Shown piece after piece: positions 1 to 64,000 of a DNA stretch of 64,000 nt. The first letter of the stretch is position 1. Every line of letters starts with the position of its first letter. Under the pieces are notes generated by a model. It ran no database searches and was not told the origin of the DNA. It worked only from the letters and a program-made list of their open reading frames with translations. Origin of the DNA: Norana najaformis (lineage: Eukaryota > Annelida > Clitellata > Crassiclitellata > Hormogastridae); contig OZ029914.1 of NCBI GenBank assembly GCA_964023275.1, positions 10,361,561-10,425,560 of the forward strand. The letters are read 5' to 3'. The translations under genes were made by a program, and so were the position numbers.

Positions 1-264
1 ATATTTCAAATTTGGCTCTAAAAATAGAACTGTTTTGTCGATACTCTTTGCTCCCCATCTCTCGCCAAAATAATTCCAAATAATCAGTACACGTCGGGCC
101 GACGTCAATACGAATTCATATCAGAATTTGTTGGGTTGTCGGTTTCAGCTTTATTCTTTTGAGCTGCCGCTGTACCAATAGTTATCCTACCGGATCTGCG
201 AGAGGTACGCCTGCACCAATGCGCCTCAGGATCCGGCTGTAAGTTGCCTTGCGTAATCAGCTGG
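1..264. other. intergenic, nothing recognised
   Basis: No convincing coding frame, RNA gene or repeat was seen in this left-edge stretch. Confidence 0.4.
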
Positions 265-545
265 TGCAGGGTGTCATAGGACTTCTTTAAAGCTAAGAAC
301 CTTACCCGGTACTACCGAACTGGCATATGAGGTGGATGACCAGTCCTCCACCTCGCTGCCTGATCTTCCCACCCACAGTGTACGGTCAGTGTACTCGTTT
401 GAGGAATAAAACGTGGAGGAAGAGGCACAAGTGGATTAGAAATCTCTAGAATCTTTCTCCCCTGGCAGGAATTTTAACCCCACTCCTCAGTTTACAGTGC
501 ATTACGCTAACCCGTGGACCATCGCCATCCCCAACTAGGTATAAC
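265..545 (-). repeat. tRNA-derived SINE, copy 1
   Basis: Read on the minus strand, a tRNA-like head (A-box-like GGTTAGCGTAATGC and B-box-like GGGTTAAAATTCC) is followed by a body with the core GATCAGGCAGCGAGG. The same body recurs at 9672-10375, 10376-10800, 50420-50960 and 55025-55250. The copies differ at many positions, so the family is old. Assignment rests on alignment by eye. Confidence 0.6.
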
Positions 546-612
546 TAACAACAAATAATTTTCGATTAATACTTTCGTATAGTATTAATACAAGAATATG
601 ATAACGATAACG

Positions 613-623
613 ACATGATGATA

Positions 624-658
<35 letters not shown>
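613..658. repeat. (GAT)n microsatellite
   Basis: An almost pure run of about thirteen GAT units. Confidence 0.95.
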
Positions 659-659
<1 letters not shown>

Positions 660-956
660 CTAAAGATGAAGACTTGCAATGAGTTAATACTGTTACAGCC
701 GGCTATGCTTTAATGGCACTCAACCAACGGGCACAAAGGACCTCATATTCTCACACATGAGTCAGAAATGGTCGATTCTTAAATGTGCTATGTCGCAGAG
801 GAACCTCTCATTCCAAGCCTAAGCCACTAAGTTATACGGTTATTTGAAAGATAAAGGTAACATGCTGTTTACAAGACTTTGTGTAGAAACGTGTTCCCGG
901 GGTTGAGAGATTTTTGTCTGAAGTGTAGGCCTAAACGTGGTCACAGTAGACCAATA

Positions 957-1092
957 ACGGAACCTCATTTTAATCTCCAAAGTTGCATTAGTAAGTTACT
1001 CACCCGATTAAATCATTGAAAAATAAATAGAGTCGAGGCCAACCGGTCGCTATAGAAAAACGTGTAATTTACATTTACATTTACTCATTTAT
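957..1092 (+). repeat. SINE 3' part with CATTTA tail
   Basis: Carries the block 'GTCGAGGCCAACCGGTCGCT' then 'ATAGAAAAACGTGTA' and ends in repeated ACATTT. The same 3' end is seen at 4324-4410 (minus), 45330-45560 and 61490-61625. This marks a family with a short (CATTTA)n tail. Confidence 0.7.
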
Positions 1093-2700
1093 CGACACAG
1101 AAAGGATGAAGAATTGATTTGGCGTCATTTTTTGATATTCCGTGGACAGTGACCTAAACAAAGCGAACCACTAGGCCTTCATACAGACACAAAAAATTAT
1201 CAATAAACTGTACAACTGGTCTTTTTACGGCAGGAATTCAGTTGCGGTTTAATGACTTGCACTCGGCCTAACACATTCAGACTGATGTTTTGCCTAACTC
1301 CTCTACCTTTGCGCCTCAGACCCTATTTATCCACTGCCAAAACTTCAAATCCCGATAGTATGCGTTATGAAACCCATCTTAATGTTGCCGATGGATTTCC
1401 AGGATAAGCTTAGAACCTTCACGGATCACAGATGTACAATTTCAGCAAAGACCAGAACTGTACGTCATTCGAATTATGAATATTATCCGCTACCTTACCA
1501 TTTCTCCCAGCACAACCCACTTTGACAGCTCCTTTTCTTCTTTTCTATCTGGTGTTCTGGCAACCGGACTTGGTCCTTGACACGACATCTTTGGACAACC
1601 CCATTAACTTGAACCGCGCTCGTGAATAAAGTGGTGCTCTGCGCTTAGCTTTTAAATAGCGCTTTACAAATTTTGAGTGAACGATTACGATAATAGTCGT
1701 CTCTGAACAGAATCAACGTCACGACTGCGTTAACAACCGACGAAGTCCGAGGTAAAGGAATGTCAATTCACTTCATGGTCTTCACTGTTTGTTCTCTGAA
1801 CAGATAGAAATTCTCAGAGCGACATTAAATGATCACAATTTAATTAAATTTTGTATGCATACACGCAATATGCTAACACCAATGAACGCAATACTTTGGC
1901 CTAGTTCCGAATCCAGTGTTCCAGACCGGTCTTCATCGATAAGATAGGCTAAGAACACGAGACAAAACATGTGCTGTGCTTCTGTTGCTAGTTGCTTTAT
2001 TGCTTACATGGAGTTTATTAGGCCTACGTCTTATTATGTCTTGGTTTTTCAACTAATTCCAGTCTTGAAATGATGAATATTGGTCAATAAAATAAACTTC
2101 TAACAGCAGACAGTGATGACGCCATATCATTCATATTAGGCCTACATACTACATTGTCTAGTAGGCCTTATGCCACACAATCATTCTGTCCACAAACAAG
2201 AAACATGCAGTCGGATTTCAAGTCGTACCATAACAAAGCCAAAATGTCTGGCTAGATATCACTCTAACTGCTACCATTAAGTCCACTTGACGCATCCATT
2301 ACACTTCTAACAATAACACACACCTGAATTATCTGGTGCATTTTTAGAGGTGGATCAATAGGGGTGGGGATTCCGGCCATGCCATTAATGTGATTTTTGA
2401 GGGCATGCCAGAATTTTTAAAGTATGAGCACCTACAATAAAACTGCGGGAGTAAACAAAGTTGAAAAATCTGGGAAACTAATGCAAAGAGGTCTCGAAAA
2501 TGCATGAAATTCAAAAAGAACATAAGATATCAATAGAAAGAGATTTGAAATTTAAGAGAGTTAAGAGTCAAGGCAATGGGAAAAGCATCAAGGAAAATTA
2601 GAAAACAAACAGGATAAAACATGGCTGACTAAAATACTCATGAAAAACTTAATGCTGATTTCAAAGATCAGATGAAGTCTCGTGATAAATCTATAGCTTA
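1093..2700. other. no gene recognised
   Basis: AT-rich anonymous sequence without a convincing exon on either strand. It contains two exact copies of the palindrome TAGGCCTA (2019 and 2137). Confidence 0.5.
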
Positions 2701-2709
2701 CATCACCGG

Positions 2710-3530
2710 GACCATTTGTTAATGAATTTCAAGTTCTTAGGCATTTCTGTCATACAATGCAGCTGTTCAGCCAGCAATATGGGTGTTGAATTTGACTCCA
2801 ATCACTCATTCAATAAACACATTAACTTTATATGTAGGTCTGCTTACTGCCAAATCCGTGATATTCGTAGGATTAGGCACCACATTCCCTTTCTGTACTG
2901 ATTTGTTTGGCTGTACTTTGGTCTCCAGGTGTCTTGACTACTGAAACTCGCTTCTTACTGGCATTTCAAAAGCTAACTTGATGAAACTTCAGAGTACAAA
3001 ATACATTGGCAAGAACTGTCATTGTAGCACCAAAATCTTAATGTATATCACCGATCTTAAAATAATTGCATTGACTCCCCATGAAAAGCGAATAATTATC
3101 AAGGCTGGGCTAATTGTATACTAGACTACATTTGAGCCAAACTCACTATCTTCACTCTGTAGCAACTCCTAAGACTTGTCTCTACTCAACCAGGGCTCCT
3201 GGCCGTCTTAGTCTGACTAGCTATTCCATGGATATGGAGTGGTCTCGGTATGTGCGCTTTTTCTGTCTCTGTCCCTAGACTCTGGAACTCTTTTCTGGCA
3301 AATATTCGCAAAGTTTGTTTTGGCCTTCAGATCTCGACTAAAACTCATCTCTTTCTGGACTCGTTTCCTCCGTAGGCTGTATCGTGTCTTATCGGATTTC
3401 CTTCTTGGCTTTTCGACCAGACACCTGGAATTTTGCTTACACAATGATTTGCTTAGTAGCAACCACTGACTGATGCCTTGAGCATTATAGCAGTAACGTT
3501 ATAGAAGATTTCGATACGGTGCTCTTGTAA
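2710..3530 (+). mobile_element. LINE 3' fragment, decayed
   Basis: Broken frames match the C-terminal part of a CR1/Jockey-like reverse-transcriptase protein: NMGVEFDSNHSFNKHI, then IRDIRRIRHHIPF, then a tail resembling SVPRLWNSFLANIRKV. Stops and frame changes are frequent between these blocks, so this is a dead, 5'-truncated copy. It ends with the 3' block 'GATGCCTTGAGCATTATAGC', which is shared with other LINE ends in the window (39411-39523, 49409-49475, 56120-56255, 62126-62285). Confidence 0.75.
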
Positions 3531-3870
3531 AATTTCATGCCATTTTTGAACAGTGGGTAAGTCTTCACCTGTTCTAAGTATTCGGATTATTAATTTATTA
3601 TCACCATGGTAAATTTGTCCTTTCCTCGTCACCTTCTGAAACCGCTAGTTATTTCAAGTTATCAGTTTCGCTTTAAAATACGATACACGATTAGCCTATA
3701 CATAGAATTATCATGCAACCCAATCAGGGCATTGATATTGCGCGTTTCTCGTGACCCCATAAAAGTACTCATCTAAGTATTAATGATGATTTTTTGTCCA
3801 GTTTCTTCACAATTTAGTTGTGCCATCTATCGTGATAATGAAACAGATGCTGAACTTTCTAAAATATGCT
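3531..3870. other. no gene recognised
   Basis: AT-rich stretch between a LINE end and a dispersed repeat. Nothing coding was seen. Confidence 0.4.
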
Positions 3871-3874
3871 AATA

Positions 3875-4160
3875 TTATTGTTTTGGCCTTTACATAAAAC
3901 TGCAGATACTGGCAGCGAAATATCAGAAAATATGAAATGAAATCGTGAGCACTTACACATTTGATAAATTCGAACGTTCTTGTCCAAAATGTTGCTTACA
4001 AACTCAGTTCCTTTGGACCAAGGGGTTGAATTTGGGCAAAATGTCGTAGGCTTAGTCTACTGCGTCTATAAGTCGTGGGTTTTGACCATGGGTTTATCAT
4101 GGTTTTTCCACTAGGTATTTTCGACATAGGAGATTAGATAATAGGAGGCAAAATGTTAAC
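3875..4160 (+). repeat. dispersed repeat, also at 15228-15450
   Basis: Starts near 'TTGGCCTTTACATAAAACTG' and contains 'TGAAATGAAATCGT'. A similar stretch with the same order of blocks lies at 15228-15450. The element type is unknown. Confidence 0.6.
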
Positions 4161-4323
4161 ATAGTAAGTAAGAAAGTAAGTATAATCTTTATTAACCAAT
4201 AGCTCATCGCACATCGGTTTACAAGTATTTAAGAACACACGAAAACTTAATATGCCCCACACTGGGCGCCAATTGACACAAGCTTGAAGTTTTGCCAATT
4301 TCCTGTGGGTACGGCTTAGCTCT

Positions 4324-4410
4324 TGTGACTTAAATGTAAATGTAAATGTACACGTTTTTCTATAGAGACCGTATGGCCTCGATCCTGCTCATTTTTCAGT
4401 CTTTTATGGC
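4324..4410 (-). repeat. SINE 3' part with CATTTA tail, inverted
   Basis: Reverse complement of the 3' end seen at 957-1092. The repeated ACATTT tail lies at the left here, followed by the block that reads GAGGCCATACGGTCTC on the minus strand. Confidence 0.7.
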
Positions 4411-4799
4411 TACGCTACGTCATTCCTCTTTCTTTAAAACTGCATCGGTTAAGATGACATGGTGGCCGCGAGTTTAACGATTAGGCTTTTATCTATGTTG
4501 CCTGATTTCGAGCAGTAGCCCAACAAACTTTGATATTAATAGCTAAATGTAATTTGATCTCTTTGCCCGGAAGCGGCTATTCGTAATTTTTAAATTTCAT
4601 AAGTTTCTGCGTGTTCAGTTACTTTTTTTTATAAATTTCATTCTTCTTAAGTTTTATTATTTACCGACGCTCAAATCCGCCAGAACCATAGTTCTGTGAT
4701 CATCATCGGTGCCAAGTCAAAATTTTGAATAGGTACATTTGAATTGGAAAGCACTCGAATTTTTATTTACAGAGCTTTCGACCGCTTGCTTTTTGCTTT

Positions 4800-5235
4800 C
4801 ACCCAGAGGCTTCACTCCAGAAAAGATGTCCACAAAGAGGTAAAAGCCGGAGGGAAGGGTCACCCAAATGCGTACTAAGGGAGAGGGAGAGCCCAAGGAA
4901 GACGTGCACTTCTAAATTTGGTGAAGTTATTTAGTACATCCTGTGCCTTAAATGCCAGCATCAGCAGACTGTATTGCGCTGGATCTAATTAGTCACTGCT
5001 GGACGCGGCAGCATGAAAATCAATCCACCCAGCAGCACTGTTAGTTCTGCAAGATCAACAGTGTAGCTTAATCTAAGCCTCAGTACCCCGCTAGAGTGCG
5101 GATGTCAACGAAGGGTGGTAGGGTAATGCCAAAAGCGGATAATGGAAGGGAGGAGTCCCATAGATCATTGCTTCCGAACGTCCTTTATGAGCGACCCCCT
5201 AGCACTCAGCAGAAACTTCATACTTCAAACTATGG
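4800..5235. repeat. dispersed repeat, also at 49850-50245
   Basis: The two copies share ordered blocks, including 'AGTACATCCTGTGCCTTAAA', 'GGTCACCCA' and a purine-rich AAGGGAGGAG end. No protein is encoded. At 49.5-50.2 kb this block directly follows a block related to 6760-7110 and 51295-51690, so the pieces may belong to one larger non-autonomous element. Confidence 0.65.
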
Positions 5236-5552
5236 AAGTTCTAAGACTAAGAAATAATTGATATAATTTTAAAACAGGCAAATGCTTGCAAGAACTGGAC
5301 AAAACAAAATAATTATTTATTCAATCAAAGCATTTATATATCGCACCTATGGAATAAATATTCCACAGACGTAGTTAGACATCACTCCAATAATTTTGAA
5401 AAACAATTAGTAACTTTAAAAATAAAATCAGCAAAGCCGTTGCTTATAAGTTCTCACAAAGTTTAATTAGGCGATAACTTCATTATCAATTTACCCATAA
5501 AATAATCAAATTTCCTTGATTGCAAATTAAAATGGTAATTTATTTCACTGAA
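5236..5552. other. 3' flank of gene 2
   Basis: AT-rich sequence downstream of the minus-strand NHL exon. TTTATT at 5539-5544 and 5316-5321 reads AATAAA on the minus strand and could supply the poly(A) signal. Confidence 0.4.
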
Positions 5553-6421
5553 TTATGTCAAATCAAAAACCAAAATTCGTCGATTGTCCCATTCCTCGTC
5601 AGCTACAAACAGTCGACGATTTGACTCATCCAGATGAATCTTCAATGAACCTTTTAATCCATGTTTCTCTTTTGAGAGAACTTCTCTCTTAAATTTCAAA
5701 TCTGAATCCAGTAATAAAACTCGACTGTTCCCTGAATCAACGACCATCACGAATCCACTTCCATAAACGGTCAAATAACTTGGATGATCTATTTGTCCAA
5801 TGGTCGATCCACGTTTTCCACCGAATGACTTATTAAGTCTTCCATCACCATGCACAGTAGACACTTTGTGTGGCCCATCTTTTCTAAAGCCATGACTGAC
5901 AACAAAATTATCATTGGTCAGCTTTATAGCATGCCACGGGTCACGAATATTTTCTGCTAACAGATTTATTTCACGAATCAAATGTCCATCTGGCGAATAT
6001 TCGTCTAATTTATCTTTATTAGATACAGCTAAAATGACATTCGATTCACCTGTAACAGACAGACCAGCTTCATAATCGTCTCCTGGTGACCATTTCTTTA
6101 TTAATTTTCCATTTGGATCAACTCTCAAGATTTCACTCGGCTGACCATACGATCCTTTGTAATCGAAGATGTATAGACATTTGTTTCTGTTGCAGGATCC
6201 GATGTCCGTTGGATCAATTAATTCCTTCAAATTCCATCGACGACTGAAAGTGAGTTTCATCGAATCGTAAACTTCAACATCTGAACTTTGATAACTCACA
6301 ACAAACAATTCTTTGTCTAGGGCGGTCAATCCAACGATCGGTCTCTTTCGTTTATCTGAAGCTTCTGATTTTATCGTGCCAACTAAAACTGGATCGAATT
6401 CACGTTCGCTTTGAAAGTTTT
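5553..6421 (-). CDS. Gene 2 terminal exon: NHL-repeat beta-propeller
   Basis: About 288 residues of an NHL/TRIM-type propeller. Repeated blade motifs are visible (EILRVDPNGKLIKKW, KLDEYSPDGHLIREI, GSGFVMVVDSGNSRVLLLD, NRRLFVADEEWDNRRILVFD). NHL propellers usually bind protein or RNA. The exon begins after a good acceptor (pyrimidine tract then TTTCAG) at 6422 in phase 1, and stops at 5553. Joining it to the CARD exon at 11005-11304 keeps frame and gives a GAA codon at the junction. The domain has no internal stops and looks functional. Cytoplasmic location is inferred because no signal peptide or membrane segment is seen. The ligand is unknown. Confidence 0.88.
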
Positions 6422-6759
6422 CTGAAAATAGTAACAAGTCTTTTAAATAATTTAGAGCCTTTCCTCGTATTTTATAAAAACTCGTTCCGAAAGAAAAACA
6501 TTTTATTCACAATATTCCTGTGACGGTTGTGAACGCAGCATTATAGTATTCAAAATCAACATGTGACAGGATGGTGCTGTGATCATAATAGTATGACAGA
6601 CCGATAGACAAATTGACAGAGAAACGGATACAGAGACAAAGCGGCAGACGGTTCAGAAGAAGAGCCATAAAGATAGAAACAGACATTCACAGATATGAAG
6701 CGAGATACGCGGATACGGATGATAGAACAGACAGGAAGTGGTTTCAAGTGCATTTATAA

Positions 6760-7110
6760 GGTCATCAACAGGAAAAGTATGGAGGGTCTTTGCATTCCGT
6801 ATTCCGGTTGCCAGCAGACCAGAGAGAGAAGGCAACAGAACAGCTATTACGGCGGGTTGAGTTTAGGTTGAGAGAAATTGGAAGGTCGTGAATTGCATGG
6901 AACAGGGTAAGATTACGTGTAAAGGTGAGACCAGTTTTCAATGGAATACCTGATGACTATTAGATAAAGAAGTTTGAGATAGATGGCGGTGGATGAACGA
7001 CAGAAGGGCAAGAGGAACAGAGAATTTGTAACATTCAGAAGGGAGATCGTTCTAGAGTCGAGATGCAGTGTGGCAGATGGATCGGTTAGAACTTAAGATG
7101 AATAGTAAGG
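6760..7110. repeat. dispersed repeat, related to 51295-51690 and 49560-49790
   Basis: Shares 'CAGACCAGAGAGAGAAGG'-like, 'GTAAAGGTGAGA' and 'CGCAGTGTGGCAGATGGAT'-like blocks with the copies near 49.6 and 51.4 kb. It lies in the intron upstream of the NHL exon. No coding capacity was seen. Confidence 0.7.
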
Positions 7111-7519
7111 TTGTAATTCATAATTTTGGGACCCAAACTAACACCGCTGGCAATTCTTTTGGTTTTCTTGTGCTACTGAGTCCCCATAATCTGAAGTCCT
7201 TACTTTCTTTTGAATACACCCTGCTTCTTGTGAAGCTTACTGCATTCTTTTGCAGTCTTCAGCGTTTCTGGTCGACTATGGATGCCTCCATTGGCAATCT
7301 CACCGACAGCCGTTCTATGCCTGATCGTTTTATTCACTTCTTGCCTGCCGTTTATGCATTGTCCCCCGTTTCTGTTTTTAGTCAGCCACCAGTCTTTTGT
7401 CATTTTGTCAAAATTTCAAAACTAGTAATTAGGCTATTACCTTCGATTGTGTTCTCTCTTTTCGATTATCATTCACCATTTAACTAATTCTCCTCCAAGA
7501 TTGGACTGTCTTGCATGGT

Positions 7520-8300
7520 AAAAAGTTCGATTATCATCTAAAAACCGTAATGGTATACAAGTGTGTAAACTCATTCTCATACTGCTGTTGGCTTTGAGCT
7601 GAAATCCTGGTCCATCGCTCCTATAAACCTTAAATTTCTACCATCTGAACATTGCCTCTATGCGTTTCCAAACCCTTTGCTTTGACAAATTACCTCATTG
7701 AGGAACAACTGCACATCAAGGCATTTAATGACACTTAGCTACGTCTGATGACACACAGTCCTTCCCTTCAAATATAACTCGCCTTAATTTTTACTGCTAC
7801 AAGGAGCATGACTTAGTGGAAACATTTGCGGATTAGCTTTCCTCTAAAAATCCTTGTAACCTTCGTCTAGATCTGTTCTGCCAACGTCTTTTGAAGCTTC
7901 AATTGCCACTACTGAATTCAGGCAATAAACATATTACACTCTTAAATATATGTATTGACCTCGGTCACTTTCTTTAACGGATTTCTTTTCTAAATTTCAA
8001 GCTCTTTTTGAGGCTATATTCTCATTTACCATAATGGGCGACTTTAACATTCATGTCAATTCAAAAGATCACATTTCTACCACCTTTCATGAACTCTGAC
8101 TTCTTTAGTTCTTAGGCAGCATTTCTTTTCCTACCAGACCACCATCGAATTATACAAGAACAGCTCTTGGCAGGAATGACTTTTCTGTCGCTCGCATTAG
8201 ACTCTGAAACTCTCTTCGGGCAAACGTTCTCTCTGCAAATTCTGTTTTGGCCTTAAGATCTTCACTAAAAGCTCATGCCATTGCAAGGTCTTACAGCCCG
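7520..8300 (+). mobile_element. LINE fragment with endonuclease, internally deleted
   Basis: Frames resemble an APE-type LINE endonuclease, notably MGDFNIHVNSKDHISTTFHE near 8035-8095 and a following TRPPSNYTRTA. Directly after comes a C-terminal piece resembling VARIRLWNSLRANV (8185-8280). The polymerase region between them is missing, so the copy was internally deleted. Many stops are present. Confidence 0.65.
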
Positions 8301-8397
8301 TCGCTGTGTGCCACCAAGGAATATTACAATGGCAACAAGGACGGGCCAATGGGGCGCAATTGTCTGGATAGACAGCATGACAGCAAAATTTTATTAT

Positions 8398-8520
8398 TTA
8401 CTAATAATTACCAACTTCTATAACAGTTGTGTCTAGTGCAAAAGGCATCAACCGATTTCACACCAGAACCAAGTTGTGATCAATGTCCAGGTCAGTCCAT
8501 TGAAACCCACACTGGGCCCA
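8398..8520 (-). repeat. LINE 3'-end repeat, inverted
   Basis: Reverse complement carries the conserved LINE 3' block around 'GGTTGATGCCTTTTGCACTA', the same block that ends the LINE copies at 3530, 39523 and 49475. Confidence 0.55.
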
Positions 8521-8529
8521 CATTGCTGC

Positions 8530-9660
8530 TTTAGCTGGAAAACAATTGCCACGAGTGCCAAATGAGGGCCAGCTATATATAAGTCCCATCTATATTCTCA
8601 ACTTTATGTCCAAAAATCTCGAGTCCTGAGTTTCCCGCTCATCGGATGTACTATCATATCTATTTTGTCATTCCACCAATCAGCCTGCCATAAATTCGGT
8701 TACTATCCAATTTAACATGACAATATTCATTTTGTCGTTCACAAGAACATAATTTTGTTCTAATGACAAAAAAATGCTATATTCTGATTATCCTGTATCT
8801 CTCAGGCAAAACTCCTGTTTGCTGCCATGTATTGGCTAAAAATAGGCCTTAGGCTACTGTTGTATGCAACATGCGCCAGTGTTTAATGCTGTCACCACAC
8901 TCGTGCATCTACAACTGTCCATCCGAAGCTACTTAAAACTTGTTTTATAAAGTGACCAATGAACAAAACTTTTCAGTTTTCTTTCAATAATAAGTTTTTT
9001 TACTTTCAATCGCCACTTTACAAATCGTCTTTAGTTTATAAAAATTTACAGTTAGCAGAAACAACGCTATCGACATCAGTCTAACACAGTCAATGCCTAC
9101 ACCTTGACCGCCAATACAACCAATATAAAAATCCTATAGTTTTAAAATTGTCAAATAAGCCTCATTTACAATATTTTAGTCCAATCCTAATCATTTTCCA
9201 TTAGCAACGATCGGCCTAGAGCTGCATTTGAGCCGACGAGATTCAAGACTCTTCTCTCCTCCGCTTAAACCCGAACAGCGTCATCACCAGTGGGCTTTTG
9301 CGCATGGAATTCCCAACCCCGTCCTAAAATGCGCCGACAGGATCCATGGCCGATGGCTGACATCCCATAATTATTATCTATAGAAGAATATTATCCAACT
9401 AGACTATTGTATATATAAGGCGAATATGGCCTCTATCTGTAATGCTCGATGACCATGAAGTGTGGGGTTTGAGCTTCCTTTGAGATGGTCACTGTGTGGA
9501 AACCTTTGACATAGCCTTCACGCACAATTGCTAAACGGTATCACTTCATGCTACAGTCATTAGACTGTGACGTTTAAAAACACAGAAATAATAAGTTTTA
9601 TGAATAATCATATAGATATAAATATGCGATTGTGCGTGTGCATTCCACTTTTTAAAGTTA
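8530..9660. other. no gene recognised
   Basis: Anonymous AT-rich sequence inside the presumed last intron of gene 2. No exon or repeat was recognised. Confidence 0.4.
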
Positions 9661-9671
9661 AGTAGAATTTT

Positions 9672-10375
9672 AAAATGGGCTGCAAAGAGGGCCAAAGTTT
9701 GGGGGTTCAAATCTCCACCAGGACAGAAATTTGTTTTGAGACTTCAGTTTTCCATTTGTGCCCCCTAGCGATCTTAGCTTTAATGAATACATAGACCGTG
9801 AATGGGACGATCAGGCGGTGAGGGGAAGTTTTGCTCCCACCGCCATAAGACAAGGCCAAGATATTAAGTATAAATTTCAAGTGGAGGAGTATCTGTAGTA
9901 CATGTTTGAAATTAGACGCTACTGACTCTACACTGTGTCCGGAAAAATTCCAAGGCTCTAAAATATGAATGAAAAAACTATAGTAGATAATAATCAATTT
10001 AAAAATTTAAAAACCTTTTTGATCCGTACATAATTACCAACAAAATTCTTTGTAATTTATTAGCGGCCCCCGTTTAAAGTTACGTCACAGTGACGTATTT
10101 GAATTTTATATTTTGTTAATGCTTGGGATGAACTTGATCAACTGGTCGTCGATGCTGCTGTTAGTCAGTGGCGTGTACGTCTCGAAGCTTGCGTTGAAGC
10201 CAATGGCGGACATTTTGAACATAAATTATAGTTCAATAATATTTCAGGATTAAACTGTTTTTGGAATTTTAAAAATCGATTAATGTTTACTAATTATTTT
10301 CATATTTACCGTAAAGCCTTGGAATTTTTCCGGACACAGTGTATATTCCGTCCTAAATGCAGGCTTCCAATGGTA
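9672..10375 (+). repeat. SINE copy 2, split by a MITE
   Basis: A tRNA-like B box (GGTTCAAATCTCC) is followed by the family body with GATCAGGCGGTGAGGGGAAG. The body is interrupted at 9931-10341 by a MITE and resumes with TATATTCCGTCCTAAATGCA. The neighbouring SINE copy carries the uninterrupted equivalent at 10568-10590. Confidence 0.7.
9931..10341. mobile_element. 411-bp MITE with perfect 27-bp inverted ends, TA duplication
   Basis: Both ends begin CACTGTGTCCGGAAAAATTC and match for 27 bp as an inverted repeat, flanked by TA on each side (9929-9930 and 10342-10343). TA duplication suggests a Tc1/mariner-type source, but that is inference. No transposase is encoded. The perfect ends suggest recent insertion. 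The related SINE copy nearby serves as an empty-site reference. Confidence 0.9.
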
Positions 10376-10800
10376 TTTCAGTTCAATTCGTGCCCTTAGC
10401 GAACTTAGCTCTAATGAGTATACAGACTACACACTGCATGGGGAAGATCAGGTGGTGAGAGGAGGTCTGGGTAGCCAAACTCATAAACCAAGGCCAAGAC
10501 AATGCTAATTGTCTGTACAAGTGGAGGATTATCTATGGTACAAGTTTCAAACCGGCGCTATTGACTATATTCAGTCCTATATGCAGGCCTCTTTTTCAGC
10601 ATTGGGACTGTAAGAGGTTCTTTAAAGCGGCAGAATTGGAGATTTAGCATCAGAGCAATGGAGAACTAGAATTTACACAGATGAGTTGCCTCATAGCACT
10701 CGGACGCAGTGTGTTCATGATTTTATGATCTGAGCCCAACATGTGAATTCCCTGTTGTTTAATCTGTCGACATTCATTTGTATTTTCCAGCTTCACGTGA
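10376..10800 (+). repeat. SINE copy 3 (body and 3' part)
   Basis: Starts near 'GTGCCCTTAGCGAACTTAGC' and contains GATCAGGTGGTGAGAGGAGG. The 3' half ('GCCTCATAGCACTCGGA') aligns with 50750-50960. Confidence 0.65.
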
Positions 10801-11004
10801 TTATCATTTCGTCTCATAGTTTCAAATATGAAATAAGTCAAAAACATTAAAAGTGCAAAGAATACGGAATACAGAAGGAATCCAGAATCCTTAAGACAGC
10901 TTAACCCTCACTGTTATATAAGAATTTTTTAACTCACCCAAATTTTCCTTTTCTTTTTTTAGATACTGTCGAATACTTCCCAAACGAAAGACAAACAAAC
11001 TTAC

Positions 11005-11304
11005 CTTCTCCCAAAACGTTCAGAATACGATCTTGCTTTAATTCCCGCAGAGATTCGATGGTTTTCTTGTAATGCTCGATGCTGCCGTGTCTAAGTATTT
11101 CCAGCATGGCCTCGTTTTTCTCTAAGTTGGTTGGTTTGGACAAAATGAATTCGTGTTGCCTCTTGTTGATTACGTTTTTGAAGTATAATTTGTCGTTCAA
11201 GTACGATACGTCGAGACCATCAATTAGTGCTGGACGATTTGAAATTAGCTTCCCGAGTTCATATTCTGACATCGGCCAGACATCACCATATATCTCTTTG
11301 CATT
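11005..11304 (-). CDS. Gene 2 exon: CARD-like domain 2
   Basis: 300-bp exon of 100 codons, phase 1 on both sides, with acceptor TAG at 11305-11307 and consensus donor GTAAGT at 10999-11004. The protein has the length and helical spacing of a CARD or related death-fold: ELGKLISNRPALIDGLD, VINKRQHEFILSKPTNLEKN, AMLEILRHGSIEHYKKTIES. CARDs assemble immune or apoptotic signalling complexes by homotypic contacts. It follows another CARD exon (12870-13151) and precedes the NHL exon. Joining to either neighbour keeps the frame. The partner is unknown. Confidence 0.85.
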
Positions 11305-11309
11305 CTAAA

Positions 11310-12590
11310 CACGTCAACATTTTCTATTTTAAATAGTATTACAGTAATGTTTTAGCCCCTCGTGAAAATTATAAGCATTACCATTTTAAATAACAACAAT
11401 TATAACAAGATTTTCCTAAAAAATGACTCTACATAATTGGTTTCTGATTAAAGGGTCTTTGGATGTTTATAATACTCCCCATCATGGTGAAGAGCAGAGA
11501 TTTCAAAGTGTAGGCCATATCATTAAAAATATTAAAGAGTATACAAATTTGTACGTAAAATGGACCTGCAAGGGCGTGGAATTTACACCCTCTGGAATAG
11601 ACACTAAGATGGTTGACTTTTTACCTACATGAATTATTTAAGCTCTACAGCAGAATCCTGGGCAAAGCATCGAACGTCCCACAACATTCTTCATTTGTCC
11701 ATTTCTATTGAAATTTTACTTGTAAAAGATATTTCACACGCACACAGCTCCTGAATTGCACAGGAGTTAAATTCAAGATCTCTAAAGTTTGAACTGCTTG
11801 AATTTCGTTGTAGTTATCAATTCATATAGCGCCTCTTACGGACAAACTACTTTGGGTGCTAATCAAGACCAGCGTTGAATGATGACTTTGATGATAAGAT
11901 GACTTTGGCTTCTATAGTCATAAGCCCCTAGTTGTCTCTTGGTAGACAGATTTTGGAACATTTCTTTTTGAAATATCTGTTCGAAAGCTGACTTTTTGCG
12001 GGTAATTTAAGCATAAATGGCTTGTGATGCCCAGTTGTTAAAACTGAAAACCTTGCCCAAAACATTCTGATTAGACTGATTAGTTTGGCTTGGTTCAACA
12101 ACCCGAGATATCTGGCAAATATAACCCAGCAGGCAACCACTGTTTGCAGGCAAAGCAATGGAGAAGTTTGTGGACCTACAGGTAGGACTGCACAATGACT
12201 GTAGCATCTGCTGCAAAGTCATGCCGAGGTCAACCAAACATAAAACTAAAAACTGCTAGGGCAGAGTCTCATAGCCATAATAGCTAAGCATTCATTCACT
12301 GTTGACTGTGGACGTGATGATAACAACTGTTACTTAACTTTGATGGGGATCGCAGCGGGTTAAATCCGGCCACTAGGGTCGATTTTTATTACGATTGGAC
12401 ATTGATTTTGGCCTTGGGTAGAACCCCATCACACCTAGGAAATGCAACCTCAATTTTGGTTAAGTGTCGTTCAAACATAGCTACCAAAGTACAGCATATG
12501 TGAGACTCAGTACAACAAAAAATTACGTTTTGGACACATTACAAGAATTGCCATTTACTTTGCAGATGAAGTTATTTTGGTAAAATACAC
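11310..12590. other. intron of gene 2, nothing else recognised
   Basis: Lies between two CARD exons. No additional exon or known repeat was seen, and a short plus-strand open frame at 11423-11632 has no recognisable domain. Confidence 0.4.
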
Positions 12591-12598
12591 AATTTTAA

Positions 12599-12895
12599 GC
12601 TGCCCAAGATCGATTACACTACTTGCTGTGCATTATCGAACCGACAACCGTGGGGTGACAATACATATTCACTGCCAACCTGCTGCATTGTTGTATGAGT
12701 CAACTCACCCCCATTTGACCTCAAGAAGTTGGCACAATAATTATTTGTATGCTGCCCAAGATCGATAACAGTAATTGTTTTGCATTATCAAACCGACAGC
12801 CGTGGGATGACAATACATATTCACTGCCAATAGGACCAACCTGCTGCATTATTGCATGAGTCAACTCACCCCCATCTGAACTCAAGTAGTTGGCC
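12599..12895. repeat. two-copy tandem duplication of about 152 bp spanning a 5' splice site
   Basis: Unit 1 at 12599-12733 and unit 2 at 12751-12895 both begin GCTGCCCAAGATCGAT and share 'GACAATACATATTCACTGCC' and the minus-strand donor GGTGAGT. Unit 2 includes the end of the CARD exon. Unit 1 is a diverged copy of that exon end plus adjoining intron, with a 9-bp length difference. Confidence 0.85.
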
Positions 12896-13151
12896 AAATG
12901 CATCTGCTTGGCTTCTTCTAGAGCCAAAATCAGTTTGTCGACTTTGTTTTTTTCAATGATGTAATTTAGTAGTTTCTGATTTCTCTCTTCAACTGTTAGC
13001 GTAGATCGAATCTGATGAAACTCCGCCATGGTGAGATCTTTATGGGCGATCATGATATCCAGAAGACCAAAATCTGGATCTATTCTGTCCACCAGGAAGT
13101 CCATATGCGTTCTAAGCACGTTTATCTGCATGTCTCCTTGAATCACGTGGC
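12870..13151 (-). CDS. Gene 2 exon: CARD-like domain 1
   Basis: 282-bp exon (94 codons), phase 1 at both ends, with acceptor after a pyrimidine tract (TTTTCAG at 13152-13158) and donor G|GTGAGT. It encodes a CARD-like helical bundle: MQINVLRTHMDFLVDRID, LTMAEFHQIRSTLTVEERN, KLLNYIIEKNKVDKLILALE. The protein resumes in frame in the next CARD exon (11005-11304), giving SSDG then ECKEIYG. The 5' partner is inferred to be the RING/B-box exon at 30322-31226, whose donor is also phase 1. The 17-kb gap leaves that link unproven. A duplicated copy of the exon's end and donor lies just downstream. Confidence 0.85.
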
Positions 13152-13159
13152 CTGAAAAT

Positions 13160-13975
13160 AGCAGCCCGATAAAATAAGCCAGTATGCAAATACTGTCAAA
13201 TCTCAAAATTCAGTGAATAACATTTAACTCTAGCTTCAACCAAAGCAATATCTCGATCATCCTCTCTAATGCAGAAAAGAAGCAATAACCCAGGGTAAGT
13301 GTTTGGTCAAAATTTTTAAATTAATGTTACAACACAATCAATCATCTCTCCAGCTTGATTTTGATTCAAACACCTCGTGGCTTGTTTTTCTCCAGTGGAC
13401 ATAAACATTCAAAAAACTTGACTAAACGAAACTAGTCCTCTCTAATCTTTGCAGACATTGAACATTGCAGACGAATTAGATTTAAGTTACTCAAGGTTCT
13501 AGATCTTGTTTAAATAGCAACCATAGTTTGAAGTAACACGAATCAGAGGATTAGAAAGGAGCATTAAAAATACCAATTATACTGAAACTTTGCTATTGGT
13601 CAATTATAGCACAAGCAATCACCCGCATTTTAAAACAGATTAGCAGACTTAAAATATAATGCTGGAATGCACTTAAACAAGAGAATACATAGCTAGGTCT
13701 CTTTGGTGATATCGGTGGAGGTTTAATAAAAGATGGATCAAGACCATGATGTTGGGAATTATGGAAGATGTAACAGGAACAGAAAAACTTTGCAGAGAAT
13801 GGCTTAACAACATAGGACAATGGTGCCAAATGGGCACTCATGAACATCTCAAAAAGAGAAGTGTGGAGGGAACAGTTAAATACACAGTGGATACCTACTG
13901 ATCTTTCAGCACTTTTCAGATGATAATGATACATGTAGTCACATCCAAGTCTTTGCATGCATTACAAGTTTTCAT
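13160..13975. other. intron or intergenic, nothing recognised
   Basis: AT-rich. A minus-strand open frame at 13593-13958 has no recognisable domain and I do not call it a gene. Confidence 0.4.
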
Positions 13976-13983
13976 AACAATAC

Positions 13984-14212
13984 TGATATTGATAATGATG
14001 ATGATAATAATGATGATATTGATGATGATATTGATGATGATATTGATGATGATTATGACGGTATTGATGATGATGATGATGATGATATTGATGATGATGA
14101 TATTGATAATGATACTGATGATGGTATTGATGATGATATTGATGATGATATTGATCATGATCTTGATATTGGTGATGCTACTGCTGATGATGATGATGAT
14201 AATAATAATAAT
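13984..14212. repeat. compound (GAT)n/(GATATT)n microsatellite
   Basis: About 230 bp built from GATGATGATATT-type units, ending in (AAT)n. The periodicity creates long repetitive open frames on both strands that are not genes. Confidence 0.95.
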
Positions 14213-14259
14213 ACCAACAACTTTCCAAAAATTTGAATTGTGGCATGTAACACAGCTGT

Positions 14260-14923
14260 AGTTAGTAGCCGTGTGTTCTCGTCGCGGTGAAAACGAAAGG
14301 CTTGTATACGAGTGGTAAGATCAGCTTCGACTCCTGGAGCGGGGTGCCGCAACACCCTTAGCTCTACCGTCTTGTCAGGCAATTACGGGCTCGCTTGTTG
14401 GCCCTGCCTGCGACCGGCGCTCTGAGCAGAACAAAATCCCGTCAAGGACAGCGTTCTGCGAGGGGACAATCACCGTACAGGACGGAAGGGGAATGGGCCC
14501 ACCGCTGCCCACTTAATGCGGAAATGTTAAAAGTGTCGGGTCGAGTGCCAACCGGTCGGTGCAGTAGTGATTGCACCTTCCTCACTGGTCGTCACTGGGA
14601 CAGAGTATGTAATTCGGGGCGGAATAAACGTCACGTACCATGGTCGTGGGGGCTGCGCAGTGGTGCCCGTCTGGGGATCGGTGCCTGGTGGCCCCTGGTC
14701 GAACTGGATGGTGTCGGAGCGACCGCCTGTAAAGCAAGCGATGGGCTCGAAGTGTGTCGCCCTGTTGCGTGCAGGGTGAAAACCTGGAACCCCCGACCCA
14801 GGGGTGACGGGCGAGGGCACTACAGCAGACTTTGAACTGGTGACGGAAACTGTATCGACACACTTGATGAACGAGTGCCTCGTGCACGAGTCCGCCTCCG
14901 GGCCACTCCCGAGAGGGAGGAGG
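14260..14923. other. GC-rich block next to the 28S-like piece
   Basis: Markedly richer in G and C than its surroundings, with long open frames on both strands (146 codons each way). None has a domain I recognise. It ends directly against the 28S-derived segment, so it may be part of an element associated with that rDNA site. Its nature is unresolved. Confidence 0.5.
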
Positions 14924-15040
14924 TTTTGCCCAGTGCTAACTGAATAAGTCACAGTGAAGAAATTCAAAAAGCGACGGGCAACGGCCTGGAGTGACTAGTA
15001 CTCTCTTAAGGTAGTTAATTACTCGTTCATTACATGCTTT
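14924..15040 (+). pseudogene. 28S rRNA-derived fragment including the R2 target site
   Basis: Diverged match, recalled from memory, to the conserved 28S segment before the R2 retrotransposon site: TGCCCAGTGCT, AGTGAAGAAATTCAA, GGAGTGACTAG, then ACTCTCTTAAGGTAG. The R2 cleavage position would fall between 15011 and 15012. A weaker match continues after it (CTCGTTCAT against CTCGTCAT). The flanks are not rRNA, so this is a dispersed fragment and not a working rRNA gene. Confidence 0.8.
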
Positions 15041-15227
15041 CATCAGTACAAGAGGTTAATTAGAAGATCGAACAGACGCTGCCCTAACTCGTTAAGCTAT
15101 CCAACCTAATCTAATCAGATCTAAGCATACAGATGATTTTCGTGTTCACTTATTCACAAATTCATTCACAAGTTCATTCATTCGTTTAAACGAAACAGGA
15201 TGCCGGTCTTGCAAAAACATGCCAATG

Positions 15228-15450
15228 TCAATGTATTGGCCTTTACCTAAAATTGCAGATACTCGCAGCTAAATAATACAAAATGTGAAATGAAATCGTA
15301 GTACTTCAAAAATCTGTTTACATATTTGACCTAATAAAATGCTGTAGGCCTATATATAGGTAATGCGTCTACGCGTGTGGGTGTGTCAATAGTTTTATCA
15401 TTGTTTTACCGACATATTCTGAATCCAGGATGTTAGATGACAGGATCATA
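15228..15450 (+). repeat. dispersed repeat, also at 3875-4160
   Basis: Shares 'TTGGCCTTTACCTAAAATTG', 'TGTGAAATGAAATCGTA' and the 'GTAATGCGTCTACG' region with the earlier copy. Confidence 0.6.
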
Positions 15451-15454
15451 ATGG

Positions 15455-15690
15455 AAAACTCGAGATTTCTATAGGGTCAAACTCAAGCTAAGTCGCGGGA
15501 ACCAACTTATTCACAGGCGCTCAATCAAAACAAAATAGATAGGCAGGAAGGGTCAGAATCGGTTGTAGGTCAAATTCCAAGAGTCAGGCAGGCAGGCAGC
15601 CAGGCGGCTACGGTGGATGGTGATTGGGATTGGATAAGAGAGGGGGAAAGAAGAATCAGGATAGGATTTGTGTAAGAGTTGTGTTTTCGG
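15455..15690 (+). repeat. half-copy of the fold-back family (see 57414-57904)
   Basis: Contains CGAGATTTCTATAGGGTC, TATTCACAGGCGCTCAATCA and the GAGTCAGGCAGGCAG region, in the same order as the left arm at 57430-57570. Only one arm is recognisable here. Confidence 0.7.
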
Positions 15691-16335
15691 TTTTGAATGA
15701 AAATCCTGAGCAGAGACATATACTTCATGCAGCGCTGTCGGTTCCTTAACTGTCCCTTATAGAATATTACGTCCTTATATGGCATTGCTCGGAGTAGCAT
15801 GCCGACCATAAACTTGTGTCGGGGTCCAACAGGAGTGTCACTGTAGGCCAGTCTGTTGAATCTCTGAACCCACTGGGAGTGTCTGCTCATGTAATGCACG
15901 GTAGTCGCCAGCTTCGGAAAGAACCGAAGCGCTGCAGTAAAGCCATCTTCACTTCCTCGTAGGGTGCGGCCATCCGGTGGTGCACTTAAGCAATAATGCC
16001 CCTTGCGGGGACATAGCTGGTGTAAAGAAGAGACGAAGCTTCCTCCTGATCTGACCAACAATTGTGCCAAGCGGTCAGTGAAGCTGGAAGGGGTTATCCT
16101 CTACTGAAACTTTCCCAGTGTAGCCGTGAATTTCGACTTCTTTCTGTTTTACAAATGTTGATCCAGACGATGACCTCCTTGGTCGCCCCGTACAGGAGTG
16201 GAGTCCTCAGCGCAGTATACTTCAGTCCATATAGACAGGAGGCGGTTAAGAGGTGCATCAGCGATGATGGCATGGTTCGCTGACCAGCTCGTGCTTTATC
16301 TTTTCGTCTTGGAGTGGGGTTGAAGGTCCATCGAC
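15691..16335. other. no gene recognised
   Basis: Minus-strand open frames cross this stretch (15570-16070, 16094-16468) but show no domain I recognise, and the first overlaps a repeat. Confidence 0.4.
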
Positions 16336-16872
16336 TAGGGCTGCCAACCGTCCCAGATTCGCCTGGATAGTCCCGGAATCGGCCTTGTGCGGCCCGTGTC
16401 CCGGACTGATCCCAAATTGTCCCGGAACTTGGTTTAACTATCCACTTCACCAAATGTTCTTTTCGCACACTAAACTTGAACAGCCGGCCGTAAATAAGTT
16501 TTACAGAGTGACCATAGAATAGAGGGTAGTTAGATTAGTAGACCCCATGTATGGCATCTGCAAATTGCATGCATCATGCATGTATATACGAACTTCGCTC
16601 GTTCTAGACCCTGAAGCCTGCTAGGTTACTGGAATTTAGGAAACTTTTTGCTCTTGAAGTTGATTCAAATTTTATATAAAGGCTAATTGTCTCTTCATGA
16701 CTTGAGTCACGTCATTTGACTGTAATTTTTAACGACTATTTGCAGTAGATCCTACATTAGGCTGACGCAACATTCATTATCTGCAGTGATGTGGACAGGG
16801 TGAATTGGTACTGACATATCGAGTGACTATGCGCGCGCCCCGAATTGCCAGAAACAAAAGTTGGCAGCCCTA
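16336..16872. mobile_element. non-autonomous hAT-like element
   Basis: 537 bp with 13-bp perfect inverted ends, TAGGGCTGCCAAC at the left and its complement at the right. Flanking octamers CCATCGAC and CCATCATC match at six of eight positions, consistent with a worn 8-bp hAT duplication. The internal GTCCCGGAA-type words are common in hAT ends. No transposase is encoded. Confidence 0.8.
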
Positions 16873-17560
16873 CCATCATCACGTAGCATGACTGCTAATA
16901 CCCCCAAAGAAATGTTTTGAAGTGTCAACCGGAAAGTACGAGGCAGAGAAGGTAGTCGAGCTCGTCCTGGTTGGAGACGTTCAGTGACCAACGCAATCTG
17001 TCCAAACTGAAGGCATTAAACAAGCAGCGTATAGCGTCTGAGATGCAAAAGAGGTGCAAAACGCGATCAGTGACCGTCGAACATTAATTGCTGCTTGTTG
17101 ATGTTCGCAGCTGCTGTTTAACAAAGCAGTGTCATAACGAAGGTGACTAGCGTAGCCGTCCTCCTTTATCCATTGGCATTACCCGAAAACGAAAGTGGCA
17201 GAGTTGTCATTATTTATTTAAACTTCGGGGAACTTATTACCAAGACGATGGCCACCTCAAGCAATATACATGATATTAAATGTTAAAATTTGTCCATGAA
17301 CTCGCGTAATGAAAAGTTCCCCGTTAAACAGTTCATGGTCTCTGAACATTCATTATCATTAGTCACTTATGGGGAAGTGCGACGAACCGGCTATCCAACC
17401 CTAATCCCTTCCATAGCATGGCGAGAGAGGTAAGATATCGTTGTGCTCTAAGATGCAGATTTCTTAAAACATGCATCACCTCAAACAAGTATGCGTATAA
17501 TTGATTAAATAATGTCAATGTTAAGTTTCCTTTACTCTTAGTAATATAAAAAATTGATAA
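16873..17560. other. no gene recognised
   Basis: Anonymous sequence between the hAT-like element and transposon copy A. Confidence 0.4.
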
Positions 17561-17563
17561 TTA

Positions 17564-20190
17564 CACTGGCCAACACATAATTTGTTGCCTCAAATGTTAG
17601 AACTGTTTCTGGGTATATTTGACCTGCTGATTCCAGAAAAGGCACCAGTTTTCTCCCAGCAGGTCTAGTTTTCGAGATATAGAACATTATGCCATATACC
17701 AGTCCTTGCCTCTGCTCGCCCATAAAACATAAGGCTATAGCTATAATTATGTAGTGCTCAATTTATTATGTGATACACTAAATAAACATAATAATACAAA
17801 TACTTAAAAGAAAATGGTAGTACCTGAAACTGTACTTATATGATACCAAACAGAACAAGTTTGTTATAAAAATTTCAAGTCATTCGACACCGAAGAAGCT
17901 CCTTTTGTACGATTTCCGAGTGTGGCATCTGCCGGAACAATCGCGCATAATATTCCAGCAATAGTCTGCCATCATGTGTGCATCCCATCTTCCTTGATAT
18001 CGATTTTCCATTGTTTTGATGTCTTCGTGAAATCTTTCACCTTGCTCTTCGCTGAAGTCACCAAGATTCTCTGGAAAGCGATCTAAGTGACTGTGGAGAT
18101 AATGGACTTTAATGCTCATGTTGCAGCCAAGCTTGTTGAAATGAAGAAGCATATCCTCTACTAGTTGTGCATAATTTCTGCCTTCTTGTTGCCAAGAAAA
18201 TTTTTAGTTACAAGAACAAAGGAAGACCAGGCACAAGATTCGATTTCATTCATTGATGGTATGAAAAGTGGGTCATTCATAAGTTGCCTGATCTGTGGAC
18301 CATCGAAGATTCCAGCCTTCAATTTTTCCATTGTAATTCCTGGTAACTTGTGTACTATGTATTCGAAGCATGAACCTTCTTTATTCAAAGCCCTGACAAA
18401 TTCTTTCATCAGGCCTAGCTTTATATGTAGTGGTGGCAGTATGATCCTATCTCGTGCCACCAAAGATTCCTTGATTACATTTTGAGCTCCAACCACCATG
18501 TCTTTCCTCGAAGGCCAATCTTTTCTTGTCCAATGTTCATGCTTGGCTCTACTGTCCCAAAGACACAAAAAGCAGGGATACTTTGTGTAGCCACTTTGTT
18601 GACCAAGGAGGAAATTTACCATCTTCAAGTCTACACAAATTACCCATTGATGTTCTTTGTATTTTATCTTTTCCAGTACTAAAGAGATGGCATTGTACTC
18701 TTCTTTCATCCTGGTGGAGTGACCGATTGGAATAGAACCAAATTTGTTGCCGTTATTTAAAAGCACACATTTCAGACTACGTTTTGAACTGTCGATAAAA
18801 AGACGCCACTCATCTGGGCTGTAATCCGACAGACCAATTTTCTTCAATAAGTTGCTGATGTCATTACAGAATACTAGGTTGTTGTCTTCGGTAAAGAATG
18901 GCAGCAAATCCTTTTCTCTGTTTCTATAAATTGTAATTTTCGTTCCAGGCTGATTTTGTGCATTCTTTTCCTTTAGTCTGGACGCAAGCAATTCAGAGGA
19001 CTCTTTGGAAAGATTTAAGTCCCTGATCAGATCACTCAACTCTTTTTGGTCAAAACGTTCACTGTGTGAAGTTGATTGGAAATCACTGTCACTGCCCCCA
19101 CTTTCTTCACTTTCGTCATCTTGTCCGATATTGGACATGCAAGTGTCATCGTCTGAGAGCTGAGGTAGTTCGCGAAAAGGTGGAACTGGTACAATATCCG
19201 AATGCGGAACAGGTCTCCTGGCTGAAGGTATATCAGGGTAAGACAACTTGTGACGATTATTTCGATTGATGCCTATGATATTAACCATACAAAAGTAACA
19301 GTCGTCGAAGTGGTTTATCTGTTCCCTCCAAACCATCGGTACACCAAATTTCAGGCAGCTTCTCTTTCCAATTGTCCAGTGGCGCAATTGTTCAATACAA
19401 GTTTTGCATACTGTATGAGGAGCCCATTGCTTATCTTGATCTCCAAGTTTGACACCAAAATAACCTACATATGCTCTTTTTACAAACTCAGAAATCGGTT
19501 TCCTGTTTGCTTTTAGTGTGTATTCCCCACAAATGTAGCAGAATATGTCTGGATGGTTAATGCAGCTCCGTCTGGAAGTAGCCATAACCTTAAGGATGTT
19601 CGCATCTGAGGAATTAAATGACTAAGCTAAAAAATAGTAAGAACATGTAGTTATTTAATGCTCACAATCACAGATTGTTCTTGCGACCAACTCTTAATAT
19701 GCCCTAAGACGACTGCGGCTGCTCTAGCTTTCAGGAGGCGGTTTATATAGGCTATAAATGCTGACTTCAGCATAATCTATTTACATAGTTCGAAACCATG
19801 AAACGCTGTATAAGCACAAATAAATTCTAAATGAGGCCATGAATTTAGTGCTGAGTAAGCTGTAGGCTACGGAATAGTTATTTCGTTGAATCAGCAATAT
19901 CTCAGCACGCGGCAAGATATGCTGATTTTACATTATAAGGATGTAGGCATTATATGAATCAGCAAGAATTATAATTAGCCATAAATAAAGCTTATTATGA
20001 CATTTTAGTTTTGCCAAAGACATCGTTTAAAGAGTGGACTGGGTTTTCTTTACAAAATCGACGATATCTCAGAAACTAGACCTGATGCACTCAATCCAAT
20101 GACATTTTCTGAATCAGCGCCCAAAATTACCCAAAGAACAGGTCTAAAACCGAAGGCAACAAGAAAAAAATTTTTTTCTGTTGGCCAGTG
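17564..20190 (-). mobile_element. DNA transposon, CACTGGCCAACA family, copy A
   Basis: 2627 bp with inverted ends CACTGGCCAACA, flanked by TTA on both sides (17561-17563, 20191-20193). Beyond the first 12 bp the two ends stay imperfectly alike for about 120 bp (TTGTTGCCT, GCTGATTC, CAGGTCTAGTTT, GAGATAT). It lies within the presumed long intron of gene 2 in the same orientation. It is nearly identical to copies B and C. I know 3-bp TWA duplications from PIF/Harbinger, but the encoded protein does not look like a Harbinger transposase. Confidence 0.95.
17880..19585 (-). pseudogene. Transposase-like gene of copy A, one frame break
   Basis: Starts at MATSRRSCINHPDIFCYICG and ends KRSFFGVE, about 567 residues overall. 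Frame is kept for 474 codons and lost by a 1-base deletion near 18160 (GCAGAAATTATG here, GCAGACAATTATG in B and C). An in-frame 3-base difference (NAQNQ against NALQ) is private to A. Zinc-like pairs lie at about residues 16/19 and 60/63, with HFDDCYFC near 92-99. The conserved acidic positions are FIDSS (about 264), CVDLK (about 318) and GERFH (about 516). A minus-strand TATA-like box lies at 19743-19749. Confidence 0.9.
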
Positions 20191-20193
20191 TTA

Positions 20194-21800
20194 TTAAACT
20201 ATTGGGAATGCTTGGATAAGGTCCAAGAAAGCAGTGAATTGTTCAACAAGTGCATAAAAGCATAAAACTTGGCATAGGTACTGAAAACATTATGCTGAAA
20301 TCTGAATCCAAATTTAAAGGAATGCAGCGATTTATATTTCCACCAAAATAGCCGGATCGCTTTCCAGGCACTGACCCTATCCCCTTCAACGCTATCACGT
20401 GAATTATCTTAGCTTCTAACTGAAAAAACAGAGACTTCTACTCGGCCCGAGTTTTGGTTTAAATTCCTTACCCCTGTTTATGCCGTGGCCGGCTGTTTCT
20501 CCGTCTCTCGGCGACGACCACTTCACGAAACACCTTCTCCACGGCCGGCTGCAACACAGAGTCACGATCGGTCTGCGACTTCCCTTATATCCTCTCTCTA
20601 CTCGGGCGTCTACTACCTCCATCCTGCTGACTGCCTGCTTTGTCCGACCCGGCTTAACCCGGTTCCAGCCAGACTTCTGCCTCCACCCCGCCTGCTGTAA
20701 ATGCCCCTTTCAGACGTTAGTTCGCATGCACAATCACTTATACCATACCCTCTGGCGTGTAAACGAATGTCAAGTAGGGCGGTTACTTAAATGTTATTCT
20801 GTCGGAGTCCGTTTCCTCATAATGCGTTGGATAACGTTAATCAGGCGGAAGGCAGGGATGAAAGGAGATCAAAGGAAGCATGATGGGGCGAATATTAGAC
20901 GATGAAACTTCATAATTAGAAAGTAGAAAATTAGAGGAGACGCAGAAATTCAGGAAAAATAGCTTACAAAATGAGAGCGCTCAGACACCACGACGCTGGT
21001 TGCCTGCTGATAAGTTTAGTTTGATATTGAGGTAAGGTTATTTGTAATTTATTCCGTAGATAATCGCACTCATTCAGCTTAAAGAGATTTTATGTCCGAA
21101 ATAGACGCCTCAGCTAATGCTTCAAGAAATCAGTGTGTAGTCTTACATCATTAAAAAATGTCATATAATTCCCATTTGATATTCTTTTGCTACCTAAACA
21201 CATGACTACTACTTAGATCTCATTCTATATCTCAGTAACTGGCTCCCACTGTTGGTTACCCCAGTGCTTGTATTTTCACAGATCCCTGTAGGTAAAGATG
21301 CAGTTAGAAGGTACCTTTCACCACAGCACAATTTCGTAGAAACGATGACTTGTTGAAGCCGTCACCGATTGGATTGTTCGTGAAACATGAAGGGCACTAA
21401 AAGCAGTCTACAAATATTTGAAGTTTGGAAACCAGAGCGAAGCGGATCTTGTCGCTTGGGCGACCGGGCGTTCTTGCCAGTGCAACGATCTCCGGTCAAC
21501 TGAAAAATATTGTTGTAGCGGTCACCTTCAAATGTCACAGATCGTCTGCTCGCCCAAACGAAAAGATCAGCCTCGCTCTAGTTTCAAAACTTCAAATAAT
21601 TGTAAACTGTTTCATTGCCTCTCGCGTTTCGCTTGACGAATGATCCAGTGCTCTCAAGGCGTAATGTTAATGTTATATCTAAAAGACTAGTTTGTATATG
21701 CGGGCATAAATTAAGTAAATACACATCTATCCACCTACTGTAACTTACAACAGTATTGCAACACGTAGCTGAATTTCAAAAACTATGAGATCTGCAAAAC
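20194..21800. other. no gene recognised; GC-rich patch at 20450-20720
   Basis: The patch contains GGCCGGCTG-type words and open frames in several phases without a recognisable domain. It could be promoter-like or part of an unknown element. The rest is anonymous. Confidence 0.4.
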
Positions 21801-21810
21801 GTAATCCTAC

Positions 21811-22052
21811 ATAAATATATACATCCACCCAAATATATATGCATCCATATATATATATATATACACAAATACGTATGTGCATGTGTGCGTATGTATACAC
21901 GGTGCATACATAGTCATACGCGCATACATGCATAATACATACGAACGTGCATACGGACGTGCATGCCTACGTAGAATATATGCATGCATAAATACAAACA
22001 TTCACACACATGCATACATGTATACATACATACAAACTTACATATATATATA
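21811..22052. repeat. compound (ATAC/CATA)n and (TA)n microsatellite
   Basis: Interrupted CATACATA and TATATA runs, with TGCATGCATA variants. Confidence 0.9.
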
Positions 22053-22059
22053 CAGCTGC

Positions 22060-23265
22060 TGGGTCCCACTCCAGGTATGTTGACACTGACTTGGGACATT
22101 GGTTTGTTCGTGTCGCCAGTTTATTAGTAGGCGTAACTCATGACATCAATTCATTTGATTCAGTTAAGCTTTGGCCTACAGTCTGCGTTCCGCGATGCCA
22201 TTGCTAGATAGTTCATATGACAGATACTGTATAACATTAGCATGAACCCAAATTTTGTCCAGCATTATGTTATCGGTGGAGCAAATGTTTAGAGTTTTCG
22301 TGTATAGCCTCAGAGTATTTACCAAACTTGACACTTTCCGTATACGTTTAAACTGCTCGTTTGCGATTATTTTAATTATATTCGCGTTTTAGGCCTACTG
22401 CACATTATGACTTTCTGCGGCCTACTTATCAACACAGCAAGTTAGGAAAGTATGAGGCAGTTTAACGTACAATGGAGTTAGCGTTAGATCAAATTACGTG
22501 GCATGTAGTGTTGTAACAGTGTTTATCTGTATAAATTGTATTTGCTTCTGTTTACTTGTAAGCCACTTTCTTATTTCAATATCGTATGGGTCTATCTCAT
22601 TGCTGTAATAAGAACATAATACGATACATGTTGTCAACTATGCATTAGCCTTAATTACAAAGACATTTGAGATTCTGTGTTGACAGTATAATGTTTTCTC
22701 AATTACAAACAAAATTATATTTACCTCTTATTACGCTGATGCCACCTTTTCTTCCAACCATTTAAAAAGGTTGTCCTGAATCGTTGGAGGAAACACATCG
22801 ACAGAGAGTTTTTTGTTAACGAAAAAGCTAAAAGCTATTCCAAAACTTCCGATAATCTGAAATCTTCAATAACGTTCTACGTGTTTCCGACAGAAAAGGA
22901 CTCGCGAAACGACCACAGTAGGCAGATTGAAAAGTCGCCTCAGCTGCGAAGCCACAGAACGATGGCCTGGCAGTCGGCTCCTCAACTGCAGACAAGACCA
23001 AAGTTTCAAGCAGTAACCTTGATCAAGTTGCAAACCTATGCGTTGCATGTATCGTAAGCCGGTGATTATTAGTAAGTGGGCGATTGTTGGCGAACGGATA
23101 TGGTTGATACTTTTGATTTAGGCTACTATCAATATGCTCAGTGCTAGTTCAACCGATCACGTTCTTGATTCGTGGCTGGTTAAATATTATCAGTTAAAAT
23201 GTGAAAAGTGCTTTTTCAGTTGATGCATTTGTGGTGTATGAAGTCGTTGATTTTTAGTCACCTAG
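22060..23265. other. no gene recognised
   Basis: Anonymous AT-rich sequence with one TAGGCCTA palindrome at 22390. No exon was seen. Confidence 0.4.
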
Positions 23266-23266
23266 T

Positions 23267-24760
23267 AAGTTAATTACTCTCAAAGAGATCGAGATAGCAA
23301 TCGAAAAGATGAAAAACAACAAAGCACCGGGACCACCTGGAATGACCACCGAAATGTTTAAAGCACTTGGACACGATGGCATCGAATGGCTATGCATCAT
23401 TTTAAACGACTTTATGAAGCAAGAAAGGGTGCCACAAGATCTGAAGGAAAGTGAAATAATAGCAATATATAAACAAAAACGAGATGTATTGGAATGTAGT
23501 AACTACAGAGGAATTAAATTGCGGGAAATTGGACTGAAAGTGTACGAAAGGGTGATCGAAGGGCGCATTAGGGAACGGGTCAGACTACATTATAACCAGT
23601 TTGGCTTTAGACCAGGTAGAGGCACAACGGATGCAATATGCATACTGAGACAGGTGCAGAAGAAAATACTAGAAGGAAACAGCAAGATATATTGGACTTT
23701 TGTAGATTTGAAGAAGGCTTTTGATAGGTCGTATATTGGAGTCTGAGGAAAAAGGGAGTATCGTAGAAAATAGTGCGACTGGTGAAATCAATGTACGAAT
23801 ATGCACAGACTTCGATGAGGAGCAATATAGGAAACACAGTAAAATTTGAGATTCGAGTGGGTGTACATCAGGGACCCTGCCTGAGTCCTCTGCTGTTCAT
23901 CATAGTAATGGATGCCATATCAGAAAATGTGAGAAGTACCATGGGATATGTTGTATGCTGATGACCTGATAGTGGCAGACGACGCAGCGACAAAGATACA
24001 AGGGCGTTTCACTGATTGGCAGAGAGCACTGGAGAGCCAAGGTCTTAAAATAAATATCAATAAAACAGAGACCATAGTATGCTCCAAAATGGATGAGACA
24101 CTTGTGGTCAAGGACATCACAGGAAATGCATTGAAACAAGTAGAAACCTTTAAATATTTTGGGTCGATAATGAATGCTAAAGGAGAATGCAAACATGATG
24201 TTAAGAACAGGATCAAGGCAGCATGGCAAAAATGGAAAGACCTATCAAGTGTATTATGCGATGTCAAAATGCCGGTTCAACTCAAAGGAAAGGTGTAGAA
24301 AGCAATGATAAGACCAGTGATGATATACGGAGCAGAAGCCTAGGCCTTGACGAAAGAGGAGAAGCTGCTGGAGAGAATAGAAATGAAAATAATGCGATGG
24401 ATGCTTGGAATCTCACTGAAAGACAGGAAAAGGAATGAGTATATCCGACAAAAATTGCTAGTGTCATGTATATCTGACAACGTACGAGAAGCCAGGCTGA
24501 GATAGTATGGTCATGTGACGAGGAGAGAAGAGGAAAACTGCATTAAAAAAATTAAGACAGAAGAGGTCTACGGACGCCGCAGTCGGGGACGACAAAAGAA
24601 GAGATGGGGAGACATGATTCAACAAGACCTAAAGCTTCTCAGGCTGAAGAAAGAAGATACTGGAGATAAAAACAAATGGAAAAGAAGGATTCATGTGGCT
24701 GACCCCTCCCCTAGGAGAGATTAATGCCAGCCAGAAGGAAGGACAAATTAATTAATCCCA
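23267..24760 (+). mobile_element. RTE-like LINE, 5'-truncated, reverse transcriptase to 3' end
   Basis: Order of motifs: KMKNNKAPGPPGMTTEMFKA, LKVYERVIEGRIRERVRLHY then NQFGFRPGRGTTDAICILRQ, TFVDLKKAFDR, VGVHQGPCLSPLLF, YADDLIVADDAATK (the active-site YADD), and a basic C-terminus YGRRSRGRQKKRWGDMIQQ. The endonuclease half is missing. Frame breaks and stops occur near 23740, 23940 and 24298, so it is dead, but the reading is well preserved and the copy is fairly young. A more decayed relative lies at 54470-55020. The clade name is inference. Confidence 0.88.
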
Positions 24761-24867
24761 GGTCACGTTGAATTAGTGGTGTTCTGCGTGTCGAAGACCA
24801 GATCTAAGGAATTCCAAAATGATGTCAACATTTATTCGGATTTTAAAGGGACTATATAAATAGCCAT

Positions 24868-24888
24868 AGATACATACATGTACATACA

Positions 24889-24921
<33 letters not shown>

Positions 24922-24922
24922 T
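24868..24922. repeat. (CATA)n microsatellite
   Basis: Nearly pure run of CATACATA units. Confidence 0.95.
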
Positions 24923-25074
24923 ATGACTTTACAAATCGGTAACGCCATTTCCCCCAACGAAAGAGGGCTCCGCTCATCATATGTAGTACTCAAGACGCCA
25001 ATAGCGGCATTTTGTAGCAAGCGAAGCGTCAACGAAGAGTCACTTCAAACTATCGAGATCAAGAAAGTCGTAGA

Positions 25075-25230
25075 CACTGAGGTGGCATTACGGTTAACAA
25101 GTCAGCTGTTCAACTCTAAGACCTGGGTTCGATTCTCGGGTTTGCCATGTGTGATCGACATAGATAACCTCGTAGGAAGACACGTAGAAGTGATAGGCCT
25201 ATGCCAAATGTGCGCTTTTAAGCAAATTGT
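25075..25230 (+). repeat. tRNA-like SINE head
   Basis: A-box-like ACGGTTAACAAGTC and B box GGGTTCGATTC with plausible spacing. The acceptor stem does not pair well, so it is a SINE head and not a tRNA gene. Confidence 0.5.
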
Positions 25231-25234
25231 GGAA

Positions 25235-25680
25235 TTTGATTAGCCAATAGTTTAGATTAACAATACAAAAACTTGACAGTAAACGATGAAATTACTTTAT
25301 TTTAACAGTTCACTATTCCTAGATAAACTGCTGGTATCTAACAGTGATAGATTACGAATATTAATGAGAGTCGCTTCAGCGTATACCATGCTAGAGTGCA
25401 TACTCAAAAGCTTGATGATTCTAGTTAGACAATTCTAGCAGAAGGTACTTTTAAGTAGGCCTACATAAAGTTAGGGTTGAAGAAGTAGTGATGTTAGGTC
25501 ATAGCGATGTAAACGTCTACAATAATGAACGTAAATTGCAAATATTACGCGTTTGTAATTTCCAAACTTTACTGTTGGTGCATATGAGCAGTAGTAAGGC
25601 TTGAAAGCATTGGCGCTTAATTTAGTTTTTTATGTGAAATGTGTATCACTTTGTAAAAAATCTTACTAAAGCGCTCCCTA
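25235..25680. other. no gene recognised
   Basis: AT-rich, with one TAGGCCTA palindrome at 25456. Confidence 0.4.
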
Positions 25681-25684
25681 TACA

Positions 25685-26695
25685 TAATCAATTCTATGAA
25701 CCAAGGAAAAGTAACTGCTCTCATTCTTCTTGACCTATCTGCCACTTTCAATACTGCTGATCACATGATAATCCTTCATCGCCTCGAACAAACCAGTGGA
25801 GAGCGGGGCCGAAAAGTGCAGTTGCTCTCCATTGGTTTGCATCTTACCTCCACCCTCGTACTCAATCAGTCTCTACCAACCAAATCAACTCCGCGCCCAC
25901 TCTCTTGAATTGTGGCGTTCCACAACGTTCGTATTGGACCCGTTCCTATTCACACTGTACACGACTCCACTTGGTTCACTACCTTCTGATAGCTGTCTTT
26001 ACCACTTGTACGATGATGATACTCAGCTATTCCTCTTATTTGGCAGTTGTGCGCCTAATTGTGCTCTTCAACGACTTGATTCAGTTTTTGATGAAGTTCA
26101 GTCTTAAGTGGCTAGTAACAAGCTTCTTCCGAATCATTCAAAGACTGAATCCCTTCTTCTAGGCACTAGCCAACAACTCCATAAATTTGGTTACCTCACA
26201 TCTATTCAACTGGGTGGCTTGCTTGTTAATCGTACTGACTGTGCACGCAATCTAGGTGTAACATTTGACTTCATTGTGTCATTTTCTAAACATGCCGTCG
26301 CCATGTGCATATCAGCTCATTTTCACATACGGGATATGCGTAGAATCAGATCTCTTTTGCCTCATACTGTCTTGGTCCCCTAGTTAATGCATTGCTTTCC
26401 AGCAGGTTTGACTACTGTAACTCACTGCTTATTGGCATTGCAAAGAAGGATCTACACAAACTGCAAATGGTTCAAAAATCTCAGGCCAGAGCCATAACAC
26501 AAACACCTAAGTATCAGCATATCAATCCAATACTCCATTCCTTACACTGGTTGTCCATCGAACAAAGAATCCAGTTTAAAATCAGTGTTACAGTTCATAA
26601 AGTACTACATCTGAATCAGCCGACCTATCTCTGCTCTGTTCCATGCTCAACCGTCAAACCAACAAATATTACACTCCAACAATGAACAACAAATA
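25685..26695 (+). mobile_element. CR1/Jockey-like LINE, reverse transcriptase to C-terminus
   Basis: Shifting frames read ALILLDLSATFNTADHMI, NCGVPQRS, a YDDDTQLF active-site variant (normally YADDTQLF), SARNLGVTFD-like DCARNLGVTFDF, SRFDYCNSLLIGIAKKDLHK and LHSLHWLSIEQRIQFKI. The 5' half is absent, and several frame breaks show it is dead. Confidence 0.85.
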
Positions 26696-26699
26696 AATC

Positions 26700-26950
26700 A
26701 ACTGTTAGCTGATAGACCATTGAATAGTTTAAAAGTCCCCAGGCTCATCCTTTTGGCTGAGGGCAAAAAGGTAATGGTAGAAGTCTAAAATTATGTTGCA
26801 ATTTTTGAGTAGTGAATTCTTTTTCTATACCTGGTAGCTTCCTATGTGTCATAATGAGGCTTTAATTAGCCAATTAGTTAATTAAAGAGTCTGTAGTGTT
26901 CATTACACTACATCACACTTCATTGCTGATCAGGTTATTGGTAAGTTCCG
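26700..26950. other. LINE 3' sequence or spacer
   Basis: No coding match. Short spacer between two LINE fragments. Confidence 0.4.
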
Positions 26951-26954
26951 ATTA

Positions 26955-27236
26955 GTGCATCTGTCCTTGTTCCATTTATTACCGAGAAAGTTGATCTTTT
27001 CTTGTTTATTGGTAATTTCCGTCTCCTTTTCAAAGATTCTCTCTTCTAAAAAATTATCTCTTTATAAAGAAATCCGTTCGAACTACCAACTAGGTTATAA
27101 CCTCTCCTTCATCTCCAAATCAACCAAACTTTTGTCCTCTCGAATTAATGACCATCTTACTTCCAGCTCACGCCTTGACCGACATCAGTCTGGTTTTCCT
27201 AAACGGCACTCAACTAAATTACTTGTTTCTGCCATC
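26955..27236 (+). mobile_element. LINE reverse-transcriptase N-terminal fragment
   Basis: Reads NYQLGYNLSFISKSTKLLSS, RINDHLTSSSRLDRHQSGF and RHSTKLLVSAISHQ, which match the finger region of a CR1/Jockey-like polymerase. It is cut off abruptly where the endonuclease of the next LINE begins, in the same open frame. Confidence 0.75.
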
Positions 27237-29423
27237 TCTCATCAACAGGTTTCTTGCCTCCTTGATATTACAAATACTGCCAGTACAAATGACTGTCTGC
27301 TCGTTTGTGGCGACTTTAACTGTCCAGGCAGTGATGAAAATCGTATTGACCACTGGGTAGATGATCTATTAATATTACTCGATCTCAACCAGCAAGTTTC
27401 AACTCCAACTCGCGGTGGAAATCTGTTGAATTTACTAATCATTGATAATTCTGAGACCGTTGGAAATGTTCGGGTCATTGATGTTGGCTGTATCTGTGAC
27501 CATAGTCTTATCACTGCTACACTAGCAGTGGGTACGTCCAGCCATCCAGTTGCTTTTTCCTTTCGCCCAATCAAGCAGATCAACCCAGTCGATTTTGAGC
27601 AGGCGCTGTTTGGTGGAAGAAAACTCTGCAGGAAAGCGATCGAATTGCCTGCCTAGGTTTTTCAAATTTTTGTGCTGCTAAAATATCTAACTTAAAGTCT
27701 GCCATATCAAAGCGTAGGTCTGGGTTAGACAGAGCAGAACTGTTTCCTGATGTTAGATATCCTGTTAATGGGTTTTATACCTTAGCTTCCGTTAGAGTAC
27801 AGGAAGTTGCTAGACTCATCGGAAATGTTCCATCTAAATCATCACACCTGGACTTCGTTCCAACTTCCTTTATTAAATCCTGTTCAAATGTGTTTTCTAT
27901 TTACACTGCTCATCTGGCTAATCTCTCCTTTTGTGAAGGTCGTTTTTCCTCTGCTTTTAAAACTGTACTTGTGATACCTCTACTAAAATCCTGATCTTGA
28001 AAAGGACTGTCTGGCTAATTATAGGCCTATTTCCGATCTGAATAATATCTCCAAACTGCTTGAACGCCTATTTCTCATACGTCTTCGGGGCATGTAACGT
28101 CTTCTCCGAATTTTAGTCCTTTTCAGTCGACTTATCGTAAACATCATTCAACTGAGACTGCTCTTAGTGGCACACTTAACAATGTATTTAATTCAATGGA
28201 TTCTGGCAGAGCAGCTCTTCTTATATCTCTTGATTTGATTGCTGCATTTGATACTGTAGTTCAGGGTATTTTGCTGTCTCGACTCTACACATCTTTTGGA
28301 ATTACTGGTCCCGCTCTTCACTGGATATCTTCTTATCTCAATGATCGTTCCCACACAGTGGCAATAAACTCATCTCGCTCTGATCCTATTGCCTGTCGTT
28401 CTCCTATTTTCAATCTTTATTTCACCCATTTGTCAAATTGCCCGCATGCATAATACATTGGACCAGCAATATGCTGATGATACTCAACTCTACGTTGCTC
28501 TCTCTGCAACAGATCCCTCACCTGAAACTGAACTTGAACACTGTTTGTCCTCTGTTCACACTTGGTTCTGCTTTAATGAACTTGCAATCAATCCAGATAA
28601 GTCAGGGACAATTCTTGTCACAATTTACCACCGTATGCAGTCTTTCATTCGCATTCTTCTATTTTTGCTTCTATTTTTTTCTATTGTTGCAGGAACCAAA
28701 ATCCCACTATCAGACAAAATTCAAACTCTTGATGTCACCCTTGACAACTCGCTTACTATGTATCTTCGATTTGCAGGTCTTGTTTCTATCATATATCAAG
28801 GCATTTCGTCACAAAAGACATTCTCTGACTAATGACATGGCTAAAACAGTAGCATGTGCATTTGTTGGTTCTCGATTAGACTATGCAAATGCAGTGTTGT
28901 ATGGTATATCTTCCCTTAATGTAAAAAAGCTCCAGAGGGTTGAAAACTCTCTTTCTAGGGTTGTTACATGTTTTTCTTCATCAAATGCATTAGATCGCCT
29001 TCGTGAACTTCACTGGCTTCCTGTTGAATGGCGTATTAAGTTTAAAATTGCATGCTTGACCTTTAAGGCTTAGAACACTGGCCTTCCATCATATCTTAAT
29101 ACTTTTGCTGACTCCATATCGCCCTCCCAGATTCTTGCGTTCTTCTGATACCGGTTTCTTGCAAGAATCTAGATTCAGGACAATTGTAAGATCATGTGCC
29201 TTTTAGCTGTTGTGCTCCTCGCATTTGGAATCGTCTGCCACAAAAGGCCCGACTTGCACTCTCGCTATCATCTTTTAAAACACTTGTTAAGACTCGCTAC
29301 TTCATCCTGGCTTTTGCATGATTCCATCCTGGCCCCTAGCGAACATACATCCTCGCCTCAGATTGAGGTGTACTGACATTGCCCGCGTTACAAGTGCTTT
29401 AAATAAATAAATAAATAAATTTC
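27237..29423 (+). mobile_element. CR1/Jockey-like LINE with endonuclease, polymerase and (AAAT)n tail
   Basis: Domain order is endonuclease C-terminal half (LLVCGDFNCPGSDENRIDHW, CDHSLITATLAV), polymerase start (VRVQEVARLIGNVPSKSSHL), STETALLS-like region, LISLDLIAAFDTV, QQYADDTQLYVALSATD and a C-terminus with SRLDYANAVLYGISSLNVKK and LHWLPVEWRIKFKIACLTFK. It ends in AAATAAATAAATAAAT near 29400, the microsatellite tail usual for such LINEs. The 5' end is lost and multiple frame breaks are present. Confidence 0.88.
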
Positions 29424-29850
29424 AGCAGCCTTTGATATCAATGACCATAGGATCTTACTCCAAAGATTTTCAATCTGGTTTTGTTTTACTGACACTTCTG
29501 TCCTCTATATACAATCCTACCTCTTATCCCACTCTCTTTCTTCGTTGAAACATGGGAAACTTCATCCCAACCATGCCCTGTAACTTGCGAATTACTGCAT
29601 CAAATCTGCTTTTGGTCCTCTTACTTTTGTTTACCTTTTACACATATGCACAGTTCACTCATTAAACTTTACCATCACCTCTATGCTGACGACACCCATC
29701 TATTCATCTCTTTCTCTCCGAATCGATGCAAAGCCTGCAAACATCATCTTTTGCCTATGATTACTTAAATATCTCCTCTACAACATCTAATCTTCTGTGC
29801 TTGAAATCAATTAAAAAAGAATTCATACTTCTAGGCCTCTTTGACCAACT
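29424..29850 (+). mobile_element. LINE reverse-transcriptase fragment
   Basis: Decayed frames read AAFDINDHRILLQRFSIWF and later LYADDTHLFISFS-like text around 29690-29720, then SNLLCL and EFILLGLFDQL. It begins exactly behind the AAAT tail of the preceding LINE. Confidence 0.65.
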
Positions 29851-30300
29851 AAGAAGAAAGAAGTGGCTAACACTTCATAACCTTGGCTGCTTCAGGGTTA
29901 GCTTACAGGACTGCTCTTCTTTTCTTCTGTTTATACGAAAAATACAGTATGAAGCCAATTCAGATTTGTGGTACTAATAAAACAGCAAATAATAGTGTAA
30001 AAGATGTCACACTTTAAGAAATGAATATATACGGCGACACAACAAAAATGACACATACAATACCACAAATTAAGCGTCAAATCTTTCTGACTTTATTATT
30101 GGGCAGGTGACCAATATTAAGTTTGAAAAGCATTGATGCCTAAATTTGGGTTGCTTTTTATATACATATTTACGTTTTGTGATTGATAACACTGTGTTAT
30201 TATTATATATTTGAAGGTTATCTTATGGGTCCGCTATTGGGTTCGCAATAATTCAATTTATATGCATTTATTGATTTATTGCTTTGATTTTTAATAACTT
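29851..30300. other. no gene recognised
   Basis: AT-rich, just downstream (minus strand) of the RING/B-box exon donor. Confidence 0.4.
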
Positions 30301-30321
30301 GTTAGACAAGATTAATCTTAC

Positions 30322-31226
30322 TTGTTGCTGTAGACCGTTTAATTATTGCAAATTTTTTCTTCATGTTTTCATCAATTGGATCAACTTTGTGATCTTCAGA
30401 TGTTTTTTGGCTCTTGTGTGCTCTACTGCAGTCGTCAAAGTGACTTTCTTCACAATTAGTGCAATACATCGTAGCTGTTGAAAATTTGTCGTTCTCATTG
30501 TCTATGTCAGTTTTGCAAGAATCAAGAATTATGGCAGAGTCCGTTGATTTTGAAGAAATTTTATCTTTCAGCAATTTTTTCTTCATGGTTTCATCAATTG
30601 GAACAACTTTGTGATCTTTAGATATTTTCTGTATCTTGTGTATTCTACTGCAGTTGTCACAGTGACTTTCTTCACAATTAGTGCAATACATCGTAGCTGT
30701 TGGAACTTTGTCGTTTTCAATGTCTTTGTCAGTTTTGCAAGAATCGCAGAAAAAAATGTCTGGTGATTTTGAAGAAAATGTCTCTTCTAGCATTTTTTTC
30801 TTCACGTTTTCATAAATTGGAACAACTTTGTGATCTTTAGATATTTTCTGTCTCTTGTGTGCTCTACTGCAATCGTCACAGTGACTTTCGTCACAATTAG
30901 TGCAATACGTCGTAGCTACTGGAATTTCACTTTCCTTTTTATCGTTGTCGGCAGCACAACTTTCACATAAAATGGAATCAAGAGCCAAGCCACACATTTT
31001 TTGTTCGAATTAGCTGGCGAATTATACTGTTTATTGGAATATACTCTATTCTATTCTTGAAAAAGCGGAGTTCATTTAAACAAAATGGGCATAATATACG
31101 GTCTTGTAGTTGCCTAGGAAACACACTGCTCAAGCATTTTAAGCAAAATGTGTCACCACAAGGCAACATTCTTGGATCAGTGAAGGTCTCTGTAAAAATC
31201 CTACATTCAATATCAAAATGATCCAT
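30322..31226 (-). CDS. Gene 2 first exon: degenerate RING and three B-box zinc fingers (TRIM-like)
   Basis: Start chosen at the ATG of MDHFDIECRIF (31226). The RING reads TFTDPRMLPCGDTFCLKC and then ILCPFCLNEL. The expected second cysteine is F and the expected histidine (GHTF) is D, so two zinc ligands are missing. Three B-box units follow in tandem (ATTYCTNCDESHCDDCSRAH and two relatives). The third lacks two cysteines. RING and B-boxes are in different frames: six A residues near 31005 where five would keep frame, so either a real frameshift or a homopolymer error. The exon ends at a strong donor A|GTAAGA (30316-30321) in phase 1, matching the CARD exons. RINGs of this kind normally recruit E2 enzymes, but this one may not. 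Confidence 0.8.
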
Positions 31227-31309
31227 CCGAACGATTTCATTCTCTCTTAATTTTCTTTTGCTGAGTGTGCTTGCGCATGATTTGATTTGCAAAAATAAAC
31301 CCAAGGGAG

Positions 31310-34040
31310 CATAACACTGTTAATGGGAATGTAATAGGGACAATACCGTTAAAATCTGGGAGGTCACTGTGCGATCCCCTTTCTTTAGGATATATTATGT
31401 ATTTTTATTGGGCACTTGGCAATCTAACATATCTTAAACAAGCCCGACTTGTTGACTAAGTCGTAAATTAGAATGTTGGGCAGGCTCACAGCACCGCCTG
31501 AGTATGATCTGGACATACGTAAGGACTGTGGCAGAGTTCCGCCTAAACGAAGTTTATCTTGGTAGCCTACGCACAGAGGTGAATGGAGGCTAGAATGGAA
31601 AGAACAGGCTAACAACAGAAGGATCTTCGCATTGAGGGCATTGTCAGACTCAACAGAGTAGACACTATATCAAAGAACCGAAGTTTATTATAGGTCAGAA
31701 GACCGTATTTCTGCATTTACCAAATGGCTTGATTGGAGATCTCGCCAATAAAATCATCACCGTTAAATTTCAAGTCAGTCCGAAGTTTTATATAGAAAGC
31801 GCCGTATAAATACTCCCATTGCATATGAGATGCCATGCTTTTTAGTTATTCTCCCTCTCTTGTAATTATTATGAACAGTCTTTAAACTGCTCGCATTGTC
31901 AACTTTTTACTTTCAACTAATCTCTTCAATGTAAATATAGTCCCTCAGGAACTAAAAAATTACTCAAGAAGCTGTTAAGAGGTGTATGAGAAATCAGGCC
32001 TCGTCCTCAGCAACATCAGGAAACGTGCCCCGAAAACCGATACTTCAAGTATTTTACTCTTCAAGTATTTTAAATATTTAATGAAATGCCAAAAATGAAC
32101 AGAGGAGCCTAAACTGACATCACTCTTGCTAAACGATCTAGGCGTCAAAGACTTAAATTTTTATTCCGATACTTTGACTTTTGCTTTAAATAAATATATC
32201 TTTCAAAATGTGAAAATCCTAAATGATCCGCCTCATGTAGCAAAACCTCCATGTATTTTAGTTGTTAAGCAAAATTTCAACAAGACGTTTGGATTTTATA
32301 ATCTTTCACCAGTACTGCTTTAGCTTTTTGCATGAAATGGCATTTATTTTAGAAATTTAGAAATTAAACAAATGGCGTTTTAGAATTCATTGTTTCTAAC
32401 CTCATGAGCTATAATATAGATATGTAAGACAGCTGGAAATTGCGCTATATCAATGAAGAGATACATCAAGCATTCAACAGGAATTTTAATATACAGGCAA
32501 GCAGAACGCCGTGGGCAGATAAAAAGCAGCAGGACAGTAGCCCTAAGCTACAGTGGTCAGAATCTTAGCAACAGACAGGTTACAGGTTGCGCCGCGTAGA
32601 AAGGCTATTATTAATAGCAATGCAGGTGAGCCATTGGAATACAGGAACAGTGTAGCTTAGTCAAATGGTTACTGCAGAGGCAAGTAGAAAATTTCGAGAC
32701 AAAAAGGGCATACCTCTGAGTCCAAAACGTAACCAGCTCTGCAAAGCCTATCCAGCTATGCACAGTCAGTCAGAGAAAGAAATGGAAGAGGAATTCTAAT
32801 TCTAGCAGAGACGGTCAGGCAAAGTCTACGTAGGAGCCGTAGTCTGGTCAGCAGAGAGACTGAGGATGGAAATTAGGCTGCGCCGTGGCCAGAAGTAGTC
32901 AGAGAGAAATCCGCCGTCTAGCAGGAAAGTTGGTTGACCATGACAGCCGGGGAAGAGGGAGGGACGGAACGGACGGCAGAGACAAGGTTATGTATATTCT
33001 AGTTAATCATTTTCTGATTAGGAGTTAGATTAGATTAAGTGAAACTTTGTCGATTCTGTGCAACGCCGATCTTGATGTATGGAACGTAAGTTCATTGTTC
33101 ATTAAACCATAATTTTATAATAACCTGTTCGCCGGGCATGTAGCTAGTTGCCCCTAAGAGAATCAATCACCTTACAGATATGAAAATCGCTTGGTCTTTG
33201 AAATTCACATTGATTTAAAAATAATTTTGCAATTTGCTCTTTGTTTCACTTGTTAGGCACTTATTTTTCAACAGTATGTACCAATAGCTGGTAGTACTGA
33301 CAGTTTTTAATAAATCAGAAGTAAGTTTTTAAAAATAATATAAGTTCAAGATGCAAAATTTTGCCCTATTTTAAAATTTTGTCATATGTCTCGTATTTAC
33401 ATTAATTTTAGGCTTTGTTAAATAATTACAATTAGTTTTTAATTTTAATTTCAGCTCGTTTAAGGCAAATATTCCACAAAACGTTTTCAGCATATCTTAA
33501 ACCCTGAAGTAATAAAAGAACATAGGTTACCTACTTCAATTGCCGTTTAGCAAACGTATGTAAAAATCGGTCTAGATAAAACTGACCTGTAGGTTGGACT
33601 AAGTGCTTAGAAACAAAAATTAAGTTTATGCAAAAGGTGCATATATCAGGAGCGGCACCTGAAATCCGCTCGATCCTTCAGTTTTAGAGTCGGATATTTT
33701 TCCTGAAGAATCATCCCTATAAATTTTTATTCAGTCTTTTCGTAATTACAGATGGTAAAATCCAAAATTCCTATTCTTAAACAAATAAAGCAAAACTGTT
33801 GTTATTAAAATTGAAATAATTTAAATACATTCCGATTTGGGAGAAATAGTATGATACGGAGTGATAACAGACACCTTTCCAATTGATCAATATTTGATTT
33901 TTGAAGAAGTGTGAAAGGTATCTAAAATTTAAAAGTTAAAAACAATAGACATGACAAGTGCAAGATTTAAAAACCAAACTTTTCGCACTTGCTCCATGGA
34001 TCGTTAAAATGTGGCTAATGTTTTGATTCCAGGACAAAAG
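31310..34040. other. no gene recognised
   Basis: Upstream flank of gene 2. A stretch at 32480-33180 is less AT-rich and has ATTAAA near 33104, but I found no matching second copy or coding region to identify it. Confidence 0.4.
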
Positions 34041-34740
34041 CAAAAGTTACCTAAATGCTGGCGTACTTACTGTCCCTAATTTTTCTGACCGGCCAACACC
34101 ATGTAGAATCTAGAGGAGCTCCAAGCAGGCGTTCAGGCGCAACAACTGTGTTCTTCAACGTCTGCAAAGAGAAGCATACTAGACTCTTCCGGGTATTAGG
34201 CAAACGTTTTATAGGTGTCCTGTGGTTCCAAAAGTGAAAGGACACAGAAGTATAATGGTTATACTTAGGTAATGGTCGAAAAGACACAGGACATATCTTT
34301 TATGCATGTGTGCATCGATTTGTACCTGTATCTCTACAGTGGTTACACACCTGCGTTTTACTAAGAGGTCAATTGTTTTTCTATAGCCAGCAATAGCTTT
34401 ATCACCTAATCTAATCTGATATCTGATATCTCATATAATTTGTAACTGAGTGTATTGGAGATTTTTAGCCATTCAGAAAACATAAGTATTGATACAGTGT
34501 CATAACATACACATACATTTGATATTCTCGGTGCTACACGGACCAGGATCTCCGAACATGACCTCAGCTAGGAACCCTGAATTAGACTTCGTTGAATGGG
34601 ATCTATGTGTGTGCGAGAAGACCCAGCCAGCGGTGACTTTTCCAGTAATCGTTGCATTATTTGCTTACGGATTTACCTTTTGCTCTTTAACACCACTTAA
34701 CTGCTTTAAAAACTCTTAAATTAAGTATCTCGGTAACAAC
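34041..34740. other. no gene recognised
   Basis: Short open frames on both strands, none with a recognisable domain. Confidence 0.4.
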
Positions 34741-34747
34741 ATGATAC

Positions 34748-34806
34748 CTGATACACACATACATAAATACATACATAGATACATACATGCATACATACAT
34801 ATATGC
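34748..34806. repeat. (CATA)n microsatellite
   Basis: Interrupted CATACATA run. Confidence 0.9.
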
Positions 34807-34809
34807 ATG

Positions 34810-35990
34810 AGTGCATAAGTACACAACTATATACGGCAGTTTTAGCAAGAGTGAATTCACCCAAACGCACAACACACTTATAATCTTGCATGTTCGGACA
34901 CATAACCTTGTTTGAAGTGGTAGGTGTACACTGCGAGTGGAAAAAAGCGACCTCTAGAAGACGTCATCTTAATTTGCATTCAAAATTAATAACAATTAAA
35001 TTTCTATTCAGATTTGAAAAACAACCAATTTAGTCATTATGTTTGATGCATTAAGCTATAATTTATGCTCAAAATGTCCTCCTTTGCATTCGACGCAGGC
35101 AATAAGCGTATTTAAGCATTTCGGTCACACTGTAATATGATATTACTTTATGAGTGCTTCACCTCAGAGACGACTCGGACTGTTCACTGCTTCTCAACTA
35201 TAAATTCACCGAATGGTCTTTCGACCGCCTTTGTCATGGCTACAGTGGTCATTAACACCCCTTCAAATGTCGAACAAGTGGATGCATAATAATACAAAGT
35301 TTAGACTAAGACCCGATCTGTTACACTGTCTCACTCACCCAAAAGCAACTTCATTTGTAGGACATATAAGCCCATACGGGCTACATTTGAAGTTGCTGTT
35401 GGAGTAACGGTCGCTCGGCGAAGACAGACCCTGCATAAATTTAAAACGTCATTCGAGATGGTTATGAGCAAAGAAAAAGGATGGCGTGATATTTAATTAA
35501 TCTGCACACAATTCACCATTCAATGTAAATATAATGCGAGTTAACAACAGTTCTTTTGTACCAACCCACCCGCATAAATTTCAGTTCTTAATTTGAGTCA
35601 GCTTTACAAGTATATCTGAAACTCATTGAGAACACATATAAACAATGACACTTCTGAAAAGCATAAGTTTGTGCAGTGTTTTGTAGATAAAAGGGTAAAA
35701 TTCGCATTTTTGGGTACTTAAGACCTTCGCAGTCATTCTAGCTCATTACGAAAAAGTTCTTTTTGCAAATCTCAGAATAACACAATAGTTGTTTTGAACA
35801 ATAGTTTTCTTATAAAGAATTACACATTCATTATTATGCGTACATCTCAGTGTTGTTTATTATTTTAGGAGCTTGCATCTGTGGAACAGACACTTCGAAT
35901 TTCTAAGATACCTCCTGGGAAAAGTAAGCTGCAGACAACTAATAGGTATACAGGGGAGTAAAGCGTATATAGCAGTAATAGTAGTGATAG
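34810..35990. other. no gene recognised
   Basis: Anonymous AT-rich sequence. Confidence 0.4.
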
Positions 35991-36004
35991 TAGCAATAGC
36001 AGCA

Positions 36005-36066
36005 TTGGTGGTGGTAGTAGTAGTAGTAGCTGTTTTTGTTTTTGTTGCTGTTGTTGTTGTGGTAAT
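36005..36066. repeat. (TAG)n and (TTG/TTGCTG)n compound microsatellite
   Basis: GTAGTAGTAGTAGTAG followed by GTTTTTGTTGCTGTTGTTGT. Confidence 0.9.
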
Positions 36067-36208
36067 AGCAGTAGCAAATTTTCCAATGCGTATGTCTAGT
36101 ACGAAATACATCAACCGATTGTGCATTTATATCAAGTCGAAAGGCAATCACTGGCCTGTAGGTCAGTCCATTGAGACAGTCTTCACTAATCAAAGTCATT
36201 ATTATCTT

Positions 36209-36310
36209 TAAAATAATAGTAATAATAATAATAATGATAATAATAATCTGAATCGTGGACATAATCATACCTGTAATGGTCGTCATCGTTGTCATCATCA
36301 TCCCCACGAC
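36209..36310. repeat. (TAA)n and (ATC)n microsatellites
   Basis: A run of AATAATAATAATAATGATAA at 36219-36245, and a separate TCATCATCATC run near 36295. Confidence 0.85.
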
Positions 36311-36687
36311 CACCGTCCGCGATCGTTTCTGTAAAATGCGTCCTAATAAACAACGCTTGTAGGACCTCAACCATTGCTGTTTCTCCTGAAATTAAAACTA
36401 TCAAGTCATTAACTTGTAGTTTTCATTAAAGTACACTGGTCAACATAGAATTCGTTACTGACTGGAAAAGGCCCTAATGTGTAGCATCTTGGTGTGCTGA
36501 ACACGAATATAACCATAAAATTTTTTTATTGGCTCTCGTTTTGAAAATATTTCATATAGTTCATTTTTTATGTTTCACCATGTAAATTTATGCAGTAGGA
36601 CTGCGACAATATCCTAAATAAGTCTAGAATGATGTAATATTCCACCTCATTGCATAATCCCATCATGGACACATCATGCACAGTTGA

Positions 36688-36767
36688 TTACGTCATTTTC
36701 TGATGCAATGTAAAACTACAGCCAGTCGGCTGCTGACGTAAGATGACGTCAGCAGTGTACTATATAA
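36688..36767 (+). promoter_or_regulatory. CRE-like sites and TATA box of copy D
   Basis: TTACGTCA at 36688-36695, TGACGTAA near 36733, the full CRE palindrome TGACGTCA at 36744-36751 and TATATAA at 36761-36767, about 117 bp before the ATG at 36884. This is a compact core-promoter arrangement. Function is inferred from the motifs alone. Confidence 0.65.
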
Positions 36768-36883
36768 AGCGAGTCGGAACGGTTGAGCATTTACAATATT
36801 ACAGACTTTGTGCGAGACAGTTTAAGTTACTGTTTTATAAAACTATTATTACTTTATCCATTTAGATACAATACAGAACAGTA

Positions 36884-38573
36884 ATGCCTCGGAAGTGCGT
36901 AAATACTGTGGACAACTTTTGTTACATTTGTGGGGAAGTGACATTTGCCAACCAGAAGAAACGTATCACTTATCAAGTCAAGAAGGCATATCATGCTTAC
37001 TTCGAATGCAAGGTTGGTGACCAAGACAAGCCATGGGCCCCGCATATATGCTGTGCTACATGTACAACACAGCTTTCACAGTGGTTGAATGGCAAAAGAC
37101 CATCAATGCCGTTTGCAGTTCCCATGGTGTGGAGAGAGCAAAGCAACCACGTAGATGACTGTTACTTCTGCTCGGTTCCTCCTCTTTCCGGTGGAATAAC
37201 GAAGCAAAAGAAGTCGACAATAGTCTACCCAAACATTCCGTCAGCATTGAGACCAGTTCCACATGGTGATGGACTTCCTATTCCAGAACCTCCAGCAGAA
37301 TATATTTTCCTTGATTCATCTGATGAGGACAAGGGTGAGCCGACATGTTCTTCTCCTGGTCCGTCAGCGTGCAGTGATCCCGATTTTCACTGTGGTGCAT
37401 CATCAACCCCACAGAATAACACAGGAAGAACTAAATGACCTTGTTCGTGATTTGGACTTATCCAAAAACAAGGCAGAATTGCTAGGATCAAGACTCCAAC
37501 AATGGAATCTTCTAGAAGAAGATGTCACAATTACTTCATATAGAAAGCGCCATCAGCAGTTGGAACCTTTCTTTATGAAGGAAGGTAATCTGGTATTCTG
37601 TTCCAATATTGACGACCTCATGAATGCCTTACAGATCACTCATGACCCACAAGAATGGAGACTCTTTGTAGACTCTTCAACACTGAGTCTTAAGGCTGTG
37701 CTTTTGCACAATGGAAACCGTCTTCCATCTATTCCATTAGCGCATGCTGTCCACATGAAAGAGACATACGATAACCTAAAACAGCTACTGCATTCCATTG
37801 ACTATAACAGGTACAAATGGCACCTGTGTGGTGATTTGAAGGTAGTTGCCATTTTAATGGGACTGCAGCAAGGATATACAAAATATATGTGTTTCTTGTG
37901 TGAGTGGGATAGCCGAGCAAGAGAGTTGCACTACGTGCGGAAGGAATGGACTCCCAGACAAAACATGGCAGTTGGACAGAAGAATATCCAGCACCCAGCT
38001 CTGGTCGAGGCTCACAAAATCCTACTACCACCCCTTCACATCAAACTAGGCTTGGTGAAGAACTTCGTGAAAGCCATGGACCGCACTTCGCCAGCTTTCC
38101 GATACCTGCATGAAAAATTCCCTCGACGCAGCGAAGCAAAGATTAAAGATGGAGTTTTTGTGGGTCCTCAGATTAGAGAACTCTTCAAAGATGACCGCTT
38201 CAACGACTTGCTGGAGGGTGATGCGAAACAAGCATGGAATGCTTTTCGTCTAGTGTCTACAGACTTTCTGGGGAATGTTAGGGCAGAAAACTACAAGGAA
38301 CTAGTAGAAGACATGCTCAAGCAGTACCAGAAATTTCGCTGCAATATGTCTCTGAAGATGCATTTCCTTCATTCCCATATGGATTTCTTCCCTGACAACT
38401 GTGGTATGGTTAGTGACGAACATGGCGAACGTTTTCATCAAGATATCGCAACAATGGAGCAAAGGTACCAGGGAAAATGGTCCACTACAATGTTGGCTGA
38501 CTACTGCTGGACACTCCGCAGAGATGCTCCCGAACAGCTGTACAAGAGACAGGCAAAAAAATCTAAGAACTAG
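36884..38573 (+). pseudogene. Transposase-like gene of copy D, one frame break
   Basis: Begins MPRKCVNTVDNFCYICGEVT and ends KRQAKKSKN, about 562 residues. One frame change near 37400-37430 separates residues 1 to about 180 from the rest. Conserved with copies A-C: CYICGE, VGDQDKPWAPHICC, VPMVWREQSNHVDDCYFC, LFVDSSTLSLK, CGDLK, GYTKYMCFLCEWDSRA, ILLPPLHIKLGLVK, GPQIREL and EHGERFHQDI. The acidic D, D, E positions are all retained. Confidence 0.88.
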
Positions 38574-38919
38574 TCTATGACCTGGTTTTTACAAATATTA
38601 ACTGTAAGTGTATCACTATTGGCATGCATTGTGCGATATAAAATTACTTCATTTCAGATTACAAAAAAACTAGAGCCAATTCGGCATTTTCACTGTCATA
38701 TTCGTGTTCAGCACATACAAATTGATAAGAACTGACTAATTTCATTTCAGAAACATGACTTTTGTAAAAATTTGTTGTCCAGTGTTATTTGAAACGTGTA
38801 CAGCAGATGCCCAAGGTCTAACTGGGATACGGGCGAGCATTCAAAACAGGCGAAACTATTAATATTTTTAAAAGCTTCGCATTACACACAATATATACAA
38901 AGCGCCATGTCTCATGTCT

Positions 38920-39523
38920 TCTAGAATATCTTTAGGAAACCCACTGATGTTCAGTCGCCTTGATTACTGTAACTCACTTCTTGCTCGTACCACAAATTCA
39001 AACATGCAGAAACTCCAAAGAGTTCAGAACTCCTTGGCTAGAGCCATAATAAATACTTCAAAATATGAGCATATAACCTCTGTGCTTAAATCTTTACATT
39101 GGCTTCCTGTTCAGCAAAGGATTTGTTTCAAATTAGGACTTACAGTATATAAAACATTGAACTCTGGCCAATCCCAATACTTAAAATCCCTCCTTAATCC
39201 CCAGACTTACCACTATTCTGCAAGGTCATCTGATTGTCTTTCTCTGGTCATACCTTGGATTAGAACTGTTCTCGGTAAACGGCCTTTTTCAGTTGCCGGA
39301 CCTAAATTTTGGAACTTCCTCCCTGTATCCCTTCGTTCTGCTCAATCGCTTCTGTCATTCCATTCTCAGCGTGAAACTTACCTTTTTCAAATTGCTTATC
39401 TACCATAGACTGCCTCTGTCTTGTGGACTGACCTTCTGGATGTTGACCCGATTGTGGCTTGGTTTTGGTGCGCCATCGGTTGACACCTTGTTCATTAGAC
39501 ACCGGCGCATTAGAAGTTACTAA
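38920..39523 (+). mobile_element. LINE 3' end, nearly intact C-terminus
   Basis: An open frame of about 160 codons reads SRLDYCNSLLARTTNSNMQK, LKSLHWLPVQQRICFKLGLT, then VLGKRPFSVAGPKFWNFLPV and ends in YLFQIAYLP. It is followed by the conserved 3' block (39411-39523, GATGTTGACCCGATTGTGGC). The 5' end is truncated. Transposon copy B is inserted at the very end of this unit. Confidence 0.85.
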
Positions 39524-39972
39524 TTACACTGGCCAACAGAAAAAAATTTTTTTCTTGTTGCCTTCGGTTTTAGACCTGTTCTTGGGGTAATTTTGGGCGC
39601 TGATTCAGAAAATGTCATTGGATTGAGTGCATCAGGTCTAGTTTCTCAGATATCGTCGATTTTGTAAAGAAAACCCAGTCCACTCTTTAAACGATGTCTT
39701 TGACAAAACTAAAATGTCATAATAGGCTTTATTTATGGCTAATTAATTATAATTCTTGCTGATTCATATAATGCCTACATCCTTATAATGTAAAATCAGC
39801 ATATCTTGCCGCGTGCTGAGATATTGCTGATTCAACGAAATAACTATTCCGTAGCCTACAGCTTACTCAGCACTAAATTCATGGCCTCATTTAGAATTTA
39901 TTTGTGCTTATACAGCGTTTCATGGTTTCGAACTATGTAAATAGATTATGCTGAAGTCAGCATTTATAGCCT

Positions 39973-39979
39973 ATATAAA
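39973..39979 (+). promoter_or_regulatory. TATA box of copy B
   Basis: TATATAA 157 bp before the ATG at 40136. The same box is at 46631-46637 in copy C and at 19743-19749 (minus) in copy A. Confidence 0.55.
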
Positions 39980-40135
39980 CCGCCTCCTGAAAGCTAGAGC
40001 AGCCGCAGTCGTCTTAGGGCATATTAAGAGTTGGTCGCAAGAACAATCTGTGAATGTGAACATTAAATAACTACATGTTCTTACTATTTTTTAGGTTAGT
40101 CACTTAATTCCTCAGATGCGAACATCCTTAAGGTT

Positions 40136-41843
40136 ATGGCTACTTCCAGACGGAGCTGCATTAACCATCCAGACATATTCTGCTACATTTGTGGAGAATA
40201 CACACTAGAAGCAAACAGGAAACCGATTTCTGAGTCTGTAAAAAGAGCATATGTAGGTTATTTTGGTGTCAAACTTGGAGATCAAGATAAGCAATGGGCT
40301 CCTCATATAGTATGCAAAACTTGTATTGAACAATTGCGCCACTGGACAACTGGAAAGAGAAGCTGCCTGAAATTTGGTGTACCGATGGTTTGGAGGGAAG
40401 AGATAAACCACTTCGACGACTGTTACTTTTGTATGGTTAATATCATAGGCATCAATCGAAATAATCGTCACAAGTTGTCTTACCCTGATATACCTTCAGC
40501 CAGGAGACCTGTTCCGCATTCGGATATTGTACCAGTTCCACCTTTTCGCGAACTACCTCAGCTCTCAGACGATGACACTTGCATGTCCAATATTGGACAA
40601 GATGACGAAAGTGAAGAAAGTGGGGGCAGTGACAGTGATTTCCAATCAACTTCACACAGTGAACGTTTTGACCAAAAAGAGTTGAGTGATCTGATCAGGG
40701 ACTTAAATCTTTCCAAAGAGTCCTCTGAATTGCTTGCGTCCAGACTAAAGGAAAAGAATGCACTTCAGCCTGGAACGAAAATTACAATTTATAGAAACAG
40801 AGAACAGGATTTGCTGCCATTCTTTACCGAAGACAACAACCAACCTAGTATTCTGTAATGACATCAGCAACTTATTGAAGAAAATTGGTCTGTCGGATTA
40901 CAGCCCAGATGAGTGGCGTCTTTTTATCGACAGTTCAAAACGTAGTCTGAAATGTGTGCTTTTAAATAACGGCAACAAATTTGGTTCTGTTCCAATCGGT
41001 CACTCCACCAGGATGAAAGAAGAGTACAATGCCATCTCTTTAGTACTGGAAAAGATAAAATACAAAGAACATCAATGGGTAATTTGTGTAGACTTGAAGA
41101 TGGTAAATTTCCTCCTTGGTCAACAAAGTGGCTACACAAAGTATCCCTGCTTTTTGTGTCTTTGGGACAGTAGAGCCAAGCATGAACATTGGACAAGAAA
41201 AGATTGGCCTTCGAGGAAAGACATGGTGGTTGGAGCTCAAAATGTAATCAAGGAATCTTTGGTGGCACGAGATAGGATCATACTGCCACCACTACATATA
41301 AAGCTAGGCCTGATGAAAGAATTTGTCAGGGCTTTGAATAAAGAAGGTTCATGCTTCGAATACATAGTACACAAGTTACCAGGAATTACAATGGAAAAAT
41401 TGAAGGCTGGAATCTTCGATGGTCCACAGATCAGGCAACTTATGAATGACCCACTTTTCATACCATCAATGAATGAAATCGAATCTTGTGCCTGGTCTTC
41501 CTTTGTTCTTGTAACTAAAAATTTTCTTGGCAACAAGAAGGCAGACAATTATGCACAACTAGTAGAGGATATGCTTCTTCATTTCAACAAGCTTGGCTGC
41601 AACATGAGCATTAAAGTCCATTATCTCCACAGTCACTTAGATCGCTTTCCAGAGAATCTTGGTGACTTCAGCGAAGAGCAAGGTGAAAGATTTCACCAAG
41701 ACATCAAAACAATGGAAAATCGATATCAAGGAAGATGGGATGCACACATGATGGCAGACTATTGCTGGAATATTATGCGCGATTGTTCCGGCAGATGCCA
41801 CACTCGGAAATCGTACAAAAGGAGCTTCTTCGGTGTCGAATGA
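40136..41843 (+). pseudogene. Transposase-like gene of copy B, one frame break
   Basis: Same start and end as in copies A and C. The frame is lost by a 4-base insertion (CCAA) near 40843, inside GACAACAACC. The upstream part keeps the ZAD-like cysteine pairs and HFDDCYFC. The downstream part keeps FIDSS, CVDLK, the CFLCLWDSRA zinc-like motif and GERFHQDI. Confidence 0.9.
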
Positions 41844-42162
41844 CTTGAAATTTTTATAACAAACTTGTTCTGTTTGGTATCATATAAGTACAGTTTCAGG
41901 TACTACCATTTTCTTTTAAGTATTTGTATTATTATGTTTATTTAGTGTATCACATAATAAATTGAGCACTACATAATTATATCTATAGCCTTATGTTTTA
42001 TGGGCGAGCAGAGGCAAGGACTGGTATATGGCATAATGTTCTATATCTCGAAAACTAGACCTGCTGGGAGAAAACTGGTGCCTTTTCTGGAATTAGCAGG
42101 TCAAATATACCCAGAAACAGTTCTAACATTTGAGGCAACAAATTATGTGTTGGCCAGTGTTA

Positions 42163-42545
42163 CCAGTGAAAGGAGGCGGTTGGCTTTCCATGGAAATCAA
42201 CAATGTATAATGAAAGCCTAAAACGCATTAGAAAAATTCTTTTCCATGCGAAAAGTTATAGTGCGCAATTGTGGAATGGCTTAGATGGAGAACGGAGAGG
42301 GAGTTGCAGTTGGAGGGCGTAACCATGTGTTGCCAATGTTGCATTCCGCTTCGTTATCCTGAGCAACACTGAACGTGGTGTCAACCGTCAACTTTGGCTG
42401 GAACTCTAGTTACGGTTTCTTCATGTGCGGAGACTCTAAATCTGCTAACTTTCCCGGTTAGCTAAGAATTAGTTGTTTATAACACACGAACTTAGGCTAT
42501 CGAAGAGTGCCACTTAGAATGCGCTAAAAACTGTTCAGTTGCACA
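42163..42545. other. no gene recognised
   Basis: Right flank of copy B. The LINE into which B inserted does not visibly continue here. Confidence 0.4.
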
Positions 42546-42660
42546 TATGCATACATACATCCATACATCCATTCATACATGCATACATAAATGCATACAT
42601 ACATAGGTGTGTACGAACCTACATATATACAAACAAAAATATACATACATACATACCTGA
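42546..42660. repeat. (CATA/CATC)n microsatellite
   Basis: Interrupted ATACATACATCC units. Confidence 0.9.
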
Positions 42661-44225
42661 AATTGACTGATCTTTTAGTTGACGTACTTGTTGTTCCAGC
42701 AATCTCGTCATGTTTAGTAGTGTCGTGTAGTTTTCTAACTCTTGATTCATTGCTGTTTATAATTTTGAAACATTCCAGTAATTATTGAAGCCTATTATAA
42801 AATTGTAATATAGGTAAAATGGCGGAATATGGCCCTGGATGACATTGTATGTTCTGTATATATGGTGAAGATATAATATTTTCAGTTTATGTATCGCTAA
42901 GATTAATCATAAGACTAAGACAACTGCATATATGGAAAAGCAAAAGTGAAACGAAGATTGGAATAATCAGTACCTTGCCGACATAGGTTAACCACCAAAA
43001 AGTATTACTACCAAAAAGTATTAAATGGGTGTATTCACTTGGACGTTTCAATCGATATTGCGCTCGGTATCCTATAGAGATTGTTGAAATATGGTGCAAC
43101 TATCGTATTAAGGAGTTTAGAGAATAAATGATAGCAGGGAGTTACGTTCCTTGCCAGAATAACTGAAAATTTATGAAAATTTATCCAGTGAAATAGATGA
43201 AGTCAAGCGACGACGAGGGTCTAATTGATACGCTGAGACTAAGAAATTAACACTTAACACCAACGGTCGCATTTTATGCTGGTTGAAGAGAGGACACATT
43301 GATCTTGGAATATGTCCTTTCTCTTACTTTCTCATTCACTCTCCCTTCCTCTCAAACGACGTCGTCATCGTCACTGTCACCGTCGTCGTCGCTGTTAATG
43401 TCGCCATTAATGCAAAAATGAACCTCAACTATATGCATCGTCTGTATATATTAAAGCATAAACCAAACACACGACGTACAAAAATGATACTCCTGTCATA
43501 TTACGTACAAAAATAATACCCTTGTTATTTGGCTCATTTTGAAACTAAAATTATTGTATAGAAATTATCCTAGGGAGACAATGGGGCCTCTATATTCTCG
43601 CCTAAATAATACAGACAAATTACATTAAGCTCAGACTTGATCCTGGAATACTGGAATGGCAGTAATTGGATTTCTTAAAAAATTAGTCCCGCGTTTTTCG
43701 CTTTTTCAGTCGCAGAAAGTATTATCTGAACGCCATAGCTAATAATCATTAAAAATTTGTGTTATCTTAGGCATTATGTTTCTAAAATATCCTTTAATAA
43801 GACAAACGGAGTTTAAATTGCATGCATCAGCACTGCTTTTAAACCATACTGCCGTCTGAATTTGCACAGAACAATGCTTTTAATGTTTTTAATTTGATTT
43901 TCCAGCTGAGCAACAGCAAATTTTAATTTTTTCATTTGTTTCCTGCTTTGTCTTTTTGTTCATGTGAAAGTCGAATCTTAGAGAAAAGTCAGTTTATCTT
44001 TTATAGTTGATTATTAAATTCATACTGCTTTCTAAAAGCAGCTGTTTCCTTTGAGATATTCTTGAAAACTTTACTGTTTCCGAATCCATTAATCTGATGA
44101 ATGTGTCATGGATTCTTTCCGATCATCAAGACAAATATTAACAGTTAGTCGCGTATTTAGCATAAATATAGCCTATTACGATAAATATGCAAACAATACG
44201 TTGACCTCGTAGCACTGTCTGCTTG
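42661..44225. other. no gene recognised; 3' side of the CARD pseudo-exon
   Basis: The part at 44030-44225 resembles the sequence downstream of the intact CARD exon (55540-55725), sharing AAGCAGCTGTTT on the plus strand. The rest is anonymous. Confidence 0.45.
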
Positions 44226-44528
44226 TTAGGTTGGTTGCTCACGGATTCCAGATGCTTGTTCTTGGTTGTCCATGAATTCGAGTAGGTATTGATTTTCTTT
44301 AATTAAGGCTTGACGTACAAAGAAAAATGCTCTATGATATTGAATGGCTGAGTAGAGCCCGACATCGACTCTTTGGTGTCGGATTTTCGTGCTCGATCTC
44401 CAACTACTGGTCAACACTGATCACTTTTTCTTGAATCAACCAATCAGTGGAGGCGATTCAACATCAGACACAAATTTTTGCGAAGACGACCAATATGCGA
44501 CGCTTTAACACATCATTTGTCAAAGAAC
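44226..44528 (-). pseudogene. decayed copy of gene 1's terminal CARD exon
   Basis: Begins after an acceptor (TGCTGCAG) with SLTNDVLKRR, matching SLTNDEVKKR of the intact exon at 55726-56045, and ends RAFFFVRQALIKENQYLLEF then a stop, matching RAFLVVREALVEKDHYLLES. Between them there are about three frame changes and an in-frame stop. Its downstream flank also aligns, so this is a segmental duplicate and not a processed copy. Confidence 0.85.
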
Positions 44529-44529
44529 C

Positions 44530-45325
44530 TGCAGCAGGGTATGAATTCTCTGCAACGAACTAACGTTTTAGCGTTCATCGTGTTAATGTTATGCTATGCA
44601 AATATTTCAGCGCCACAGAAAAGATGAGACGGGGCAGTTAAAACCCTGGCGCCATATCAAATCAAAAACCACTTTGTTTAGACAGTTTCGGTGCCAGGTC
44701 AGAATCCGGGGAATCAAGAAGTGGTGACATCGTGATGCTAAGATGGAATTCAAATTTGATTGGCTAAGGCCGTAGAATGTGCAGGAGCTGAAGAAAACTG
44801 CAATAGGTTGAAAAGTTCGGTTGTCAATCTGAAGGGAAACCCTCCACGAGAGAGACAAGTGGAGGAGAGCTTGCACTGACAGACTGACACACGCACATTC
44901 ACTCACTCATTCCAACTCTTCAAGTCCCTCCGCCACTGTGTACCTCTTTCTCTTTTTCACTTTCTCTCACTCTCTTTACTGCCCGACGACGTTCTTAGTC
45001 CTGTTACATCTTTCTGCGGTCAATCTACCAGAATACCTAATTGGGCTGCCCTCATCGGATAAAATGAAGCCCAAGGACCGGGTTGGCTCAGACTGCAGTC
45101 ACAAAAAGATGCGTCATTGCCGCTGTTGCTTTAACGTTGATAAGCATTGGCAACAAATAATACCTCAGAATTAAGATCACATGAAATCACGGCAGTTCAG
45201 CTAGAGTTAGCACTCGTCCGTTCAAATGAGAAACGGCATATTTTGACCCTCTCAGACTTTTTGTTGCAAGTTTACATTGTCATTTGTATTTCATAGCAGT
45301 TAACAAATCATTCAGAGACTGTAAT
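44530..45325. other. no gene recognised
   Basis: No further paralogous TIR exon was found beside the CARD pseudo-exon. Short open frames lack domains. Confidence 0.4.
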
Positions 45326-45329
45326 GTTT

Positions 45330-45560
45330 TTTCACTTTGTGCGCGAGGATGCCGGTTCGCATACCAGACCGTGGCTTATTTTGGAGATTTGAATCAGGAA
45401 CTAGCACGATCGGTGAACTTGGACCTTAATGACATGGGATCCATTCAAACGGAAAGCGGTGGCGAAGGATCTCACTCGATAATTTCATTGAAAATGAGTA
45501 GGTTTCGAGGCCATTCGGTCGCTGTGAAAAAATGTTTACGTTAACATTTACATTTCCACA
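45330..45560 (+). repeat. SINE with tRNA-like B box and CATTTA tail
   Basis: Longest copy of this family. A B-box-like GCCGGTTCGCATACC lies near 45350, a body contains GCGGTGGCGAAGGATCTCAC, and the 3' end GGCCATTCGGTCGCTGTGAA is followed by ACATTTACATTT. Confidence 0.7.
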
Positions 45561-45564
45561 GTGT

Positions 45565-46187
45565 CATCGAGTCGAATAAGCGCTGCCAATATCCCCTCAT
45601 TCGGACCGTAACGGCATCTTCTGACTGACTGTGGTGAATATATTGCGACACTGGAAGCTCAATACAAAAGTAGCGCAAAAGAAATGAACTATTGTATTTT
45701 ATCATATAAAAGCAACTAATCTGTTAACTCAGTGCCTCCAATGATCAATCATTTTGGCAAGACTTGGAACCCTAATCATACGCACATACAAAAATGCACA
45801 AGCCTACTGGATCTTTGCCTCACTGAGAATGTTGAAGAAAATGCTGATGACTGAAAGTATAAGTTAAACGGCTTCTGAGTAACGCAATATGATATAGTAC
45901 TGTATAATATACAAGAAATCAATAATTAGGCTGATTGAGTAAACCTCTCAGCGGTTACAAAGCAAGTGGAAAATTACGGTAGTGCACAGCCGCAGATAAA
46001 TGATCTTTGCAAATCTTTGCAAGACTAATTCGTTGGTACACGAAAAATTGCATACTGGGGTTGTGTACATCGATGATTATGCAAATGAACAAGTAATGTA
46101 AATATTTTCTTGACTAGATTTAATGGAGATTTCATTGATGATAGCCTTAGAGGCGTATGAATACACTCCTTTTACTATCCTTATAAA
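45565..46187. other. no gene recognised
   Basis: Left flank of transposon copy C, AT-rich. Confidence 0.4.
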
Positions 46188-46190
46188 TAA

Positions 46191-48813
46191 CACTGGCCAA
46201 CAGAAAAATTTTTTTTCTTGTTGCCTTCGGTTTTAGACCTGTTCTTGGGGTAATTTTGGGCGCTGATTCAGAAAATGTCATTGGATTGAGTGCATCAGGT
46301 CTAGTTTCTCAGATATCGTCGATTTTGTAAAGAAAACCCAGTCCACTCTTTAAACGATGTCTTTGGCAAAACTAAAATGTCATAATAAGCTTTATTTATG
46401 GCTAATTATAATTCTTGCTGATTCATATAATGCCTACATCCTTATAATGTAAAATCAGCATATCTTGCCGCGTGCTGAGATATTGCTGATTCAACGAAAT
46501 AACTATTCCGTAGCCTACAGCTTACTCAGCACTAAATTCATGGCCTCATTTAGAATTTATTTGTGCTTATACAGAGTTTCATGGTTTCGAACTATGTAAA
46601 TAGATTATGCTGAAGTCAGCATTTATAGCCTATATAAACCGCCTCCTGAAAGCTAGAGCAGCCGCAGTCGTCTTAGGGCATATTAAGAGTTGGTCGCAAG
46701 AACAATCTGTGAATGTGAGCATTAAATAACTACATGTTCTTACTATTTTTTAGGTTAGTCATTTAATTCCTCAGATGCGAACATCCTTAAGGTTATGGCT
46801 ACTTCCAGACGGAGCTGCATTAACCATCCAGACATATTCTGCTACATTTGTGGGGAATACACACTAAAAGCAAACAGGAAACCGATTTCTGAGTTTGTAA
46901 AAAGAGCATATGTAGGTTATTTTGGTGTCAAACTTGGAGATCAAGATAAGCAATGGGCTCCTCATACAGTATGCAAAACTTGTATTGAACAATTGCGCCA
47001 CTGGACAATTGGAAAGAGAAGCTGCCTGAAATTTGGTGTACCGATGGTTTGGAGGGAACAGATAAACCACTTCGACGACTGTTACTTTTGTATGGTTAAT
47101 ATCATAGGCATCAATCGAAATAATCGTCACAAGTTGTCTTACCCTGATATACCTTCAGCCAGGAGACCTGTTCCGCATTCGGATATTGTACCAGTTCCAC
47201 CTTTTCGCGAACTACCTCAGCTCTCAGACGATGACACTTGCATGTCCAATATTGGACAAGATGACGAAAGTGAAGAAAGTGGGGGCAGTGACAGTGATTT
47301 CCAATCAACTTCACACAGTGAACGTTTTGACCAAAAAGAGTTGAGTGATCTGATCAGGGACTTAAATCTTTCCAAAGAGTCCTCTGAATTGCTTGCGTCC
47401 AGACTAAAGGAAAAGAATGCACTTCAGCCTGGAACGAAAATTACAATTTATAGAAACAGAGAAAAGGATTTGCTGCCATTCTTTACCGAAGACAACAACC
47501 TAGTATTCTTAATGACATCAGCAACTTATTGAAGAAAATTGGTCTGTCGGATTACAGCCCAGATGAGTGGCGTCTTTTTATCGACAGTTCAAAACGTAGT
47601 CTGAAATGTGTGCTTTTAAATAACGGCAACAAATTTGGTTCTATTCCAATCGGTCACTCCACCAGGATGAAAGAAGAGTACAATGCCATCTCTTTAGTAC
47701 TGGAAAAGATAAAATACAAAGAACATCAATGGGTAATTTGTGTAGACTTGAAGATGGTAAATTTCCTCCTTGGTCAACAAAGTGGCTACACAAAGTATCC
47801 CTGCTTTTTGTGTCTTTGGGACAGTAGAGCCAAGCATGAACATTGGACAAGAAAAGATTGGCCTTCGAGGAAAGACATGGTGGTTGGAGCTCAAAATGTA
47901 ATCAAGGAATCTTTGGTGGCACGAGATAGGATCATACTGCCACCACTACATATAAAGCTAGGCCTGATGAAAGAATTTGTCAGGGCTTTGAATAAAGAAG
48001 GTTCATGCTTCGAATACATAGTACACAAGTTACCAGGAATTACAATGGAAAAATTGAAGGCTGGAATCTTCGATGGTCCACAGATCAGGCAACTTATGAA
48101 TGACCCACTTTTCATACCATCAATGAATGAAATCGAATCTTGTGCCTGGTCTTCCTTTGTTCTTGTAACTAAAAATTTTCTTGGCAACAAGAAGGCAGAC
48201 AATTATGCACAACTAGTAGAGGATATGCTTCTTCATTTCAACAAGCTTGGCTGCAACATGAGCATTAAAGTCCATTATCTCCACAGTCACTTAGATCGCT
48301 TTCCAGAGAATCTTGGTGACTTCAGCGAAGAGCAAGGTGAAAGATTTCACCAAGACATCAAAACAATGGAAAATCGATATCAAGGAAGATGGGATGCACA
48401 CATGATGGCAGACTATTGCTGGAATATTATGCGCGATTGTTCCGGCAGATGCCACACTCGGAAATCGTACAAAAGGAGCTTCTTCGGTGTCGAATGACTT
48501 GAAATTTTTATAACAAACTTGTTCTGTTTGGTATCATATAAGTACAGTTTCAGGTACTACCATTTTCTTTTAAGTATTTGTATTATTATGTTTATTTAGT
48601 GTATCACATAATAAATTGAGCACTACATAATTATAGCTATAGCCTTATGTTTTATGGGCGAGCAGAGGCAAGGACTGGTATATGGCATAATGTTCTATAT
48701 CTCGAAAACTAGACCTGCTGGGAGAAAACTGGTGCCTTTTCTGGAATCAGCAGGTCAAATATACCCAGAAACAGTTCTAACATTTGAGGCAACAAATTAT
48801 GTGTTGGCCAGTG
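46191..48813 (+). mobile_element. DNA transposon, CACTGGCCAACA family, copy C
   Basis: 2623 bp with inverted ends CACTGGCCAACA and TAA duplications at 46188-46190 and 48814-48816. GCTGATTC occurs three times near the left end (46262, 46417, 46485) and once inverted near the right end (48744-48751). A hairpin (AATCAGCA-TATCT with its complement) spans about 46453-46491. Confidence 0.95.
46795..48497 (+). pseudogene. Transposase-like gene of copy C, one frame break
   Basis: Cleanest copy, about 567 residues with a single 1-base deletion near 47510 (ATTCTTAATG here, ATTCTGTAATG in A and B). Cysteine pairs at about 16/19 and 60/63 have the spacing of a ZAD-type zinc domain. HFDDCYFC follows at 92-99, an acidic serine-rich linker at about 140-180, and then a C-terminal region with LFIDSS, CVDLK, YPCFLCLWDSRAKHEHW, LPPLHIKLGLM and GERFHQDI. 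This layout suggests an RNase H-fold transposase with an insertion between the second and third acidic residues. The fold is inferred. Confidence 0.9.
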
Positions 48814-48816
48814 TAA

Positions 48817-49405
48817 TTATTATCTACCCCTATACACAGCGACTTAGGTCTGGTCATACCTATGGTAAACTTTAACTCAAGATTTATCAACAGTAGCTGC
48901 AAATGAATCTCCAACTTTATAAATTTATAACTTTTTACTGTTTGTGACAGAAACATGCGATGTTCATCAAATTGTTCTGCAATTTCGGCCCAATCCAGTA
49001 CAATATCTGACTCAATTTTTAATTCTACAAAGGTTTTGAGGGTTTTCTAATGCACGGGCACATAGCCTATAGGCCTATGCGCGAAAGCCAACGCTCATGT
49101 CGATTTCGCCAAACTAGCCGTGGTTGACGATGGAATGCATAAAAGCTGAATTTTTTTAAAGCGACACCTGACGCGAAGATTCATATCGATTCCGTTACAG
49201 AAAATCAGAATATAGATAAAAAGGCATTTTCTGCGTTCGTTCATTCGTGGCATTCGTTATGTCAGTTCTATGATGTAATTCAGATCTAAACTCAACTCTT
49301 TCAAATTGCCCACCCAATACAGCCTGGCTTCTGATTTTTTGACTCACCAGATTCGACATGGCGTCTCCAACGGATTATGACCTTGGATCTTAATTTTATT
49401 TGAAG
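48817..49405. other. no gene recognised
   Basis: Right flank of copy C, anonymous, with a TAGGCCTA palindrome at 49070. Confidence 0.4.
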
Positions 49406-49408
49406 CGA

Positions 49409-49480
49409 CTATTGCTTGATGCCTTGGGCATTATGATAACGGCGCAATAGATGTCATGAGATCAGTTTAGATTAGATTTT
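49409..49480 (+). repeat. LINE 3'-end repeat with TTAGATTAGATT tail
   Basis: GATGCCTTGGGCATTATGAT, then AACGGCGCAATAGATGTCAT, then a short TTAGATTAGATT run. Confidence 0.65.
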
Positions 49481-49559
49481 CAAAATGCTCCAGGAGTCGA
49501 CTATGCAGCCTTCGTAATCGTATCGTAATCGTCAACTCGACATTCCTGAAGCTCTATTA

Positions 49560-50245
49560 AAAGCTACTCGCAGGGAACAAGCTTATTCACGAAAGCTGCG
49601 TCAAGTCCGTGGGGTTGTCCAAAGATGCCATATCTACAACCAAGTCCGGTTGCCAGAAGACCAGAGAGAGGAGGGAAGAAGAGGCTAGAGTGGGTTGTGT
49701 TTAAGCTGAGAGAAAAGGGAAGATTGATCAGGGTGGGATTTCTTGAAAAGGTAAGACTTTTGTAGCCTAATAAACGTGCATTGGAAGAAATAACCCTGGA
49801 TCATATGTATGCTCGTTGGCAATCACACCGAAATCTTCCGTTAAGGACGCTAGAAAAAGGCGGAGAGAGGGGTCACCCATATGAAGACAATGGGAAGGGG
49901 TTATGCCCAATGCGGAAATCTAAATCTTAATTTCGTACATGTTGTTATTTCAGTACATCCTGTGCCTTAAACACAAACTTCAGTCAGATAGCAGTCCGTA
50001 CCGCGTTGGATCTAAGCTTTTAGTGTCCCACTTCTGGACACAGCATTATCAAAATACTCCACTACATATAGCTCAGTTAGATCTGCAAGAACAAAAAAGA
50101 AAAACCTAATTCATAGGTTTGTGTGCTTCCTTGGAGTGCCGACGTCCGGAAAGTGGATGGGGAGGGTAATTACGAATGCGGACAATTGCAGATAAGGGGA
50201 GGGAGGGGTTCAAGGTAAGTAATTCTATGTGGATGTCCTCTGTAG
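49560..50245. repeat. composite dispersed repeat
   Basis: Left part (49560-49790) matches 51295-51690 and 6760-7110. Right part (49850-50245) matches 4800-5235. This is the only place where both parts are adjacent, so it may be the most complete member of the family. Confidence 0.65.
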
Positions 50246-50419
50246 ACGATTAAAAAGACAAATGAGGGACTATTGTATTCTAAGTTTAAATTATTTATAG
50301 TAGTTTTCTTATTAGCCAACGCGATTTCATAGCCTTTTAGTTTAGGCTCAATAGTTGTGCACTTTTATATTACTACCCACGAAGTAGGTCAGTGCGCGAA
50401 CGGCGAAAAAAATTAGACG

Positions 50420-50960
50420 GACCATTTTAGATCAGGCGGTGAGGTGTGATCTGGGTACCAACCTTCAGAAGCCGAGACTAAGAAAATTTAGGAATCAGAA
50501 TAAAGTGGAGGAACACCTATGGCAGGGTGGATTTAGCGGTTCACCCACCCTCGCAACTCTCTTGGTTATATCCCGATGGCCCTCAGCCCAGACGCATGCA
50601 TGGCGGACTGTCAGAATGTGGCACCTCTCTGGAAATGCTCTTGCCCCTCTACTCAAGCAATCCTGGAGGAGCCGTCACTGGATCTATGGCACATGCTAGC
50701 AAAAGGAGCCACTGACTTAACATTCCGCCCTAAGTGCACCCCTTCAATGACAATAATTTACCTCTTTCTCAGCATCGGCAAGACAAGAGGTTCTATGAGG
50801 TGGCAGAAATGGAGGTTCGCATCAGAGCAGTGGAAAAATATTAGAATTAGAACAGATCATTGCCTCATAGCACTCGGATTCAAACGATCTTTCATGGTCT
50901 GTGTAATGTTAGCCCAAATAGGAATTCTCTGCTGTTTTATCTATGTACATTAGTTTGCCT
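50420..50960 (+). repeat. SINE copy 4 (body and long 3' part)
   Basis: GATCAGGCGGTGAGGTGTGA and later GCCTCATAGCACTCGGATTC align with 10376-10800. Overlapping open frames here are repeat-derived. Confidence 0.65.
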
Positions 50961-50964
50961 TTCC

Positions 50965-51290
50965 GAGTTTTATATGGTGACCTTTGGAAGGAGCGTTTTC
51001 ATGTGTTTTTATAAGGACATCATCAGGAAAGGTATGGATGGCTTTTTCATTCTGAATACCTTAAAACAGCATAATCCTTACAAACATAATTATTTCATGT
51101 AGATATTAAACAGTGGTAAAAAGACATAACAGAAATGTTTGAAAGTATTTAGAGAACAATTTTGTATCAATTATATGTATAATTTGGTGATTCTTACATA
51201 AGAACGTGAGTTCAACGAAAAAACATCCTTATATATGTTGGCCTAGTTTTGGAATGAACGAAAATGAAATAGTTAAATTTCAAAAGCCTT
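50965..51290. other. no gene recognised
   Basis: AT-rich spacer between repeats. Confidence 0.4.
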
Positions 51291-51294
51291 ACTT

Positions 51295-51690
51295 TAAATC
51301 TTAGTTCAGGACACCAACTTATTCGTTAGCGCTGCGTCAATTCATAGGGCTTGATCAAAGATGCCATGGGCAGAACAAAGTCTCGTTGCGAGAAGAGCAG
51401 AGAGAGGGGTAAAAAGCAGCTGTAACGGGGAGTTGTGTTTAGGCTGAAATGGGAAGGCGGCGGGTTGGATGGATCAGGGTAAGATTTCTTGTAAAGGTGA
51501 GATTTCACATTTGAATTGAATGCCTAGGAGTAATTGATAGAAGGGCTTGAGATAGTTGGTGATGGGCGAACGACAGAAGGGAAAGAGGAAACAAAGAATT
51601 TGCGAAATTCCGGAGGGAAGTCGTCCCAGAGTCAAGGCGCAGTGTGGCAGATGGATTGGCTAGCGAAGTTAAGATGAGTAGTAATTACAA
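51295..51690. repeat. dispersed repeat, related to 6760-7110 and 49560-49790
   Basis: Contains ACCAACTTATTCGTTAGCGC, AGAGCAGAGAGAGGGG and GCGCAGTGTGGCAGATGGAT. Confidence 0.7.
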
Positions 51691-51750
51691 CCTAGTTTGC
51701 CATTATTAAATTTTATATTTATCCGGTTTCTATTTGTTTTTGCCCCTTGT

Positions 51751-51823
51751 ACTGAAAGAAAGATTGTTTGTGAGTCCTGCGCCGCCAAGGGTCGCCGGCG
51801 AACAAAAATCTCCTTTCAGTATT
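51751..51823. repeat. imperfect hairpin of about 73 bp
   Basis: ACTGAAAGAAAGATTGTTTG at the left pairs imperfectly with GAACAAAAATCTCCTTTCAG at the right around a GC-rich loop (GCCGCCAAGGGTCGCCGGCG). Confidence 0.5.
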
Positions 51824-52205
51824 TGGTAGCGAGTTTTGCTGTTAGTAAACGGCTTTATCTTCGAGGGTCTTTAGGCTTTAGCAGCACGTGAATGGATCTG
51901 TTCGACCGTACAGAGACGTAACGACGATTATTTCTTTCCCAGGTGTATTACAAATATGTACAACGTTTATACAGCAAATTGAGCAAAATCAGAGTCTTTT
52001 GATTCGTATAAGCCTGTTAATCTAGCGTGGTCCGTTTAGAAGATGCAGAATTATTCTTAATCTTTCTGCTCTCCAGAATCTAACGCCTCTTCGACCTTTA
52101 TCCAGCGAATGCCCTCTTTGCTTGGTACTCTTGCTTAACTTTCCCTTCCGTCTGTCAATCATCCAACTTCCCCCTTTCGCCATACGATCAGCGTCCCTCT
52201 GTTCC

Positions 52206-52212
52206 ATCTCTC

Positions 52213-52279
<67 letters not shown>

Positions 52280-52280
52280 C
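52206..52280. repeat. (TC)n microsatellite
   Basis: Nearly pure TCTC run of about 75 bp. Confidence 0.95.
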
Positions 52281-52317
52281 CTCGTTGACCTCCATCTGTC
52301 AGAGACGGGCGTCCTAT

Positions 52318-53035
52318 CCGCCTCGCGTTAATCATAGCTTCGCTTAACTGTTCTTCAATGTTCCTTGCAAATTAATTACATGAACAAATAAGCTAAATGA
52401 TCCGATAAAATACGATCTACAATATGCAAAAACTAAAACTCCTCATTGATTTCCAAATTTTCACTACAACTTCCCATTTCGAAAGCTGATGGTCCTCGCA
52501 GTAGCTTTGGAAAGAACACAGTTGGCTTTATTTATGTGGAAAAACAGTTCAATTTAACGCCGATTTGTTTTCAGAAGCACAGACGAGCATCACACGGCGT
52601 TCGATTAAATGTCTTTCAATGCCGTTCGTTAGCGACTCATCAGGCAGTCTAATTACAAGTCTCTAAGTATCTATAACACAAAACCACTAAAAGCAATATC
52701 GTTCAAATACATATTATTATAATCGTAAAACTGTTTAACTACTGAGCTAATTACATAATTTTCTACTATAAAGCATCAGAATGAGCTAAAACATCTTACA
52801 GCGTAATTACAATCAATTCGTCATGTACGCTCTAGATAGTCCATCTGCCAGAGAATTGGGTTTTCCCGGGACATAATTGATTTCAAGATCCGCCTCGCGT
52901 TAATAATAGCTTCGCCTAACAGGGTTTCTTACAAATTAATTACACAAACACATAAGCTAAATACCCCAACTAAATACGATCTACAATATGCAAAAACTAA
53001 TACTCCTCATCGTTTTCAAAAATTTCACTACACCC
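52318..53035. repeat. direct repeat pair of about 145 bp, period about 574 bp
   Basis: Copies at 52318-52470 and 52892-53035 both begin CCGCCTCGCGTTAAT and share TACGATCTACAATATGCAAA and TTTTCA-CACTAC-type ends. The sequence between the two copies is not repeated further. Confidence 0.85.
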
Positions 53036-53299
53036 CTCTTGCTCTGATTGTGATTCATCTTGTTCCAGTTCTTCAAACATTGTTGGTTATTCCAGCCAAT
53101 TGCGGTTTTGTTTTTAGAATTCTGTAAAACAACAAAATGCGAAAATATCACTATTATCAGTCACTATGCATCGAAAGATAACCTAGAGTATTTCTTTTTA
53201 AGACAAGGTATGGCTAAAACTAATTCAAATGGCATTCATTATCAAGCATTCTTTAGGCCTAATCTATTTGTCTCTCTTCTCAAAACGTATTCCTAAATT

Positions 53300-53588
53300 T
53301 AATGAATGCCTCGCTTGTGCTCTCAGCAATCCCCACATCCCCAAAAAAACACCATCACATCACTTCTGTTCTGAAATCAATTCACTGGCTTAAACACCTG
53401 AAAAAATAGAGTACAGAGGCTAATCACTTACCTTCAAGTCGCCTCAATCCTCCCAAGCCCCTGTCTTCGTCCAACCACTCCGTTCAAACCGCTCCTCGTC
53501 TGCCCCAACACTTGTACGCCCTTCCAAACCTATCCCTAAAATTTGGAAATCGTCCTTAGCCATAAATGATCCACCCCTCTGGAATAAA
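53300..53588 (+). mobile_element. LINE 3' fragment
   Basis: Shifting frames read HHHITSVLKSIHWLKHLKKI, EYRVLITYLQ-like text and then NDPPLWNKLALTL, typical of the C-terminal end of a LINE. Dead and short. A MITE begins at its end. Confidence 0.6.
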
Positions 53589-53899
53589 CTTGCGTTGACA
53601 CTCATTTACGGGCCCCGAAATGACTAAGACCTGAATGGGCACCAGATGGCTTTCAGTGGACGGTCGTGGTATTCAACAGATGGTCACCATCCACACTCTG
53701 ACAAATAGTGTGGAATTGAAGAGCCTCACTCACTGAGGATGAACTTTAGTCCACATTAGTGTAAAGCGTTTATGCACAGTAGTGAAGCAGGTTACCAAGT
53801 GCAAGCAATTAATGGTCCATCAGATCGTATACTGAATGCCATTTGGTGCCCATTCAGGTCTCCATCATTTCGGAGTCGGTAAATGAGTTTCAGCGCAAG
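53589..53899. mobile_element. 311-bp MITE with imperfect inverted ends of about 75 bp
   Basis: The left end CTTGCGTTGACACTCATTTA and the right end (inverted) CTTGCGCTGAAACTCATTTA continue alike through GACCTGAATGGGCACCA. No coding capacity. No clear target duplication was found, so the superfamily is open. Confidence 0.8.
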
Positions 53900-54088
53900 A
53901 TGGGATGTCCAAAAGAAGAACCTGTAGTTGGATTACGGTTGTTGCTTTTGTGCCTCAGCCGAAAGATCCTTCTACCGGTACTACATTTTCACTAACTGGG
54001 CTCGTTCTGCTTAAGTTAACTGCAATTGCATGCCAACTTTGTGTCTACTGCCATGCCGCCGCTCATAACGTGTCCTCAAATGCTTCCG
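53900..54088. other. no gene recognised
   Basis: Short anonymous stretch with a plus-strand open frame lacking domains. Confidence 0.4.
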
Positions 54089-54089
54089 A

Positions 54090-54200
54090 ATATATATATA
54101 TATGTATGGGGCCTATATTATATACAGTATTATATATTATATATACATATACATACATATATGCCTATATATTCTTTTATGTGAATATATATATATATAG
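54090..54200. repeat. (TA)n microsatellite
   Basis: Several interrupted ATATATATAT runs with TATACATATACATACATATA. Confidence 0.9.
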
Positions 54201-54469
54201 GCCGTGTTCCACTTGTGAAGGTTTAAATCAGATGTAGATGTGAACATGTTCGCATTTAGTAATTTTACAGTTCTGAGTAAGCTCTTGATAAGAAACTCTT
54301 TACTCTTGAATGTCTTTCGCTATATAGAACGGTTCAACAAGGCATAAGACAACTAGACAAAGAAATCACAAAGGCAGGTATCTCAAAGGGTTAAAAATTC
54401 GTTGGTAAGGGCTGTCTCCAATACTTCGTAGTACGATCTTATTACTTCTTTGCAGATTCAATTTCAAAA

Positions 54470-55020
54470 TTGATGTAACTGTTTATACGACACTGTATTC
54501 TGGTGAATTAAAGATAAAGACGGTAAGATGCTAACTGAGGAGAATGCTATCAGAGCTAGATTGAAGATATACTTTGAAGAACTGCTAAATAAAGAAAGTC
54601 CAAGGAAGCCGCTAGAGTAAGCCATTCCTTTGACAGGACCGGAGAATGAAATTACTTGCAAAGAGATTGAGATAGCAGTTGAAAAGGTGAAAAACAACAA
54701 AGCACTGGGACCATCTGGAATGACCGCCGAAATGTTTAAAGCACTTCGACATGATGGCATCGAATGACTGCACATCATTTTAAATGACTTTATGAAACAA
54801 GAAAGGCTGCCACAAGATCTAAAAGTGAAATAGTAGCAATATATTTATACAAAAAGGAGTAGTATTGGAATGTAGTAACTACAGAGGAATGAAGCTGCTG
54901 GAAATTGGACTGAAAGTGTACGAACGGGTGATCTAAGGGCGCGTTATGAAACGGGTGAAGCTACGTGATAAGAGTTTGGCTTTAGGCCGGGTAGTGGCAC
55001 AACAGATGCTTCATTTTTCT
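54470..55020 (+). mobile_element. RTE-like LINE fragment, decayed
   Basis: Same family as 23267-24760: KVKNNKALGPSGMTAEMFKA, LHIILNDFMKQERLPQDLK and ECSNYRGMKLLEIGLKVYER are readable across frame breaks and stops. It starts further 5' in the polymerase than the other copy and is cut off near the RPGR motif, where a SINE follows. Confidence 0.8.
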
Positions 55021-55024
55021 TAGC

Positions 55025-55250
55025 ATTGACATATGAGGGCGAGTGGCTCAGCCCTCTCTCTCGCCGCCCGATCTTCAAACTGACAGTGTACATTCAGTGT
55101 AACGTACTCATTAAAGTTGAGTTGGTTTGGGGGCGCAAGTGAAGCCGATATCTCGAAACAAATTTCTTCCCTGGCGGGGATTCGACTTCATGACCTTGCA
55201 ATTGAGAGTCTAGCACGCTAATCACTAATCGCCAAAATCCACAGTCGATT
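55025..55250 (-). repeat. tRNA-derived SINE, copy 5
   Basis: On the minus strand the head GATTAGCGTGCTAGACTC and B box AAGTCGAATCCCC are followed by AGGGAAGAAATTTGTTTCGA and GATCGGGCGGCGAG. It abuts the broken end of the LINE at 55020. Confidence 0.75.
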
Positions 55251-55254
55251 CCGA

Positions 55255-55725
55255 CCCTAAGAGCGCTATAGATGTAATACAACATTGCACAGCAGAAAAC
55301 TCGAAGTTTTTGTCTATTCAAGGCTCTTTCTTTCTTCAAACTGCTCCAAGTAACCATGACGTGTTACAAGTTTTCAGCACTACTTTGAGAACACCATTCA
55401 GTCCCTAGAGTATAGAAGAACACTTCTGAGATTCAGAATTTCCAGCTAGGCAACATAAAATTTAGTTCGACCTTTGATGAAGTTTCTTTCAATCGCAGGA
55501 CTACCCGTACTCTGAGTAATTTATATAGGTCCGTAATGACTTTATCCCCACTTTGGAAAAGCAGCTGTTTTCATTGAAAACGCTTTGCAAAATTTACTAC
55601 TTGCATACCCATTATTTTGTGGATGTGTCTTAGGCATATACTGTTTATGATTAAAAATTGCTTTTATGAGTTGCTTTTTTAAGAATACTAATATGAATAA
55701 GTGAATAATGACCTTGTAAGCTGAG
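55255..55725. other. 3' flank of gene 1
   Basis: Downstream of the CARD exon on the minus strand. 55540-55725 aligns with the flank of the CARD pseudo-exon (44030-44225). No clear poly(A) signal was chosen. Confidence 0.45.
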
Positions 55726-56045
55726 TTATCTGTCAAACTGTTCATGGATTCCACATCCTGATTCTTGGTTGTCTATGGATTCGAGTAAGTAATGATCTTT
55801 TTCAACTAAGGCTTCCCGTACAACGAGAAATGCTCTTGGATGTTGAATAGACAACAAGTGGTGGAGCAGGGCCCGACAACGACCCTCTGCTGTTGGATTA
55901 CCTTCTTGGATTCTCTCCCATTGGTTCGTAGTGATCACGTTTTCTTGAATCAACCAATCACTCAGTGGATCCGGCTCAACATCGGACACGAATTTCGCAG
56001 AGATTTTTTTTATCCGTTTCTTCACTTCATCATTTGTTAAAGATC
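55726..56045 (-). CDS. Gene 1 terminal exon: CARD domain
   Basis: About 105 residues in one open frame from acceptor TTGCTTCAG (56046) to a stop at 55726. It begins SLTNDEVKKRIKKISAKFVS and continues with DPLSDWLIQENVITTNQWER, CRALLHHLLSIQHPRAFLVV and REALVEKDHYLLESIDNQ, a typical CARD pattern of six helices. The exon starts in phase 1, and the third TIR exon can donate in phase 1 at a G|GTTAGC site (60985), giving GGA TCT at the junction. An N-terminal TIR and C-terminal CARD would couple a TIR enzyme or adaptor to a homotypic assembly module. The alternative is that the TIR exon stops by itself 3 bases later and this exon belongs elsewhere. Confidence 0.82.
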
Positions 56046-56119
56046 CTGAAGCAAAGTAGAAAGATTCACTGCAATGAATACCACAATTTTTAACATAATG
56101 GTCAAATTGTAATTATAGT

Positions 56120-56255
56120 TAGTAGCTTCTATCGCGCCGATGTCTAATGCACAAGGCACCAATCGATGGCGCACCAAGGCCAAGCCGCAATCAGGTCAGT
56201 ATTCAGAGGGTCAGTACACAAGACAAAGAGGGAGCCAATGGTGGATGAGTAAATT
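56120..56255 (-). repeat. LINE 3'-end repeat, inverted
   Basis: Reverse complement matches 39411-39523 nearly block for block (GTACTGACCCTCTGAATACT, GGTGCGCCATCGATTGGTGC). Confidence 0.75.
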
Positions 56256-56259
56256 GAAA

Positions 56260-57410
56260 AAGGTAATCAGATCAATATCAATCGATGATGCACCAAAGTA
56301 TACCCACAATCAGATCAATAAGTAAACCTGATGATTATGTAAACATTTAATGCAGAAAGTATAATTAAAATGTAATTTAATACAAAAAATTTCGAATCTT
56401 TTTAACGATGACAATAAATATGGCCTGGTTGGAAAAAGCGCAGAAGTTCACAAAATCCTGCTTTTAACAATGTAGCATACAGCTAGATTAGTAATCTAGT
56501 CTGTATTTGACCACTAATTCTTCCACTGGATAACTAATGCTGATAGTAATTCAGTTCACTGTGCAGATTCAAATCACGTGTGGTGTGTGAGAATCGGTCC
56601 GTCTCTCTGACTTATTGACATTCGCTTTCTGATTTCCTTCCTTTACGCTGTCCTTTTGCCACTTTTTTATCGTGCTCAATTCAATAATCTTCTTTGTCTC
56701 TATTTATTTATTTTATTCATTTCTTATATAGGTAGTAGGCCTATAAATATCTGTTGAAAAGGCATCATTCAATGATCATAAGCAATCATGCGTTAAGATC
56801 TTGCCGCTCCGATTATATAGTCGCACAGATCACGTCGCATACCAATGCAGAAAAACCTGGGATCCTTCTACGACTATGACGTCTACTGCCTAAATCGAGG
56901 TTCTGGGAAGTCTGATTTTCTCTTATAGGCTCGGTGTCTTTTCCCAAAACGCCACAGGAATAATACAACCTCTTAAAGGTTCAGCACTCAACAGTATACT
57001 TTACGCACAAATATAAGTTACTGTTACGTAGAAAACATATTTTGGACGTTGTGGAAGTCAGAGATGAGAATTTAACGTCAACAGCGTCATTATCAGTTGC
57101 AGCTATTATAATTATTAATGAATGCTCTAGACTTAGCTGCCGCTTCCTAGAATTAAATCAATATAATAAACTTACTCGACCGTTCCACTGGTGCAATCCT
57201 ATTGGTTGCTAGGTTCGAATTCCTGTCATATGTCTCTCTTCCTATGAATAAAATATTTACTTATTGAAAATAGCTGCATATTTCAACAAGCACAATAGAC
57301 CTATTTCTGAATCTAACTTTGGCTACACTTCCATAACTTATTCATCTAACCACATTCGATTCATTGGCATTCTTCTCCTTCGGCACAATCCTAAACAAGA
57401 ATTCTGAATA
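56260..57410. other. intron of gene 1, nothing recognised
   Basis: Anonymous. A B-box-like word GGTTCGAATTCC at 57212 hints at an unrecognised SINE. One TAGGCCTA is at 56736. Confidence 0.4.
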
Positions 57411-57413
57411 TCA

Positions 57414-57904
57414 TAATCGTAATTGTAATCCCGAGATTTCTACAGCGCCCAACGAAAGCCACGTCACGGGGACGAAATTATTCACAGGCGCTCAGTCAAA
57501 ACAAAATCGATAGCGAAAATGGTTCGGTTCGAGGTATAGATCCAAAAGTCAGGCAGGTGGGTGGTGTTTGGGATGGAGCGGAAAGAGAGACAAGTGGGTG
57601 AACTGTCAACCGTTCCTCTGGTAATTTCGGCGCTGGTCTTTCACTCAAAACTGAAAACATAATTTTTCCTAAAATCTTATCCTGATTCTTCCTCTTCCTC
57701 TTGTCTCTCTTCTCGCTCCAATTTCAAGCACCATGCACCGTAGCCGTCCGACTGTCTGCCAGTCTCCTGGATCTTGGCCTGGAACCGAACCTCCCATGCC
57801 TATCGATTTTGTTTTGTCTGAGCGCCTGCGAATAGGGTGGTTCCCACGACTTAGCTTTTGTTGGGCACTGTAGAAATCTCGAGATTACGATTAAGATTAC
57901 GATA
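57414..57904. mobile_element. fold-back (long inverted repeat) element
   Basis: Left arm from about 57414 (CGAGATTTCTACAGCGCCCA, TATTCACAGGCGCTCAGTCA, AAACAAAATCGATAG) pairs with a right arm ending near 57904 over roughly 200 bp each. No open frame is meaningful. Single-arm relatives lie at 15455-15690 and 61290-61335, and blocks at 49.56 and 51.30 kb share the TTATTCACG-AAGC-GCGTCAA region. Confidence 0.8.
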
Positions 57905-58175
57905 AGCCTACATTTGCAATATTGGACATCTTAAGGTATCCGAAGTGCCAGACATCTTTAGTCTAATGTTAGCCTCCAGAAACATATGCCTACGGGACTC
58001 ACATTAAACATTAAATCCAGGCGTTTCAAATAATGCGTCTTTTTCAGATTAACAGGAAATGCTGAACATTCCAGAAGAAAATAGCATACTTATTTACTCA
58101 GATATAGAGAATGTGGATTGAAGATTGGGTTATAAACGGAGGACTGACGCAGCGGTTTGTCTCTTTCAGTTTCAG
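57905..58175. other. no gene recognised
   Basis: Spacer in the presumed gene 1 intron. Confidence 0.4.
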
Positions 58176-58179
58176 TTTA

Positions 58180-58880
58180 TTATAACCTGAACAATTTGTC
58201 ATCAGTTCCCGGCTGCCTTGAGGTCTCCAAACGTGCCCCTATAAGCGGCCGCGTTATAATGTTGTGTGTAAATTGAAAGGCGCTGAAAAGATGGATTGTC
58301 TCACGTGGATCACTAGAAACAGCAGTTAGTCGGCGACCCAATTCAGAAATAAATTCCAGGCTTGTCAGGTTGGTTGGTCTCAAATGCAACTGGGACAAAG
58401 TTGTGTGATCGAGGGAGACCTGAGTATTTTGGGTGTTTACGAATTGCAGCTTATGCAGCTGCGAAAAATGGTGATATTGATGTCAGATGAATATATGACG
58501 GAACACGTGTGTGGACAATTGTCACATCCGATGCAAGATTACCAGACGACCACTGTACCAGCGTTGCGCCATCCGAACGTTTTCTGTCATTACGAAAAAG
58601 TCCAGATGGCTGCCTTTCGAAGTGCTCTCTAGAAGATGTCGTTCATGGCTTGGTGTCTACTGGAACGTCCACTTGCCGTTTTACATATCAGTCCATGATG
58701 TCCTCCTGGGTCAAGTGTCTTTCCACAACGGATCTGGTGCGGCGTACATATGTGCAAGCCAGGCCGAAGTCCCACTGCAACGCGGAAAGCCTCGTTGTTG
58801 AGAGAAAGGTCGAATGATGAAATAGGCTGGGTCGTAAGCCAGTCACCGGAATCATGCGAAGACACTGGGCCAACCGTGCA
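58180..58880 (-). mobile_element. retroelement polyprotein C-terminal fragment, LINE-like
   Basis: Reads (minus) SGDWLTTQPI, NNEAFRVAVGLRPGLHICTP, GRSSRHQAMNDIF and, after decayed middle text, LEFISELGRRLTAVSSDPRE. I recall this block order from the C-terminal part of a widespread invertebrate reverse-transcriptase protein. The clade is uncertain. The copy is broken, and only the C-terminal region is present. Confidence 0.65.
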
Positions 58881-60795
58881 TGGTTGAGTGGATCATTGAA
58901 AGAGGTCTAGACAGCTGTCTTGTCCTGTTCGATCAACGGTTTGTCCTAGGTACTCTGCTTTGCTGGTACTGGTTCTGTGATTACAAGTAAGGACGAACTG
59001 CGAGCTCGCTCTTGTATATATTTTAACAAGTCTTCTCATCCGAGTGTGGATGACCATAATGTCTGTGTAAATGCAGCTGATGCTAAATAAGCAGATCAAG
59101 CCAGCATTGATACCCGTCTAACACCAAGACCCCATCACTGATTGTTATCGTGTTTAGCATTTAGGATTGTAGCGGTTTATTTCTTTTTATAACTTAACAT
59201 CTCTTTATCTGTTTTGATTACTTACTAACTTAAATTAGGTGTCTAAGGATCACTATATAATTACTTGAGCCCGCTACGTGATACAGACATTGATCATATG
59301 CTGTTGTTCACTTTACTCAAGTATTAACTGTTATCATTAGTTAATCAATAGTTTATGGCTCGTTAAATGTTTATGTAAAAGTTTTATTAAAACAATGTAT
59401 TATATTCAACAGTCCATTTACACTTATGCAATGACAGAATCTAACTAGCTTACTTAGAAAGCCAGCAATTATTTATACTAAAGATAATATATAGTTTAAC
59501 TTCCCCAAGATGAGTTTCTCATGACATATTCTCCAAAGTCTTTCAGCAGAGGTATGGATCCATTTCCATCTTTCGTGTGGCAGTGCGATTTTCCCCAAAG
59601 TCCTTCAACGTATAGAGGCAATATGGCGACTCCTCTATAACACGCAGGATTACTACTTGGTAGACAAGCAGTCACTGTTCTTTCGAAGATTTGTTGATCG
59701 AAAGTTCCTTCATTCGACGACCTAACTCGATGGTGAGTTAGTCCAAAGTTTCACGAACAAAAGATACGTTCGAACACGACGTTCTAAGTTCCTCCGATTA
59801 GCTAACACTGGCTACGAATCGACATCGTCCGATTTAGCTTCAAGTTCGACATGCTTCGAACGGTAAGCTTCAAGTTCGACATGCTTCGAACGGTAAGTCT
59901 TTTAAGGCTGCTGCTTGCAGCTAAGACTTAGATTCTGCAAGTCTTAAACGGCGACTTTGTATCATCAAATCGACTGAATATTCTCCACAACTCGAGAATT
60001 ACGAGGCGTCCACAACGACCATCGCGTCTGCTACCTTTCGTAAGACTCCCTAATTTCAACCGCTTTCACTATTACAACCTTTGCAGAAGATCGTCTGCTG
60101 ATGATGTCAGAATGTTTAAATTCTTTACTATCATGCTTGGCCGTGCAATTTCAACGGTTATACTGATCGTTTGGTAAGTTATGGCTGCCGTTAAAATTCG
60201 CCTTGTCACGGTTAAAACTGTCCATGTTGAACAACGGATCTCCTTGGCGTGCTTAGTCAAGACCCAGCAAACCCACAGTAAAACCTATTTACTATTCATT
60301 AATTAGCTAAACTGGCCTTCTCCATATAACTATTTACTTATATAATTGCCGACCAGCTTAAGCTAATACTAAAACTAATCATTCTTAACTAATTTCTGAC
60401 CAATTATGATAACTAGTCAGTTAGAGATAAAACTAGTCATGTAAGTAAGTACAGAATTACAAAACAAATGCGGATTAAAGAGGACAACTCACTACAAGGA
60501 TCAGTTCCAATCCATGACGCATCTGTTTGTCCGTTTCCTCCAGTAAAATATGACGATTACTATGACTATAATTATTATTTTTTTACCAGAGGTATTTATG
60601 ATCCCTCGAGATTTCAAAAATTAGGGACTGCATTGTTCTGGGATGGCCAATCTTCAGTGACATCGTGCTCGATGACAAAAGTGCTGTGAAAAGCAACTAC
60701 GTAAAAACGCTGGATGGCCATTGATAAGCGTTGGAAGAGAAAAGAGGTTTCCCTTGTTCGTCCGTTATTTGGGCGACACAAGGGAAATAGTAAAA
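58881..60795. other. intron of gene 1, nothing recognised
   Basis: Contains a 30-bp tandem pair at 59836-59895 but no exon I can support. Open frames here lack domains. Confidence 0.4.
59836..59895. repeat. 30-bp tandem duplication with internal palindrome
   Basis: Two exact copies of a unit beginning AGCTTCAAGTTCGACATGCT. Each contains the inverted pair GTTCGA/TTCGAAC. Confidence 0.9.
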
Positions 60796-60796
60796 A

Positions 60797-60834
60797 TAAT
60801 AATATTTTTATTATTATTATTATTATTATTATTA
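60797..60834. repeat. (TTA)n microsatellite
   Basis: About ten ATT units in a row. Confidence 0.95.
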
Positions 60835-60984
60835 AACATACATTTAAAAAGCGCGCAATTAAGAACAGTCTCAATGGCCTTTGCAACGACCCTAAAAAAG
60901 TCCTACTACGAGCAATATAAAGTAATATCATGGTTTATGCAAATATGGTTGTATACTACAGCCTAATATTCAACATTTGCTAAC

Positions 60985-61173
60985 CCTTTCCTTTTCCAAC
61001 ATCTCCAAGTTCTTTAAGCAGGTATTTCATGTTCTCCTGTGCTTTAGAAGAGTTACTGAAATCCAGCACTGGTTTACTTCCAACGATTACTTCGAGCCAT
61101 CCATCCGGATAATACTCCGTCTGAAGGCGAATGGGAATTATCTTTTTCTTCAAACGAAACGCGTGTCCAGCTT
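60985..61173 (-). CDS. Gene 1 exon: TIR domain, C-terminal part
   Basis: 189 bp, phase 1 at both ends. Acceptor TTTTGTAG at 61174; donor G|GTTAGC is weak. It encodes AGHAFRLKKKIIPIRLQTEY, YPDGWLEVIVGSKPVLDF and ENMKYLLKELG, which match the end of the TIR domains that follow ARM repeats in invertebrate proteins (IIPLRL, PDGWLG, FDF). Its first codon is completed by the previous exon to make E of CRTE, the position equivalent to the catalytic glutamate of NAD-cleaving TIRs such as SARM1. That equivalence is inferred by alignment in memory. Confidence 0.85.
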
Positions 61174-61289
61174 CTACAAAACATAGAAAGATGGCAGCAA
61201 AGGTTTGGTCTTAATGATCTTGGGACACTGTCCTAGATATTTCTTCCTGGCAATTTCAGACTGAGTGCCTGCTAATAAGCTGATTTCCG

Positions 61290-61335
61290 TGACGTGGCTT
61301 TTGTTGGACGCTGTAGAAATCTCAGGATTACGATC
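61290..61335 (-). repeat. fragment of the fold-back family arm
   Basis: GCTTTTGTTGGACGCTGTAG and AAATCTCAGGATTACGATCA match the right arm near 57860-57895. Confidence 0.55.
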
Positions 61336-61489
61336 ACGAATACGTAATCGAGGAAGATACCTATTGTCTAGCTGTTTTTCAGAATAGGCACATGAGACAA
61401 AAATGACACAATTCTCAAATCTGACATTATTAAGATTCAAATAACGTAATATACCATGTTTATGACTATATTTCAAAGATTTTAATCTC

Positions 61490-61625
61490 GAGCTAGTACG
61501 GTCCGTCCCATTCAAATTGGCAGCGGTGGTGAAGGATCTCACCCGATAAATTCATTGCAAAATGAGCTGGGTATAGACCATAAGGTCGCTATAGTAAAAC
61601 ACGTACCATTACATTTACATGTTTA
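61490..61625 (+). repeat. SINE 3' part with CATTTA tail
   Basis: GCGGTGGTGAAGGATCTCAC and AAGGTCGCTATAGTAAAACA followed by ACATTTACAT. Same family as 957-1092 and 45330-45560. Confidence 0.7.
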
Positions 61626-61629
61626 AATA

Positions 61630-61970
61630 TATTTCGATTCTGTTTAACCATTTAACTTCAATGAACATTGAACTCTTACCCTTTGTTCAGTTTCACCGGA
61701 TTTATAAAAAGTTAATATAAAACAATTGAAACTGAAGTTTTCAATTCTTAAAAATACTGTTAATTATATTATTTTATATTTTAGTTAATATTATTAATTA
61801 TTAATATTATTATTAAAAGTTAAAACTATTTAATTACTGGAGCAAGCTATAAACATATAGCCATAATGTTTTTGTTTTAACATTTCTTTAATATTAGGCT
61901 TAACATAGTGGTCATTAAACTAACAGCACATGATCTGATTTTTAAAGGAGTATGAATAGTGAAAAGGCTC
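61630..61970. other. AT-rich intron of gene 1
   Basis: Very AT-rich (TTAATATTATTAATTATTAA), with no feature recognised. Confidence 0.5.
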
Positions 61971-61975
61971 GTGAC

Positions 61976-62074
61976 CTGTTCGACAATTTCGACTATCTTT
62001 GTACTCCTGAGAGAGACAGATGACAACAACGGCCGCCTTTCTAACGTTCACCATTGCATCCAAGACCGATCCAG
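61976..62074 (-). CDS. Gene 1 exon: TIR domain, middle part
   Basis: 99 bp (33 codons), phase 1 at both ends. Acceptor TTTTAG at 62075; donor G|GTCACG, a weak but GT donor. It reads GSVLDAMVNVRKAAVVVICL then SQEYKDSRNCRT, the box-2/box-3 side of a TIR domain (S-L-AMA-AVE, VLICMSQKYK, NCRTE in relatives). Too short to be found as a standalone open frame; recognised from motif and phase. Confidence 0.85.
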
Positions 62075-62125
62075 CTAAAAGCAGCAGGAAATTAGACGAA
62101 GTCTTTAAAAAATCTTTCTGATGCA

Positions 62126-62285
62126 GTAGTCTAATCTAACCTGATCTGCTCTAATCTTGTCTAATCTAATCTTATCTAATCTAATACAACCTAACCTATT
62201 TTAATGTGATCTAATGACTTCTGTAGCGCCGTTATCATAATGCATAAGGCATCAATCGATGGTCGTTTCAAGTGAAACATTGTCA
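62126..62285 (-). repeat. LINE 3'-end repeat with (TTAGA)n tail
   Basis: On the minus strand, GATGCCTTATGCATTATGAT then AACGGCGCTACAGAAGTCAT, then about 90 bp of degenerate TTAGATTAGAT repeats. This is the longest tail of this family in the window. Confidence 0.75.
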
Positions 62286-62384
62286 AAACCATAACCTATT
62301 GGGAAGGCACATATTATAAGCAATTTATTTTTCATAAGCCTACTTATTTCAGTATTCGGCATTTAAGTAAGTTATTATACTGAC

Positions 62385-62513
62385 ACGTGTCATCTAGGTC
62401 GATCCAAACTCGAAACCCTGCAGCTTTCAGACGATCTCTAATCTTGAAGACCATGACCATTGACTCCCATTGGTAACTGATAAAAACATGACCATCTTCG
62501 CCGCCACTTTGAC
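62385..62513 (-). CDS. Gene 1 exon: TIR domain, N-terminal part
   Basis: 129 bp (43 codons), phase 1 at both ends. Acceptor TTTAG at 62514; donor T|GTCAGT. It reads QSGGEDGHVFISYQWES, then FKIRDRLKAAGFRVWIDLDD, which is TIR box 1 (FISYQW) and the following helix and strand (VWMDV in relatives). Joined to its neighbours it gives DLDDT then SGSVLDAM, as expected for the family. Confidence 0.88.
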
Positions 62514-62519
62514 CTAAAG

Positions 62520-63440
62520 CGTAGAACGTACAAAGCGTTGAAATTCACTTTGACCACTTAAGCATCGGGGGTTCGGCTAAAAGCAAAAGAAACTGATCTT
62601 AGCGGGGTATCCAGAGCATCTGGAAAACAAACTATGTGGCTTAGATGTTAACGATCAAACAGCCAACCATGCATCGCGTGTTCTGTCACAATAAATCAAA
62701 TACAAGCGAAAAGGCCCAAACGGTACAACAAAAACGAAATAGCTAAACTCTATCAATAAAATAAGAAGAGTAGGCGCAATATTAAATGAATATCTGCTGC
62801 TGGTAGTGTTTTACAGGTTCCTCACTTCAACACATCATTACGATCTCATCGGGCTTTCTCGTACATCGGACCTTCCTCTTGAAACAATCTTCCTTTAAAT
62901 CTTCAAGCGTATGCGGTTCGTGCCCAACCAGTTGCAAGCGTCATCACCAACGAGATGAATAGTCCGCCACGGAAGCGTGTTTGCGGACAAACATCAACAG
63001 TGTGCTCCATTGTCTGTACTGCTCCACAGCTGCACAAAGCGTTCCTTTAAACATGCGTACTGTGTGAATGAATTCATCTCAACAAATTTTCTGTTAACAT
63101 TAAGTCTCATTAGTTTAGATCAGTTAGATAGACTTGTAAACAGCGCTTTTGGAAGGTGTTTAAAGGCGCTATATAACTGTTTTTTTAAATTGTACTATAT
63201 TACTATGAAATTGAATGCCAATGATAATTCTTATGAATACGCCCTACGTTACAGGCGCATGTCTTTCAGTTGGCGATCTATGCATAAGTAATTAGGCAAG
63301 ACAGCATCTGGTAAAAAATATAAATATATGGTAAAAATATAAATATGCAGCTGGCAATCATAAACCAAGAATCTTCGGGATTGGGACAACAGATCTATTT
63401 TGACGAATTTTAAATTCAAATTCACGTGGTGTTGTGAATG
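62520..63440. other. intron of gene 1, nothing recognised
   Basis: Between the armadillo-like exon and the first TIR exon. A plus-strand open frame at 62977-63291 shows no domain. Confidence 0.4.
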
Positions 63441-63449
63441 ATCACTTAC

Positions 63450-63563
63450 CCCCTGTAGTTTCAGCTTCAGGGTGAGGTTCATTTTTCTTTTCAAGTATAA
63501 ACAAAGCGCCTACTGCTTCTTTCTGAACTTGCTTATCAGAGCTCTCTCGCAATGCCTTTAACG
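63450..63563 (-). CDS. Gene 1 exon: armadillo-like repeat preceding TIR
   Basis: 114 bp (38 codons), phase 1 at both ends, with donor G|GTAAGT (63444-63449) and acceptor TTTTCAAG. It reads LKALRESSDKQVQKEAVGAL then FILEKKNEPHPEAETTG. The ESSDK-VQ-EA-GAL-LE pattern is the last armadillo-type helix pair before the TIR domain in a family of invertebrate proteins. Further 5' exons must lie beyond the right edge. Confidence 0.8.
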
Positions 63564-63564
63564 C

Positions 63565-64000
63565 TTGAAAAATAATGAGCAAGTGAATCAATACATTGGT
63601 TACTGGATAATTTTTGGTAATGTCGGCCTAAGCAGAGTTTATTTAAAAGAAATGCTTGTTATTAAACGTCAGCCTTAACAATAAAACGATATTTCTAATG
63701 CATATTTACTTGTATGTACAGCAGTTAGATATTTATGTAGCGCCTCTCGAAGGCGCACCGCACCAGTCTAAACTTGGTTAAAGTTCGTTAATAACGACAA
63801 GTTCATTCGCAGGAGAATGATAACCGAACAACTGAAGAAGTCTCCAGTGTTCGACCCTAGCTCACACGAAGAACCAATCCAGCTTGACATTTGACCACAT
63901 ACTCAGAGTTCCTAGTCCGTGATGCATCCAGGATGAACGACGACAACCGAAAGAAACTCAACACACGTTTATGCTCACCGACTGACATTCACTGAGAGTC
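63565..64000. other. intron or upstream part of gene 1, nothing recognised
   Basis: No further armadillo exon was found before the window ends. Confidence 0.4.

Follow-up and report, generated by a model that had tools for sequence, protein, structure and literature searches.

The stretch of the Norana najaformis genome analysed here (the window, 64,000 nucleotides) harbours several copies of a cut-and-paste DNA transposon that has TWA target duplications and a DDE transposase; its four copies, all with broken reading frames, are very probably Chapaev3 transposons of the CMC/Transib clade and comprise a young family (copies 1-3) and a divergent copy 4. The multi-copy transposon with TWA duplications of the preliminary description is borne out by the copies, their ends, and the flank repeats. 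The view that its protein could not be classified is to be revised, since the ends, the TWA duplications, and the motifs fit published Chapaev3 elements and the predicted fold is of the Transib/RAG1 type.

Copies 1-3 are real and young elements, as is evident from their exact ends, exact flank repeats, and pairwise identity of 99.2-99.7%. Copy 1, the Chapaev3-like element at 17564-20190 (2627 bp, gene on the minus strand), lies between two TTA target duplications at 17561-17563, preceded by A, and 20191-20193, followed by T. Copy 2 (39527-42159, plus strand, 2633 bp) is likewise enclosed by TTA at 39524-39526, preceded by A, and 42160-42162, followed by C, and copy 3 (46191-48813, plus strand, 2623 bp) by TAA at 46188-46190, preceded by A, and 48814-48816, followed by T. 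Thus, the three near-identical copies of about 2.63 kb with shared inverted ends and exact 3-bp duplications (TTA, TTA, and TAA), as initially described, were all recovered. Over aligned bases copies 1 and 2 are 99.2% identical, copies 1 and 3 99.7%, and copies 2 and 3 99.4%, with four gap openings in every pairwise alignment; this high identity points to a family that transposed recently. All six exact matches of the 12-mer CACTGGCCAACA in the window are at the ends of copies 1-3; with up to two mismatches, the 12-mer has 16 matches against a shuffle mean of 3.6, and none of 100 shuffles reached 16. The exact match of 3-bp flanks by chance, calculated from base composition, is 0.018 per element. 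Inside the ends, copies 1-3 have subterminal inverted repeats that are imperfect and about 100 bp long (71-72% identical by blastn), in agreement with local alignment.

A fourth, divergent element at 36434-38784 of the plus strand (copy 4, 2351 bp) had been overlooked, so the inventory of three copies was correct as far as it went and incomplete as a count. The ends of copy 4 are CACTGGTCAACA and, inverted, CACTGGACAACA, and its flanks (A-GTA and TTA-T) are not identical to each other. Its DNA shares 53% identity over aligned bases with copies 1-3 and its protein is about 50% identical to P0001, a 567-aa homologue that is in turn 95% identical to a 474-aa piece of copy 1. Copy 4 represents a separate, second family because its closest match, P0121 (among the best 120 of 2975), aligns to 89% of the query and is 99% identical there. 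Short or non-autonomous relatives were searched within the window as end pairs 60-4000 bp long with up to three mismatches per end, reported only if the 3-bp flanks were equal or the mismatch sum was at most three. Besides copies 1-3, the sole pair with equal flanks under this filter was 46999-50394 (flanks CGC, three mismatches per end), which was taken as chance, and no partner passing the filter was found for the end-like matches at 26164 and 44405. The end sequence, searched as letters in the literature, gave no transposon title among the matches listed.

The transposase gene spans 17880-19585 of the minus strand in copy 1, including the stop codon (tblastn; ORF 18161-19585), and, according to the ORF list and tblastn, 40136-41843 in copy 2, 46795-48497 in copy 3, and 36884-38573 in copy 4, all three on the plus strand. 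In none of the four copies is the gene unbroken: by tblastn each consists of two pieces in different frames with one apparent frame change, located near residues 462-469 of P0001 in copy 1, 208-235 in copy 2, and 211-238 in copy 3, and near residues 176-180 of P0121 in copy 4; the changes of copies 2 and 3 are close together within the gene. The breaks may be due either to decay or to assembly indels; the copies, if read correctly, would need a transposase from elsewhere. The single gene of about 567 residues that had been proposed is therefore right in length, as P0001 shows, but not as an intact frame in the window, where all four copies are split. No second ORF of at least 150 aa was found inside copies 1-3 besides the pieces of this gene.

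Other ORFs of the window are of different kinds. Those at 38914-39408, which begins about 130 bp past copy 4, and at 28438-29073 matched no Pfam family at E up to 0.01; from the way they read, they are presumably the final parts of reverse transcriptases of non-LTR retrotransposons. The minus-strand ORF 30305-30997 contains two stretches of B-box zinc finger (zf-B_box, E 2.8e-12) and is TRIM-like, and 12724-13206, also on the minus strand, gives a weak match to the death-fold CARD (E 0.00084, under the Pfam cut-off). ORF 5556-6437 of the minus strand has 94 homologues, many with the NHL repeat PF01436, and itself matches no Pfam family at E up to 0.01.

The transposase belongs to a large protein family: the 474-aa piece of copy 1 retrieved 2369 proteins and a 436-aa piece of copy 4 retrieved 2975, with an E-value limit of 0.001 in both searches. 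From each set, the 120 best matches were listed, with possible overlap between the two sets, and none of these 240 matches carried a precomputed Pfam domain; where named, they are 'uncharacterized', 'hypothetical', or 'unnamed', in agreement with what the preliminary description says of similar proteins in invertebrate gene sets. Among the viral contigs, 23 pattern matches gave no confirmed relative. One 571-aa homologue, P0097, is labelled as a Pseudomonadota metagenome bin and probably comes from an animal contig that was misbinned. In the alignment of 219 homologues of 500-700 aa (21 of the 240 were left out for length), D264, D318, C337, C340, L385, H386, H499, and E513 are kept in all 219, and H494 and E516 in 218. 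The DDE triad and the C(2)C (C337-C340), LH (L385-H386), and H(4)H (H494-H499) motifs, with their C2H2 residues, are present in 218-219 of the 219 proteins, in agreement with the paired cysteines and conserved D, D, E positions noticed at first. Of the acidic residues with which the last helix begins, either E513 or E516 would be the third catalytic one.

The N-terminal residues C16, C19, C60, C63, H92, C96, and C99 are kept in 201-217 of the 219 homologues and form a Cys/His-rich, probably zinc-binding domain. When 40 aligned homologues were searched against Pfam at E up to 1, a limit at which HMMER filters drop most matches above 0.1, 21 families were matched. The commonest N-terminal match was zf-AD (22 of the 40, best E 3.5e-05), which in P0001 is a weak match of 16.5 bits, with the cut-off at 28, and not a named Chapa domain. 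The other 20 families were each matched by 1-5 members; the best of them was squalene/phytoene synthase (E 0.00067, one member), and RAG1_imp_bd was matched by one homologue at E 0.16. No Pfam model matched the catalytic part of the transposase, either in the copy piece or in the 40 homologues, and the Harbinger, Zator, and DUF1280 (Chapaev) families were absent among the 21.

The comparison of the predicted structure with RNase H-fold transposases, which had been proposed at the outset, indicates an RNase H-like core of the type found in the CMC/Transib/RAG1 group. In particular, the predicted fold matches Transib (HzTransib) and RAG1 over about 350-370 residues, with alignments spanning residues 174-563 and an identity of 9-15%. 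Other HzTransib states came out much lower (6pqn_A 11.6, 6pqy_A 11.1, 6pqr_A 10.9), level with the P element. Among the best 50 structure matches listed there were no Harbinger-type, Zator, or CACTA entries, which excludes nothing. By sequence profile the PDB gave neither RAG1 nor Transib, the sole match being a FYVE-domain protein (E 0.31), and nothing useful came from a single-piece sequence search.

The assignment to Chapaev3 rests on these features and the predicted fold, which fit the published descriptions of named elements. Exact TWA repeats flank three of the four copies (copy 4 has GTA/TTA), the A-TWA-T context holds at 7 of 8 flanking positions (left A 4/4, right T 3/4, with C in copy 2), and inverted 5'-CAC and GTG-3' termini occur in all four. 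The sections of PMC4079192 on Chapaev3, whose families there are Merrow, Garfield, and Conan, describe a TWA duplication backed by empty sites, with A before and T after, and give CAC..GTG ends as a hallmark of Chapaev transposons overall; the 556-aa Garfield transposase has the C(2)C, LH, and H(4)H motifs. The elements of the window share with Chapaev3 the TWA between A and T, the 5'-CAC..GTG-3' ends, a single transposase with DDE and the three motifs, a similar transposase length (567 aa in P0001), and hosts in several phyla. They differ in size, 2.35-2.63 kb compared to 2.29 kb of Garfield, and in having one reading frame, in contrast to Merrow and Garfield, which have two exons; most Chapaev3 are described as having one exon (PMC4079192). 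As far as PMC4411706 describes them, Chapaev, Chapaev3, and Transib form one superfamily next to RAG1; Chapaev3 has an N-terminal Chapa zinc-finger domain, and its relationship to other Chapaevs is only a distant one. DUF1280 (PF06918) is assigned to Chapaev in PMC3985635, and the missing PF06918 match fits this distance (PMC4411706) but membership is not proven thereby. The C(2)C and H(3-4)H motifs are given as common to the CMCT clade (PMC12730594), Chapaev3 is listed in a blowfly (PMC3630058), and general remarks on CMC are found in PMC6004678. The outcome that was to speak against an unclassifiable element, a match to an already named superfamily sharing its ends, is given by Chapaev3 on the basis of described features and fold.

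An unnamed, separate superfamily of the CMC/Transib clade that resembles Chapaev3 in its TWA duplications and CAC ends is an unlikely alternative; it draws on the lack of a Pfam model for the catalytic part and of both PF06918 and PF02992 among the 21 families of the 40 homologues. Against it, the length, single gene, TWA duplications, A/T flanks, CAC..GTG ends, and three motifs all fit Chapaev3, and the homologues include proteins of Hydra vulgaris and Helobdella robusta, in line with the Chapaev3 tree in the figure 1 legend of PMC4079192, whose species include Hydra magnipapillata and Helobdella robusta. Chapaev3 thus remains the preferred assignment.

Far less probable is a Zator or a CACTA/EnSpm element. 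PF02992 is reported to cluster with CACTA (PMC3985635), and duplications of 2 to 5 bp are given across the CMCT clade (PMC12730594). The 3-bp duplications occur in both groups and the CACTG-type ends found here resemble CACTA; neither profile was among the 21 families of the 40 homologues, although the Transposase_21-type PF02992 may not cover animal CACTA, and the compact single-gene 567-aa transposase fits Chapaev3 better. Zator makes 3-bp duplications and was therefore to be excluded according to the preliminary description; its transposase-36 type profile (PF07592) was absent among the families listed for the 40 homologues. CACTA is not known to follow a TWA target rule.

Transib makes 5-bp target duplications; Transib proper was rejected, since the 5-bp flanks of copies 1-3 are unequal (AATTA/TTATT, AATTA/TTACC, and AATAA/TAATT) and such a duplication is absent, even though the predicted core fold and the DDE with C..C and H....H between the second D and E are the same in Transib/RAG1, which also differ in that copies 1-3 have no second gene of at least 150 aa. 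The weakest candidate is PIF/Harbinger, which makes 3-bp TWA duplications and shares only these with the elements: it is extremely improbable, because the Pfam search that had been suggested gave no Harbinger transposase profile in any of the 40 homologues at E up to 1, in keeping with the motifs not having been seen initially, the predicted fold is RAG1/Transib-like, copies 1-3 lack a second ORF of that size, and the Myb_DNA-bind_7 match in 2 of 40 homologues (best E 0.1) was taken as chance.

For the elements of the window, the most likely mechanism is inferred by analogy with Transib/RAG1. The gene product would be a DDE transposase of 563-567 aa with a RAG1/Transib fold, as in the unbroken P0001 and P0121. 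A dimer of the enzyme would pair both 12-bp ends and the subterminal repeats, and D264, D318, and E513 or E516 would excise the element through a nick and a flank hairpin at the CAC border. The freed 3' ends may then be inserted, staggered by 3 bp, into an A-TWA-T target that is nearly palindromic, generating the TWA duplications. The ends, flank repeats, conserved residues, and predicted fold were observed here, and zinc binding, the hairpin chemistry, the palindromic nature of the target, and transposase activity are putative.

The spread of the family was considered in a tree of 22 proteins, including 15 of the 16 listed organism-labelled rows (P0097 was left out) and seven unlabelled ones. 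Its two deep clades have 100/100 support; one contains P0001, which is near copies 1-3, and the other P0121, which is near copy 4. Reptile proteins lie beside Hydra ones (82/57), and frog proteins beside those of leech (91/76), with values below the strong-support mark of the tree, and these pairs are in keeping with the published horizontal transfer of Chapaev3, without being a test of it; transfer among vertebrates and invertebrates is a theme of PMC4079192.

The elements are ordinary in kind, belonging to the published Chapaev3 group with one young and one divergent family, and an apparently unclassified transposon is now placed in a described group. It looked new because its catalytic part has no Pfam model, no solved structure is matched by sequence, and the listed relatives have no informative names; in fact, it seemed strange due to a gap in domain databases and not because the element is unusual. 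Given its predicted RAG1/Transib fold, the transposase could be studied as a compact relative of the V(D)J recombinase. It is possible, and so far a tentative proposal, that two deep Chapaev3 lineages are present in one animal genome, one of them very recently amplified and perhaps horizontally acquired, and that a P0001-type homologue could be active; if so, a P0001-like protein would be the first Chapaev3 transposase studied in vitro, with a RAG1 fold and a 3-bp rather than a 5-bp stagger.
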